A DNA stretch of 64,000 bases from Rhynochetos jubatus. Lineage: Eukaryota; Chordata; Aves; Eurypygiformes; Rhynochetidae. The position numbers and the translations under genes were made by a program. The DNA lies in contig CM050657.1 in NCBI GenBank assembly GCA_027574665.1, positions 13,652,404 to 13,716,403 of the forward strand. Reading direction: 5' to 3'. Below the pieces are notes generated by a model. It did no database searches. It was not told the origin of the DNA and saw only the letters and a list, made by a program, of their open reading frames with translations. Positions 1 through 64,000 of this stretch are shown here, piece by piece. Within the stretch, counting starts at the first letter, position 1; each line of letters starts with the position of its first letter.

Positions 1-34
1 GCCCTGGAGCTGTGGGCTTTCTGGTTCTCCGGAC
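1..34 (+). repeat. Partial monomer at left edge
   Basis: These bases are the last 34 of a monomer (GCCCTGGAGC through TTCTCCGGAC), cut by the window edge. The array therefore continues to the left. Confidence 0.97.
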
Positions 35-35
35 G

Positions 36-67
36 CTAACCCTAAGCGTAACCCTAATTGTTAGGGT
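36..67 (+). repeat. Telomeric cassette type A (CCCTAA pair plus inverted TTAGGG)
   Basis: This is the first example of the commonest telomeric cassette. It has two CCCTAA hexamers separated by a degenerate GCGTAA, then TTG, then TTAGGG facing the other way. Bases 51-67 form an inverted repeat: ACCCTAA, a three-base TTG loop, and TTAGGGT, giving a perfect 7-bp stem. The minus strand reads TTAGGGTTA twice, 12 bases apart. That matches the published duplex recognition consensus YTAGGGTTR of the shelterin proteins TRF1 and TRF2. Whether anything binds here is inference. Confidence 0.92.
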
Positions 68-94
68 GCGCGTTTTCCGGCCCCGGCCCCTCTG
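67..94 (+). repeat. CpG- and GC-rich stretch of the monomer (example)
   Basis: This is unit bases 33-60 of the first monomer. In the consensus it carries GCGCGG, TTTCCGG and CCCCGGCCCC. Together with GCGT in the telomeric cassette and CCGGACGC across the monomer junction, all seven consensus CpGs of a 176-base unit lie in roughly 70 bases. The remaining ~110 bases contain none. Common alleles of this stretch differ at CpGs: CCAGCCCCAGCC, CCGGCCCTGGCC, CCGGCCCAGGCC, CCATCCCCGG, CCGTCCCCGG and TTTCTGG. Most of these are C-to-T changes on one or other strand. Confidence 0.85.
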
Positions 95-113
95 GGTTCT
101 GGCTAGGGAAGGT

Positions 114-210
114 GGGGAGGCAGCAATGTGGGTGCAGTGTTTTGCTCCTCTTGGCAGGCCTTTGCAATGCCAGCTAGCCCTGGAGCTGTGGGCTTTGTGG
201 TTCTCCGGAC
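114..210 (+). repeat. Near-invariant CpG-free core of the monomer (example)
   Basis: This is unit bases 80-176. Across the window this segment is almost unchanged apart from one common two-state site at unit base 113 (GCTCCTC or GCTGCTC) and variants at its last bases (CCGGAC, CCAGAC, CCTGAC). It contains two small dyads: TGGCA, 11 bases, TGCCA (unit 118-138), and CAGCT, 8 bases, AGCTG (unit 137-154). The contrast with the variable first half suggests constraint, a protein-binding role or strong local homogenisation. Sequence alone does not decide between these. Confidence 0.85.
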
Positions 211-280
211 GCTAACCCTAAGCGTAACCCTAATTGTTAGGGTGCGCGGTTTCCGGCCCCGGACCCTCTGGGTTCTGGCT

Positions 281-315
281 AATAAATGTGGGGAGGCAGC
301 AATGTGGGTGCAGTG
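281..315 (+). promoter_or_regulatory. AATAAA allele of the variable segment (possible poly(A) signal)
   Basis: In many monomers the variable segment reads GGCTAATAAAGG, which contains a canonical AATAAA hexamer on the plus strand (281-286 here). About 20-35 bases later comes the conserved G/T-rich run TGTGGGTGCAGTGTTTTG. That spacing resembles the arrangement of a vertebrate cleavage and polyadenylation site. Other alleles at the same place (AGGGAAGG, AGGAAAGG, AGGGCAGG) lack it. No transcription evidence exists in the sequence, so function is only a possibility. Confidence 0.3.
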
Positions 316-1266
316 TTTTGCTCCTCTTGGCAGGCCTTTGCAATGCCAGCTAGCCCTGGAGCTGTGGGCTTTCTGGTTCTCCGGATGCTAGCCCTAACCC
401 TAACCCTAATATTTGACGTGCGCGGTTTCCGGCCCCGGCCCCTGTGGGTTCTGGCTAATAAAGCTGGGGAGGCAGCAATGTGGGTGCAGTGTTTTGCTCC
501 TCTTGGCAGGCCTTTGCAATGCCAGCTAGCCCTGGAGCTGTGGGCTTTCTGGTTCTCCGGACGCTAACCCTAAGCGTAACCCTAATTGTTCGGGTGCGCG
601 GTTTCCGGCCCCGGCCCCTGTGGGTTCTGGCTAGGGAAGGTGGGGAAGCAGCAATGTGGGTGCAGTGTTTTGCTCCTCTTGGCAGGCCTTTGCAATGCCA
701 GCTAGCCCTGGAGCTGTGGGCTTTCTGGTTCTCCGGACGCTAACCCTAAGCGTAACCCTAATTGTTAGGGTGCGCATTTTCCGGTCCCGGCCCGTCTGGG
801 TTCTGGCTAATAAAGGTGGGGAGGCAGCAATGTGGGTGCAGTGTTTTGCTGCTCTTGGCAGGCCTTTGCAATGCCAGCTAGCCCTGGAGCTGTGGGCTTT
901 CTGGTTCTCCGGACGCTAACCCTAAGCGTAACCCTAATTGTTAGGGTGCGCGGTTTCCGGCCCCGGCCCCTCTGGGTTCTGGCTAGGGAAGGTGGGGAGG
1001 CAGCAATGTGGGTGCAGTGTTTTGCTCCTCTTGGCAGGCCTTTGCAATGCCAGCTAGCCCTGGAGCTGTGGGCTTTCTGGTTCTCCGGACGCTAACCCTA
1101 AGCGTAACCCTAATTGTTATCGTCCGCGGTTTCCAGCCCCGGCCCCTCTGGGTTCTGGCTAATACAGGTGGGGAGGCAGCAATGTGGGTGCAGTGTTTTG
1201 CTCCTCTTGGCAGGCCTTTGCAATGCCAGCTAGCCCTGGAGCTGTGGGCTTTCTGGTTCTCCGGAC

Positions 1267-2146
1267 GCTAGCCCTAACCCTAACCCTAATATTTGACGTG
1301 CGCGGTTTCCGGCCCCAGCCCCTCCGGATTCTGGCTAATAAAGCTGGGGAGGCAGCAATGTGGGTGCAGTGTTTTGCTCCTCTTGGCAGGCCTTTGCAAT
1401 GCCAGCTAGCCCTGGAGCTGTGGGCTTTCTGGTTCTCCGGACGCTAACCCTAAGCGTAACCCTAATTGTTAGGGTGCGCATTTTCCGGTCCCGGCCCGTC
1501 TGGGTTCTGGCTAGGGAAGGTGGGGAGGCAGCAATGTGGGTGCAGTGTTTTGCTCCTCTTGGCAGGCCTTTGCAATGCCAGCTAGCCCTGGAGCTGTGGG
1601 CTTTCTGGTTCTCCGGACGCTAACCCTAACCCTAACCCTAATATTTGACGTGCGCGGTTTCCGGCCCCGGCCCCTCTGGATTCTGGCTAATGAAGGTGGG
1701 GATGCAGCAATGTGGGTGCAGTGTTTTGCTCCTCTTGGCAGGCCTTTGCAATGCCAGCTAGCCCTGGAGCTGTGGGCTTTCTGGTTCTCCGGACGCTAGC
1801 CCTAACCCTAACCCTAATATTTGACGTGCGCGGTTTCCGGCCCCAGCCCCTCCGGATTCTGGCTAATAAAGCTGGGGAGGCAGCAATGTGGGTGCAGTGT
1901 TTTGCTCCTCTTGGCAGGCCTTTGCAATGCCAGCTAGCCCTGGAGCTGTGGGCTTTCTGGTTCTCCGGACGCTAACCCTAAGCGTAACCCTAATTGTTAG
2001 GGTGCGCATTTTCCGGTCCCGGCCCGTCTGGGTTCTGGCTAATAAAGGTGGGGAGGCAGCAATGTGGGTGCAGTGTTTTGCTCCTCTTGGCAGGCCTTTG
2101 CAATGCCAGCTAGCCCTGTAGCTGTGGGCTTTGTGGTTCTCCGGAC
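1267..2146 (+). repeat. Local 3-monomer (528-bp) duplication, left zone
   Basis: Monomers at 1267 and 1443 are matched by those at 1795 and 1971, 528 bases away. The shared rare features are GCTAGCCC with three hexamers, CCTCCGGATTCTGG with AATAAAGCTGGGG, and then GCATTTTCCGGTCCCGGCCCG. The second copies of the last type differ in the variable segment (AGGGAAGG against AATAAAGG), so the match is a mosaic. Confidence 0.75.
1619..1657 (+). repeat. Telomeric cassette type B (three perfect CCCTAA hexamers)
   Basis: This is an example of the second cassette. Three CCCTAA hexamers stand in perfect tandem, and the inverted TTAGGG is replaced by ATATTTGACGTGCGCGG. The five bases that separate ATTGTTAGGG from ATATTTGACG change together, and I saw no intermediate haplotype. 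Type B recurs across the window, for example at monomer starts 3027, 4611, 10595, 13059, 23795, 40339 and 44915. A sub-form begins GCTAGCCC (387, 1267, 1795, 2499, 6019, 19219). It probably shows the ancestral telomeric tract before the middle hexamer decayed, but the reverse order is possible. Confidence 0.9.
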
Positions 2147-5100
2147 GCTAACCCTAAGCGTAACCCTAATTGTTAGGGTGCGCGGTTTCCGGCCCCGGCC
2201 CCTCTGGGTTCTGGCTAGGGAAGGTGGGGAGGCAGCAATGTGGGTGCAGTGTTTTGCTCCTCTTGGCAGGCCTTTGCACTGCCAGCTAGCCCTGGAGCTG
2301 TGGGCTTTCTGGTTCTCCGGACGCTAACCCTAAGCGTAACCCTAATTGTTCGGGTGCGCGGTTTCCGGCCCCGGCCCCTCTGGGTTCTGGCTAATACAGG
2401 TGGGGAGGCAGCAATGTGGGTGCAGTGTTTTGCTCCTCTTGGCAGGCCTTTGCAATGCCAGCTAGCCCTGGAGCTGTGGGCTTTCTGGTTCTCCGGACGC
2501 TAGCCCTAACCCTAACCCTAATATTTGACGTGCGCGGTTTCCGGCCCCGGCCCCTGTGGGTTCTGGCTAATAAAGCTGGGGAGGCAGCAATGTGGGTGCA
2601 GTGTTTTGCTCCTCTTGGCAGGCCTTTGCAATGCCAGCTAGCCCTGGAGCTGTGGGCTTTGTGGTTCTCCGGACGCTAACCCTAAGCGTAACCCTAATTG
2701 TTAGGGTGCGCGGTTTCCGGCCCCGGCCCCTGTGGGTTCTGGCTAGGGAAGGTGGGGAGGCAGCAATGTGGGTGCAGTGTTTTGCTCCTCTTGGCAGGCC
2801 TTTGCAATGCCAGCTAGCCCTGGAGCTGTGGGCTTTCTGGTTCTCCGGACGCTAACCCTAAGCGTAACCCTAATTGTTCGGGTGCGCGGTTTCCGGCCCC
2901 GGCCCCTGTGGGTTCTGGCTAGGGAAGGTGGGGAGGCAGCAATGTGGGTGCAGTGTTTTGTTCCTCTTGGCAGGCCTTTGCAATGCCAGCTAGCCCTGGA
3001 GCTGTGGGCTTTCTGGTTCTCCGGACGCTAACCCTAACCCTAACCCTAATATTTGACGTGCGCGGTTTCCGGCCCCGGCCCCTCTGGATTCTGGCTAATG
3101 AAGGTGGGGATGCAGCAATGTGGGTGCAGTGTTTTGCTCCTCTTGGCAGGCCTTTGCAATGCCAGCTAGCCCTGGAGCTGTGGGCTTTCTGGTTCTCCGG
3201 ACGCTAACCCTAAGCGTAACCCTAATTGTTAGGGTGCGCGTTTTCCGGCCCCGGCCCCTCCGGATTCTGGCTAATAAAGCTGGGGAGGCAGCAATGTGGG
3301 TGCAGTGTTTTGCTCCTCTTGGCAGGCCTTTGCAATGCCAGCTAGCCCTGGAGCTGTGGGCTTTCTGGTTCTCCGGACGCTAACCCTAAGCGTAACCCTA
3401 ATTGTTAGGGTGCGCGGTTTCCGGCCCCGGCCCCTCTGGGTTCTGGCTAATAAAGGTGGGGATGCAGCAATGTGTGTGCAGTGTTTTGCTCCTCTTGGCA
3501 GGCCTTTGCAATGCCAGCTAGCCCTGGAGCTGTGGGCTTTCTGGTTCTCCGGACGCTAACCCTAAGCGTAACCCTAATTGTTAGGGTGCGCATTTTCCGG
3601 CCCCGGCCCCCCTGGGTTCTGGCTAATAAAGGTGGGGAGGCAGCAATGTGGGTGCAGTGTTTTGCTCCTCTTGGCAGGCCTTTGCAATGCCAGCTAGCCC
3701 TGGAGCTGTGGGCTTTCTGGTTCTCCGGACGCTAACCCTAAGCGTAACCCTAATTGTTAGGGTGCGCGGTTTCCGGCCCCGGCCCCTCTGCGTTCTGGCT
3801 AGGGAAGGTGGGGAGGCAGCAATGTGGGTGCAGTGTTTTGCTCCTCTTGGCAGGCCTTTGCAATGCCAGCTAGCCCTGGAGCTGTGGGCTTTGTGGTTCT
3901 CCGGACGCTAACCCTAAGCGTAACCCTAATTGTTAGGGTGCACGGTTTCCGGCCCCGGCCCCTCCGGATTCTGGCTAATAAAGCTGGGGAGGCAGCAATG
4001 TGGGTGCAGTGTTTTGCTCCTCTTGGCAGGCCTTTGCAATGCCAGCTAGCCCTGGAGCTGTGGGCTTTGTGGTTCTCCGGACGCTAACCCTAGGCGTAAC
4101 CCTAATTGTTAGGGTGCGCGGTTTCCGGCACAAGCCCCTCTGGGTTCTGGCTAATAAAGGTGGGGAGGCAGCAATGTGGGTGCAGTGTTTTGCTGCTCTT
4201 GGCAGGCCTTTGCAATGCCAGCTAGCCCTGGAGCTGTGGGCTTTCTGGTTCTCCGGACGCTAACCCTAACCCTAACTCTAATATTTGACGTGCTCGGTTT
4301 CCGTCCCCGGCCCCTCTGGATTCTGGCTAGGGAAGGTGGGGAGGCAGCAATGTGGGTGCAGTGTTTTGCTCCTCTTGGCAGGCCTTTGCAATGCCAGCTA
4401 GCCCTGGAGCTGTGGGCTTTCTGGTTCTCCGGACGCTAACCCTAAGCGTAACCCTAATTGTTAGGGTGCGCGGTTTCCGGCCCCGGCCCCTCTGGGTTCT
4501 GGCTAGGGAAGGTGGGGAGGCAGCAATGTGGGTGCAGTGTTTTGCTCCTCTTGGCAGGCCTTTGCAATGCCAGCTAGCCCTGGAGCTGTGGGCTTTCTGG
4601 TTCTCCGGACGCTAACCCTAACCCTAACCCTAATATTTGACGTGCGCGGTTTCCGGCCCCGGCCCCTCTGGATTCTGGCTAATGAAGGTGGCGATGCAGC
4701 AATGTGGGTGCAGTGTTTTGCTCCTCTTGGCAGGCCTTTGCAATGCCAGCTAGCCCTGGAGCTGTGGGCTTTCTGGTTCTCCGGACGCTAACCCTAAGCG
4801 TAACCCTAATTGTTAGGGTGCGCGTTTTCCGGCCCCGGCCCCTGTGGGTTCTGGCTAATAAAGCTGGGGAGGCAGCAATGTGGGTGCAGTGTTTTGCTCC
4901 TCTTGGCAGGCCTTTGCAATGCCAGCTAGCCCTGGAGCTGTGGGCTTTCTGGTTCTCCGGACGCTAACCCTAAGCGTAACCCTAATTGTTCGGGTGCGCG
5001 GTTTCCGGCCCCGGCCCCTGTGGGTTCTGGCTAGGGAAGGTGGGGAGGCAGCAATGTGGGTGCAGTGTTTTGCTCCTCTTGGCAGGCCTTTGCAATGCCA

Positions 5101-7602
5101 GCTAGCCCTGGAGCTGTGGGCTTTCTGGTTCTCCGGACGCTAACCCTAACCCTAACCCTAATATTTGACGTGCGCGGTTTCCGGCCCCGGCCCCTGTGGG
5201 TTCTGGCTAATAAAGGTGGGGAGGCAGCAATGTGGGTGCAGTGTTTTGCTCCTCTTGGCAGGCCTTTGCAATGCCAGCTAGCCCTGGAGCTGTGGGCTTT
5301 CTGGTTCTCCGGACGCTAACCCTAAGCGTAACCCTAATTGTTCGGGTACGCGGTTTCCGGCCCCGGCCAATGTGGGTTCTGGCTAGGGAAGGTGGGGAGG
5401 CAGCAATGTGGGTGCAGTGTTTTGCTCCTCTTGGCAGGCCTTTGCAATGCCAGCTAGCCCTGGAGCTGTGGGCTTTCTGGTTCTCCGGACGCTAACCCTA
5501 AGCGTAACCCTAATTGTTAGGGTGCGCGGTTTCCGGCCCCGGCCCCTCTGCGTTCTGGCTAATACAGGTGGGGAGGCAGCAATGTGGGTGCAGTGTTTTG
5601 CTCCTCTTGGCAGGCCTTTGCAATGCCAGCTAGCCCTGGAGCTGTGGGCTTTCTGGTTCTCCGGACGCTAACCCTAAGCGTAACCCTAATTGTTAGGGTG
5701 CGCGTTTTCCGGCCCCGGCCCCTGTGGGTTCTGGCTAGGGAAGGTGGGGAGGCAGCAATGTGGGTGCAGTGTTTTGCTCCTCTTGGCAGGCCTTTGCAAT
5801 GCCAGCTAGCCCTGGAGCTGTGGGCTTTGTGGTTCTCCGGACGCTAACCCTAAGCGTAACCCTAATTGTTAGGGTGCGCGGTTTCCGGCCCCGGACCCTC
5901 TGGGTTCTGGCTAATAAATGTGGGGAGGCAGCAATGTGGGTGCAGTGTTTTGCTCCTCTTGGCAGGCCTTTGCAATGCCAGCTAGCCCTGGAGCTGTGGG
6001 CTTTCTGGTTCTCCGGACGCTAGCCCTAACCCTAACCCTAATATTTGACGTGCGCGGTTTCCGGCCCCGGCCCCTCTGGGTTCTGGCTAATACAGGTGGG
6101 GAGGCAGCAATGTGGGTGCAGTGTTTTGCTCCTCTTGGCAGGCCTTTGCAATGCCAGCTAGCCCTGGAGCTGTGGGCTTTGTGGTTCTCCGGACGCTAAC
6201 CCTAGGCGTAACCCTAATTGTTAGGGTGCGCGGTTTCCGGCACCAGCCCCTCTGGGTTCTGGCTAATAAAGGTGGGGAGGCAGCAATGTGGGTGCAGTGT
6301 TTTGCTGCTCTTGGCAGGCCTTTGCAATGCCAGCTAGCCCTGGAGCTGTGGGCTTTCTGGTTCTCCGGACGCTAACCCTAAGCGTAACCCTAATTGTTAG
6401 GGTGCGCGGTTTCCGCCCCCGGCCCCTCTGGGTTCTGGCTAGGGAAGGTGGGGAGGCAGCAATGTGGGTGCAGTGTTTTGCTCCTCTTGGCAGGCCTTTG
6501 CAATGCCAGCTAGCCCTGGAGCTGTGGGCTTTGTGGTTCTCCGGACGCTAACCCTAAGCGTAACCCTAATTGTTAGGGTGCGCGGTTTCCGGCCCCGGCC
6601 CCTCTGGGTTCTGGCTAGGGAAGGTGGGGAGGCAGCAATGTGGGTGCAGTGTTTTGCTCCTCTTGGCAGGCCTTTGCAATGCCAGCTAGCCCTGGAGCTG
6701 TGGGCTTTCTTGTTCTCCGGACGCTAACCCTAGGCGTAACCCTAATTGTTCGGGTGCGCGGTTTCCGGCCCCGGCCCCTGTGGGTTCTGGCTAATAAAGG
6801 TGGGGAGGCAGCAATGTGGGTGCAGTGTTTTGCTCCTCTTGGCAGGCCTTTGCAATGCCAGCTAGCCCTGGAGCTGTGGGCTTTCTGGTTCTCCGGACGC
6901 TAACCCTAAGCGTAACCCTAATATTTGACGTGCGCGGTTTCCGGCCCCGGCCCCTCTGGGTTCTGGCTAGGGAAGGTGGGGAGGCAGCAATGTGGGTGCA
7001 GTGTTTTGCTCCTCTTGGCAGGCCTTTGCAATGCCAGCTAGCCCTGGAGCTGTGGGCTTTCTGGTTCTCCGGACGCTAACCCTAAGCGTAACCCTAATTG
7101 TTAGCGTCCGCGGTTTCCGGCCCCGGCCCCTCTGGGTTCTGGCTAATACAGGTGGGGAGGCAGCAATGTGGGTGCAGTGTTTTGCTCCTCTTGGCAGGCC
7201 TTTGCAATGCCAGCTAGCCCTGGAGCTGTGGGCTTTCTGGTTCTCCGGACGCTAACCCTAAGCGTAACCCTAATTGTTAGGGTGCGCGGTTTCCGGCCCT
7301 GGCCCCTGTGGGTTCTGGCTAGGGAAGGTGGGGAGGCAGCAATGTGGGTGCAGTGTTTTGCTCCTCTTGGCAGGCCTTTGCAATGCCAGCTAGCCCTGGA
7401 GCTGTGGGCTTTCTGGTTCTCCGGACGCTAACCCTAATCGTAACCCTAATTGTTAGCGTCCGCGGTTTCCGGCCCCGGCCCCTGTGGGTTCTGGCTAATA
7501 AAGCTGGGGAGGCAGCAATGTGGGTGCAGTGTTTTGCTCCTCTTGGCAGGCCTTTGCAATGCCAGCTAGCCCTGGAGCTGTGGGCTTTCTGGTTCTCCGG
7601 AC

Positions 7603-8306
7603 GCTATCCCTAAGCATAACCCTAATTGTTAGGGTGCGCGGTTTCCGGCCCCGGCCCCTCTGGGTTCTGGCTAATGAAGGTGGGGATGCAGCAATGTGGG
7701 TGCAGTGTTTTGCTCCTCTTGGCAGGCCTTTGCAATGCCAGCTAGCCCTGGAGCTGTGGGCTTTCTGGTTCTCCGGACGCTAACCCTAAGCGTAACCCTA
7801 ATTGTTAGGGTGCTCGGTTTCCGGCCCCGGCCCCTCTGGGTTCTGGCTAGGGAAGGTGGGGAGGCAGCAATGTGGGTGCAGTGTTTTGCTCCTCTTGGCA
7901 GGCCTTTGCAATGCCAGCTAGCCCTGGAGCTGTGGGCTTTCTGGTTCTCCGGACGCTAACCCTAAGCGTAACCCTAATTGTTAGGGTGCGCGGTTTCCGG
8001 CCCCGGCCCCTCTGGGTTCTGGCTAGGGAAGGTGGGGAGGCAGCAATGTGGGTGCAGTGTTTTGCTCCTCTTGGCAGGCCTTTGCAATGCCATCTTGCCC
8101 TGGAGCTGTGGGCTTTCTGGTTCTCCGGACGCTAACCCTAAGCGTAACCCTAATTGTTAGGGTGCGCGGTTTCCGGCCCCGGCCCCTCTGGGTTCTGGCT
8201 AATAAATGTGGGGAGGCAGCAATGTGGGTGCAGTGTTTTGCTTCTCTTGGCAGGCCTTTGCAATGCCAGCTAGCCCTGGAGCTGTGGGCTTTCTGGTTCT
8301 CCGGAC
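7603..8306 (+). repeat. Four-monomer block, copy 1 (12-monomer spacing)
   Basis: Four successive monomers carry the rare markers GCTATCCC (7603), GGGGATGCAGC (about 7683), GGTGCTCGG (about 7811) and GCCATCTTGCCC (about 8090). The same markers, in the same order, recur exactly 2,112 bases (12 monomers) later from 9715. The intervening eight monomers are different, so this is a spaced duplicate or the remains of a 12-mer HOR. Confidence 0.85.
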
Positions 8307-9714
8307 GCTAAACCTAAGCGTAACCCTAATTGTTAGGGTGCGCGGTTTCCGGCCCCGGCCCCTCTGGGTTCTGGCTAATAAATGTGGGGAGGCAGCAATG
8401 TGGGTGCAGTGTTTTGCTCCTCTTGGCAGGCCTTTGCAATGCCAGCTAGCCCTGGAGCTGTGGGCTTTGTGGTTCTCCGGACGCTAACCCTAAGCGTAAC
8501 CCTAATATTTGACGTGCGCGGTTTCCGGCCCCGGCCCCTCCGGATTCTGGCTAATAAAGCTGGGGAGGCAGCAATGTGGGTGCAGTGTTTTGCTCCTCTT
8601 GGCAGGCCTTTGCAATGCCAGCTAGCCCTGGAGCTGTGGGCTTTCTGGTTCTCCGGACGCTAACCCTAAGCGTAACCCTAATATTTGACGTGCGCGGTTT
8701 CCGGCCCCGGCCCCTCTGGGTTCTGGCTAGGGAAGGTGGGGAGGCAGCAATGTGGGTGCAGTGTTTTGCTCCTCTTGGCAGGCCTTTGCAATGCCAGCTA
8801 GCCCTGGAGCTGTGGGCTTTCTGGTTCTCCGGACGCTAACCCTAAGCGTAACCCTAATTGTTCGGGTGCGCGGTTTCCGGCCCCGGCCCCTGTGGGTTCT
8901 GGCTAGGGAAGGTGGGGAGGCAGCAATGTGGGTGCAGTGTTTTGTTCCTCTTGGCAGGCCTTTGCAATGCCAGCTAGCCCTGGAGCTGTGGGCTTTCTGG
9001 TTCTCCGGACGCTAACCCTAAGCGTAACCCTAATTGTTCGGGTGCGCGGTTTCCGGCCCCGGCCCCTCTGGGTTCTGGCTAATACAGGTGGGGAGGCAGC
9101 AATGTGGGTGCAGTGTTTTGCTCCTCTTGGCAGGCCTTTGCAATGCCAGCTAGCCCTGGAGCTGTGGGCTTTCTGGTTCTCCGGACGCTAACCCTAAGCG
9201 TAACCCTAATTGTTAGCGTCCGCGGTTTCCGGCCCCGGCCCCTCTGGGTTCTGGCTAATACAGGTGGGGAGGCAGCAATGTGGGTGCAGTGTTTTGCTCC
9301 TCTTGGCAGGCCTTTGCAATGCCAGCTAGCCCTGGAGCTGTGGGCTTTCTGGTTCTCCGGACGCTAACCCTAAGCGTAACCCTAATTGTTAGGGTGCGCG
9401 GTTTCCGGCCCCGGCCCCTCTGGGTTCTGGCTTGGAAAGGTGGGGAGGCAGCAATGTGGGTGCAGTGTTTTGCTCCTCTTGGCAGGCCTTTGCAATGCCA
9501 GCTAGCCCTGGAGCTGTGGGCTTTCTGGTTCTCCGGACACTAACCCTAAGCCTAACCCTAATTGTTAGGGTGCGCGTTTTCCGGCCCCGGCCCCTCTGGG
9601 TTCTGGCTAGGGAAGGTGGGGAGGCAGCAATGTGGGTGCAGTGTTTTGCTCCTCTTGGCAGGCCTTTGCAATGCCAGCTAGCCCTGGAGCTGTGGGCTTT
9701 CTGGTTCTCCGGAC

Positions 9715-10418
9715 GCTATCCCTAAGCGTAACCCTAATTGTTAGGGTGCGCGGTTTCCGGCCCCGGCCCCTCTGGGTTCTGGCTAATGAAGGTGGGGATG
9801 CAGCAATGTGGGTGCAGTGTTTTGCTCCTCTTGGCAGGCCTTTGCAATGCCAGCTAGCCCTGGAGCTGTGGGCTTTCTGGTTCTCCGGACGCTAACCCTA
9901 AGCGTAACCCTAATTGTTAGGGTGCTCGGTTTCCGGCCCCGGCCCCTCTGGGTTCTGGCTAGGGAAGGTGGGGAGGCAGCAATGTGGGTGCAGTGTTTTG
10001 CTCCTCTTGGCAGGCCTTTGCAATGCCAGCTAGCCCTGGAGCTGTGGGCTTTCTGGTTCTCCGGACGCTAACCCTAAGCGTAACCCTAATCGTTAGGGTG
10101 CGCGGTTTCCGGCCCCGGCCCCTCTGGGTTCTGGCTAGGGAAGGTGGGGAGGCAGCAATGTGGGTGCAGTGTTTTGCTCCTCTTGGCAGGCCTTTGCAAT
10201 GCCATCTTGCCCTGGAGCTGTGGGCTTTCTGGTTCTCCGGACGCTAACCCTAAGCGTAACCCTAATTGTTAGGGTGCGCGGTTTCCGGCCCCGGCCCCTC
10301 TGGGTTCTGGCTAATAAATGTGGGGAGGCAGCAATGTGGGTGCAGTGTTTTGCTCCTCTTGGCAGGCCTTTGCAATGCCAGCTAGCCCTGGAGCTGTGGG
10401 CTTTCTGGTTCTCCGGAC
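9715..10418 (+). repeat. Four-monomer block, copy 2
   Basis: This is the second copy of the block at 7603-8306, with the same four markers at +2,112. It differs in small ways: copy 1 has AAGCATAACC in its first monomer where this copy keeps AAGCGTAACC, and this copy has a private CCCTAATCGTTAGGG at about 10086. Confidence 0.85.
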
Positions 10419-10594
10419 ACTAACCCTAAGCGTAACCCTAATTGTTAGGGTGCGCGGTTTCCGGCCCTGGCCCCTCTGGGTTCTGGCTAGGGAAGGTGGG
10501 GAGGCAGCAATGTGGGTGCAGTGTTTTGCTCCTCTTGGCAGGCCTTTGCAATGCCAGCTAGCCCTGGAGCTGTGGGCTTTCTGGTTCTCCGTAC

Positions 10595-13058
10595 GCTAAC
10601 CCTAACCCTAACCCTAATATTTGACGTGCGCGGTTTCCGGCCCCGGCCCCTCTGGGTTCTGGCTAATAAAGCTGGGGAGGCAGCAATGTGGGTGCAGTGT
10701 TTTGCTCCTCTTGGCAGGCCTTTGCAATGCCAGCTAGCCCTGGAGCTGTGGGCTTTCTGGTTCTCCGGACGCTAACCCTAACCCTAACCCTAATATTTGA
10801 CGTGCGCGGTTTCCGGCCCCGTCCCCTCTGGGTTCTGGCTAGGAAAGGTGGGGAGGCAGCAATGTGGGTGCAGTGTTTTGCTCCTCTTGGCAGGCCTTTG
10901 CAATGCCAGCTAGCCCTGGAGCTGTGGGCTTTCTAGTTCTCCGGACGCTAACCCTAAGCATAACCCTAATTGTTAGGGTGCGCGTTTTCCGGCCCCGGCC
11001 CCTGTGGGTTCTGGCTAATAAATTTGGGGAGGCAGCAATGTGGGTGCAGTGTTTTGATCCTCTTGGCAGGCCTTTGCAATGCCAGCTAGCCCTGGAGCTG
11101 TGGGCTTTCTGGTTCTCCGGACGCTAACCCTAAGCGTAACCCTAATATTTGACGTGCGCGGTTTCCGGCCCCGGCCCGTCTGGGTTCTGGCTAGGGAAGG
11201 TGGGGAGGCAGCAATGTGGGTGCAGTGTTTTGCTCCTCTTGGCAGGCCTTTGCAATGCCAGCTAGCCCTGGAGCTGTGGGCTTTCTGGTTCTCCGGACGC
11301 TAACCCTAAGCGTAACCCTAATTGTTAGGGTGCGCGGTTTCCAGACCCGGCCCCTTTGGGTTCAGGCTAATAAAGTTGGGGAGGCAGCAATGTGGGTGCA
11401 GTGTTTTGATCCTCTTGGCAGGCCTTTGCAATGCCAGCTAGCCCTGGAGCTGTGGGCTTTCTGGTTCTCCGGACGCTAACCCTAAGCGTAACCCTAATAT
11501 TTGACGTGCGCGGTTTCCGGCCCCGGCCCGTCTGGGTTCTGGCTAGGGAAGGTGGGGAGGCAGCATTGTGGGTGCAGTGTTTTGCTCCTCTTGGCAGGCC
11601 TTTGCAATGCCAGCTAGCCCTGGAGCTGTGGGCTTTCAGGTTCTCCGGACGCTAACCCTAAGCGTAACCCTAATTGTTAGGGTGCGCGGTTTCCAGACCC
11701 GGCCCCTTTGGGTTCAGGCTAATAAAGTTGGGGAGGCAGCAATGTGGGTGCAGTGTTTTGCTCCTCTTGGCGGGCCTTTGCAATGCCAGCTAGCCCTGGA
11801 GCTGTGGGCTTTCTGGTTCTCCGGACGCTAACCCTAAGCGTAACCCTAATGTTTGACGTGCGCGGTTTCCGGCCCTTGCCCCTGTGGGTTCTGGCTAGGA
11901 AAGGTGGGGAGGCAGCAATGTGGGTGCAGTGTTTTGCTCCTCTTGGCAGGCCTTTGCAATGCCAGCTAGCCCTGGAGCTGTGGGCTTTCTGGTTCTCCGG
12001 ACGCTAAACCTAGGCGTAACCCTAATTGTTAGGGTGCGCGGTTTCCGGCCCCGGCCCCTCTGGGTTCTGGCTAATAAAGGTGGGGAGGCAGCAATGTGGG
12101 TGCAGTGTTTTGCTCGTCTTGGCAGGCCTTTGCAATGCCAGCTAGCCCTGGAGCTGTGGGCTTTCTGGTTCTCCGGACGCTAACCCTAAGCGTAACCCTA
12201 ATTGTTAGGGTGCGCGGTTTCCGGCCCCGGCCCGTCTGGGTTCTGGCTAGGGAAGGTGGGGAGGCAGCAATGTGGGTGCAGTGTTTTGCTCCTCTTGGCA
12301 GGCCTTTGCAATGCCAGCTAGCCCTGGAGCTGTGGGCTTTCTGGTTCTCCGGACGCTAACCCTAAGCGTAACCCTAATGTTTGACGTGCGCGGTTTTCGG
12401 CCCTGGCCCCTCTGGGTTCTGGCTAGGAAAGGTGGGGAGGCAGCAATGTGGGTGCAGTGTTTTGCTCCTCTTGGCAGGCCTTTGCAATGCCAGCTAGCCC
12501 TGGAGCTGTGGGCTTTCTGGTTCTCCGGACGCTAACCCTAAGCGTAACCCTAATTGTTAGGGTGCGCGGTTTCCGGCCCCGGCCCCTGTAGGTTCTGGTT
12601 AATAAAGGTGGGGAGGCAGCAATGTGGGTGCAGTGTTTTGCTCCTCTTGGCAGGCCTTTGCAATGCCAGCTAGCCCTGGAGCTGTGGGCTTTCTGGTTCT
12701 CCGGATGCTAACCCTAAGCGTAACCCTAATTGTTAGGGTGCGCGGTTTCCGGCCCCGGCCCCTCTGGGTTCTGGCTAATAAAGGTGGGGAGGTAGCAATG
12801 TGGGTGCAGTGTTTTGCTCCTCTTGGCAGGCCTTTGCAATGCCAGCTAGCCCTGGAGCTGTGGGCTTTCTGGTTCTCCGGACTCTAACCCTAAGCGTAAC
12901 CCTAATATTTGACGTGCGCGGTTTCCGTCCCCGGCCCCTGTGGGTTCTGGCTAGGAAAGGTGGGGAGGCAGCAATGTGGGTGCAGTGTTTTGCTGCTCTT
13001 GGCAGGCCTTTGCAATGCCAGCTAGCCCTGGAGCTGTGGGCTTTCTGGTTCTCCGGAC
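10595..13058 (+). repeat. Transition zone with dimeric and 3-mer substructure
   Basis: Between the left zone and the type-C-rich zone lie two type B monomers (10595 and 10771), a 352-bp dimer (listed separately), and a pair of monomers 528 bases apart (11827 and 12355). That pair shares the otherwise absent CCCTAATGTTTGACG cassette with a CTAGGAAAGG allele. Two monomers end their cassette at CTAAACC or have GTAGGTTCTGGTTAATAAAGG-type substitutions (about 12588-12605), which appear private. Confidence 0.75.
11123..11826 (+). repeat. 352-bp dimer repeated twice
   Basis: Two consecutive dimers are visible. The first monomer of each (11123, 11475) has ATATTTGACG with a GGCCCGTCTGGG stretch and AGGGAAGG. 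The second (11299, 11651) has the unusual CCAGACCCGGCCCCTTTGGG followed by TTCAGGCTAATAAAGTTGG. The copies differ by few bases, for example GCAATGTGG against GCATTGTGG at about 11566 and GATCCTC against GCTCCTC. This looks like a recent two-monomer duplication. Confidence 0.88.
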
Positions 13059-13234
13059 GCTAACCCTAACCCTAACCCTAATATTTGACGTGCGCGGTTT
13101 CCGGCCCGGGCCCCTGTGGGTTCTGGCTAGGGAAGGTGGGGAGGCAGCAATGTGGGTGCAGTGTTTTGCTCCTCTTGGCAGGCCTTTGCAATGCCAGCTA
13201 GCCCTGCAGCTGTGGGCTTTCTGGTTCTCCGGAC

Positions 13235-13273
13235 GCTAACCCTAGGCGTAACCCTAATATTTGACGTGCGCGG
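13235..13273 (+). repeat. Telomeric cassette type C (CCCTAGGCGTAACCCTAA)
   Basis: In this form the first hexamer reads CCCTAG instead of CCCTAA, the middle hexamer is the degenerate GCGTAA, and the ATATTTGACG haplotype follows. Type C is rare before 13 kb (a related form with ATTGTTAGGG stands at 4083, 6195 and 6723) and common afterwards. On the minus strand the altered hexamer reads CTAGGGTTA, which still satisfies YTAGGGTTR. Confidence 0.88.
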
Positions 13274-16066
13274 TTTCCGGCCCCGGCCCCTCTGGGTTCT
13301 GGCTAATAAAGGTGGGGAGGTAGCAATGTGGGTGCAGTGTTTTGCTCCTCTTGGCAGGCCTTTGCAATGCCAGCTAGCCCTGGAGCTGTGGGCTTTCTGG
13401 TTCTCCGGACGCTAACCCTAAGCGTAAGCCTAATATTTGACGTGCCCGGTTTCCGTCCCAGGCCCCTGTGGGTTCTGGCTAGGAAAGGTGGGGAGGCAGC
13501 AATGTGGGTGCAGTGTTTTGCTGCTCTTGGCAGGCCTTTGCAATGCCAGCTAGCCCTGGAGCTGTGGGCTTTCTGGTTCTCCGGACGCTAACCCTAGGCG
13601 TAACCCTAATTGTTAGGGTGCGCGGTTTCCGGCCCCGGCCCCTGTGGGTTCTGGGTAGGGAAGGTGGGGAGGCAGCAATGTGGGTGCAGTGTTTTGCTGC
13701 TCTTGGCAGGCCTTTGCAATGCCAGCTAGCCCTGGAGCTGTGGGCTTTCTGGTTCTCCGGACGCTAACCCTAGGCGTAACCCTAATATTTCACGTGCGCG
13801 GTTTCTGGCCCCGGCCCCTGTGGGTTCTGGCTAATAAAGGTGGGGAGGCAGCAATGTGGGTGCAGTGTTTTGCTCCTCTTGGCAGGCCTTTGCAATGCCA
13901 GCTAGCCCTGGAGCTGTGGGCTTTCTGGTTCTCCGGACGCTAACCCTAAGCGTAACCCTAATTGTTAGGGTGCGCGGTTTCCGGCCCCGGCCCCTCTGGG
14001 TTCTGGCTAATAAAGGTGGGGAGGTAGCAATGTGGGTGCAGTGTTTTGCTCCTCTTGGCAGGCCTTTGCAATGCCAGCTAGCCCTGGAGCTGTGGGCTTT
14101 CTGGTTCTCCGGACGCTAACCCTAGACGTAACCCTAATATTTCACGTGCGCGGTTTCCGTCCCCGGCCCCTCTGGGTTCTGGCTAGGAAAGGTGGGGAGG
14201 CAGCAATGTGGGTGCAGTGTTTTGCTCCTCTTGGCAGGCCTTTGCAATGCCAGCTAGCCCTGGAGCTGTGGGCTTTCTGGTTCTCCGGACGCTAACCCTA
14301 GGCGTAACCCTAATATTTGACGTGCGCGGTTTCCGGCCCCGGCCCCTGTGGGTTCTGGCTAATAAAGGTGGGGAGGCAGCAATGTGGGTGCAGTGTTTTG
14401 CTCCTCTTGGCAGGCCTTTGCAATGCCAGCTAGCCCTGGAGCTGTGGGCTTTCTGGTTCTCCGGACGCTAACCCTAAGCGTAACCCTAATATTTGACGTG
14501 CGCGGTTTCCGGCCCCGGCCCCTCTGGGTTCTGGCTAATAAAGGTGGGGAGGCAGCAATGTGGGTGCAGTGTTTTGCTCCTCTTGGCAGGCCTTTGCAAT
14601 GCCAGCTAGTCCTGGAGCTGTGGGCTTTCTGGTTCTCCGGACGCTAACCCTAAGCGTAACCCTAATATTTGACGTGCGCGGTTTCCGGCCCTGGCCCCTC
14701 TCGGTTCTGGCTAGGAAAGGTGGGGAGGCAGCAATGTGGGTGCAGTGTTTTGCTCCTCTTGGCAGGCCTTTGCAATGCCAGCTAGCCCTGGAGCTGTGGG
14801 CTTTCTGGTTCTCCGGACGCTAACCCTAGGCGTAACCCTAATATTTGACGTACGCGGTTTCCGGCCCCGGCCCCCCTGGGTTCTGGCTAGGGAAGGTGGG
14901 GAGGCAGCAATGTGGGTGCAGTGTTTTGTTCCTCTTGGCAGGCCTTTGCAATGCCAGCTAGCCCTGGAGATGTGGGCTTTCTGGTTCTCCGGACGCTAAC
15001 CCTAAGCGTAACCCTAATATTTAACGTGTGCGGTTTCCGTCCCTGGCCCCTGTGGGTTCTGGCTAGGGAAGGTGGGGAGGCAGCAATGTGGGTGCAGTGT
15101 TTTGCTCCTCTTGGCAGGCCTTTGCAATGCCAGCTAGCCCTGGAGCTGTGGGCTTTCTGGTTCTCCGGACGCTAACCCTAAGCGTAACCCTAATTGTTAG
15201 GGTGCGCGGTTTCCGGCCCCGGCCCCTCTGGGTTCTGGATAGGGAAGGTGGGGAGGCAGCAATGTGGGTGCAGTGTTTTGCTGCTCTTGGCAGGCCTTTG
15301 CAATGCCAGCTAGCCCTGGAGCTGTGGGCTTTCTGGTTCTCCGGACGCTAACCCTAAGCGTAACCCTAATATTTGACGTGCGCGGTTTCCGGCCCCGGCC
15401 CCTGTGGGTTCTGGCTAGGAAAGGTGGGGAGGCAGCAATGTGGGTGCAGTGTTTTGCTCCTCTTGGCAGGCCTTTGCAATGCCAGCTAGCCCTGGAGCTG
15501 TGGGCTTTCTGGTTCTCCGGACGCTAACCCTAAGCGTAACGCTAATATTTGACGTGCGCGGTTTCCGGCCCCGGCCCCCCTGGGTTCTGGCTAATAAAGG
15601 TGGGAAGGCAGCAATGTGGGTGCAGTGTTTTGCTGCTCTTGGCAGGCCTTTGCAATGCCAGCTAGCCCTGGAGCTGTGGGCTTTCTGGTTCTCCGGACGC
15701 TAACCCTAAGCGTAACCCTAATTGTTAGGGTGCGCGGTTTCCGGCCCCAGCCCCCCTGGGTTCTTGCTAGGGAAGGTGGTGAGGCAGCAATGTGGGTGCA
15801 GTGTTTTGCTGCTCTTGGCAGGCCTTTGCAATGCCAGCTAGCCCTGGAGCTGTGGGCTTTCTGGTTCTCCAGACGCTAACCCTAAGCGTAACCCTAATTG
15901 TTAGGGTGCGCGGTTTCCGTCCCCGGCCCCTGTGGGTTCTGGCTAGGGAAGGTGGGGAGGCAGCAATGTGGGTGCAGTGTTTTGCTCCTCTTGGCAGGCC
16001 TTTGCAATGCCAGCTAGCCCTGGAGCTGTGGGCTTTCTGGTTCTCCGGACGCTAACCCTAAGCGTA

Positions 16067-16083
16067 ACCCTAACTGTTAGGGT
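16067..16083. other. 17-nt near-perfect telomeric palindrome (ACCCTAACTGTTAGGGT)
   Basis: A single T-to-C change in the type A cassette turns the hairpin into ACCCTAAC, T, GTTAGGGT: an 8-bp stem around a single central base. The same form occurs at 34899-34915, 35427-35443 and 38419-38435, in related monomers. Its spread follows the block in which it sits, so it is not independent evidence of selection. Confidence 0.85.
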
Positions 16084-17986
16084 GCGCGGTTTCCGGCCCA
16101 GGCCCCTCTGGGTTCTGGCTAGGAAAGGTGGGGAGGCAGCAATGTGGGTGCAGTGTTTTGCTGCTCTTGGCAGGCCTTTGCAATGCCAGCTAGCCCTGGA
16201 GCTGTGGGCTTTCTGGTTCTCCGGACGCTAACCCTAGGCGTAACCCTAATATTTGACGTGCGCGGTTTCCGGCCCCAGCCCCCCTGGGTTCTGGCTAATA
16301 AAGGTGGGGAGGGAGCAATGTGGGTGCAGTGTTTTGCTCCTCTTGGCAGGCCTTTGCAATGCCAGCTAGCCCTGGAGCTGTGGGCTTTCTGGTTCTCCGG
16401 ACGCTAACCCTAGGCGTAACCCTAATATTTGACGTGCGCGGTTTCCGTCCCCGGCCCCTCTGGGTTCTGGCTAATAAAGGTGGGGAGGCAGCAATGTGGG
16501 TGCAGTGTTTTGCTGCTCTTGGCAGGCCTTTGCAATGCCAGCTAGCCCTGGAGCTGTGGGCTTTCTGGTTCTCCGGACGCTAACCCTAAGCGTAACCCTA
16601 CTTGTTAGGGTGCGCGGTTTCCAGCCCCAGCCCCCCTGGGTTCTGGCTAGGGAAGGTGGGGAGGCAGCAATGTGGGTGCAGTGTTTTGCTCCTCTTGGCA
16701 GGCCTTTGCAATGCCAGCTAGCCCTGGAGCTGTGGGCTTTCTGGTTCTCCGGACGCTAACCCTACCCCTAACCCTAATATTTGACGTGCGCGGTTTCCGG
16801 CCCCGGCCCCCCTGGGTTCTGGCTAATAAAGGTGGGGAGGCAGCAATGTGGGTGCAGTGTTTTGCTCCTCTTGGCAGGCCTTTGCAATGCCAGCTAGCCC
16901 TGGAGCTGTGGGCTTTCTGGTTCTCCGGACGCTAACCCTAAGCGTAACCCTAATTGTTAGGGTGCGCGGTTTCCAGCCCCAGCCCCTCTGGGTTCTGGCT
17001 AATAAAGCTGGGGAGGCAGCAATGTGGGTGCAGTGTTTTGCTGCTCTTGGCAGGCCTTTGCAATGCCAGCTAGCCCTGGAGCTGTGGGCTTTCTGGTTCT
17101 CCGGACGCTAACCCTAAGCGTAACCCTAATTGTTAGGGTGCGCGGTTTCCGGCCCGGGCCCCTCTGGGTTCTGGCTAATAAAGGTGGGGAGGCAGCAATG
17201 TGGGTGCAGTGTTTTGCTCCTCTTGGCAGGCCTTTGCAATGCCAGCTAGCCCTGGAGCTGTGGGCTTTCTGGTTCTCCGGACGCTAACCCTAAGCGTAAC
17301 CCTAATTGTTAGGGTGGGCGGTTTCCGGCCCGGGCCCCTCTGGGTTCTGGCTAGGGAAGGTGGGGAGGCAGCAATGTGGGTGCAGTGTTTTGCTCCTCTT
17401 GGCAGGCCTTTGCAATGCCAGCTAGCCCTGGAGCTGTGGGCTTTCTGGTTGTCCGGACGCTAACCCTAAGCGTAACCCTAATTGTTAGGGTGCGCGGTTT
17501 CCGGCCCCGGCCCCTGTGGGTTCTGGCTAGGGAAGGTGGGGAGGCAGCAATGTGGGTGCAGTGTTTTGCTCCTCTTGGCAGGCCTTTGCAATGCCAGCTA
17601 GCCCTGGAGCTGTGGGCTTTCTGGTTCTCCGGACGCTAACCCTAGGCGTAACCCTAATATTTGACGTGCGCGGTTTCCGGCCCCGGCCCCCCTGGGTTCT
17701 GGCTAATAAAGGTGGGGAGGCAGCAATGTGGGTGCAGTGTTTTGCTGCTCTTGGCAGGCCTTTGCAATGCCAGCTAGCCCTGGAGCTGTGGGCTTTCTGG
17801 TTCTCCAGACGCTAACCCTAAGCGTAACCCTAATTGTTAGGGTGCGCGGTTTCCGTCCCCGGCCCCTGTGGGTTCTGGCTAGGGAAGGTGGGGAGGCAGC
17901 AATGTGGGTGCAGTGTTTTGCTGCTCTTGGCAGGCCTTTGCAATGCCAGCTAGCCCTGGAGCTGTGGGCTTTCTGGTTCTCCGGAC

Positions 17987-19218
17987 GCTAACCCTAACCC
18001 TAACCCTAATATTTGACGTGCGCGGTTTCCGGCCCCGGCCCCCCTGGGTTCTGGCTAATAAAGGTGGGGAGGCAGCAATGTGGGTGCAGTGTTTTGCTCC
18101 TCTTGGCAGGCCTTTGCAATGCCAGCTAGCCCTGGAGCTGTGGGCTTTCTGGTTCTCCGGACGCTAACCCTAGGCGTAACCCTAATATTTGACGTGCGCG
18201 GTTTCCGGCCCCGGCCCCCCTGGGTTCTGGCTAATAAAGGTGGGGAGGCAGCAATGTGGGTGCAGTGTTTTGCTCCTCTTGGCAGGCCTTTGCAATGCCA
18301 GCTAGCCCTGGAGCTGTGGGCTTTCTGGTTCTCCGGACGCTAACCCTAAGCGTAACCCTAATATTTGACGTGCGCGGTTTCCGGCCCCGGCCCCTGTGGG
18401 TTCTGGCTAATAAAGGTGGGGAGGCAGCAATGTGGGTGCAGTGTTTTGCTGCTCTTGGCAGGCCTTTGCAATGCCAGCTAGCCCTGGAGCTGTGGGCTTT
18501 CTGGTTCTCCGGACGCTAACCCTAAGCGTAACCCTAATTGTTAGGGTGCGCGGTTTCCGGCCCGGGCCCCTCTGGGTTCTGGCTAATAAAGGTGGGGAGG
18601 CAGCAATGTGGGTGCAGTGTTTTGCTCCTCTTGGCAGGCCTTTGCAATGCCAGCTAGCCCTGGAGCTGTGGGCTTTCTGGTTCTCCGGACGCTAACCCTA
18701 AGCGTAACCCTAATTGTTAGGGTGCGCGGTTTCCGGCCCCGGCCCCTGTGGGTTCTGGCTAGGGAAGGTGGGGAGGCAGCAATGTGGGTGCAGTGTTTTG
18801 CTGCTCTTGGCAGGCCTTTGCAATGCCAGCTAGCCCTGGAGCTGTGGGCTTTCTGGTTCTCCGGACGCTAACCCTAAGCGTAACCCTAATATTTAACGTG
18901 CGCGGTTTGCGTCCCTGGCCCCTGTGGGTTCTGGCTAATAAAGGTGGGGAGGGAGCAATGTGGGTGCAGTGTTTTGCTGCTCTTGGCAGGCCTTTGCAAT
19001 GCCAGCTAGCCCTGGAGCTGTGGGCTTTCTGGTTCTCCGGACGCTAACCCTAAGCGTAACCCTAATTGTTAGGGTGCGCGGTTTCCAGCCCCAGCCCCCC
19101 TGGGTTCTGGCTAGGAAAGGTGGGGAGGCAGCAATGTGGGTGCAGTGTTTTGCTCCTCTTGGCAGGCCTTTGCAATGCCAGCTAGCCCTGGAGCTGTGGG
19201 CTTTCTGGTTCTCCGGAC
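17987..19218 (+). repeat. Distant relative of the 7-mer HOR
   Basis: Monomers here occur in nearly the same order as in the 7-mer HOR about 22 kb to the right. The order is: type B with CCCCCCTGGG, type C with CCCCCCTGGG, ATATTTGACG with AATAAAGG and GCTGCTC, CCCGGGCCCC, one additional AGGGAAGG monomer, a TTAACGTGCGCGGTTTGCG monomer with GGAGGGAGCAATG, then CCAGCCCCAGCCC with AGGAAAGG. The additional monomer at 18691 is absent from the right-hand copies. Confidence 0.75.
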
Positions 19219-20626
19219 GCTAGCCCTAACCCTAACCCTAATATTTGACGTGCGCGGTTTCCGGCCCCGGCCCCTGTGGGTTCTGGCTAATAAAGGTGGG
19301 GAGGCAGCAATGTGGGTGCAGTGTTTTGCTGCTCTTGGCAGGCCTTTGCAATGCCAGCTAGCCCTGGAGCTGTGGGCTTTCTGGTTCTCCGGACGCTAAC
19401 CCTAGGCGTAACCCTAATATTTGACGTGCGCGGTTTCCGTCCCCGGCCCCCCTGGGTTCTGGCTAGGGAAGGTGGGGAGGCAGCAATGTGGGTGCAGTGT
19501 TTTGCTCCTCTTGGCAGGCCTTTGCAATGCCAGCTAGCCCTGGAGCTGTGGGCTTTCTGGTTCTCCGGACGCTAACCCTAAGCGTAACCCTAATATTTGA
19601 CGTGCGCGGTTTCCGGCCCCGGCCCCTGTGGGTTCTGGCTAATAAAGGTGGGGAGGCAGCAATGTGGGTGCAGTGTTTTGCTGCTCTTGGCAGGCCTTTG
19701 GAATGCCAGCTAGCCCTGGAGCTGTGGGCTTTCTGGTTCTCCGGACGCTAACCCTAAGCGTAACCCTAATTGTTAGGGTGCGCGGTTTCCGGCCCAGGCC
19801 CCTCTGGGTTCTGGCTAGGAAAGGTGGGGAGGCAGCAATGTGGGTGCAGTGTTTTGCTGCTCTTGGCAGGCCTTTGCAATGCCAGCTAGCCCTGGAGCTG
19901 TGGGCTTTCTGGTTCTCCGGACGCTAACCCTAGGCGTAACCCTAATATTTGACGTGCGCGGTTTCCGGCCCCGGACCCCCTGGGTTCTGGCTAATAAAGG
20001 TGGGGAGGCAGCAATGTGGGTGCAGTGTTTTGCTGCTCTTGGCAGGCCTTTGCAATGCCAGCTAGCCCTGGAGCTGTGGGCTTTCTGGTTCTCCGGACGC
20101 TAACCCTAACCCTAACCCTAATATTTGACGTGCGCGGTTTCCGGCCCCGGCCCCTGTGGGTTCTGGCTAATAAAGGTGGGGAGGCAGCAATGTGGGTGCA
20201 GTGTTTTGCTCCTCTTGGCAGGCCTTTGCAATGCCAGCTAGCCCTGGAGCTGTGGGCTTTCTGGTTCTCCGGACGCTAACCCTAAGCGTAACCCTAATTG
20301 TTAGGGTGCGCGGTTTCCAGCCCCAGCCCCTCTGGGTTCTGGCTAATAAAGCTGGGGAGGCAGCAATGTGGGTGCAGTGTTTTGCTGCTCTTGGCAGGCC
20401 TTTGCAATGCCAGCTAGCCCTGGAGCTGTGGGCTTTCTGGTTCTCCGGACGCTAACCCTAAGCGTAACCCTAATTGTTAGGGTGCGCGGTTTCCGGCCCC
20501 GGCCCCTCTGGGTTCTGGCTAGGGAAGGTGGGGAGGCAGCAATGTGGGTGCAGTGTTTTGCTCCTCTTGGCAGGCCTTTGCAATGCCAGCTAGCCCTGGA
20601 GCTGTGGGCTTTCTGGTTCTCCGGAC

Positions 20627-22562
20627 GCTAACCCTAGGCGTAACCCTAATATTTGACGTGCGCGGTTTCCGGCCCCGGCCCCCCTGGGTTCTGGCTAATA
20701 AAGGTGGGGAGGCAGCAATGTGGGTGCAGTGTTTTGCTGCTCTTGGCAGGCCTTTGCAATGCCAGCTAGCCCTGGAGCTGTGGGCTTTCTGGTTCTCCGG
20801 ACGCTAACCCTAGGCGTAACCCTAATATTTGACGTGCGTGGTTTCCGGCCCCGGCCCCCCTGGGTTCTGGCTAATAAAGGTGGGGAGGCAGCAATGTGGG
20901 TGCAGTGTTTTGCTCCTCTTGGCAGGCCTTTGCAATGCCAGCTAGCCCTGGAGCTGTGGGCTTTCTGGTTCTCCAGACGCTAACCCTAAGCGTAACCCTA
21001 ATTGTTAGGGTGCGCGGTTTCCGGCCCCGGCCCCTGTGGGTTCTGGCTAGGGAAGGTGGGGAGGCAGCAATGTGGGTGCAGTGTTTTGCTCCTCTTGGCA
21101 GGCCTTTGCAATGCCAGCTAGCCCTGGAGCTGTGGGCTTTCTGGTTCTCCGGACGCTAACCCTAAGCGTAACCCTAATATTTGACGTGCGCGGTTTCCGG
21201 CCCCGGCCCCTGTGGGTTCTGGCTAATAAAGGTGGGGAGGCAGCAATGTGGGTGCAGTGTTTTGCTCCTCTTGGCAGGCCTTTGCAATGCCAGCTAGCCC
21301 TGGAGCTGTGGGCTTTCTGGTTCTCCGGACGCTAACCCTAAGCGTAACCCTAATTGTTAGGGTGCGCGGTTTCCAGCCCCAGCCCCCCTGGGTTCTGGCT
21401 AATAAAGGTGGGGAGGCAGCAATGTGGGTGCAGTGTTTTGCTCCTCTTGGCAGGCCTTTGCAATGCCAGCTAGCCCTGGAGCTGTGGGCTTTCTGGTTCT
21501 CCGGACGCTAACCCTAAGCGTAACCCTAATTGTTAGGGTGCGCGGTTTCCGGCCCAGGCCCCTCTGGGTTCTGGCTAGGGAAGGTGGGGAGGCAGCAATG
21601 TGGGTGCAGTGTTTTGCTCCTCTAGGCAGGCCTTTGCAATGCCAGCTAGCCCTGGAGCTGTGGGCTTTCTGGTTCTCCGGACGCTAACCCTAGGCGTAAC
21701 CCTAATATTTGACGTGCGCGGTTTCCGGCCCCGGCCCCTCTGGGTTCTGGCTAATAAAGGTGGGGAGGCAGCAATGTGGGTGCAGTGTTTTGCTCCTCTT
21801 GGCAGGCCTTTGCAATGCCAGCTAGCCCTGGAGCTGTGGGCTTTCTGGTTCTCCGGACGCTAAACCTAAGCGTAACCCTAATTGTTAGGGTGCGCGGTTT
21901 CCATCCCCGGACCATGTGGGTTCTGGCTAGGGAAGGTGGGGAGGCAGCAATGTGGGTGAAGTGTTTTGCTCCTCTTGGCAGGCCTTTGCAATGCCAGCTA
22001 GCCCTGGAGCTGTGGGCTTTCTGGTTCTCCGGACGCTAACCCTAACCCTAACCCTAATATTTGACGTGCGCGGTTTCCGGCCCCGGCCCCTGTGGGTTCT
22101 GGCTAGGAAAGGTGGGGAGGCAGCAATGTGGGTGCAGTGTTTTGCTCCTCTTGGCAGGCCTTTGCAATGCCAGCTAGCCCTGGAGCTGTGGGCTTTCTGG
22201 TTCTCCGGACGCTAACCCTAAGCGTAACCCTAATTGTTAGGGTGCGCGGTTTCCAGCCCCAGCCCCTCTGGGTTCTGGCTAATAAAGCTGGGGAGGCAGC
22301 AATGTGGGTGCAGTGTTTTGCTGCTCTTGGCAGGCCTTTGCAATGCCAGCTAGCCCTGGAGCTGTGGGCTTTCTGGTTCTCCGGACGCTAACCCTAAGCG
22401 TAACCCTAATTGTTAGGGTGCGCGGTTTCCGGCCCAGGCCCCTCTGGGTTCTGGCTAGGGAAGGTGGGGAGGCAGCAATGTGGGTGCAGTGTTTTGCTCC
22501 TCTTGGCAGGCCTTTGCAATGCCAGCTAGCCCTGGAGCTGTGGGCTTTCTGGTTCTCCGGAC
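20627..22562 (+). repeat. HOR-A copy 1 (11-mer, 1,936 bp)
   Basis: Eleven consecutive monomers form a unit that is repeated at 24323 and 26259. Diagnostic markers are CTCTAGGCAGG (about 21620), CTAAACCTAAGC (21859 onward), CCATCCCCGGACCATG (about 21901), GGGTGAAGTG (about 21955) and CCAGACGC at a monomer end (20974). Copy 1 lies 3,696 bases (21 monomers) before copy 2, separated by ten other monomers. Its fourth monomer has GCGT with ATATTTGACG, where copies 2 and 3 have three perfect hexamers. Confidence 0.9.
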
Positions 22563-24146
22563 GCTAACCCTAAGCGTAACCCTAATTGTTAGGGTGCGCG
22601 TTTTCCGTCCCCGGCCCCTGTGGGTTCTGGCTAGGAAAGGTGGGGAGGCAGCAATGTGGGTGCAGTGTTTTGCTCCTCTTGGCAGGCCTTTGCAATGCCA
22701 GCTAGCCCTGGAGCTGTGGGCTTTCTGGTTCTCCGGACGCTAACCCTAAGCGTAACCCTAATTGTTAGGGTGCGCGGTTTCCATCCCCGGCCCCTGTGGG
22801 TTCTGGCTAGGGAAGGTGGGGAGGCAGCAATGTGGGTGCAGTGTTTTGCTCCTCTTGGCAGGCCTTTGCAATGCCAGCTAGCCCTGGAGCTGTGGGCTTT
22901 CTGGTTCTCCGGACGCTAACCCTAAGCGTAACCCTAATTGTTAGGGTGCGCGGTTTCCAGCCCCAGCCCCTCTGGATTCTGGCTAATAAAGGTGGGGAGG
23001 CAGCAATGTGGGTGCAGTGTTTTGCTGCTCTTGGCAGGCCTTTGCAATGCCAGCTAGCCCTGGAGCTGTGGGCTTTCTGGTTCTCCGGACGCTAACCCTA
23101 AGCGTAACCCTAATTGTTAGGGTGCGCGGTTTCCGGCCCAGGCCCCTCTGGGTTCTGGCTAGGGAAGGTGGGGAGGCAGCAATGTGGGTGCAGTGTTTTG
23201 CTCCTCTTGGCAGGCCTTTGCAATGCCAGCTAGCCCTGGAGCTGTGGGCTTTCTGGTTCTCCGGACGCTAACCCTAAGCGTAACCCTAATTGTTAGGGTG
23301 CGCGGTTTCCATCCCCGGCCCCTGTGGGTTCTGGCTAGGGAAGGTGGGGAGGCAGCAATGTGGGTGCAGTGTTTTGCTCCTCTTGGCAGGCCTTTGCAAT
23401 GCCAGCTAGCCCTGGAGCTGTGGGCTTTCTGGTTCTCCGGACGCTAACCCTAAGCGTAACCCTAATTGTTAGGGTGCGCGGTTTCCGTCCCCGGCCCCTG
23501 TGGGTTCTGGCTAGGGAAGGTGGGGAGGCAGCAATGTGGGTGCAGTGTTTTGCTGCTCTTGGCAGGCCTTTGCAATGCCAGCTAGCCCTGGAGCTGTGGG
23601 CTTTCTGGTTCTCCGGACGCTAACCCTAAGCGTAACCCTAATTGTTAGGGTGCGCGGTTTCCGGCCCGGGCCCCTCTGGGTTCTGGCTAATAAAGGTGGG
23701 GAGGCAGCAATGTGGGTGCAGTGTTTTGCTCCTCTTGGCAGGCCTTTGCAATGCCAGCTAGCCCTGGAGCTGTGGGCTTTCTGGTTCTCCGGACGCTAAC
23801 CCTAACCCTAACCCTAATATTTGACGTGCGCGGTTTCCGGCCCCGGCCCCCCTGGGTTCTGGCTAATAAAGGTGGGGAGGCAGCAATGTGGGTGCAGTGT
23901 TTTGCTGCTCTTGGCAGGCCTTTGCAATGCCAGCTAGCCCTGGAGCTGTGGGCTTTCTGGTTCTCCGGACGCTAACCCTAACCCTAACCCTAATATTTGA
24001 CGTGCGCGGTTTCCGGCCCCGGCCCCTGTGGGTTCTGGCTAATAAAGGTGGGGAGGCAGCAATGTGGGTGCAGTGTTTTGCTCCTCTTGGCAGGCCTTTG
24101 CAATGCCAGCTAGCCCTGGAGCTGTGGGCTTTCTGGTTCTCCGGAC

Positions 24147-24322
24147 GCTAACCCTAAGCGTAACCCTAATTGTTAGGGTGCGCGGTTTCCAGCCCCAGCC
24201 CCTCTGGGTTCTGGCTAGGGAAGGTGGGGAGGCAGCAATGTGGGTGCAGTGTTTTGCTCCTCTTGGCAGGCCTTTGCAATGCCAGCTAGCCCTGGAGCTG
24301 TGGGCTTTCTGGTTCTCCGGAC
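24147..24322 (+). repeat. Hybrid monomer at HOR-A copy 2 junction
   Basis: The left part of this monomer has CCAGCCCCAGCCCCTCTGGG, elsewhere linked to AATAAAGCTGGGG and the GCTGCTC core. Its right part has AGGGAAGG and GCTCCTC, as in the next monomer of the HOR. I saw this combination only once in the window. It looks like the product of a crossover between two adjacent monomer types that removed one unit length, immediately before HOR-A copy 2 begins. Confidence 0.7.
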
Positions 24323-26258
24323 GCTAACCCTAGGCGTAACCCTAATATTTGACGTGCGCGGTTTCCGGCCCCGGCCCCCCTGGGTTCTGGCTAATAAAGG
24401 TGGGGAGGCAGCAATGTGGGTGCAGTGTTTTGCTGCTCTTGGCAGGCCTTTGCAATGCCAGCTAGCCCTGGAGCTGTGGGCTTTCTGGTTCTCCGGACGC
24501 TAACCCTAGGCGTAACCCTAATATTTGACGTGCGTGGTTTCCGGCCCCGGCCCCCCTGGGTTCTGGCTAATAAAGGTGGGGAGGCAGCAATGTGGGTGCA
24601 GTGTTTTGCTCCTCTTGGCAGGCCTTTGCAATGCCAGCTAGCCCTGGAGCTGTGGGCTTTCTGGTTCTCCAGACGCTAACCCTAAGCGTAACCCTAATTG
24701 TTAGGGTGCGCGGTTTCCGGCCCCGGCCCCTGTGGGTTCTGGCTAGGGAAGGTGGGGAGGCAGCAATGTGGGTGCAGTGTTTTGCTCCTCTTGGCAGGCC
24801 TTTGCAATGCCAGCTAGCCCTGGAGCTGTGGGCTTTCTGGTTCTCCGGACGCTAACCCTAACCCTAACCCTAATATTTGACGTGCGCGGTTTCCGGCCCC
24901 GGCCCCTGTGGGTTCTGGCTAGGGAAGGTGGGGAGGCAGCAATGTGGGTGCAGTGTTTTGCTCCTCTTGGCAGGCCTTTGCAATGCCAGCTAGCCCTGGA
25001 GCTGTGGGCTTTCTGGTTCTCCGGACGCTAACCCTAAGCGTAACCCTAATTGTTAGGGTGCGCGGTTTCCAGCCCCAGCCCCCCTGGGTTCTGGCTAATA
25101 AAGGTGGGGAGGCAGCAATGTGGGTGCAGTGTTTTGCTCCTCTTGGCAGGCCTTTGCAATGCCAGCTAGCCCTGGAGCTGTGGGCTTTCTGGTTCTCCGG
25201 ACGCTAACCCTAAGCGTAACCCTAATTGTTAGGGTGCGCGGTTTCCGGCCCAGGCCCCTCTGGGTTCTGGCTAGGGAAGGTGGGGAGGCAGCAATGTGGG
25301 TGCAGTGTTTTGCTCCTCTAGGCAGGCCTTTGCAATGCCAGCTAGCCCTGGAGCTGTGGGCTTTCTGGTTCTCCGGACGCTAACCCTAGGCGTAACCCTA
25401 ATATTTGACGTGCGCGGTTTCCGGCCCCGGCCCCTCTGGGTTCTGGCTAATAAAGGTGGGGAGGCAGCAATGTGGGTGCAGTGTTTTGCTCCTCTTGGCA
25501 GGCCTTTGCAATGCCAGCTAGCCCTGGAGCTGTGGGCTTTCTGGTTCTCCGGACGCTAAACCTAAGCGTAACCCTAATTGTTAGGGTGCGCGGTTTCCAT
25601 CCCCGGACCATGTGGGTTCTGGCTAGGGAAGGTGGGGAGGCAGCAATGTGGGTGAAGTGTTTTGCTCCTCTTGGCAGGCCTTTGCAATGCCAGCTAGCCC
25701 TGGAGCTGTGGGCTTTCTGGTTCTCCGGACGCTAACCCTAACCCTAACCCTAATATTTGACGTGCGCGGTTTCCGGCCCCGGCCCCTGTGGGTTCTGGCT
25801 AGGAAAGGTGGGGAGGCAGCAATGTGGGTGCAGTGTTTTGCTCCTCTTGGCAGGCCTTTGCAATGCCAGCTAGCCCTGGAGCTGTGGGCTTTCTGGTTCT
25901 CCGGACGCTAACCCTAAGCGTAACCCTAATTGTTAGGGTGCGCGGTTTCCAGCCCCAGCCCCTCTGGGTTCTGGCTAATAAAGCTGGGGAGGCAGCAATG
26001 TGGGTGCAGTGTTTTGCTGCTCTTGGCAGGCCTTTGCAATGCCAGCTAGCCCTGGAGCTGTGGGCTTTCTGGTTCTCCGGACGCTAACCCTAAGCGTAAC
26101 CCTAATTGTTAGGGTGCGCGGTTTCCGGCCCAGGCCCCTCTGGGTTCTGGCTAGGGAAGGTGGGGAGGCAGCAATGTGGGTGCAGTGTTTTGCTCCTCTT
26201 GGCAGGCCTTTGCAATGCCAGCTAGCCCTGGAGCTGTGGGCTTTCTGGTTCTCCGGAC
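24323..26258 (+). repeat. HOR-A copy 2 (11-mer, 1,936 bp)
   Basis: All HOR-A markers recur in order: CTCTAGGCAGG (about 25316), CTAAACCTAAGC (25555 onward), CCATCCCCGGACCATG (about 25597) and GGGTGAAGTG (about 25651). It is directly followed by copy 3, so copies 2 and 3 form a true tandem HOR. Its fourth monomer carries AGGGAAGG where copies 1 and 3 carry AATAAAGG. Confidence 0.92.
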
Positions 26259-28018
26259 GCTAACCCTAGGCGTAACCCTAATATTTGACGTGCGCGGTTT
26301 CCGGCCCCGGCCCCCCTGGGTTCTGGCTAATAAAGGTGGGGAGGCAGCAATGTGGGTGCAGTGTTTTGCTGCTCTTGGCAGGCCTTTGCAATGCCAGCTA
26401 GCCCTGGAGCTGTGGGCTTTCTGGTTCTCCGGACGCTAACCCTAGGCGTAACCCTAATATTTGACGTGCGTGGTTTCCGGCCCCGGCCCCCCTGGGTTCT
26501 GGCTAATAAAGGTGGGGAGGCAGCAATGTGGGTGCAGTGTTTTGCTCCTCTTGGCAGGCCTTTGCAATGCCAGCTAGCCCTGGAGCTGTGGGCTTTCTGG
26601 TTCTCCAGACGCTAACCCTAAGCGTAACCCTAATTGTTAGGGTGCGCGGTTTCCGGCCCCGGCCCCTGTGGGTTCTGGCTAGGGAAGGTGGGGAGGCAGC
26701 AATGTGGGTGCAGTGTTTTGCTCCTCTTGGCAGGCCTTTGCAATGCCAGCTAGCCCTGGAGCTGTGGGCTTTCTGGTTCTCCGGACGCTAACCCTAACCC
26801 TAACCCTAATATTTGACGTGCGCGGTTTCCGGCCCCGGCCCCTGTGGGTTCTGGCTAATAAAGGTGGGGAGGCAGCAATGTGGGTGCAGTGTTTTGCTCC
26901 TCTTGGCAGGCCTTTGCAATGCCAGCTAGCCCTGGAGCTGTGGGCTTTCTGGTTCTCCGGACGCTAACCCTAAGCGTAACCCTAATTGTTAGGGTGCGCG
27001 GTTTCCAGCCCCAGCCCCCCTGGGTTCTGGCTAATAAAGGTGGGGAGGCAGCAATGTGGGTGCAGTGTTTTGCTCCTCTTGGCAGGCCTTTGCAATGCCA
27101 GCTAGCCCTGGAGCTGTGGGCTTTCTGGTTCTCCGGACGCTAACCCTAAGCGTAACCCTAATTGTTAGGGTGCGCGGTTTCCGGCCCAGGCCCCTCTAGG
27201 TTCTGGCTAGGGAAGGTGGGGAGGCAGCAATGTGGGTGCAGTGTTTTGCTCCTCTAGGCAGGCCTTTGCAATGCCAGCTAGCCCTGGAGCTGTGGGCTTT
27301 CTGGTTCTCCGGACGCTAACCCTAGGCGTAACCCTAATATTTGACGTGCGCGGTTTCCGGCCCCGGCCCCTCTGGGTTCTGGCTAATAAAGGTGGGGAGG
27401 CAGCAATGTGGGTGCAGTGTTTTGCTCCTCTTGGCAGGCCTTTGCAATGCCAGCTAGCCCTGGAGCTGTGGGCTTTCTGGTTCTCCGGACGCTAAACCTA
27501 AGCGTAACCCTAATTGTTAGGGTGCGCGGTTTCCATCCCCGGACCATGTGGGTTCTGGCTAGGGAAGGTGGGGAGGCAGCAATGTGGGTGAAGTGTTTTG
27601 CTCCTCTTGGCAGGCCTTTGCAATGCCAGCTAGCCCTGGAGCTGTGGGCTTTCTGGTTCTCCGGACGCTAACCCTAACCCTAACCCTAATATTTGACGTG
27701 CGCGGTTTCCGGCCCCGGCCCCTGTGGGTTCTGGCTAGGAAAGGTGGGGAGGCAGCAATGTGGGTGCAGTGTTTTGCTCCTCTTGGCAGGCCTTTGCAAT
27801 GCCAGCTAGCCCTGGAGCTGTGGGCTTTCTGGTTCTCCGGACGCTAACCCTAAGCGTAACCCTAATTGTTAGGGTGCGCGGTTTCCAGCCCCAGCCCCTC
27901 TGGGTTCTGGCTAATAAAGCTGGGGAGGCAGCAATGTGGGTGCAGTGTTTTGCTCCTCTTGGCAGGCCTTTGCAAGGCCAGCTAGCCCTGGAGCTGTGGG
28001 CTTTCTGGTTCTCCGGAC
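26259..28018 (+). repeat. HOR-A copy 3 (10 of 11 monomers)
   Basis: This copy matches copy 2 at +1,936 for ten monomers, with markers at about 27252, 27491, 27533 and 27587. Differences include CCCTCTAGG for CCCTCTGGG at about 27196. In the tenth monomer GCTGCTC is replaced by GCTCCTC and CAATGCCAGC by CAAGGCCAGC. The eleventh monomer is missing or replaced, and the sequence passes into the locally duplicated monomers that follow. Confidence 0.9.
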
Positions 28019-31000
28019 GCTAACCCTAAGCATAACCCTAATTGTTAGGGTGCGCGGTTTCCGGCCCCGGCCCCTCTGGGTTCTGGCTAATAAAGGTGGG
28101 GAGGCAGCAATGTGGGTGCAGTGTTTTGCTCCTCTTGGCAGGCCTTTGCAAGGCCAGCTAGCCCTGGAGCTGTGGGCTTTCTGGTTCTCCGGACGCTAAC
28201 CCTAAGCATAACCCTAATTGTTAGGGTGCGCGGTTTCCGGCCCCGGCCCCTGTGGGTTCTGGCTAGGGAAGGTGGGGAGGCAGCAATGTGGGTGCAGTGT
28301 TTTGCTCCTCTTGGCAGGCCTTTGCAATGCCAGCTAGCCCTGGAGCTGTGGGCTTTCTGGTTCTCCGGACGCTAACCCTAAGCGTAACCCTAATTGTTAG
28401 GGTGCGCGGTTTCCGGCCCCGGCCCCTCTGGGTTCTGGCTAGGGAAGGTGGGGAGGCAGCAATGTGGGTGCAGTGTTTTCCTCCTCTTGGCAGGCCTTTG
28501 CAATGCCAGCTAGCCCTGGAGCTGTGGGCTTTCTGGTTCTCCGGACGCTAACCCTAAGCGTAACCCTAATTGTTAGGGTGCGCGGTTTCCGGCCCCGGCC
28601 CCTCTGGGTTCTGGCTAGGGAAGGTGGGGAGGCAGCAATGTGGGTGCAGTGTTTTCCTCCTCTTGGCAGGCCTTTGCAATGCCAGCTAGCCCTGGAGCTG
28701 TGGGCTTTCTGGTTCTCCGGACGCTAACCCTAAGCGTAACCCTAATTGTTAGGGTGCGCGGTTTCCGTCCCCGGCCCCTCTGCGTTCTGGCTAGGGAAGG
28801 TGGGGAGGCAGCAATGTGGGTGCAGTGTTTTGCTGCTCTTGGCAGGCCTTTGCAATGCCAGCTAGCCCTGGAGCTGTGGGCTTTCTGGTTCTCCGGACGC
28901 TAACCCTAAGCGTAACCCTAATTGTTAGGGTGCGCGGTTTCCGGCCCGGGCCCCTCTGGGTTCTGGCTAATAAAGGTGGGGAGGCAGCAATGTGGGTGCA
29001 GTGTTTTGCTCCTCTTGGCAGGCCTTTGCAATGCCAGCTAGCCCTGGAGCTGTGGGCTTTCTGGTTCTCCGGACGCTAACCCTAAGCGTAACCCTAATTG
29101 TTAGGGTGCGCGGTTTCCGGCCCCGGCCCCTCTGGGTTCTGGCTAGGGAAGGTGGGGAGGCAGCAATGTGGGTGCAGTGTTTTCCTCCTCTTGGCAGGCC
29201 TTTGCAATGCCAGCTAGCCCTGGAGCTGTGGGCTTTCTGGTTCTCCGGACGCTAACCCTAAGCGTAACCCTAATTGTTAGGGTGCGCGGTTTCCGTCCCC
29301 GGCCCCTCTGCGTTCTGGCTAGGGAAGGTGGGGAGGCAGCAATGTGGGTGCAGTGTTTTGCTGCTCTTGGCAGGCCTTTGCAATGCCAGCTAGCCCTGGA
29401 GCTGTGGGCTTTCTGGTTCTCCGGACGCTAACCCTAAGCGTAACCCTAATTGTTAGGGTGCGCGGTTTCCGGCCCCGGCCCCTCTGGGTTCTGGCTAGGA
29501 AAGGTGGGGAGGCAGCAATGTGGGTGCAGTGTTTTGCTCCTCTTGGCAGGCCTTTGCAATGCCAGCTAGCCCTGGAGCTGTGGGCTTTCTGGTTCTCCGG
29601 ACGCTAACCCTAGGCGTAACCCTAATATTTGACGTGCGCAGTTTCCGGCCCCGGCCCCCCTGGGTTCTGGCTAATAAAGGTGGGGAGGCAGCAATGTGGG
29701 TGCAGTGTTTTGCTCCTCTTGGCAGGCCTTTGCAATGCCAGCTAGCCCTGGAGCTGTGGGCTTTCTGGTTCTCCAGACGCTAACCCTAAGCGTAACCCTA
29801 ATTGTTAGGGTGCGCGGTTTCCATCCCCGGCCCCTGTGGGTTCTGGCTAGGGAAGGTGGGGAGGCAGCAATGTGGGTGCAGTGTTTTGCTGCTCTTGGCA
29901 GGCCTTTGCAATGCCAGCTAGCCCTGGAGCTGTGGGCTTTCTGGTTCTCCGGACGCTAACCCTAGGCGTAACCCTAATATTTGACGTGCGCGGTTTCTGT
30001 CCCCGGCCCCTGTGGGTTCTGGCTAGGGAAGGTGGGGAGGCAGCAATGTGGGTGCAGTGTTTTGCTGCTCTTGGCAGGCCTTTGCAATGCCAGCTAGCCC
30101 TGGAGCTGTGGGCTTTCTGGTTCTCCGGACGCTAACCCTAAGCGTAACCCTAATATTTGACGTGCGCGGTTTCCGGCCCCGGCCCCTGTGGGTTCTGGCT
30201 AATAAAGGTGGGGAGGCAGCAATGTGGGTGCAGTGTTTTGCTGCTCTTGGCAGGCCTTTGCAATGCCAGCTAGCCCTGGAGCTGTGGGCTTTCTGGTTCT
30301 CCGGACGCTAACCCTAAGCGTAACCCTAATATTTGACGTGCGCGGTTTCCGGCCCCGGCCCCCCTGGGTTCTGGCTAATAAATTTGGGGAGGCAGCAATG
30401 TGGGTGCAGTGTTTTGCTGCTCTTGGCAGGCCTTTGCAATGCCAGCTAGCCCTGGAGCTGTGGGCTTTCTGGTTCTCCGGACGCTAACCCTAAGCGTAAC
30501 CCTAATATTTGACGTGCGCGGTTTCCGGCCCCGGCCCCCCTGGGTTCTGGCTAGGGCAGGTGGGGAGGCAGCAATGTGGGTGCAGTGTTTTGCTGCTCTT
30601 GGCAGGCCTTTGCAATGCCAGCTAGCCCTGGAGCTGTGGGCTTTCTGGTTCTCCTGACGCTAACTCTAAGCGTAACCCTAATATTTGACGTGCGCGGTTT
30701 CCGGCCCCGGCCCCTCTGGGTTCTGGCTAATAAAGGTGGGGAGGCAGCAATGTGGGTGCAGTGTTTTGCTCCTCTTGGCAGGCCTTTGCAATGCCAGCTA
30801 GCCCTGGAGCTGTGGGCTTTCTGGTTCTCCGGACGCTAACCCTAGGCGTAACCCTAATATTTGACGTGCGCGGTTTCCGGCCCCGGCCCCTGTGGGTTCT
30901 GGGTTGGAAAGGTGGGGAGGCAGCAATGTGGGTGCAGTGTTTTGCTCCTCTTGGCAGGCCTTTGCAATGCCAGCTAGCCCTGGAGCTGTGGGCTTTCTGG

Positions 31001-32594
31001 TTCTCCGGACGCTAACCCTAAGCGTAACCCTAATATTTGACGTGCGCGGTTTCCGGCCGCGGCCCCTGTGTGTTCTGTCTAGGAAAGGTGGGGAGGCAGC
31101 AATGTGGGTGCAGTGTTTTGCTCCTCTTGGCAGGCCTTTGCAATGCCAGCTAGCCCTGGAGCTGTGGGCTTTCTGGTTCTCCGGACGCTAACCCTAAGCG
31201 TAACCCTAATATTTGACGTGCGCGGTTTCCGTCCCCGGCCCCTGTGGGTTCTGGCTAATAAAGGTGGGGAGGCAGCAATGTGGGTGCAGTGTTTTGCTCC
31301 TCTTGGCAGGCCTTTGCAATGCCAGCTAGCCCTGGAGCTGTGGGCTTTCTGGTTCTCCGGACGCTAACCCTAAGCGTAACCCTAATTGTTAGGGTGCGCG
31401 GTTTCCGTCCCCGGCCCCTGTGGGTTCTGGCTAGGGAAGGTGGGGAGGCAGCAATGTGGGTGCAGTGTTTTGCTGCTCTTGGCAGGCCTTTGCAATGCCA
31501 GCTAGCCCTGGAGCTGTGGGCTTTCTGGTTCTCCGGACGCTAACCCTAAGCGTAACCCTAATATTTGACGTGCGCGGTTTCCGGCCCCGGCCCCTCTGGG
31601 TTCTGGCTAGGGAAGGTGGGGAGGCAGCAATGTGGGTGCAGTGTTTTGCTCCTCTTGGCAGGCCTTTGCAATGCCAGCTAGCCCTGGAGCTGTGGGCTTT
31701 CTGGTTCTCCGGACGCTAACCCTAGGCGTAACCCTAATTGTTCGGGTGCGCGGTTTCCGGCCCCGGCCCCTGTGGGTTCTGGCTAATAAATGTGGGGAGG
31801 CAGCAATGTGGGTGCAGTGTTTTGTTCCTCTTGGCAGGCCTTTGCAATGCCAGCTAGCCCTGGAGCTGTGGGCTTTCTGGTTCTCCAGATGCTAACCCTA
31901 AGCGTAACCCTAATTGTTAGGGTGCGTGGTTTCCGGCCCCGGCCCCTGTGGGTTCTGGCTAGGGAAGGTGGGGAGGCAGCAATGTGGGTGCAGTGTTTTG
32001 CTCCTCTTGGCAGGCCTTTGCAATGCCAGCTAGCCCTGGAGCTGTGGGCTTTCTGGTTCTCCGGACGCTAACCCTAACCCTAACCCTAATATTTGACGTG
32101 CGCGGTTTCCGGCCCCGCCCCGTCTGGGTTCTGGCTAATACAGGTGGGGAGGCAGCAATGTGGGTGCAGTGTTTTGCTCCTCTTGGCAGGCCTTTGCAAT
32201 GCCAGCTAGCCCTGGAGCTGTGGGCTTTCTGGTTCTCCGGACGCTAACCCTAAGCGTAACCCTAATATTTGACGTGCGCGGTTTCCGGCCCCGGCCCCTG
32301 TGGGTTCTGGCTAGGGCAGGTGGGGAGGCAGCAATGTGGGTGCAGTGTTTTGCTCCTCTTGGCAGGCCTTTGCAATGCCAGCTAGCCCTGGAGCTGTGGG
32401 CTTTCTGGTTCTCCGGACGCTAACCCTAAGCGTAACCCTAATTGTTAGGGTGCGCGGTTTCCGTCCCCGGCCCCTGTGGGTTCTGGCTAGGGAAGGTGGG
32501 GAGGCAGCAATGTGGGTGCAGTGTTTTGCTCCTCTTGGCAGGCCTTTGCAATGCCAGCTAGCCCTGGAGCTTTGGGCTTTCTGGTTCTCCGGAC
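28019..32594 (+). repeat. Zone of short recent duplications
   Basis: Single-monomer duplicates are visible here. CAAGGCCAGC at about 27973 and 28149 with AAGCATAACC at 28029 and 28205 mark one pair. GTTTTCCTCC at about 28478 and 28654 marks another, and recurs at about 29182, where a 528-bp (3-monomer) duplicate also repeats CCCCTCTGCGTTCTGG (about 28784 and 29312). From about 30890 the rare GGGTTGGAAAGG and CCGGCCGCGGCC monomers appear; these recur near 58.7 kb. No long tandem HOR is evident. Confidence 0.75.
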
Positions 32595-35500
32595 GCTAAC
32601 CCTAAGCGTAACCCTAATATTTGACGTGCGCCGTTTCCGGCCCCGGCCCCCCTGGGTTCTGGCTAGGGCAGGTGGGGAGGCAGCAATGTGGGTGCAGTGT
32701 TTTGCTCCTCTTGGCAGGCCTTTGCAATGCCAGCTAGCCCTGGAGCTGTGGGCTTTCTGGTTCTCCGGACGCTAACCCTAAGCGTAACCCTAATATTTGA
32801 CGTGCGCGGTTTCCGGCCTCAGCCCCCCTGGGTTCTGGCTAGGGAAGGTGGGGAGGCAGCAATGTGGGTGCAGTGTTTTGCTGCTCTTGGCAGGCCTTTG
32901 CAATGCCAGCTAGCCCTGGAGCTGTGGGCTTTCTGGTTCTCCGGACGCTAACCCTAGGCCTAACCCTAATATTTGACGTGCGCGGTTTCCGGCCCCGGCC
33001 CCTGTGGGTTCTGGCTAGGGCAGGTGGGGAGGCAGCAATGTGGGTGCAGTGTTTTGCTCCTCTTGGCAGGCCTTTGCAATGCCAGCTAGCCCTGGAGCTG
33101 TGGGCTTTCTGGTTCTCCGGACGCTAACCCTAGGCGTAACCCTAATATTTGACGTGCGCGGTTTCCGGCCCCGGCCCCCCTGGGTTCTGGCTAATAAAGG
33201 TGGGGAGGCAGCAATGTGGGTGCAGTGTTTTGCTCCTCTTGGCAGGCCTTTGCAATGCCAGCTAGCCCTGGAGCTGTGGGCTTTCTGGTTCTCCGGACGC
33301 TAACCCTAAGCGTAACCCTAATTGTTAGGGTGCGCGGTTTCCGGCCCCGGCCCCTGTGGGTTCTGGCTAATAAAGTTGGGGAGGCAGCAATGTGGGTGCA
33401 GCGTTTTGCTGCTCTTGGCAGGCCTTTGCAATGCCAGCTAGCCCTGGAGCTGTGGGCTTTCTGGTTCTCCGGACGCTAACCCTAAGCGTAACCCTAATAT
33501 TTGACGTGCGCGGTTTCCGGCCCCGGCCCCTGTGGGTTCTGGCTAATAAAGGTGGGGAGGCAGCAATGTGGGTGCAGTGTTTTGCTCCTCTTGGCAGGCC
33601 TTTGCAATGCCAGCTAGCCCTGGAGCTGTGGGCTTTCTGGTTCTCCGGACGCTAACCCTAAGCGTAACCCTAATTGTTAGGGTGCGCGGTTTCCAGCCCC
33701 AGCCCCCCTGGGTTCTGGCTAGGAAAGGTGGGGAGGCAGCAATGTGGGTGCAGTGTTTTGCTGCTCTTGGCAGGCCTTTGCAATGCCAGCTAGCCCTGGA
33801 GCTGTGGGCTTTCTGGTTCTCCGGACGCTAACCCTAAGCGTAACCCTAATATTTGACGTGCGCGGTTTCCGGCCCCGGCCCCCCTGGGTTCTGGCTAGGG
33901 CAGGTGGGGAGGCAGCAATGTGGGTGCAGTGTTTTGCTCCTCTTGGCAGGCCTTTGCAATGCCAGCTAGCCCTGGAGCTGTGGGCTTTCTGGTTCTCCGG
34001 ACGCTAACCCTAAGCGTAACCCTAATTGTTAGGGTGCGCGGTTTCCAGACCCAGCCCCCCTGGGTTCTGGCTAGGAAAGGTGGGGAGGCAGCAATGTGGG
34101 TGCAGTGTTTTGCTCCTCTTGGCAGGCCTTTGCAATGCCAGCTAGCCCTGGAGCTGTGGGCTTTCTGGTTCTCCTGACGCTAACCCTAAGCGTAACCCTA
34201 ATATTTGACGTGCGCGGTTTCCGGCCCCGGCCCCCCTGGGTTCTGGCTAATAAAGGTGGGGAGGCAGCAATGTGGGTGCAGTGTTTTGCTGCTCTTGGCA
34301 GGCCTTTGCAATGCCAGCTAGCCCTGGAGCTGTGGGCTTTCTGGTTCTCCGGACGCTAACCCTAAGCGTAACCCTAATATTTAACGTGCGCGGTTTCCGG
34401 CCCCGGCCCCTCTGGGTTCTGGCTAGGAAAGGTGGGGAGGCAGCAATGTGGGTGCAGTGTTTTGCTCCTCTTGGCAGGCCTTTGCAATGCCAGCTAGCCC
34501 TGGAGCTGTGGGCTTTCTGGTTCTCCGGACGCTAACCCTAGGCGTAACCCTAATTGTTAGGGTGCGCGGTTTCCGGCCCCGGCCCCCCTGGGTTCTGGAT
34601 AATAAAGGTGGGGAGGCAGCAATGTGGGTGCAGTGTTTTGCTCCTTTTGGCAGGCCTTTGCAATGCCAGCTAGCCCTGGAGCTGTGGGCTTTCTGGTTCT
34701 CCGGACGCTAACCCTAAGCGTAACCCTAATTGTTAGGGTGCGTGGTTTCCGGCCCCGGCCCCTGTGGGTTCTGGCTAGGGAAGGTGGGGAGGCAGCAATG
34801 TGGGTGCAGTGTTTTGCTGCTCTTGGCAGGCCTTTGCAATGCCAGCTAGCCCTGGAGCTGTGGGCTTTCTGGTTCTCCGGACGCTAACCCTAAGCGTAAC
34901 CCTAACTGTTAGGGTGCGCGGTTTCCGGCCCAGGCCCCTCTGGGTTCTGGCTAAGAAAGGTGGGGAGGCAGCAATGTGGGTGCAGTGTTTTGCTGCTCTT
35001 GGCAGGCCTTTGCAATGCCAGCTAGCCCTGGAGCTGTGGGCTTTCTGGTTCTCCGGACGCTAACCCTAGGCGTAACCCTAATATTTGACGTGCGCGGTTT
35101 CCGGCCCCAGCCCCCCTGGGTTCTGGCTAATAAAGGTGGGGAGGGAGCAATGTGGGTGCAGTGTTTTGCTCCTCTTGGCAGGCCTTTGCAATGCCAGCTA
35201 GCCCTGGAGCTGTGGGCTTTCTGGTTCTCCAGACGCTAACCCTAAGCGTAACCCTAATTGTTAGGGTGCGCGGTTTCCGTCCCCGGCCCCTGTGGGTTCT
35301 GGCTAGGGAAGGTGGGGAGGCAGCAATGTGGGTGCAGTGTTTTGCTCCTCTTGGCAGGCCTTTGCAATGCCAGCTAGCCCTGGAGCTGTGGGCTTTCTGG
35401 TTCTCCGGACGCTAACCCTAAGCGTAACCCTAACTGTTAGGGTGCGCGGTTTCCGGCCCAGGCCCCTCTGGGTTCTGGCTAAGAAAGGTGGGGAGGCAGC

Positions 35501-36114
35501 AATGTGGGTGCAGTGTTTTGCTGCTCTTGGCAGGCCTTTGCAATGCCAGCTAGCCCTGGAGCTGTGGGCTTTCTGGTTCTCCGGACGCTAACCCTAGGCG
35601 TAACCCTAATATTTGACGTGCGCGGTTTCCGGCCCCAGCCCCCCTGGGTTCTGGCTAATAAAGGTGGGGAGGGAGCAATGTGGGTGCAGTGTTTTGCTCC
35701 TCTTGGCAGGCCTTTGCAATGCCAGCTAGCCCTGGAGCTGTGGGCTTTCTGGTTCTCCAGACGCTAACCCTAAGCGTAACCCTAATTGTTAGGGTGCGCG
35801 GTTTCCGTCCCCGGCCCCTGTGGGTTCTGGCTAGGGAAGGTGGGGAGGCAGCAATGTGGGTGCAGTGTTTTGCTCCTCTTGGCAGGCCTTTGCAATGCCA
35901 GCTAGCCCTGGAGCTGTGGGCTTTCTGGTTCTCCGGACGCTAACCCTAGGCGTAACCCTAATATTTGACGTGCGCGGTTTCCGTCCCCGGCCCCTCTGGG
36001 TTCTGGCTAATAAAGGTGGGGAGGCAGCAATGTGGGTGCAGTGTTTTGCTGCTCTTGGCAGGCCTTTGCAATGCCAGCTAGCCCTGGAGCTGTGGGCTTT
36101 CTGGTTCTCCGGAC
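32595..36114 (+). repeat. HOR-B copy 1 (20-mer, 3,520 bp)
   Basis: Twenty monomers run before the same series restarts at 36115. Markers in order are GTGCGCCGTTTCC (about 32627), GGCCTCAGCCCCCC, CTAGGCCTAACC, AATAAAGTTGGGG with GCAGCGTTTTG (about 33399), CCAGACCCAGCCC (about 34046), CCTGACGC (about 34173), ATATTTAACG (about 34376), GGATAATAAAGG (about 34597) and GCTCCTTTTGGC (about 34640). It also contains a tandem 3-monomer duplication, listed separately. Confidence 0.92.
34883..35938 (+). repeat. 528-bp (3-monomer) tandem duplication inside HOR-B copy 1
   Basis: Monomers 34883, 35059 and 35235 are repeated as 35411, 35587 and 35763. The three types are CCCTAACTGTTAGGG with CTAAGAAAGG; type C with GGAGGGAGCAATG and a CCAGACGC end; and CCGTCCCCGG with AGGGAAGG. 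HOR-B copy 2 holds only one instance (38403-38930). The duplication therefore arose in copy 1 after the two diverged, or was lost from copy 2. Confidence 0.9.
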
Positions 36115-39106
36115 GCTAACCCTAAGCGTAACCCTAATTGTTAGGGTGCGCCGTTTCCGGCCCCGGCCCCCCTGGGTTCTGGCTAGGGCAGGTGGGGAGG
36201 CAGCAATGTGGGTGCAGTGTTTTGCTCCTCTTGGCAGGCCTTTGCAATGCCAGCTAGCCCTGGAGCTGTGGGCTTTGTGGTTCTCCGGACGCTAACCCTA
36301 AGCGTAACCCTAATATTTGACGTGCGCGGTTTCCGGCCTCAGCCCCCCTGGGTTCTGGCTAGGGAAGGTGGGGAGGCAGCAATGTGGGTGCAGTGTTTTG
36401 CTGCTCTTGGCAGGCCTTTGCAATGCCAGCTAGCCCTGGAGCTGTGGGCTTTCTGGTTCTCCGGACGCTAACCCTAGGCCTAACCCTAATATTTGACGTG
36501 CGCGGTTTCCGGCCCCGGCCCCTGTGGGTTCTGGCTAGGGCAGGTGGGGAGGCAGCAATGTGGGTGCAGTGTTTTGCTCCTCTTGGCAGGCCTTTGCAAT
36601 GCCAGCTAGCCCTGGAGCTGTGGGCTTTCTGGTTCTCCGGACGCTAACCCTAGGCGTAACCCTAATATTTGACGTGCGCGGTTTCCGGCCCCGGCCCCCC
36701 TGGGTTCTGGCTAATAAAGGTGGGGAGGCAGCAATGTGGGTGCAGTGTTTTGCTCCTCTTGGCAGGCCTTTGCAATGCCAGCTAGCCCTGGAGCTGTGGG
36801 CTTTCTGGTTCTCCGGACGCTAACCCTAAGCGTAACCCTAATTGTTAGGGTGCGCGGTTTCCGGCCCCGGCCCCTGTGGGTTCTGGCTAATAAAGTTGGG
36901 GAGGCAGCAATGTGGGTGCAGCGTTTTGCTGCTCTTGGCAGGCCTTTGCAATGCCAGCTAGCCCTGGAGCTGTGGGCTTTCTGGTTCTCCGGACGCTAAC
37001 CCTAAGCGTAACCCTAATATTTGACGTGCGCGGTTTCCGGCCCCGGCCCCTGTGGGTTCTGGCTAATAAAGGTGGGGAGGCAGCAATGTGGGTGCAGTGT
37101 TTTGCTCCTCTTGGCAGGCCTTTGCAATGCCAGCTAGCCCTGGAGCTGTGGGCTTTCTGGTTCTCCGGACGCTAACCCTAAGCGTAACCCTAATTGTTAG
37201 GGTGCGCGGTTTCCAGCCCCAGCCCCCCTGGGTTCTGGCTAGGAAAGGTGGGGAGGCAGCAATGTGGGTGCAGTGTTTTGCTGCTCTTGGCAGGCCTTTG
37301 CAATGCCAGCTAGCCCTGGAGCTGTGGGCTTTCTGGTTCTCCGGACGCTAACCCTAAGCGTAACCCTAATATTTGACGTGCGCGGTTTCCGGCCCCGGCC
37401 CCCCTGGGTTCTGGCTAGGGCAGGTGGGGAGGCAGCAATGTGGGTGCAGTGTTTTGCTCCTCTTGGCAGGCCTTTGCAATGCCAGCTAGCCCTGGAGCTG
37501 TGGGCTTTCTGGTTCTCCGGACGCTAACCCTAAGCGTAACCCTAATTGTTAGGGTGCGCGGTTTCCAGACCCAGCCCCCCTGGGTTCTGGCTAGGAAAGG
37601 TGGGGAGGCAGCAATGTGGGTGCAGTGTTTTGCTCCTCTTGGCAGGCCTTTGCAATGCCAGCTAGCCCTGGAGCTGTGGGCTTTCTGGTTCTCCTGACGC
37701 TAACCCTAAGCGTAACCCTAATATTTGACGTGCGCGGTTTCCGGCCCCGGCCCCCCTGGGTTCTGGCTAATAAAGGTGGGGAGGCAGCAATGTGGGTGCA
37801 GTGTTTTGCTGCTCTTGGCAGGCCTTTGCAATGCCAGCTAGCCCTGGAGCTGTGGGCTTTCTGGTTCTCCGGACGCTAACCCTAAGCGTAACCCTAATAT
37901 TTAACGTGCGCGGTTTCCGGCCCCGGCCCCTCTGGGTTCTGGCTAGGAAAGGTGGGGAGGCAGCAATGTGGGTGCAGTGTTTTGCTCCTCTTGGCAGGCC
38001 TTTGCAATGCCAGCTAGCCCTGGAGCTGTGGGCTTTCTGGTTCTCCGGACGCTAACCCTAGGCGTAACCCTAATTGTTAGGGTGCGCGGTTTCCGGCCCC
38101 GGCCCCCCTGGGTTCTGGATAATAAAGGTGGGGAGGCAGCAATGTGGGTGCAGTGTTTTGCTCCTTTTGGCAGGCCTTTGCAATGCCAGCTAGCCCTGGA
38201 GCTGTGGGCTTTCTGGTTCTCCGGACGCTAACCCTAAGCGTAACCCTAATTGTTAGGGTGCGTGGTTTCCGGCCCCGGCCCCTGTGGGTTCTGGCTAGGG
38301 AAGGTGGGGAGGCAGCAATGTGGGTGCAGTGTTTTGCTGCTCTTGGCAGGCCTTTGCAATGCCAGCTAGCCCTGGAGCTGTGGGCTTTCTGGTTCTCCGG
38401 ACGCTAACCCTAAGCGTAACCCTAACTGTTAGGGTGCGCGGTTTCCGGCCCAGGCCCCTCTGGGTTCTGGCTAAGAAAGGTGGGGAGGCAGCAATGTGGG
38501 TGCAGTGTTTTGCTGCTCTTGGCAGGCCTTTGCAATGCCAGCTAGCCCTGGAGCTGTGGGCTTTCTGGTTCTCCGGACGCTAACCCTAGGCGTAACCCTA
38601 ATATTTGACGTGCGCGGTTTCCGGCCCCAGCCCCCCTGGGTTCTGGCTAATAAAGGTGGGGAGGGAGCAATGTGGGTGCAGTGTTTTGCTCCTCTTGGCA
38701 GGCCTTTGCAATGCCAGCTAGCCCTGGAGCTGTGGGCTTTCTGGTTCTCCAGACGCTAACCCTAAGCGTAACCCTAATTGTTAGGGTGCGCGGTTTCCGT
38801 CCCCGGCCCCTGTGGGTTCTGGCTAGGGAAGGTGGGGAGGCAGCAATGTGGGTGCAGTGTTTTGCTCCTCTTGGCAGGCCTTTGCAATGCCAGCTAGCCC
38901 TGGAGCTGTGGGCTTTCTGGTTCTCCGGACGCTAACCCTAGGCGTAACCCTAATATTTGACGTGCGCGGTTTCCGTCCCCGGCCCCTCTGGGTTCTGGCT
39001 AATAAAGGTGGGGAGGCAGCAATGTGGGTGCAGTGTTTTGCTGCTCTTGGCAGGCCTTTGCAATGCCAGCTAGCCCTGGAGCTGTGGGCTTTCTGGTTCT
39101 CCGGAC
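36115..39106 (+). repeat. HOR-B copy 2 (17 monomers, 2,992 bp)
   Basis: All copy 1 markers recur at +3,520 up to 38930, after which one further monomer matches copy 1 at +2,992. By eye the two copies are almost identical. A visible difference is CTTTGTGG at about 36275 against CTTTCTGG. The first monomer is a hybrid: it has ATTGTTAGGG where copy 1 has ATATTTGACG, but from GCGCCGTTTCC onward it matches copy 1. The junction is therefore placed within a few bases of 36138-36145. Confidence 0.92.
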
Positions 39107-39282
39107 GCTAACCCTAAGCGTAACCCTAATTGTTAGGGTGCGCGGTTTCCGCCCCCGGCCCCTCTGGGTTCTGGCTAGGGAAGGTGGGGAGGCAGCAATG
39201 TGGGTGCAGTGTTTTGCTCCTCTTGGCAGGCCTTTGCAATGCCAGCTAGCCCTGGAGCTGTGGGCTTTCTGGTTCTCCGGAC

Positions 39283-39810
39283 GCTAACCCTAAGCGTAAC
39301 CCTAATTGTTAGGGTGCGCGGTTTCCAGCCCCAGCCCCTCTGGGTTCTCGCTAATAAAGCTGGGGAGGCAGCAATGTGGGTGCAGTGTTTTGCTGCTCTT
39401 GGCAGGCCTTTGCAATGCCAGCTAGCCCTGGAGCTGTGGGCTTTCTGGTTCTCCGGACGCTAACCCTACCCCTAACCCTAATATTTGACGTGCGCGGTTT
39501 CCGGCCCCGGCCCCCCTGGGTTCTGGCTAATAAAGGTGGGGAGGCAGCAATGTGGGTGCAGTGTTTTGCTCCTCTTGGCAGGCCTTTGCAATGCCAGCTA
39601 GCCCTGGAGCTGTGGGCTTTCTGGTTCTCCGGACGCTAACCCTAAGCGTAACCCTAATTGTTAGGGTGCGCGGTTTCCAGCCCCAGCCCCTCTGGGTTCT
39701 CGCTAATAAAGCTGGGGAGGCAGCAATGTGGGTGCAGTGTTTTGCTGCTCTTGGCAGGCCTTTGCAATGCCAGCTAGCCCTGGAGCTGTGGGCTTTCTGG
39801 TTCTCCGGAC
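39283..39810 (+). repeat. 352-bp local duplication
   Basis: Monomers 39283 and 39635 share the rare GGGTTCTCGCTAATAAAGC and the CCAGCCCCAGCCCC stretch. Between them lies a monomer with CCCTACCCCTAACCCTAA in place of the perfect hexamers. That altered tract also occurs at 16755 and 42627, each time next to the same CCAGCCCC / AATAAAGCTGGGG type, so the pair travels as a module. Confidence 0.8.
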
Positions 39811-40162
39811 GCTAACCCTAAGCGTAACCCTAATTGTTAGGGTGCGCGGTTTCCGGCCCCGGCCCCTCTGGGTTCTGGCTAGGGAAGGTGGGGAGGCAGC
39901 AATGTGGGTGCAGTGTTTTGCTGCTCTTGGCAGGCCTTTGCAATGCCAGCTAGCCCTGGAGCTGTGGGCTTTCTGGTTCTCCGGACGCTAACCCTAAGCG
40001 TAACCCTAATTGTTAGGGTGCGCGGTTTCCGGCCCGGGCCCCTCTGGGTTCTGGCTAGGAAAGGTGGGGAGGCAGCAATGTGGGTGCAGTGTTTTGCTCC
40101 TCTTGGCAGGCCTTTGCAATGCCAGCTAGCCCTGGAGCTGTGGGCTTTCTGGTTCTCCGGAC

Positions 40163-41394
40163 GCTAACCCTAAGCGTAACCCTAATTGTTAGGGTGCGCG
40201 GTTTCCGTCCCCGGCCCCTGTGGGTTCTGGCTAGAGAAGGTGGGGAGGCAGCAATGTGGGTGCAGTGTTTTGCTCCTCTTGGCAGGCCTTTGCAATGCCA
40301 GCTAGCCCTGGAGCTGTGGGCTTTCTGGTTCTCCGGACGCTAACCCTAACCCTAACCCTAATATTTGACGTGCGCGGTTTCCGGCCCCGGCCCCCCTGGG
40401 TTCTGGCTAATAAAGGTGGGGAGGCAGCAATGTGGGTGCAGTGTTTTGCTCCTCTTGGCAGGCCTTTGCAATGCCAGCTAGCCCTGGAGCTGTGGGCTTT
40501 CTGGTTCTCCGGACGCTAACCCTAGGCGTAACCCTAATATTTGACGTGCGCGGTTTCCGGCCCCGGCCCCCCTGGGTTCTGGCTAATAAAGGTGGGGAGG
40601 CAGCAATGTGGGTGCAGTGTTTTGCTCCTCTTGGCAGGCCTTTGCAATGCCAGCTAGCCCTGGAGCTGTGGGCTTTCTGGTTCTCCGGACGCTAACCCTA
40701 AGCGTAACCCTAATATTTGACGTGCGCGGTTTCCGGCCCCGGCCCCTGTGGGTTCTGGCTAATAAAGGTGGGGAGGCAGCAATGTGGGTGCAGTGTTTTG
40801 CTGCTCTTGGCAGGCCTTTGCAATGCCAGCTAGCCCTGGAGCTGTGGGCTTTCTGGTTCTCCGGACGCTAACCCTAAGCGTAACCCTAATTGTTAGGGTG
40901 CGCGGTTTCCGGCCCGGGCCCCTCTGGGTTCTGGCTAATATAGGTGGGGAGGCAGCAATGTGGGTGCAGTGTTTTGCTCCTCTTGGCAGGCCTTTGCAAT
41001 GCCAGCTAGCCCTGGAGCTGTGGGCTTTCTGGTTCTCCGGACGCTAACCCTAAGCGTAACCCTAATATTTAACGTGCGCGGTTTGCGTCCCTGGCCCCTG
41101 TGGGTTCTGGCTAATAAAGGTGGGGAGGGAGCAATGTGGGTGCAGTGTTTTGCTCCTCTTGGCAGGCCTTTGCAATGCCAGCTAGCCCTGGAGCTGTGGG
41201 CTTTCTGGTTCTCCGGACGCTAACCCTAAGCGTAACCCTAATTGTTAGGGTGCGCGGTTTCCAGCCCCAGCCCCCCTGGGTTCTGGCTAGGAAAGGTGGG
41301 GAGGCAGCAATGTGGGTGCAGTGTTTTGCTCCTCTTGGCAGGCCTTTGCAATGCCAGCTAGCCCTGGAGCTGTGGGCTTTCTGGTTCTCCGGAC
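40163..41394 (+). repeat. HOR-D copy 1 (7-mer, 1,232 bp)
   Basis: This seven-monomer unit is marked by CTAGAGAAGG (about 40231), TTAACGTGCGCGGTTTGCG (about 41069) and GGAGGGAGCAATG (about 41125), and is repeated directly at 41395. Its fifth monomer carries AATATAGG (about 40937), a private allele. Confidence 0.9.
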
Positions 41395-42626
41395 GCTAAC
41401 CCTAAGCGTAACCCTAATTGTTAGGGTGCGCGGTTTCCGTCCCCGGCCCCTGTGGGTTCTGGCTAGAGAAGGTGGGGAGGCAGCAATGTGGGTGCAGTGT
41501 TTTGCTCCTCTTGGCAGGCCTTTGCAATGCCAGCTAGCCCTGGAGCTGTGGGCTTTCTGGTTCTCCGGACGCTAACCCTAACCCTAACCCTAATATTTGA
41601 CGTGCGCGGTTTCCGGCCCCGGCCCCCCTGGGTTCTGGCTAATAAAGGTGGGGAGGCAGCAATGTGGGTGCAGTGTTTTGCTCCTCTTGGCAGGCCTTTG
41701 CAATGCCAGCTAGCCCTGGAGCTGTGGGCTTTCTGGTTCTCCGGACGCTAACCCTAGGCGTAACCCTAATATTTGACGTGCGCGGTTTCCGGCCCCGGCC
41801 CCCCTGGGTTCTGGCTAATAAAGGTGGGGAGGCAGCAATGTGGGTGCAGTGTTTTGCTCCTCTTGGCAGGCCTTTGCAATGCCAGCTAGCCCTGGAGCTG
41901 TGGGCTTTCTGGTTCTCCGGACGCTAACCCTAAGCGTAACCCTAATATTTGACGTGCGCGGTTTCCGGCCCCGGCCCCTGTGGGTTCTGGCTAGGGAAGG
42001 TGGGGAGGCAGCAATGTGGGTGCAGTGTTTTGCTGCTCTTGGCAGGCCTTTGCAATGCCAGCTAGCCCTGGAGCTGTGGGCTTTCTGGTTCTCCAGACGC
42101 TAACCCTAAGCGTAACCCTAATTGTTAGGGTGCGCGGTTTCCGGCCCGGGCCCCCCTGGGTTCTGGCTACTAAAGGTGGGGAGGCAGCAATGTGGGTGCA
42201 GTGTTTTTCTGCTCTTGGCAGGCCTTTGCAATGCCAGCTAGCCCTGGAGCTGTGGGCTTTCTGGTTCTCCGGACGCTAACCCTAAGCGTAACCCTAATAT
42301 TTAACGTGCGCGGTTTGCGTCCCTGGCCCCTGTGGGTTCTGGCTAATAAAGGTGGGGAGGGAGCAATGTGGGTGCAGTGTTTTGCTCCTCTTGGCAGGCC
42401 TTTGCAATGCCAGCTAGCCCTGGAGCTGTGGGCTTTCTGGTTCTCCGGACGCTAACCCTAAGCGTAACCCTAATTGTTAGGGTGCGCGGTTTCCAGCCCC
42501 AGCCCCCCTGGGTTCTGGCTAGGAAAGGTGGGGAGGCAGCAATGTGGGTGCAGTGTTTTGCTCCTCTTGGCAGGCCTTTGCAATGCCAGCTAGCCCTGGA
42601 GCTGTGGGCTTTCTGGTTCTCCGGAC
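41395..42626 (+). repeat. HOR-D copy 2 (7-mer, 1,232 bp)
   Basis: The same seven types recur at +1,232, with CTAGAGAAGG at about 41463 and TTAACGTGCGCGGTTTGCG at about 42301. The fourth and fifth monomers differ from copy 1: AGGGAAGG with a CCAGACGC end, then CCCGGGCCCCCC with CTACTAAAGG and GTTTTTCTGCTC. The unit is therefore partly replaced by other monomers. Confidence 0.88.
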
Positions 42627-44034
42627 GCTAACCCTACCCCTAACCCTAATATTTGACGTGCGCGGTTTCCGGCCCCGGCCCCTGTGGGTTCTGGCTAATA
42701 AAGGTGGGGAGGCAGCAATGTGGGTGCAGTGTTTTGCTCCTCTTGGCAGGCCTTTGCAATGCCAGCTAGCCCTGGAGCTGTGGGCTTTCTGGTTCTCCGG
42801 ACGCTAACCCTAAGCGTAACCCTAATTGTTAGGGTGCGCGGTTTCCAGCCCCAGCCCCTCTGGGTTCTGGCTAATAAAGCTGGGGAGGCAGCAATGTGGG
42901 TGCAGTGTTTTGCTGCTCTTGGCAGGCCTTTGCAATGCCAGCTAGCCCTGGAGCTGTGGGCTTTCTGGTTCTCCGGACGCTAACCCTAAGCGTAACCCTA
43001 ATTGTTAGGGTGCGCGGTTTCCGGCCCCGGCCCCTCTGGGTTCTGGCTAGGGAAGGTGGGGAGGCAGCAATGTGGGTGCAGTGTTTTGCTCCTCTTGGCA
43101 GGCCTTTGCAATGCCAGCTAGCCCTGGAGCTGTGGGCTTTCTGGTTCTCCGGACGCTAACCCTAAGCGTAACCCTAATATTTGACGTGCGCGGTTTCCGG
43201 CCCCGGCCCCTGTGGGTTCTGGCTAATAAAGGTGGGGAGGCAGCAATGTGGGTGCAGTGTTTTGCTCCTCTTGGCAGGCCTTTGCAATGCCAGCTAGCCC
43301 TGGAGCTGTGGGCTTTCTGGTTCTCCGGACGCTAACCCTAAGCGTAACCCTAATTGTTAGGGTGCGCGGTTTCCGGCCCAGGCCCCTCTGGGTTCTGGCT
43401 AGGAAAGGTGGGGAGGCAGCAATGTGGGTGCAGTGTTTTGCTCCTCTTGGCAGGCCTTTGCAATGCCAGCTAGCCCTGGAGCTGTGGGCTTTCTGGTTCT
43501 CCAGACGCTAACCCTAAGCGTAACCCTAATTGTTAGGGTGCGCGGTTTCCGGCCCCGGCCCCTGTGGGTTCTGGCTAGGGAAGGTGGGGAGGCAGCAATG
43601 TGGGTGCAGTGTTTTGCTCCTCTTGGCAGGCCTTTGCAATGCCAGCTAGCCCTGGAGCTGTGGGCTTTCTGGTTCTCCGGACGCTAACCCTAACCCTAAC
43701 CCTAATATTTGACGTGCGCGGTTTCCGGCCCCGGCCCCTGTGGGTTCTGGCTAGGGAAGGTGGGGAGGCAGCAATGTGGGTGCAGTGTTTTGCTCCTCTT
43801 GGCAGGCCTTTGCAATGCCAGCTAGCCCTGGAGCTGTGGGCTTTCTGGTTCTCCGGACGCTAACCCTAAGCGTAACCCTAATTGTTAGGGTGCGCGGTTT
43901 CCGGCCCTGGCCCCTCTGGGTTCTGGCTAATAAAGGTGGGGAGGCAGCAATGTGGGTGCAGTGTTTTGCTCCTCTTGGCAGGCCTTTGCAATGCCAGCTA
44001 GCCCTGGAGCTGTGGGCTTTCTGGTTCTCCGGAC
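42627..44034 (+). repeat. Eight monomers between HOR-D and HOR-C
   Basis: The first three monomers (42627-43154) match 39459-39986 at 18-monomer spacing: the CCCTACCCCTAA tract, then CCAGCCCC with AATAAAGCTGGGG, then AGGGAAGG. The rest are common types, including a CCAGACGC end at about 43502. No HOR structure is contained here. Confidence 0.7.
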
Positions 44035-47000
44035 GCTAACCCTAAGCGTAACCCTAATTGTTAGGGTGCGCGGTTTCCAGCCCCAGCCCCCCTGGGTTCT
44101 GGCTAGGAAAGGTGGGGAGGCAGCAATGTGGGTGCAGTGTTTTGCTCCTCTTGGCAGGCCTTTGCAATGCCAGCTAGCCCTGGAGCTGTGGGCTTTCTGG
44201 TTCTCCGGACGCTAACCCTAAGCGTAACCCTAATTGTTAGGGTGCGCGGTTTCCAGCCCCAGCCCCCCTGGGTTCTGGCTAATAAAGGTGGGGAGGCAGC
44301 AATGTGGGTGCAGTGTTTTGCTGCTCTTGGCAGGCCTTTGCAATGCCAGCTAGCCCTGGAGCTGTGGGCTTTCTGGTTCTCCGGACGCTAACCCTAAGCG
44401 TAACCCTAATTGTTAGGGTGCGCGGTTTCCGGCCCCGGCCCCTCTGGGTTCTGGCTAGGGAAGGTGGGGAGGCAGCAATGTGGGTGCAGTGTTTTGCTCC
44501 TCTTGGCAGGCCTTTGCAATGCCAGCTAGCCCTGGAGCTGTGGGCTTTCTGGTTCTCCGGACGCTAACCCTAGGCGTAACCCTAATATTTGACGTGCGCG
44601 GTTTCCGGCCCTGGCCCCTCTGGGTTCTGGCTAATAAAGGTGGGGAGGCAGCAATGTGGGTGCAGTGTTTTGCTCCTCTTGGCAGGCCTTTGCAATGCCA
44701 GCTAGCCCTGGAGCTGTGGGCTTTCTGGTTCTCCGGACGCTAACCCTAAGCGTAACCCTAATTGTTAGGGTGCGCGGTTTCCATCCCCGGACCCTGTGGG
44801 TTCTGGCTAGGGAAGGTGGGGAGGCAGCAATGTGGGTGCAGTGTTTTGCTCCTCTTGGCAGGCCTTTGCAATGCCAGCTAGCCCTGGAGCTGTGGGCTTT
44901 CTGGTTCTCCGGACGCTAACCCTAACCCTAACCCTAATATTTGACGTGCGCGGTTTCCGGCCCCGGCCCCTGTGGGTTCTGGCTAGGAAAGGTGGGGAGG
45001 CAGCAATGTGGGTGCAGTGTTTTGCTCCTCTTGGCAGGCCTTTGCAATGCCAGCTAGCCCTGGAGCTGTGGGCTTTCTGGTTCTCCGGACGCTAACCCTA
45101 AGCGTAACCCTAATTGTTAGGGTGCGCGGTTTCCAGCCCCAGCCCCTCTGGGTTCTGGCTAATAAAGGTGGGGAGGCAGCAATGTGGGTGCAGTGTTTTG
45201 CTGCTCTTGGCAGGCCTTTGCAATGCCAGCTAGCCCTGGAGCTGTGGGCTTTCTGGTTCTCCGGACGCTAACCCTAAGCGTAACCCTAATTGTTAGGGTG
45301 CGCGGTTTCCGGCCCAGGCCCCTCTGGGTTCTGGCTAGGGAAGGTGGGGAGGCAGCAATGTGGGTGCAGTGTTTTGCTCCTCTTGGCAGGCCTTTGCAAT
45401 GCCAGCTAGCCCTGGAGCTGTGGGCTTTCTGGTTCTCCGGACGCTAACCCTAAGCGTAACCCTAATTGTTAGGGTGCGCGGTTTCCAGCCCCAGCCCCTC
45501 TGGATTCTGGCTAATAAAGGTGGGGAGGCAGCAATGTGGGTGCAGTGTTTTGCTGCTCTTGGCAGGCCTTTGCAATGCCAGCTAGCCCTGGAGCTGTGGG
45601 CTTTCTGGTTCTCCGGACGCTAACCCTAAGCGTAACCCTAATTGTTAGGGTGCGCGGTTTCCGTCCCCGGCCCCTGTGGGTTCTGGCTAGGGAAGGTGGG
45701 GAGGCAGCAATGTGGGTGCAGTGTTTTGCTGCTCTTGGCAGGCCTTTGCAATGCCAGCTAGCCCTGGAGCTGTGGGCTTTCTGGTTCTCCGGACGCTAAC
45801 CCTAAGCGTAACCCTAATTGTTAGGGTGCGCGGTTTCCGGCCCTGGCCCCTCTGGGTTCTGGCTAATAAAGGTGGGGAGGCAGCAATGTGGGTGCAGTGT
45901 TTTGCTCCTCTTGGCAGGCCTTTGCAATGCCAGCTAGCCCTGGAGCTGTGGGCTTTCTGGTTCTCCGGACGCTAACCCTAAGCGTAACCCTAATTGTTAG
46001 GGTGCGCGGTTTCCATCCCCGGACCCTGTGGGTTCTGGCTAGGGAAGGTGGGGAGGCAGCAATGTGGGTGCAGTGTTTTGCTCCTCTTGGCAGGCCTTTG
46101 CAATGCCAGCTAGCCCTGGAGCTGTGGGCTTTCTGGTTCTCCGGACGCTAACCCTAACCCTAACCCTAATATTTGACGTGCGCGGTTTCCGGCCCCGGCC
46201 CCTGTGGGTTCTGGCTAGGAAAGGTGGGGAGGCAGCAATGTGGGTGCAGTGTTTTGCTCCTCTTGGCAGGCCTTTGCAATGCCAGCTAGCCCTAGAGCTG
46301 TGGGCTTTCTGGTTCTCCGGACGCTAACCCTAAGCGTAACCCTAATTGTTAGGGTGCGCGGTTTCCAGCCCCAGCCCCTCTGGGTTCTGGCTAATAAAGG
46401 TGGGGAGGCAGCAATGTGGGTGCAGTGTTTTGCTGCTCTTGGCAGGCCTTTGCAATGCCAGCTAGCCCTGGAGCTGTGGGCTTTCTGGTTCTCCGGACGC
46501 TAACCCTAAGCGTAACCCTAATATTTGACGTGCGCGGTTTCCGGCCCTGGCCCCTCTGGGTTCTGGCTAATAAAGGTGGGGAGGCAGCAATGTGGGTGCA
46601 GTGTTTTGCTCCTCTTGGCAGGCCTTTGCAATGCCAGCTAGCCCTGGAGCTGTGGGCTTTCTGGTTCTCCGGACGCTAACCCTAAGCGTAACCCTAATTG
46701 TTAGGGTGCGCGGTTTCCAGCCCCAGCCCCTCTGGATTCTGGCTAATAAAGGTGGGGAGGCAGCAATGTGGGTGCAGTGTTTTGCTGCTCTTGGCAGGCC
46801 TTTGCAATGCCAGCTAGCCCTGGAGCTGTGGGCTTTCTGGTTCTCCGGACGCTAACCCTAAGCGTAACCCTAATTGTTAGGGTGCGCGGTTTCTGTCCCC
46901 GGCCCCTGTGGGTTCTGGCTAGGGAAGGTGGGGAGGCAGCAATGTGGGTGCAGTGTTTTGCTGCTCTTGGCAGGCCTTTGCAATGCCAGCTAGCCCTGGA

Positions 47001-47378
47001 GCTGTGGGCTTTCTGGTTCTCCGGACGCTAACCCTAAGCGTAACCCTAATTGTTAGGGTGCGCGGTTTCCGGCCCGGGCCCCTCTGGGTTCTGGCTAGGG
47101 AAGGTGGGGAGGCAGCAATGTGGGTGCAGTGTTTTGCTCCTCTTGGCAGGCCTTTGCAATGCCAGCTAGCCCTGGAGCTGTGGGCTTTCTGGTTCTCCGG
47201 ACGCTAACCCTAAGCATAACCCTAATTGTTAGGGTGCGCGGTTTCCGGCCCCGGCCCCTGTGGGTTCTGGCTAGGGAAGGTGGGGAGGCAGCAATGTGGG
47301 TGCAGTGTTTTGCTCCTCTTGGCAGGCCTTTGCAATGCCAGCTAGCCCTGGAGCTGTGGGCTTTCTGGTTCTCCGGAC
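44035..47378 (+). repeat. HOR-C copy 1 (19 monomers, 3,344 bp)
   Basis: Markers in order are CCATCCCCGGACCCTG (about 44781 and 46013), CTCTGGATTCTGG (about 45498 and 46731), GCCCTAGAGC (about 46290), TTTCTGTCCCC (about 46891), CCCGGGCCCC and AAGCATAACC (47214 onward). Compared with copy 2 it lacks a GGGTAATAAAGG monomer plus its neighbour, and lacks an inner two-monomer duplicate. The 3-monomer start block at 44035 is matched at 47379. Confidence 0.88.
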
Positions 47379-47553
47379 GCTAACCCTAAGCGTAACCCTA
47401 ATTGTTAGGGTCGCGGTTTCCAGCCCCAGCCCCCCTGGGTTCTGGCTAGGAAAGGTGGGGAGGCAGCAATGTGGGTGCAGTGTTTTGCTCCTCTTGGCAG
47501 GCCTTTGCAATGCCAGCTAGCCCTGGAGCTGTGGGCTTTCTGGTTCTCCGGAC
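47379..47553 (+). repeat. 175-bp monomer, the only length variant in the window
   Basis: One base is missing near 47411: the usual AGGGTGCGCGG reads AGGGTCGCGG. All 362 other complete monomers are 176 bp. The corresponding monomer of the previous HOR-C copy (44035) is intact, so the loss followed the duplication, or is an assembly error. It shifts the phase of every monomer to its right by one base. Confidence 0.93.
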
Positions 47554-50500
47554 GCTAACCCTAAGCGTAACCCTAATTGTTAGGGTGCGCGGTTTCCAGC
47601 CCCAGCCCCCCTGGGTTCTGGCTAATAAAGGTGGGGAGGCAGCAATGTGGGTGCAGTGTTTTGCTGCTCTTGGCAGGCCTTTGCAATGCCAGCTAGCCCT
47701 GGAGCTGTGGGCTTTCTGGTTCTCCGGACGCTAACCCTAAGCGTAACCCTAATTGTTAGGGTGCGCGGTTTCCGGCCCAGGCCCCTCTGGGTTCTGGCTA
47801 GGGAAGGTGGGGAGGCAGCAATGTGGGTGCAGTGTTTTGCTCCTCTTGGCAGGCCTTTGCAATGCCAGCTAGCCCTGGAGCTGTGGGCTTTCTGGTTCTC
47901 CGGACGCTAACCCTAGGCGTAACCCTAATATTTGACGTGCGCGGTTTCCGGCCCTGGCCCCTCTGGGTTCTGGCTAATAAAGGTGGGGAGGCAGCAATGT
48001 GGGTGCAGTGTTTTGCTCCTCTTGGCAGGCCTTTGCAATGCCAGCTAGCCCTGGAGCTGTGGGCTTTCTGGTTCTCCGGACGCTAACCCTAAGCGTAACC
48101 CTAATTGTTAGGGTGCGCGGTTTCCATCCCCGGACCCTGTGGGTTCTGGCTAGGGAAGGTGGGGAGGCAGCAATGTGGGTGCAGTGTTTTGCTCCTCTTG
48201 GCAGGCCTTTGCAATGCCAGCTAGCCCTGGAGCTGTGGGCTTTCTGGTTCTCCGGACGCTAACCCTAACCCTAACCCTAATATTTGACGTGCGCGGTTTC
48301 CGGCCCCGGCCCCTGTGGGTTCTGGCTAGGAAAGGTGGGGAGGCAGCAATGTGGGTGCAGTGTTTTGCTCCTCTTGGCAGGCCTTTGCAATGCCAGCTAG
48401 CCCTGGAGCTGTGGGCTTTCTGGTTCTCCGGACGCTAACCCTAAGCGTAACCCTAATTGTTAGGGTGCGCGGTTTCCAGCCCCAGCCCCTCTGGGTTCTG
48501 GCTAATAAAGGTGGGGAGGCAGCAATGTGGGTGCAGTGTTTTGCTCCTCTTGGCAGGCCTTTGCAATGCCAGCTAGCCCTGGAGCTGTGGGCTTTCTGGT
48601 TCTCCGGACGCTAACCCTAAGCGTAACCCTAATTGTTAGGGTGCGCGGTTTCCGGCCCAGGCCCCTCTGGGTTCTGGCTAGGGAAGGTGGGGAGGCAGCA
48701 ATGTGGGTGCAGTGTTTTGCTCCTCTTGGCAGGCCTTTGCAATGCCAGCTAGCCCTGGAGCTGTGGGCTTTCTGGTTCTCCGGACGCTAACCCTAAGCGT
48801 AACCCTAATATTTGACGTGCGCGGTTTCCGGCCCTGGCCCCTCTGGGTTCTGGGTAATAAAGGTGGGGAGGCAGCAATGTGGGTGCAGTGTTTTGCTCCT
48901 CTTGGCAGGCCTTTGCAATGCCAGCTAGCCCTGGAGCTGTGGGCTTTCTGGTTCTCCGGACGCTAACCCTAAGCGTAACCCTAATTGTTAGGGTGCGCGG
49001 TTTCCATCCCCGGCCCCTGTGGGTTCTGGCTAGGGAAGGTGGGGAGGCAGCAATGTGGGTGCAGTGTTTTGCTCCTCTTGGCAGGCCTTTGCAATGCCAG
49101 CTAGCCCTGGAGCTGTGGGCTTTCTGGTTCTCCGGACGCTAACCCTAAGCGTAACCCTAATTGTTAGGGTGCGCGGTTTCCAGCCCCAGCCCCTCTGGAT
49201 TCTGGCTAATAAAGGTGGGGAGGCAGCAATGTGGGTGCAGTGTTTTGCTGCTCTTGGCAGGCCTTTGCAATGCCAGCTAGCCCTGGAGCTGTGGGCTTTC
49301 TGGTTCTCCGGACGCTAACCCTAAGCGTAACCCTAATTGTTAGGGTGCGCGGTTTCCGTCCCCGGCCCCTGTGGGTTCTGGCTAGGGAAGGTGGGGAGGC
49401 AGCAATGTGGGTGCAGTGTTTTGCTGCTCTTGGCAGGCCTTTGCAATGCCAGCTAGCCCTGGAGCTGTGGGCTTTCTGGTTCTCCGGACGCTAACCCTAA
49501 GCGTAACCCTAATTGTTAGGGTGCGCGGTTTCCGGCCCTGGCCCCTCTGGGTTCTGGCTAATAAAGGTGGGGAGGCAGCAATGTGGGTGCAGTGTTTTGC
49601 TCCTCTTGGCAGGCCTTTGCAATGCCAGCTAGCCCTGGAGCTGTGGGCTTTCTGGTTCTCCGGACGCTAACCCTAAGCGTAACCCTAATTGTTAGGGTGC
49701 GCGGTTTCCGTCCCCGGCCCCTGTGGGTTCTGGCTAGGGAAGGTGGGGAGGCAGCAATGTGGGTGCAGTGTTTTGCTGCTCTTGGCAGGCCTTTGCAATG
49801 CCAGCTAGCCCTGGAGCTGTGGGCTTTCTGGTTCTCCGGACGCTAACCCTAAGCGTAACCCTAATTGTTAGGGTGCGCGGTTTCCGGCCCTGGCCCCTCT
49901 GGGTTCTGGCTAATAAAGGTGGGGAGGCAGCAATGTGGGTGCAGTGTTTTGCTCCTCTTGGCAGGCCTTTGCAATGCCAGCTAGCCCTGGAGCTGTGGGC
50001 TTTCTGGTTCTCCGGACGCTAACCCTAAGCGTAACCCTAATTGTTAGGGTGCGCGGTTTCCATCCCCGGACCCTGTGGGTTCTGGCTAGGGAAGGTGGGG
50101 AGGCAGCAATGTGGGTGCAGTGTTTTGCTCCTCTTGGCAGGCCTTTGCAATGCCAGCTAGCCCTGGAGCTGTGGGCTTTCTGGTTCTCCGGACGCTAACC
50201 CTAACCCTAACCCTAATATTTGACGTGCGCGGTTTCCGGCCCCGGCCCCTGTGGGTTCTGGCTAGGAAAGGTGGGGAGGCAGCAATGTGGGTGCAGTGTT
50301 TTGCTCCTCTTGGCAGGCCTTTGCAATGCCAGCTAGCCCTAGAGCTGTGGGCTTTCTGGTTCTCCGGACGCTAACCCTAAGCGTAACCCTAATTGTTAGG
50401 GTGCGCGGTTTCCAGCCCCAGCCCCTCTGGGTTCTGGCTAATAAAGGTGGGGAGGCAGCAATGTGGGTGCAGTGTTTTGCTGCTCTTGGCAGGCCTTTGC

Positions 50501-51601
50501 AATGCCAGCTAGCCCTGGAGCTGTGGGCTTTCTGGTTCTCCGGACGCTAACCCTAAGCGTAACCCTAATATTTGACGTGCGCGGTTTCCGGCCCTGGCCC
50601 CTCTGGGTTCTGGCTAATAAAGGTGGGGAGGCAGCAATGTGGGTGCAGTGTTTTGCTCCTCTTGGCAGGCCTTTGCAATGCCAGCTAGCCCTGGAGCTGT
50701 GGGCTTTCTGGTTCTCCGGACGCTAACCCTAAGCGTAACCCTAATTGTTAGGGTGCGCGGTTTCCAGCCCCAGCCCCTCTGGATTCTGGCTAATAAAGGT
50801 GGGGAGGCAGCAATGTGGGTGCAGTGTTTTGCTGCTCTTGGCAGGCCTTTGCAATGCCAGCTAGCCCTGGAGCTGTGGGCTTTCTGGTTCTCCGGACGCT
50901 AACCCTAAGCGTAACCCTAATTGTTAGGGTGCGCGGTTTCTGTCCCCGGCCCCTGTGGGTTCTGGCTAGGGAAGGTGGGGAGGCAGCAATGTGGGTGCAG
51001 TGTTTTGCTGCTCTTGGCAGGCCTTTGCAATGCCAGCTAGCCCTGGAGCTGTGGGCTTTCTGGTTCTCCGGACGCTAACCCTAAGCGTAACCCTAATTGT
51101 TAGGGTGCGCGGTTTCCGGCCCGGGCCCCTCTGGGTTCTGGCTAGGGAAGGTGGGGAGGCAGCAATGTGGGTGCAGTGTTTTGCTCCTCTTGGCAGGCCT
51201 TTGCAATGCCAGCTAGCCCTGGAGCTGTGGGCTTTCTGGTTCTCCGGACGCTAACCCTAAGCATAACCCTAATTGTTAGGGTGCGCGGTTTCCGGCCCCG
51301 GCCCCTGTGGGTTCTGGCTAGGGAAGGTGGGGAGGCAGCAATGTGGGTGCAGTGTTTTGCTCCTCTTGGCAGGCCTTTGCAATGCCAGCTAGCCCTGGAG
51401 CTGTGGGCTTTCTGGTTCTCCGGACGCTAACCCTAAGCGTAACCCTAATTGTTAGGGTGCGCGGTTTCCGGCCCAGGCCCCTCTGGGTTCTGGCTAGGGA
51501 AGGTGGGGAGGCAGCAATGTGGGTGCAGTGTTTTGCTCCTCTTGGCAGGCCTTTGCAATGCCAGCTAGCCCTGGAGCTGTGGGCTTTCTGGTTCTCCGGA
51601 C
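47554..51601 (+). repeat. HOR-C copy 2 (23 monomers, 4,048 bp; 21-mer repeat from 47906)
   Basis: After two monomers that repeat the copy 1 start block, the series from 47906 runs 21 monomers (3,696 bp) before restarting at 51602. Markers are CCATCCCCGGACCCTG (about 48123 and 50059), GGGTAATAAAGG (about 48852), CTCTGGATTCTGG (about 49193 and 50777), GCCCTAGAGC (about 50337), TTTCTGTCCCC (about 50938) and AAGCATAACC (about 51259). Monomers 49314 and 49490 are repeated as 49666 and 49842, a 352-bp tandem duplication private to this copy. Confidence 0.9.
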
Positions 51602-54065
51602 GCTAACCCTAGGCGTAACCCTAATATTTGACGTGCGCGGTTTCCGGCCCTGGCCCCTCTGGGTTCTGGCTAATAAAGGTGGGGAGGCAGCAATGTGGGT
51701 GCAGTGTTTTGCTCCTCTTGGCAGGCCTTTGCAATGCCAGCTAGCCCTGGAGCTGTGGGCTTTCTGGTTCTCCGGACGCTAACCCTAAGCGTAACCCTAA
51801 TTGTTAGGGTGCGCGGTTTCCATCCCCGGACCCTGTGGGTTCTGGCTAGGGAAGGTGGGGAGGCAGCAATGTGGGTGCAGTGTTTTGCTCCTCTTGGCAG
51901 GCCTTTGCAATGCCAGCTAGCCCTGGAGCTGTGGGCTTTCTGGTTCTCCGGACGCTAACCCTAACCCTAACCCTAATATTTGACGTGCGCGGTTTCCGGC
52001 CCCGGCCCCTGTGGGTTCTGGCTAGGAAAGGTGGGGAGGCAGCAATGTGGGTGCAGTGTTTTGCTCCTCTTGGCAGGCCTTTGCAATGCCAGCTAGCCCT
52101 GGAGCTGTGGGCTTTCTGGTTCTCCGGACGCTAACCCTAAGCGTAACCCTAATTGTTAGGGTGCGCGGTTTCCAGCCCCAGCCCCTCTGGGTTCTGGCTA
52201 ATAAAGGTGGGGAGGCAGCAATGTGGGTGCAGTGTTTTGCTCCTCTTGGCAGGCCTTTGCAATGCCAGCTAGCCCTGGAGCTGTGGGCTTTCTGGTTCTC
52301 CGGACGCTAACCCTAAGCGTAACCCTAATTGTTAGGGTGCGCGGTTTCCGGCCCAGGCCCCTCTGGGTTCTGGCTAGGGAAGGTGGGGAGGCAGCAATGT
52401 GGGTGCAGTGTTTTGCTCCTCTTGGCAGGCCTTTGCAATGCCAGCTAGCCCTGGAGCTGTGGGCTTTCTGGTTCTCCGGACGCTAACCCTAAGCGTAACC
52501 CTAATATTTGACGTGCGCGGTTTCCGGCCCTGGCCCCTCTGGGTTCTGGGTAATAAAGGTGGGGAGGCAGCAATGTGGGTGCAGTGTTTTGCTCCTCTTG
52601 GCAGGCCTTTGCAATGCCAGCTAGCCCTGGAGCTGTGGGCTTTCTGGTTCTCCGGACGCTAACCCTAAGCGTAACCCTAATTGTTAGGGTGCGCGGTTTC
52701 CATCCCCGGCCCCTGTGGGTTCTGGCTAGGGAAGGTGGGGAGGCAGCAATGTGGGTGCAGTGTTTTGCTCCTCTTGGCAGGCCTTTGCAATGCCAGCTAG
52801 CCCTGGAGCTGTGGGCTTTCTGGTTCTCCGGACGCTAACCCTAAGCGTAACCCTAATTGTTAGGGTGCGCGGTTTCCAGCCCCAGCCCCTCTGGATTCTG
52901 GCTAATAAAGGTGGGGAGGCAGCAATGTGGGTGCAGTGTTTTGCTGCTCTTGGCAGGCCTTTGCAATGCCAGCTAGCCCTGGAGCTGTGGGCTTTCTGGT
53001 TCTCCGGACGCTAACCCTAAGCGTAACCCTAATTGTTAGGGTGCGCGGTTTCCGTCCCCGGCCCCTGTGGGTTCTGGCTAGGGAAGGTGGGGAGGCAGCA
53101 ATGTGGGTGCAGTGTTTTGCTGCTCTTGGCAGGCCTTTGCAATGCCAGCTAGCCCTGGAGCTGTGGGCTTTCTGGTTCTCCGGACGCTAACCCTAAGCGT
53201 AACCCTAATTGTTAGGGTGCGCGGTTTCCGGCCCTGGCCCCTCTGGGTTCTGGCTAATAAAGGTGGGGAGGCAGCAATGTGGGTGCAGTGTTTTGCTCCT
53301 CTTGGCAGGCCTTTGCAATGCCAGCTAGCCCTGGAGCTGTGGGCTTTCTGGTTCTCCGGACGCTAACCCTAAGCGTAACCCTAATTGTTAGGGTGCGCGG
53401 TTTCCATCCCCGGACCCTGTGGGTTCTGGCTAGGGAAGGTGGGGAGGCAGCAATGTGGGTGCAGTGTTTTGCTCCTCTTGGCAGGCCTTTGCAATGCCAG
53501 CTAGCCCTGGAGCTGTGGGCTTTCTGGTTCTCCGGACGCTAACCCTAAGCGTAACCCTAATATTTGACGTGCGCGGTTTCCGGCCCTGGCCCCTCTGGGT
53601 TCTGGCTAATAAAGGTGGGGAGGCAGCAATGTGGGTGCAGTGTTTTGCTCCTCTTGGCAGGCCTTTGCAATGCCAGCTAGCCCTGGAGCTGTGGGCTTTC
53701 TGGTTCTCCGGACGCTAACCCTAAGCGTAACCCTAATTGTTAGGGTGCGCGGTTTCCAGCCCCAGCCCCTCTGGATTCTGGCTAATAAAGGTGGGGAGGC
53801 AGCAATGTGGGTGCAGTGTTTTGCTGCTCTTGGCAGGCCTTTGCAATGCCAGCTAGCCCTGGAGCTGTGGGCTTTCTGGTTCTCCGGACGCTAACCCTAA
53901 GCGTAACCCTAATTGTTAGGGTGCGCGGTTTCTGTCCCCGGCCCCTGTGGGTTCTGGCTAGGGAAGGTGGGGAGGCAGCAATGTGGGTGCAGTGTTTTGC
54001 TGCTCTTGGCAGGCCTTTGCAATGCCAGCTAGCCCTGGAGCTGTGGGCTTTCTGGTTCTCCGGAC
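51602..54065 (+). repeat. HOR-C copy 3 (14 monomers, 2,464 bp)
   Basis: This copy matches copy 2 at +3,696 for its first ten monomers, including GGGTAATAAAGG (about 52548). It then lacks the 352-bp duplicate and, further on, skips the three-hexamer monomer and the GCCCTAGAGC monomer. It ends with the TTTCTGTCCCC type (about 53930). Three copies of three lengths show whole-monomer gain and loss on a common backbone. Confidence 0.88.
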
Positions 54066-55825
54066 GCTAACCCTAAGCGTAACCCTAATTGTTAGGGTGC
54101 GCGGTTTCCGGCCCCGGCCCCTGTGGGTTCTGGCTAGGGAAGGTGGGGAGGCAGCAATGTGGGTGCAGTGTTTTGCTCCTCTTGGCAGGCCTTTGCAATG
54201 CCAGCTAGCCCTGGAGCTGTGGGCTTTCTGGTTCTCCAGACGCTAACCCTAAGCGTAACCCTAATTGTTAGGGTGCGCGGTTTCCGTCCCCGGCCCCTGT
54301 GGGTTCTGGCTAGGGAAGGTGGGGAGGCAGCAATGTGGGTGCAGTGTTTTGCTCCTCTTGGCAGGCCTTTGCAATGCCAGCTAGCCCTGGAGCTGTGGGC
54401 TTTCTGGTTCTCCGGACGCTAACCCTAACCCTAACCCTAATATTTGACGTGCGCGGTTTCCGGCCCCGGCCCCTGTGGGTTCTGGCTAATAAAGGTGGGG
54501 AGGCAGCAATGTGGGTGCAGTGTTTTGCTCCTCTTGGCAGGCCTTTGCAATGCCAGCTAGCCCTGGAGCTGTGGGCTTTCTGGTTCTCCGGACGCTAACC
54601 CTAAGCGTAACCCTAATTGTTAGGGTGCGCGGTTTCCATCCCCGGACCCTGTGGGTTCTGGCTAGGGAAGGTGGGGAGGCAGCAATGTGGGTGCAGTGTT
54701 TTGCTCCTCTTGGCAGGCCTTTGCAATGCCAGCTAGCCCTGGAGCTGTGGGCTTTCTGGTTCTCCGGACGCTAACCCTAACCCTAACCCTAATATTTGAC
54801 GTGCGCGGTTTCCGGCCCCGGCCCCCCTGGGTTCTGGCTAATAAAGGTGGGGAGGCAGCAATGTGGGTGCAGTGTTTTGCTCCTCTTGGCAGGCCTTTGC
54901 AATGCCAGCTAGCCCTGGAGCTGTGGGCTTTCTGGTTCTCCGGACGCTAACCCTAAGCGTAACCCTAATTGTTAGGGTGCGCGGTTTCCAGCCCCAGCCC
55001 CTCTGGGTTCTGGCTAATAAAGGTGGGGAGGCAGCAATGTGGGTGCAGTGTTTTGCTCCTCTTGGCAGGCCTTTGCAATGCCAGCTAGCCCTGGAGCTGT
55101 GGGCTTTCTGGTTCTCCGGACGCTAACCCTAAGCGTAACCCTAATTGTTAGGGTGCGCGGTTTCCATCCCCGGCCCCTGTGGGTTCTGGCTAGGGAAGGT
55201 GGGGAGGCAGCAATGTGGGTGCAGTGTTTTGCTCCTCTTGGCAGGCCTTTGCAATGCCAGCTAGCCCTGGAGCTGTGGGCTTTCTGGTTCTCCGGACGCT
55301 AACCCTAAGCGTAACCCTAATTGTTAGGGTGCGCGGTTTCCAGCCCCAGCCCCTCTGGATTCTGGCTAATAAAGGTGGGGAGGCAGCAATGTGGGTGCAG
55401 TGTTTTGCTGCTCTTGGCAGGCCTTTGCAATGCCAGCTAGCCCTGGAGCTGTGGGCTTTCTGGTTCTCCGGACGCTAACCCTAAGCGTAACCCTAATTGT
55501 TAGGGTGCGCGGTTTCCGTCCCCGGCCCCTGTGGGTTCTGGCTAGGGAAGGTGGGGAGGCAGCAATGTGGGTGCAGTGTTTTGCTGCTCTTGGCAGGCCT
55601 TTGCAAGGCCAGCTAGCCCTGGAGCTGTGGGCTTTCTGGTTCTCCGGACGCTAACCCTAAGCGTAACCCTAATTGTTAGGGTGCGCGGTTTCCGGCCCGG
55701 GCCCCTCTGGGTTCTGGCTAATAAAGGTGGGGAGGCAGCAATGTGGGTGCAGTGTTTTGCTCCTCTTGGCAGGCCTTTGCAATGCCAGCTAGCCCTGGAG
55801 CTGTGGGCTTTCTGGTTCTCCGGAC
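54066..55825 (+). repeat. HOR-J copy 1 (10-mer, 1,760 bp)
   Basis: The series is AGGGAAGG with a CCAGACGC end, CCGTCCCCGG, three hexamers with AATAAAGG, CCATCCCCGGACCCTG, and then six further monomers. The first four restart at 55826, giving a 10-monomer period. Several members (CTCTGGATTCTGG, CCATCCCCGG) are the same types as in HOR-C, so this block is probably derived from it. Confidence 0.82.
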
Positions 55826-57057
55826 GCTAACCCTAAGCGTAACCCTAATTGTTAGGGTGCGCGGTTTCCGGCCCCGGCCCCTGTGGGTTCTGGCTAGGGA
55901 AGGTGGGGAGGCAGCAATGTGGGTGCAGTGTTTTGCTCCTCTTGGCAGGCCTTTGCAATGCCAGCTAGCCCTGGAGCTGTGGGCTTTCTGGTTCTCCAGA
56001 CGCTAACCCTAAGCGTAACCCTAATTGTTAGGGTGCGCGGTTTCCGTCCCCGGCCCCTGTGGGTTCTGGCTAGGGAAGGTGGGGAGGCAGCAATGTGGGT
56101 GCAGTGTTTTGCTGCTCTTGGCAGGCCTTTGCAATGCCAGCTAGCCCTGGAGCTGTGGGCTTTCTGGTTCTCCGGACGCTAACCCTAACCCTAACCCTAA
56201 TATTTGACGTGCGCGGTTTCCGGCCCCGGCCCCTGTGGGTTCTGGCTAATAAAGGTGGGGAGGCAGCAATGTGGGTGCAGTGTTTTGCTCCTCTTGGCAG
56301 GCCTTTGCAATGCCAGCTAGCCCTGGAGCTGTGGGCTTTCTGGTTCTCCGGACGCTAACCCTAAGCGTAACCCTAATTGTTAGGGTGCGCGGTTTCCATC
56401 CCCGGACCCTGTGGGTTCTGGCTAGGGAAGGTGGGGAGGCAGCAATGTGGGTGCAGTGTTTTGCTCCTCTTGGCAGGCCTTTGCAATGCCAGCTAGCCCT
56501 GGAGCTGTGGGCTTTCTGGTTCTCCGGACGCTAACCCTAAGCGTAACCCTAATTGTTAGGGTGCGCGGTTTCCAGCCCCAGCCCCTCTGGATTCTGGCTA
56601 ATAAAGGTGGGGAGGCAGCAATGTGGGTGCAGTGTTTTGCTCCTCTTGGCAGGCCTTTGCAATGCCAGCTAGCCCTGGAGCTGTGGGCTTTCTGGTTCTC
56701 CGGACGCTAACCCTAAGCGTAACCCTAATTGTTAGGGTGCGCGGTTTCCGTCCCCGGCCCCTGTGGGTTCTGGCTAGGGAAGGTGGGGAGGCAGCAATGT
56801 GGGTGCAGTGTTTTGCTCCTCTTGGCAGGCCTTTGCAATGCCAGCTAGCCCTGGAGCTGTGGGCTTTCTGGTTCTCCGGACGCTAACCCTAAGCGTAACC
56901 CTAATTGTTAGGGTGCGCGGTTTCCGGCCCGGGCCCCTCTGGGTTCTGGCTAGGGAAGGTGGGGAGGCAGCAATGTGGGTGCAGTGTTTTGCTCCTCTTG
57001 GCAGGCCTTTGCAATGCCAGCTAGCCCTGGAGCTGTGGGCTTTCTGGTTCTCCGGAC
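55826..57057 (+). repeat. HOR-J copy 2 (7 of 10 monomers)
   Basis: The first four monomers match copy 1 at +1,760. Three monomers are then skipped, and CTCTGGATTCTGG (about 56588), CCGTCCCCGG and CCCGGGCCCC monomers follow in copy 1 order. Confidence 0.8.
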
Positions 57058-57233
57058 GCTAACCCTAAGCGTAACCCTAATATTTGACGTGCGCGGTTTC
57101 CGGCCCCGGCCCCTGTGGGTTCTGGCTAATAAAGGTGGGGAGGCAGCAATGTGGGTGCAGTGTTTTGCTGCTCTTGGCAGGCCTTTGCAATGCCAGCTAG
57201 CCCTGGAGCTGTGGGCTTTCTGGTTCTCCGGAC

Positions 57234-60200
57234 GCTAACCCTAAGCGTAACCCTAATTGTTAGGGTGCGCGGTTTCCGGCCCCGGCCCCTGTGGGTTCTG
57301 GCTAATAAAGGTGGGGAGGCAGCCATGTGGGTGCAGTGTTTTGTTCCTCTTGGCAGGCCTTTGCAATGCCAGCTAGCCCTGGAGCTGTGGGCTTTGTGGT
57401 TCTCCGGACGCTAACCCTAAGCGTAACCCTAATATTTGACGTGCGCGGTTTCCGGCCCCGGCCCCTGTGGGTTCTGGCTAGGGCAGGTGGGGAGGCAGCA
57501 ATGTGGGTGCAGTGTTTTGCTCCTCTTGGCAGGCCTTTGCAATGCCAGCTAGCCCTGGAGCTGTGGGCTTTCTGGTTCTCCTGACGCTAACCCTAAGCGT
57601 AACCCTAATTGTTAGGGTGCGCGGTTTCCAGACCCAGCCCCCCTGGGTTCTGGCTAGGAAAGGTGGGGAGGCAGCAATGTGGGTGCAGTGTTTTGCTCCT
57701 CTTGGCAGGCCTTTGCAATGCCAGCTAGCCCTGGAGCTGTGGGCTTTCTGGTTCTCCGGACGCTAACCCTAAGCGTAACCCTAATATTTGACGTGCGCGG
57801 TTTCCGGCCCCGGCCCCTGTGGGTTCTGGCTAATAAAGGTGGGGAGGCAGCAATGTGGGTGCAGTGTTTTGCTCCTCTTGGCAGGCCTTTGCAATGCCAG
57901 CTAGCCCTGGAGCTGTGGGCTTTCTGGTTCTCCGGACGCTAACCCTAAGCGTAACCCTAATTGTTAGGGTGCGCGTTTTCCGTCCCCGGCCCCTCTGGGT
58001 TCTGGCTAGGAAAGGTGGGGAGGCAGCAATGTGGGTGCAGTGTTTTGCTCCTCTTGGCAGGCCTTTGCAATGCCAGCTAGCCCTGGAGCTGTGGGCTTTC
58101 TGGTTCTCCGGACGCTAACCCTAAGCGTAACCCTAATTGTTAGGGTGCGCGGTTTCTGGCCCCGGCCCCTGTGGGTTCTGGCTAAAGAAAGTGGGGAGGC
58201 AGCCATGTGGGTGCAGTGTTTTGCTCCTCTTGGCAGGCCTTTGCAAGGCCAGCTAGCCCTGGAGCTGTGGGCTTTCTGGTTCTCCGGACGCTAACCCTAA
58301 GCGTAACCCTAATTGTTAGGGTGCGCGGTTTCCAGACCCCGCCCCCCTGGGTTCTGGCTAGGAAAGGTGGGGAGGCAGCAATGTGGGTGCAGTGTTTTGC
58401 TCCTCTTGGCAGGCCTTTGCAATGCCAGCTAGCCCTGGAGCTGTGGGCTTTCTGGTTCTCCGGACGCTAACCCTAAGCGTAACCCTAATTGTTAGGGTGC
58501 GCGGTTTCCGGACCCGGCCCCCCTGGGTTCTGGCTAATAAAGGTGGGGAGGCAGCAATGTGGGTGCAGTGTTTTGCTCCTTTTGGCAGGCCTTTGCAATG
58601 CCAGCTAGCCCTGGAGCTGTGGGCTTTCTGGTTCTCCGGATGCTAACCCTAAGCGTAACCCTAATATTTGACGTGCGTGGTTTCCGGCCCCGGCCCCTGT
58701 GGGTTCTGGGTTGGAAAGGTGGGGAGGCAGCAATGTGGGTGCAGTGTTTTGCTCCTCTTGGCAGGCCTTTGCAATGCCAGCTAGCCCTGGAGCTGTGGGC
58801 TTTCTGGTTCTCCGGACGCTAACCCTAAGCGTAACCCTAATATTTGACGTGCGCGGTTTCCGGCCGCGGCCCCTGTGTGTTCTGTCTAGGAAAGGTGGGG
58901 AGGCAGCAATGTGGGTGCAGTGTTTTGCTCCTCTTGGCAGGCCTTTGCAATGCCAGCTAGCCCTGGAGCTGTGGGCTTTCTGGTTCTCCGGACGCTAACC
59001 CTAAGCGTAACCCTAATATTTGACGTGCGCGGTTTCCGGCCCCGGCCCCTGTGGGTTCTGGCTAATAAAGGTGGGGAGGCAGCAATGTGGGTGCAGTGTT
59101 TTGCTCCTCTTGGCAGGCCTTTGCAATGCCAGCTAGCCCTGGAGCTGTGGGCTTTCTGGTTCTCCGGACGCTAACCCTAAGCGTAACCCTAATTGTTAGG
59201 GTGCGCGGTTTCCGTCCCCGGCCCCTGTGGGTTCTGGCTAGGGAAGGTGGGGAGGCAGCAATGTGGGTGCAGTGTTTTGCTGCTCTTGGCAGGCCTTTGC
59301 AATGCCAGCTAGCCCTGGAGCTGTGGGCTTTCTGGTTCTCCGGACGCTAACCCTAAGCGTAACCCTAATATTTGACGTGCGCGGTTTCCGGCCCCGGCCC
59401 CTGTGGGTTCTGGCTAGGGCAGGTGGGGAGGCAGCAATGTGGGTGCAGTGTTTTGCTCCTCTTGGCAGGCCTTTGCAATGCCAGCTAGCCCTGGAGCTGT
59501 GGGCTTTCTGGTTCTCCGGACGCTAACCCTAAGCGTAACCCTAATTGTTAGGGTGCGCGGTTTCCGTCCCCGGCCCCTGTGGGTTCTGGCTAGGGAAGGT
59601 GGGGAGGCAGCAATGTGGGTGCAGTGTTTTGCTCCTCTTGGCAGGCCTTTGCAATGCCAGCTAGCCCTGGAGCTTTGGGCTTTCTGGTTCTCCGGACGCT
59701 AACCCTAAGCGTAACCCTAATATTTGACGTGCGCGGTTTCCGGCCCCGGCCCCCCTGGGTTCTGGCTAGGGCAGGTGGGGAGGCAGCAATGTGGGTGCAG
59801 TGTTTTGCTGCTCTTGGCAGGCCTTTGCAATGCCAGCTAGCCCTGGAGCTGTGGGCTTTCTGGTTCTCCGGACGCTAACCCTAGGCCTAACCCTAATATT
59901 TGACGTGCGCGGTTTCCGGCCCCGGCCCCTGTGGGTTCTGGCTAGGGCAGGTGGGGAGGCAGCAATGTGGGTGCAGTGTTTTGCTCCTCTTGGCAGGCCT
60001 TTGCAATGCCAGCTAGCCCTGGAGCTGTGGGCTTTCTGGTTCTCCGGACGCTAACCCTAAGCGTAACCCTAATTGTTAGGGTGCGCGGTTTCCAGACCCA
60101 GCCCCCCTGGGTTCTGGCTAGGAAAGGTGGGGAGGCAGCAATGTGGGTGCAGTGTTTTGCTCCTCTTGGCAGGCCTTTGCAATGCCAGCTAGCCCTGGAG

Positions 60201-63200
60201 CTGTGGGCTTTCTGGTTCTCCGGACGCTAACCCTAAGCGTAACCCTAATATTTGACGTGCGCGGTTTCCGGCCCCGGCCCCCCTGGGTTCTGGCTAATAA
60301 AGGTGGGGAGGCAGCAATGTGGGTGCAGTGTTTTGCTGCTCTTGGCAGGCCTTTGCAATGCCAGCTAGCCCTGGAGCTGTGGGCTTTCTGGTTCTCCGGA
60401 CGCTAACCCTAAGCCTAACCCTAATATTTGACGTGCGCGGTTTCCGGCCCCGGCCCCTCTGGGTTCTGGCTAGGAAAGGTGGGGAGGCAGCAATGTGGGT
60501 GCAGTGTTTTGCTCCTCTTGGCAGGCCTTTGCAATGCCAGCTAGCCCTGGAGCTGTGGGCTTTCTGGTTCTCCGGACGCTAACCCTAGGCGTAACCCTAA
60601 TTGTTAGGGTGCGCGGTTTCCGGCCCCGGCCCCCCTGGGTTCTGGATAATAAAGGTGGGGAGGCAGCAATGTGGGTGCAGTGTTTTGCTCCTTTTGGCAG
60701 GCCTTTGCAATGCCAGCTAGCCCTGGAGCTGTGGGCTTTCTGGTTCTCCGGACGCTAACCCTAAGCGTAACCCTAATTGTTAGGGTGCGCGGTTTCCGGC
60801 CCCGGCCCCTGTGGGTTCTGGCTAATAAAGGTGGGGAGGCAGCAATGTGGGTGCAGTGTTTTGTTCCTCTTGGCAGGCCTTTGCAATGCCAGCTAGCCCT
60901 GGAGCTGTGGGCTTTCTGGTTCTCCGGACGCTAACCCTAAGCGTAACCCTAATTGTTAGGGTGCGTGGTTTCCGGCCCCGGCCCCCCTGGGTTCTGGCTA
61001 ATAAAGGTGGGGAGGCAGCAATGTGGGTGCAGTGTTTTGCTCCTCTTGGCAGGCCTTTGCAATGCCAGCTAGCCCTGGAGCTGTGGGCTTTCTGGTTCTC
61101 CGGACGCTAACCCTAGGCGTAACCCTAATTGTTCGGGTGCGCGGTTTCCGGCCCCGGCCCCTGTGGGTTCTGGCTAATAAAGGTGGGGAGGCAGCAATGT
61201 GGGTGCAGTGTTTTGTTCCTCTTGGCAGGCCTTTGCAATGCCAGCTAGCCCTGGAGCTGTGGGCTTTCTGGTTCTCCGGACGCTAACCCTAAGCGTAACC
61301 CTAATTGTTAGGGTGCGTGGTTTCCGGCCCCGGCCCCTGTGGGTTCTGGCTAGGGAAGGTGGGGAGGCAGCAATGTGGGTGCAGTGTTTTGCTCCTCTTG
61401 GCAGGCCTTTGCAATGCCAGCTAGCCCTGGAGCTGTGGGCTTTCTGGTTCTCCTGACGCTAACCCTAAGCGTAACCCTAATATTTGACGTGCGCGGTTTC
61501 CGGCCCCGGCCCCCCTGGGTTCTGGCTAATAAAGGTGGGGAGGCAGCAATGTGGGTGCAGTGTTTTGCTGCTCTTGGCAGGCCTTTGCAATGCCAGCTAG
61601 CCCTGGAGCTGTGGGCTTTCTGGTTCTCCGGACGCTAACCCTAAGCGTAACCCTAATATTTGACGTGCGCGGTTTCCGGCCCCGGCCCCCCTGGGTTCTG
61701 GCTAATAAAGGTGGGGAGGCAGCAATGTGGGTGCAGTGTTTTGCTGCTCTTGGCAGGCCTTTGCAATGCCAGCTAGCCCTGGAGCTGTGGGCTTTCTGGT
61801 TCTCCTGACGCTAACCCTAAGCCTAACCCTAATATTTGACGTGCGCGGTTTCCGGCCCCGGCCCCTCTGGGTTCTGGCTAGGAAAGGTGGGGAGGCAGCA
61901 ATGTGGGTGCAGTGTTTTGCTCCTCTTGGCAGGCCTTTGCAATGCCAGCTAGCCCTGGAGCTGTGGGCTTTCTGGTTCTCCGGACGCTAACCCTAGGCGT
62001 AACCCTAATTGTTAGGGTGCGCGGTTTCCGGCCCCGGCCCCCCTGGGTTCTGGCTAGGAAAGGTGGGGAGGCAGCAATGTGGGTGCAGTGTTTTGCTCCT
62101 TTTGGCAGGCCTTTGCAATGCCAGCTAGCCCTGGAGCTGTGGGCTTTCTGGTTCTCCGGACGCTAACCCTAAGCGTAACCCTAATTGTTAGGGTGCGCGG
62201 TTTCCGGCCCCGGCCCCTGTGGGTTCTGGCTAGGGAAGGTGGGGAGGCAGCAATGTGGGTGCAGTGTTTTGCTCCTCTTGGCAGGCCTTTGCAATGCCAG
62301 CTAGCCCTGGAGCTGTGGGCTTTCTGGTTCTCCGGACGCTAACCCTAAGCGTAACCCTAATTGTTAGGGTGCGTGGTTTCCGTCCCCAGCCCCTCTGGGT
62401 TCTGGCTAGGGAAGGTGGGGAGGCAGCAATGTGGGTGCAGTGTTTTGCTGCTCTTGGCAGGCCTTTGCAAAGCCAGCTACCCCTGGAGCTGTGGGCTTTC
62501 TGGTTCTCCGGACGCTAACCCTAAGCGTAACCCTAATATTTGACGTGCGCGGTTTCCGGCCCCGGCCCCTGTGGGTTCTGGCTAATAAAGGTGGGGAGGC
62601 AGCAATGTGGGTGCAGTGTTTTGCTGCTCTTGGCAGGCCTTTGCAATGCCAGCTAGCCCTGGAGCTGTGGGCTTTCTGGTTCTCCGGACGCTAACCCTAG
62701 GCGTAACCCTAATTGTTCGGGTGCGCGGTTTCCGGCCCCGGCCCCCCTGGGTTCTGGCTAATAAAGGTGGGGAGGCAGCAATGTGGGTGCAGTGTTTTGC
62801 TCCTTTTGGCAGGCCTTTGCAATGCCAGCTAGCCCTGGAGCTGTGGGCTTTCTGGTTCTCCGGACGCTAACCCTAGGCGTAACCCTAATATTTGACGTGC
62901 GCGGTTTCCGGCCCCGGCCCCCCTGGGTTCTGGCTAGGAAAGGTGGGGAGGCAGCAATGTGGGTGCAGTGTTTTGCTGCTCTTGGCAGGCCTTTGCAATG
63001 CCAGCTAGCCCTGGAGCTGTGGGCTTTCTGGTTCTCCGGACGCTAACCCTAAGCGTAACCCTAATTGTTAGCGTCCGCGGTTTCCGGCCCCGGCCCCTGT
63101 GGGTTCTGGCTAGGGAAGGTGGGGAGGCAGCAATGTGGGTGCAGTGTTTTGCTCCTCTTGGCAGGCCTTTGCAATGCCAGCTAGCCCTGGAGCTGTGGGC

Positions 63201-64000
63201 TTTCTGGTTCTCCGGACGCTAACCCTAAGCGTAACCCTAATTGTTAGGGTGCGCGGTTTCCGGCCCCGGCCCCCCTGGGTTCTGGCTAATAAAGGTGGGG
63301 AGGCAGCAATGTGGGTGCAGTGTTTTGCTGCTCTTGGCAGGCCTTTGCAATGCCAGCTAGCCCTGGAGCTGTGGGCTTTCTGGTTCTCCTGACGCTAACC
63401 CTAAGCCTAACCCTAATATTTGACGTGCGCGGTTTCCGGCCCCGGCCCCTCTGGGTTCTGGCTAGGAAAGGTGGGGAGGCAGCAATGTGGGTGCAGTGTT
63501 TTGCTCCTCTTGGCAGGCCTTTGCAATGCCAGCTAGCCCTGGAGCTGTGGGCTTTCTGGTTCTCCGGACGCTAACCCTAGGCGTAACCCTAATTGTTAGG
63601 GTGCGCGGTTTCCGGCCCCGGCCCCCCTGGGTTCTGGATAATAAAGGTGGGGAGGCAGCAATGTGGGTGCAGTGTTTTGCTCCTTTTGGCAGGCCTTTGC
63701 AATGCCAGCTAGCCCTGGAGCTGTGGGCTTTCTGGTTCTCCGGACGCTAACCCTAAGCGTAACCCTAATTGTTAGGGTGCGTGGTTTCCGGCCCCGGCCC
63801 CTGTGGGTTCTGGCTAGGGAAGGTGGGGAGGCAGCAATGTGGGTGCAGTGTTTTGCTCCTCTTGGCAGGCCTTTGCAATGCCAGCTACCCCTGGAGCTGT
63901 GGGCTTTCTGGTTCTCCGGACGCTAACCCTAAGCGTAACCCTAATATTTGACGTGCGCGGTTTCCGGCCCCGGCCCCTGTGGGTTCTGGCTAATAAAGGT
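57234..64000 (+). repeat. Right zone, rearranged paralogue of the 30.8-39 kb region
   Basis: Markers otherwise confined to 30.8-39 kb reappear here: GGGTTGGAAAGG (about 58708), CCGGCCGCGGCC with GTGTGTTCTGTC (about 58860), GAGCTTTGGGC (about 59671), CTAGGGCAGG, CTAGGCCTAACC (about 59881), CCAGACCCAGCCC, CCTGACGC, GGATAATAAAGG and GCTCCTTTTGGC. Whole monomers are missing relative to the left-hand version. A local series (three monomers from 60402) recurs at about +1,408 and +2,992, with increasing substitution. AGCCATGTGG (57322 and 58202) and CAAAGCCAGCTACCCC (about 62468) are private. Confidence 0.82.
63922..64000 (+). repeat. Partial monomer at right edge
   Basis: These are the first 79 bases of a monomer with the ATATTTGACG cassette and the CTAATAAAGG allele, cut by the window edge. 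The array therefore continues to the right. Confidence 0.97.

Follow-up and report, generated by a model that had tools for sequence, protein, structure and literature searches.

A probably (peri)centromeric 176-bp satellite of Rhynochetos jubatus with telomeric hexamers built into its unit

The array and its telomeric tract

The 64,000-nucleotide stretch of Rhynochetos jubatus DNA analysed here (the window; C12:13652404-13716403, i.e. C12:13.65-13.72 Mb in a 1.33-Gb assembly) is satellite DNA throughout, a long head-to-tail array of a homogenised, non-coding unit. Tandem Repeats Finder (TRF) returns a single array spanning 1-64000, with a period of 176, 363.6 copies and 94% matches. Anchor to anchor, 361 of 362 monomers measure 176 bp and the remaining one 175 bp; the latter was excluded from position-by-position counts. 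Among the 362 there are 202 distinct sequences, rare variants included. The features of the window are as follows.

1..64000, no strand assigned: 176-bp satellite, subfamily A, a section of one gap-free tandem array (one TRF row, 363.6 copies)
176..351, + strand: example monomer, beginning AGCCCTGGAG in the register of this analysis
206..262, no strand assigned: 57-bp block of the example monomer (consensus positions 31-87) with the telomeric tract and all 7 consensus CpGs
210..233, + strand: telomeric tract of the example monomer, CGCTAACCCTAAGCGTAACCCTAA, a worn (CCCTAA)4 from which it departs at 3 positions; used in the subfamily comparison
237..242, - strand: inverted hexamer TTAGGG of the example monomer, 3 bp past the tract, giving CCCTAA-TTG-TTAGGG
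392..409, + strand: perfect (CCCTAA)3 in the first monomer of this class (34/362 monomers)
32758..35420, + strand: 2663-bp segment that is duplicated exactly within the window, the longest such case; it recurs at 36278-38940, a shift of 20 monomers
47344..47518, + strand: sole 175-bp monomer among 362

The longest stop-to-stop frame in the window is 129 aa. No tRNA was found in positions 1-5000, and no Rfam family of any kind matched positions 1-20000 at gathering score; a lncRNA identity was rejected, its one Rfam match (positions 1-1056, E 2.4) being a chance match far under the gathering score. Single-strand folding of one monomer gave a z of -0.22, and neither internal sub-repeats nor extra telomeric hexamers outside the tract were in excess over shuffles. 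Look-ups with one 28-base pattern or with the first 528 window bases found no match among prokaryotic, phage, plasmid or viral sequences, as expected because this is animal DNA.

Telomeric hexamers number 910 on the two strands of the window, whereas 100 dinucleotide shuffles give an expectation of 86.2 +/- 9.4. The + strand reads CCCTAA 702 times and TTAGGG 208 times. Two copies of CCCTAA occur in 268 monomers, three in 34 and one in 60 (n=362), and TTAGGG is present in 207 of the 362, all of which also carry CCCTAA; the commonest two-strand form is CCCTAA-TTG-TTAGGG. Contiguous runs never exceed three hexamers, and 34 runs reach that length. The consensus unit holds a single 24-bp (CCCTAA)4 tract with three altered bases, variants of which return at 176-bp spacing; it is comparison with related units elsewhere in the genome that identifies this stretch as a worn (CCCTAA)4. 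Outside the 57-bp block, the other 119 bp of the subfamily A consensus contain no CpG, against 10 expected. Strong as it is in A, this contrast is not taken as proof of a two-part origin, because in subfamilies B and C other parts of the unit contain CpGs as well.

A preliminary description of this DNA had proposed a 64-kb satellite of 176-bp units with a hexamer in every monomer, which TRF, monomer lengths and hexamer counts bear out (362 of 362 window monomers have CCCTAA), and its estimate of 700-900 hexamers was close to the count on both strands. Its figure of two or three CCCTAA per unit describes 302 of the 362 monomers, the other 60 having only one. The single fixed orientation that it gave is contradicted by the TTAGGG copies and the 207 monomers with both forms.

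Exact block copies within the window reach 2.7 kb, the longest including a run of 14 monomers, and the four longest are offset by 20-23 units. Strict higher-order repeats were not found in the window, where lag effects are weak only. On the best reading, multi-monomer blocks that are exchanged or duplicated keep the window array uniform.

Extent, distribution and subfamilies

The C12 array lies in the contig interior and is about 1.6-1.8 Mb long. It is regular at 12.5 Mb, is represented by a 63-bp fragment in the sample taken at 12.3 Mb and stops at 14.10 Mb, so that the earlier minimum of 64 kb holds and marks only the window edge. Its orientation is uniform at every array point sampled from 12.5 to 14.1 Mb. 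A second interior array begins at 25.872 Mb on the 42.6-Mb contig C8 and reaches 28.24-28.27 Mb, in one orientation at all points sampled, opposite to that of C12. Other interior sites are on C11, C13, C16, C24 and C27 (for C16 and C24, two places per contig), and near-end arrays are on C19-C23 and C28; the array of C20 begins 6 kb from the end, and the others were sampled at 50 kb.

The family occupies at least 13 chromosome-sized contigs. Exact-motif copies total 101,637 genome-wide (~18 Mb), comprising 35,566 of the A core, 40,203 of the B four-hexamer motif and 25,868 of C, with 0 for each reversed control; high copy number on several chromosomes is what a satellite should display. Matches were listed in contig order, with A first appearing on C8, B on C11 and C on C13; copies of these motifs therefore appear to be lacking on C1-C7, the seven largest contigs, where no bulk array was seen. 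Sampling at 50 kb from each end gave no copy on C2-C7, C11, C13-C18 and C24. At sampled points and among the matches listed, the satellite was not found on C14, C15, C17, C18, C25, C26 and C29-C36. C11 has copies at about 8.8 Mb and 13.8 Mb but lacks them at 10.0, 11.7 and 13.4 Mb, and a 20-point grid found no satellite there although the contig carries it; absence at sampled points is therefore weak evidence.

At least three subfamilies (A, B and C) can be distinguished, with consensuses 79-85% identical (15-21% different). In the comparison of subfamilies, which took in units of 150-200 bp, the window was represented by one monomer in 12 (31 in all) and one other sampled array by one in five (12). 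The tract is present in all three consensuses, with 3, 1 and 2 mismatches to (CCCTAA)4 in A, B and C, respectively, whereas no other part of the unit comes closer to it than 12 mismatches. The B tract is almost perfect and at times short of a whole hexamer, with CCCTAACCCTAACCCTA held by 21 of 23 sampled B monomers; those of A and C are interrupted by point changes. Units of 170/171 bp and 164 bp are shorter at the tract by the length of one hexamer or of two. Beyond the window, 472 of 474 monomers from 10 contigs (those outside 150-200 bp left out) retain at least one YAACCCTAR, which we take to be the telomere-protein site consensus, which bears out the earlier view of the hexamers as a part of the unit that was amplified.

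At the places seen on three contigs the subfamilies follow an order. On C13, C at 8.329-8.336 Mb is followed by B from 8.338 Mb (matches listed to 8.369), then by six scattered C copies, and C is dense again from 9.830 Mb, 1.5 Mb on. On C20 and C22, B is inside and C outside at sampled points. At the places seen on C13, an outer subfamily would thus lie round an inner one, which is like the layering of centromeres; any difference in age between B and C is read from position only.

Origin and possible role of the satellite

We consider the family to be a lineage-specific satellite of ~176 bp, most likely (peri)centromeric on medium and small chromosomes, whose founding unit took in a telomeric tract and was then amplified, and put the probability of this reading at roughly 0.6. 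It proceeds from direct observations: the array, the extent on C8 and C12, the presence of the family on at least 13 contigs, the shared tract, the C/B order at the places seen on three contigs, the hexamer-length changes and the block duplication. The founding unit would have gained about four CCCTAA hexamers beside non-telomeric DNA, and the entire unit would then have been amplified and spread across chromosomes, with A, B and C diverging afterwards. The B tract would have been kept near-perfect with whole-hexamer losses, and the A and C tracts broken by point changes. In such a sequence of events the telomeric tract is a presumed passenger, carried along by amplification of the unit, and DNA of chromosome ends appears to have been incorporated into putative centromere DNA.

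The megabase interior blocks on C8 and C12 and, at the places seen, the C-outside, B-inside order on C13, C20 and C22 would favour a centromeric location. The arrays near contig ends, placed as a subterminal satellite would be, argue against it. Two sites each on C19 (near both ends) and C11 tell against one site per chromosome, and, given the contigs with no match at sampled points or among the matches listed, a satellite common to all smaller-chromosome centromeres would be conjectural. The CENP-B box is an optional feature of centromeric satellites; the window has no match to it within 1 mismatch, and the best match per subfamily consensus has 3 mismatches in 9.

A subterminal satellite of the ape or marmoset kind, which grew beside telomeres, acquired hexamers there and was moved inward by inversions, fusions or transfers, is the rather unlikely alternative that we take most seriously. 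It would account for the near-end arrays on C19-C23 and C28, and the hexamer strand is that expected for the presumed telomere of the end in 6 of 7 sampled terminal arrays (C20L, C22L, C19R, C21R, C23R and C28R, the exception being C19L; binomial P 0.06 for at least 6 of 7). End position does not discriminate, since centromeres of bird microchromosomes are mostly at chromosome ends (PMC9974502, PMC7787181). Such a satellite should lie only beside ends, whereas interior arrays on C8, C11-C13, C16, C24 and C27 would all need relocation; the large ones keep a single orientation at sampled points, and C2-C7, C11, C13-C18 and C24 are without a copy 50 kb from either end.

In vertebrates, telomeric repeats inside chromosomes are often put down to old fusions or encountered as hexamer blocks. 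To a telomere-telomere fusion relic or an ordinary interstitial telomeric block we give almost no credence here: the hexamers are indeed in contig interiors, but heterochromatic interstitial telomeric DNA forms a large repeat block, and throughout the 64 kb no contiguous run exceeds three hexamers, ~150 bp of other DNA being joined to them in each unit. The order here, CCCTAA to TTAGGG, is moreover the reverse of that at a fusion junction, and the array keeps one orientation at sampled points. An assembly artefact, such as a collapsed or falsely expanded repeat, is very improbable even though long satellites are difficult to assemble, given the 202 distinct monomers with their rare variants, block duplications of several sizes and differing subfamilies of the same family across many contigs; array lengths could still be wrong. 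Vertebrate telomerase RNA is included in Rfam. The blank Rfam search of 1-20000, and a search of 1-1056 in which no telomerase RNA appeared at E up to 5, make an origin of the unit as a copy of telomerase RNA inserted in break repair highly unlikely, although such TERC-ITS insertions are described in vertebrates (PMC8537989).

The hexamers could also be functional, the paired YAACCCTAR sites, 12 bp apart in A, recruiting TRF1/TRF2 or other shelterin and being retained by selection. This is improbable; that the paired intact sites of a unit may be able to bind telomere proteins is a weaker, secondary part of the main reading. Two sites occur in 320 window monomers, three in 28, one in 14 and zero in none (n=362), and CTAACCCTA and TAACCCTA are invariant across all subfamily consensuses. 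For the paired 8-mer an equal score is reached in only 3 of 176 rotations, a width picked after the alignment was viewed, and the second site is well conserved in the window (better in 14 of 176 rotations). When the sites are taken at their full 9 bp, 35 of 176 rotations score equally (Fisher P 0.09). In the window the site pair is surpassed in conservation by 76 of 176 rotations, and the first site alone, whose last base is A or G, both permitted, by 109 of 176. Between subfamilies the 24-bp tract differs at much the same rate as the remainder of the unit, with 4/24 vs 23/136 (P 1.0), 3/24 vs 34/136 (P 0.29) and 3/24 vs 24/136 (P 0.77). Among the several tests for selection on the full hexamer sites none is significant.

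There is a slim chance that this is a vertebrate centromeric satellite with built-in shelterin sites, some 100,000 paired-site units on medium and small chromosomes, with a putative role in centromere behaviour. If so, shelterin recruitment would contribute to centromere clustering, cohesion or drive, and in chicken the (TTAGGG)n of the centromere cores would represent a second version of this arrangement. The family, whose monomers include the hexamers in at least three subfamilies and on many chromosomes, offers a multi-copy natural system for asking whether telomere proteins act at centromeres. Telomere FISH and length assays based on probes or read counts may detect internal DNA in this species, with subfamily B the greatest confounder.

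Comparison with known systems

The earlier suggestion that the satellite may be undescribed stands as far as its sequence goes: seven monomer stretches of 16-21 bases (five in both strands) are absent from the literature searched, a search that would miss sequences in figures. As a design it is not new, plant satellites with built-in telomeric hexamers and (TTAGGG)n in chicken centromere cores being already known. Chicken acrocentric centromeres adjoin chromosome ends and have (TTAGGG)n cores on seven chromosomes, inside 41-bp CNM arrays (PMC9974502). They resemble the present arrays in having telomeric repeats inside repeat arrays near ends, and in the other repeats found on most of the largest chromosomes; in chicken, however, (TTAGGG)n is embedded in the 41-bp array and centromeres were mapped by CENP-A (PMC9974502), whereas the hexamers here belong to each 176-bp monomer of a putatively centromeric satellite.

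The centromeric satellites of anseriforms (APL-HaeIII, 190 bp, used for centromere placement in duck, whose microchromosomes are acrocentric) and parrots (191 bp) are similar in unit length; they differ in that the available text of their descriptions mentions no hexamers in the unit (PMC7787181, PMC8854603). The Ec6 centromeres of the brown lemur have telomeric repeat in their arrays, with immuno-FISH support from a related species, but as TTAGGG arrays with a mean of 6.22 Mb and not as a composite monomer (PMC13228423). Cat FA-SAT, a GC-rich satellite at telomeres and some centromeres, and marmoset MarmoSAT, with a subterminal unit of ~171 bp, differ, when compared by description, in that the available accounts describe no hexamers in the unit (PMC6379292, PMC13041921).

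A close likeness is to PaB6 of the plant Prospero autumnale, a 249-bp satellite with seven TTAGGG units per monomer, high in copy number, pericentromeric and co-localised with a telomere probe (PMC4273535); the contrast drawn in the preliminary description with pure hexamer blocks was thus too strong. In both, vertebrate-type TTAGGG is integral to the monomer. PaB6 differs in its length and its seven dispersed hexamers, against a ~176-bp unit with one four-hexamer tract and several subfamilies in a bird (PMC4273535). Compared by description, the two appear to share hexamers in almost every amplified unit, a likeness of kind and not of ancestry.

Organisation and turnover of the window array

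Within the window a 176-bp unit is tandemly repeated from end to end as one array (Tandem Repeats Finder). When the array is cut at a conserved anchor, 362 complete monomers result, 361 of them 176 bp long and the other 175 bp, a result that bears out the preliminary description of the whole window as a 176-bp satellite array. The + strand carries 702 CCCTAA and 208 TTAGGG, and the 910 hexamers of both kinds compare with 86.2 +/- 9.4 in shuffles; the longest contiguous hexamer run is three. As had been described, hexamers occur in each monomer, with at least one CCCTAA in 362 of 362. The claimed two or three CCCTAA per monomer is correct except in 60 of the 362, which hold only one, and the single fixed orientation has to be abandoned, the opposite orientation also being present in 207.

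Hexamer classes of the 362 complete window monomers
Two CCCTAA, one TTAGGG: 193
Two CCCTAA, no TTAGGG: 75
One CCCTAA, no TTAGGG: 46
Three CCCTAA, no TTAGGG: 34
One CCCTAA, one TTAGGG: 14

Window monomers share 95% mean pairwise identity, with 90 of 176 positions invariant and common variation mostly at positions 46-109, plus one site at 148. Just past the telomeric tract lie two linked haplotypes, TTGTTAGGG and TATTTGACG, of 7 bp (monomer positions 60-66; TG..AGG vs AT..GAC). Their five differing sites are so strongly linked (r2 0.76-0.99) as to point to replacement by conversion rather than by single mutations. All seven CpGs of the consensus of subfamily A, to which the array belongs, fall inside one 57-bp stretch that includes the tract; the other 119 bp has none vs 10 expected, an outcome seen in 0 of 20,000 mononucleotide shuffles. 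With seven CpGs placed randomly, a CpG-free arc of such length has P 0.005. The contrast is confined to subfamily A; B and C also have CpGs elsewhere in the unit. No long reading frame is present in the window (longest stop-to-stop 129 aa), no Rfam match was obtained for positions 1-20000, and no tRNA was found in positions 1-5000.

The 362 monomers comprise 202 distinct sequences. Ordered runs of identical monomers recur much more than chance would allow (runs of 14 monomers spaced by 20, of 11 and of 7 spaced by 21, and of 10 spaced by 23 monomers), vs no recurring run over 2 in three permutations. Exact repeats reach 2663 bp. Displacements among the 12 that measure at least 700 bp range from 7 to 42 monomers, and are 20-23 monomers in the four longest. 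Together, recurring runs and exact repeats are the signature of blocks of several monomers being exchanged or duplicated. Across the window, monomer identity hardly changes with lag and the deviations are small (lower at lag 1, z -3.2; higher at lags 2, 5, 7 and 11, z between 3.2 and 4.4; z 1.8 at lag 3), so a fixed higher-order repeat is not indicated there.

A telomeric tract common to three subfamilies

Consensuses for three subfamilies carry a worn 24-bp (CCCTAA)4 tract in register, and consensus windows away from it have at least 12 mismatches to (CCCTAA)4. Consensus identity is 84.7% for A-B and B-C, and 79.0% for A-C.

Subfamilies of the satellite (contigs; monomers in consensus; tract; mismatches to (CCCTAA)4; exact-motif copies genome-wide)
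A: C8, C12; 54; CGCTAACCCTAAGCGTAACCCTAA; 3; 35,566 (core)
B: C11, C13, C16, C19-C24, C27, C28; 16; CCCTAACCCTAACCCTAACCCTAG; 1; 40,203 (four-hexamer motif)
C: C13, C20, C22, C28; 23; CGCTAACCCTAGCCCTAACCCTAA; 2; 25,868

A single capture of a four-hexamer tract, followed by wear and slippage, would be the simplest history. Among 474 monomers of 150-200 bp outside the window, one hexamer length is missing at the tract from five units of 170/171 bp, and two from one unit of 164 bp; units of 174, 175 and 177 bp are due to other changes or to the unit length of B. The near-constant length of the window units may be due to the middle hexamer being mostly broken. Units of 170 bp are present in a sampled piece of C12 with intact hexamer runs (L009).

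We conclude that selection on the tract is undemonstrated by the sequence tests run here. Two copies of YAACCCTAR, the TRF1/TRF2 site consensus, typically occur in each window monomer. The site is kept in 472 of the 474 outside monomers, the second site is well conserved in the window (14 of 176 rotations better), and all subfamilies have the same inner 8-mers, a degree of identity equalled by only 3 of 176 rotations at a width chosen afterwards. However, the site pair is outscored in conservation by 76 of 176 rotations within the window, 16 of 18 site columns vs 101 of 142 others are invariant between subfamilies (P 0.09), and the 24-bp tract differs between subfamilies at about the same rate as the remainder of the unit (P 1.0, 0.29 and 0.77).

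Genomic extent and chromosomal setting

The window corresponds to C12:13652404-13716403. The assembly comprises 148 contigs (1,331,379,947 bases; the largest 148.6, 135.8, 126.0, 79.2, 77.5, 63.6, 43.5 and 42.6 Mb, the others decreasing to a few Mb or below); these lengths, together with GC-rich small contigs, suggest a bird genome. Related sequence was recovered by sampling and searches on C11, C13, C16, C19-C24, C27 and C28, and also on the smaller C55, C122, C125 and C144. The three motifs sum to 101,637 units, which amounts to about 18 Mb (1.3% of the assembly) provided no unit holds two motifs; as inexact copies are not counted, this is a minimum. Reversed controls of all three gave zero matches in the assembly. 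A broader B core pattern has 54,957 copies. Among the matches listed, its copies on C2-C8 are isolated, one to three together, outside any large array, and C1 has no copy of any motif.

Large arrays of subfamily A and their edges
C12, regular from the 12.5-Mb sample onward (the 12.3-Mb sample holds no more than a 63-bp fragment) to about 14.102 Mb: array including the window
C12:14102126 (L012:2126): abrupt right edge, a few bases past a hexamer tract
C8, 25.872 Mb to between 28.24 and 28.27 Mb, reverse: array
C8:25874325-25877860, near the left array edge: exact-core spacings of 170 and 182 bp, i.e. 176 -/+ one hexamer

Beyond the C12 edge lies unique GC-rich, CpG-rich DNA without a transition zone, possibly a genic region.

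The family is putatively centromeric. Its large blocks are interior on some contigs and beside an end on others, as in birds, whose microchromosomes are mostly acrocentric (PMC7787181, PMC9974502). At places seen on C13, C20 and C22, C lies outside and B inside. No bulk array was seen on the largest contigs, which may be likened to chicken macrochromosomes, most of which use other repeats (PMC9974502). However, C19 and C11 have two sites each, the window has no CENP-B box within 1 mismatch, and sampled points of many small contigs gave no match. The end arrays could also derive from a subterminal satellite: in 6 of the 7 that were sampled, the hexamers have the strand expected of a telomere at that end (binomial P 0.06).

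Several observations concern contig ends. On C19 the satellite was sampled at 50 kb from each end (L064, L102) and has the same strand at both, and other sampled end arrays differ; either C19 was misjoined in scaffolding or it carries two distinct arrays. At the C12 start (L016) there is a 79-bp tandem repeat (Tandem Repeats Finder), and the piece sampled 50 kb into C16 (L061) resembles it by eye, so the repeat may belong to the subterminal regions of this genome. The C20 start (L027:1-3789) is occupied for about 3.8 kb by a very GC-rich tandem repeat with a unit of roughly 22 bp, which was seen by eye on the reverse strand at the start of the piece sampled from the small contig C70 (L163). 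Between it and the satellite (L027:3790-6170) are degenerate short units alternating AAATT and TTCTCC, also seen by eye at the starts of C24 (L068) and C25 (L069), which may resemble avian 41-bp CNM/PO41-type repeats.

Comparison with known satellites

The satellite is real and large, and was not found in the open-access papers searched, where 12 query strings from seven monomer stretches had no match. Lineage-specific satellites with a unit of about 171 bp are reported as common in vertebrates, and 94% of 3,429 satellite families as confined to one species (PMC13320880). What is striking is not the 64 kb itself but a telomeric tract constant in the unit of a putative centromeric family on many chromosomes. 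Telomeric repeats are described at centromeres of chicken, where seven chromosomes have cores of (TTAGGG)n embedded in arrays of the 41-bp CNM repeat (PMC9974502), and of brown lemurs, as arrays of TTAGGG (PMC13228423). The closest design found in the literature is PaB6 of Prospero, a pericentromeric satellite whose 249-bp monomer contains seven TTAGGG units (PMC4273535).
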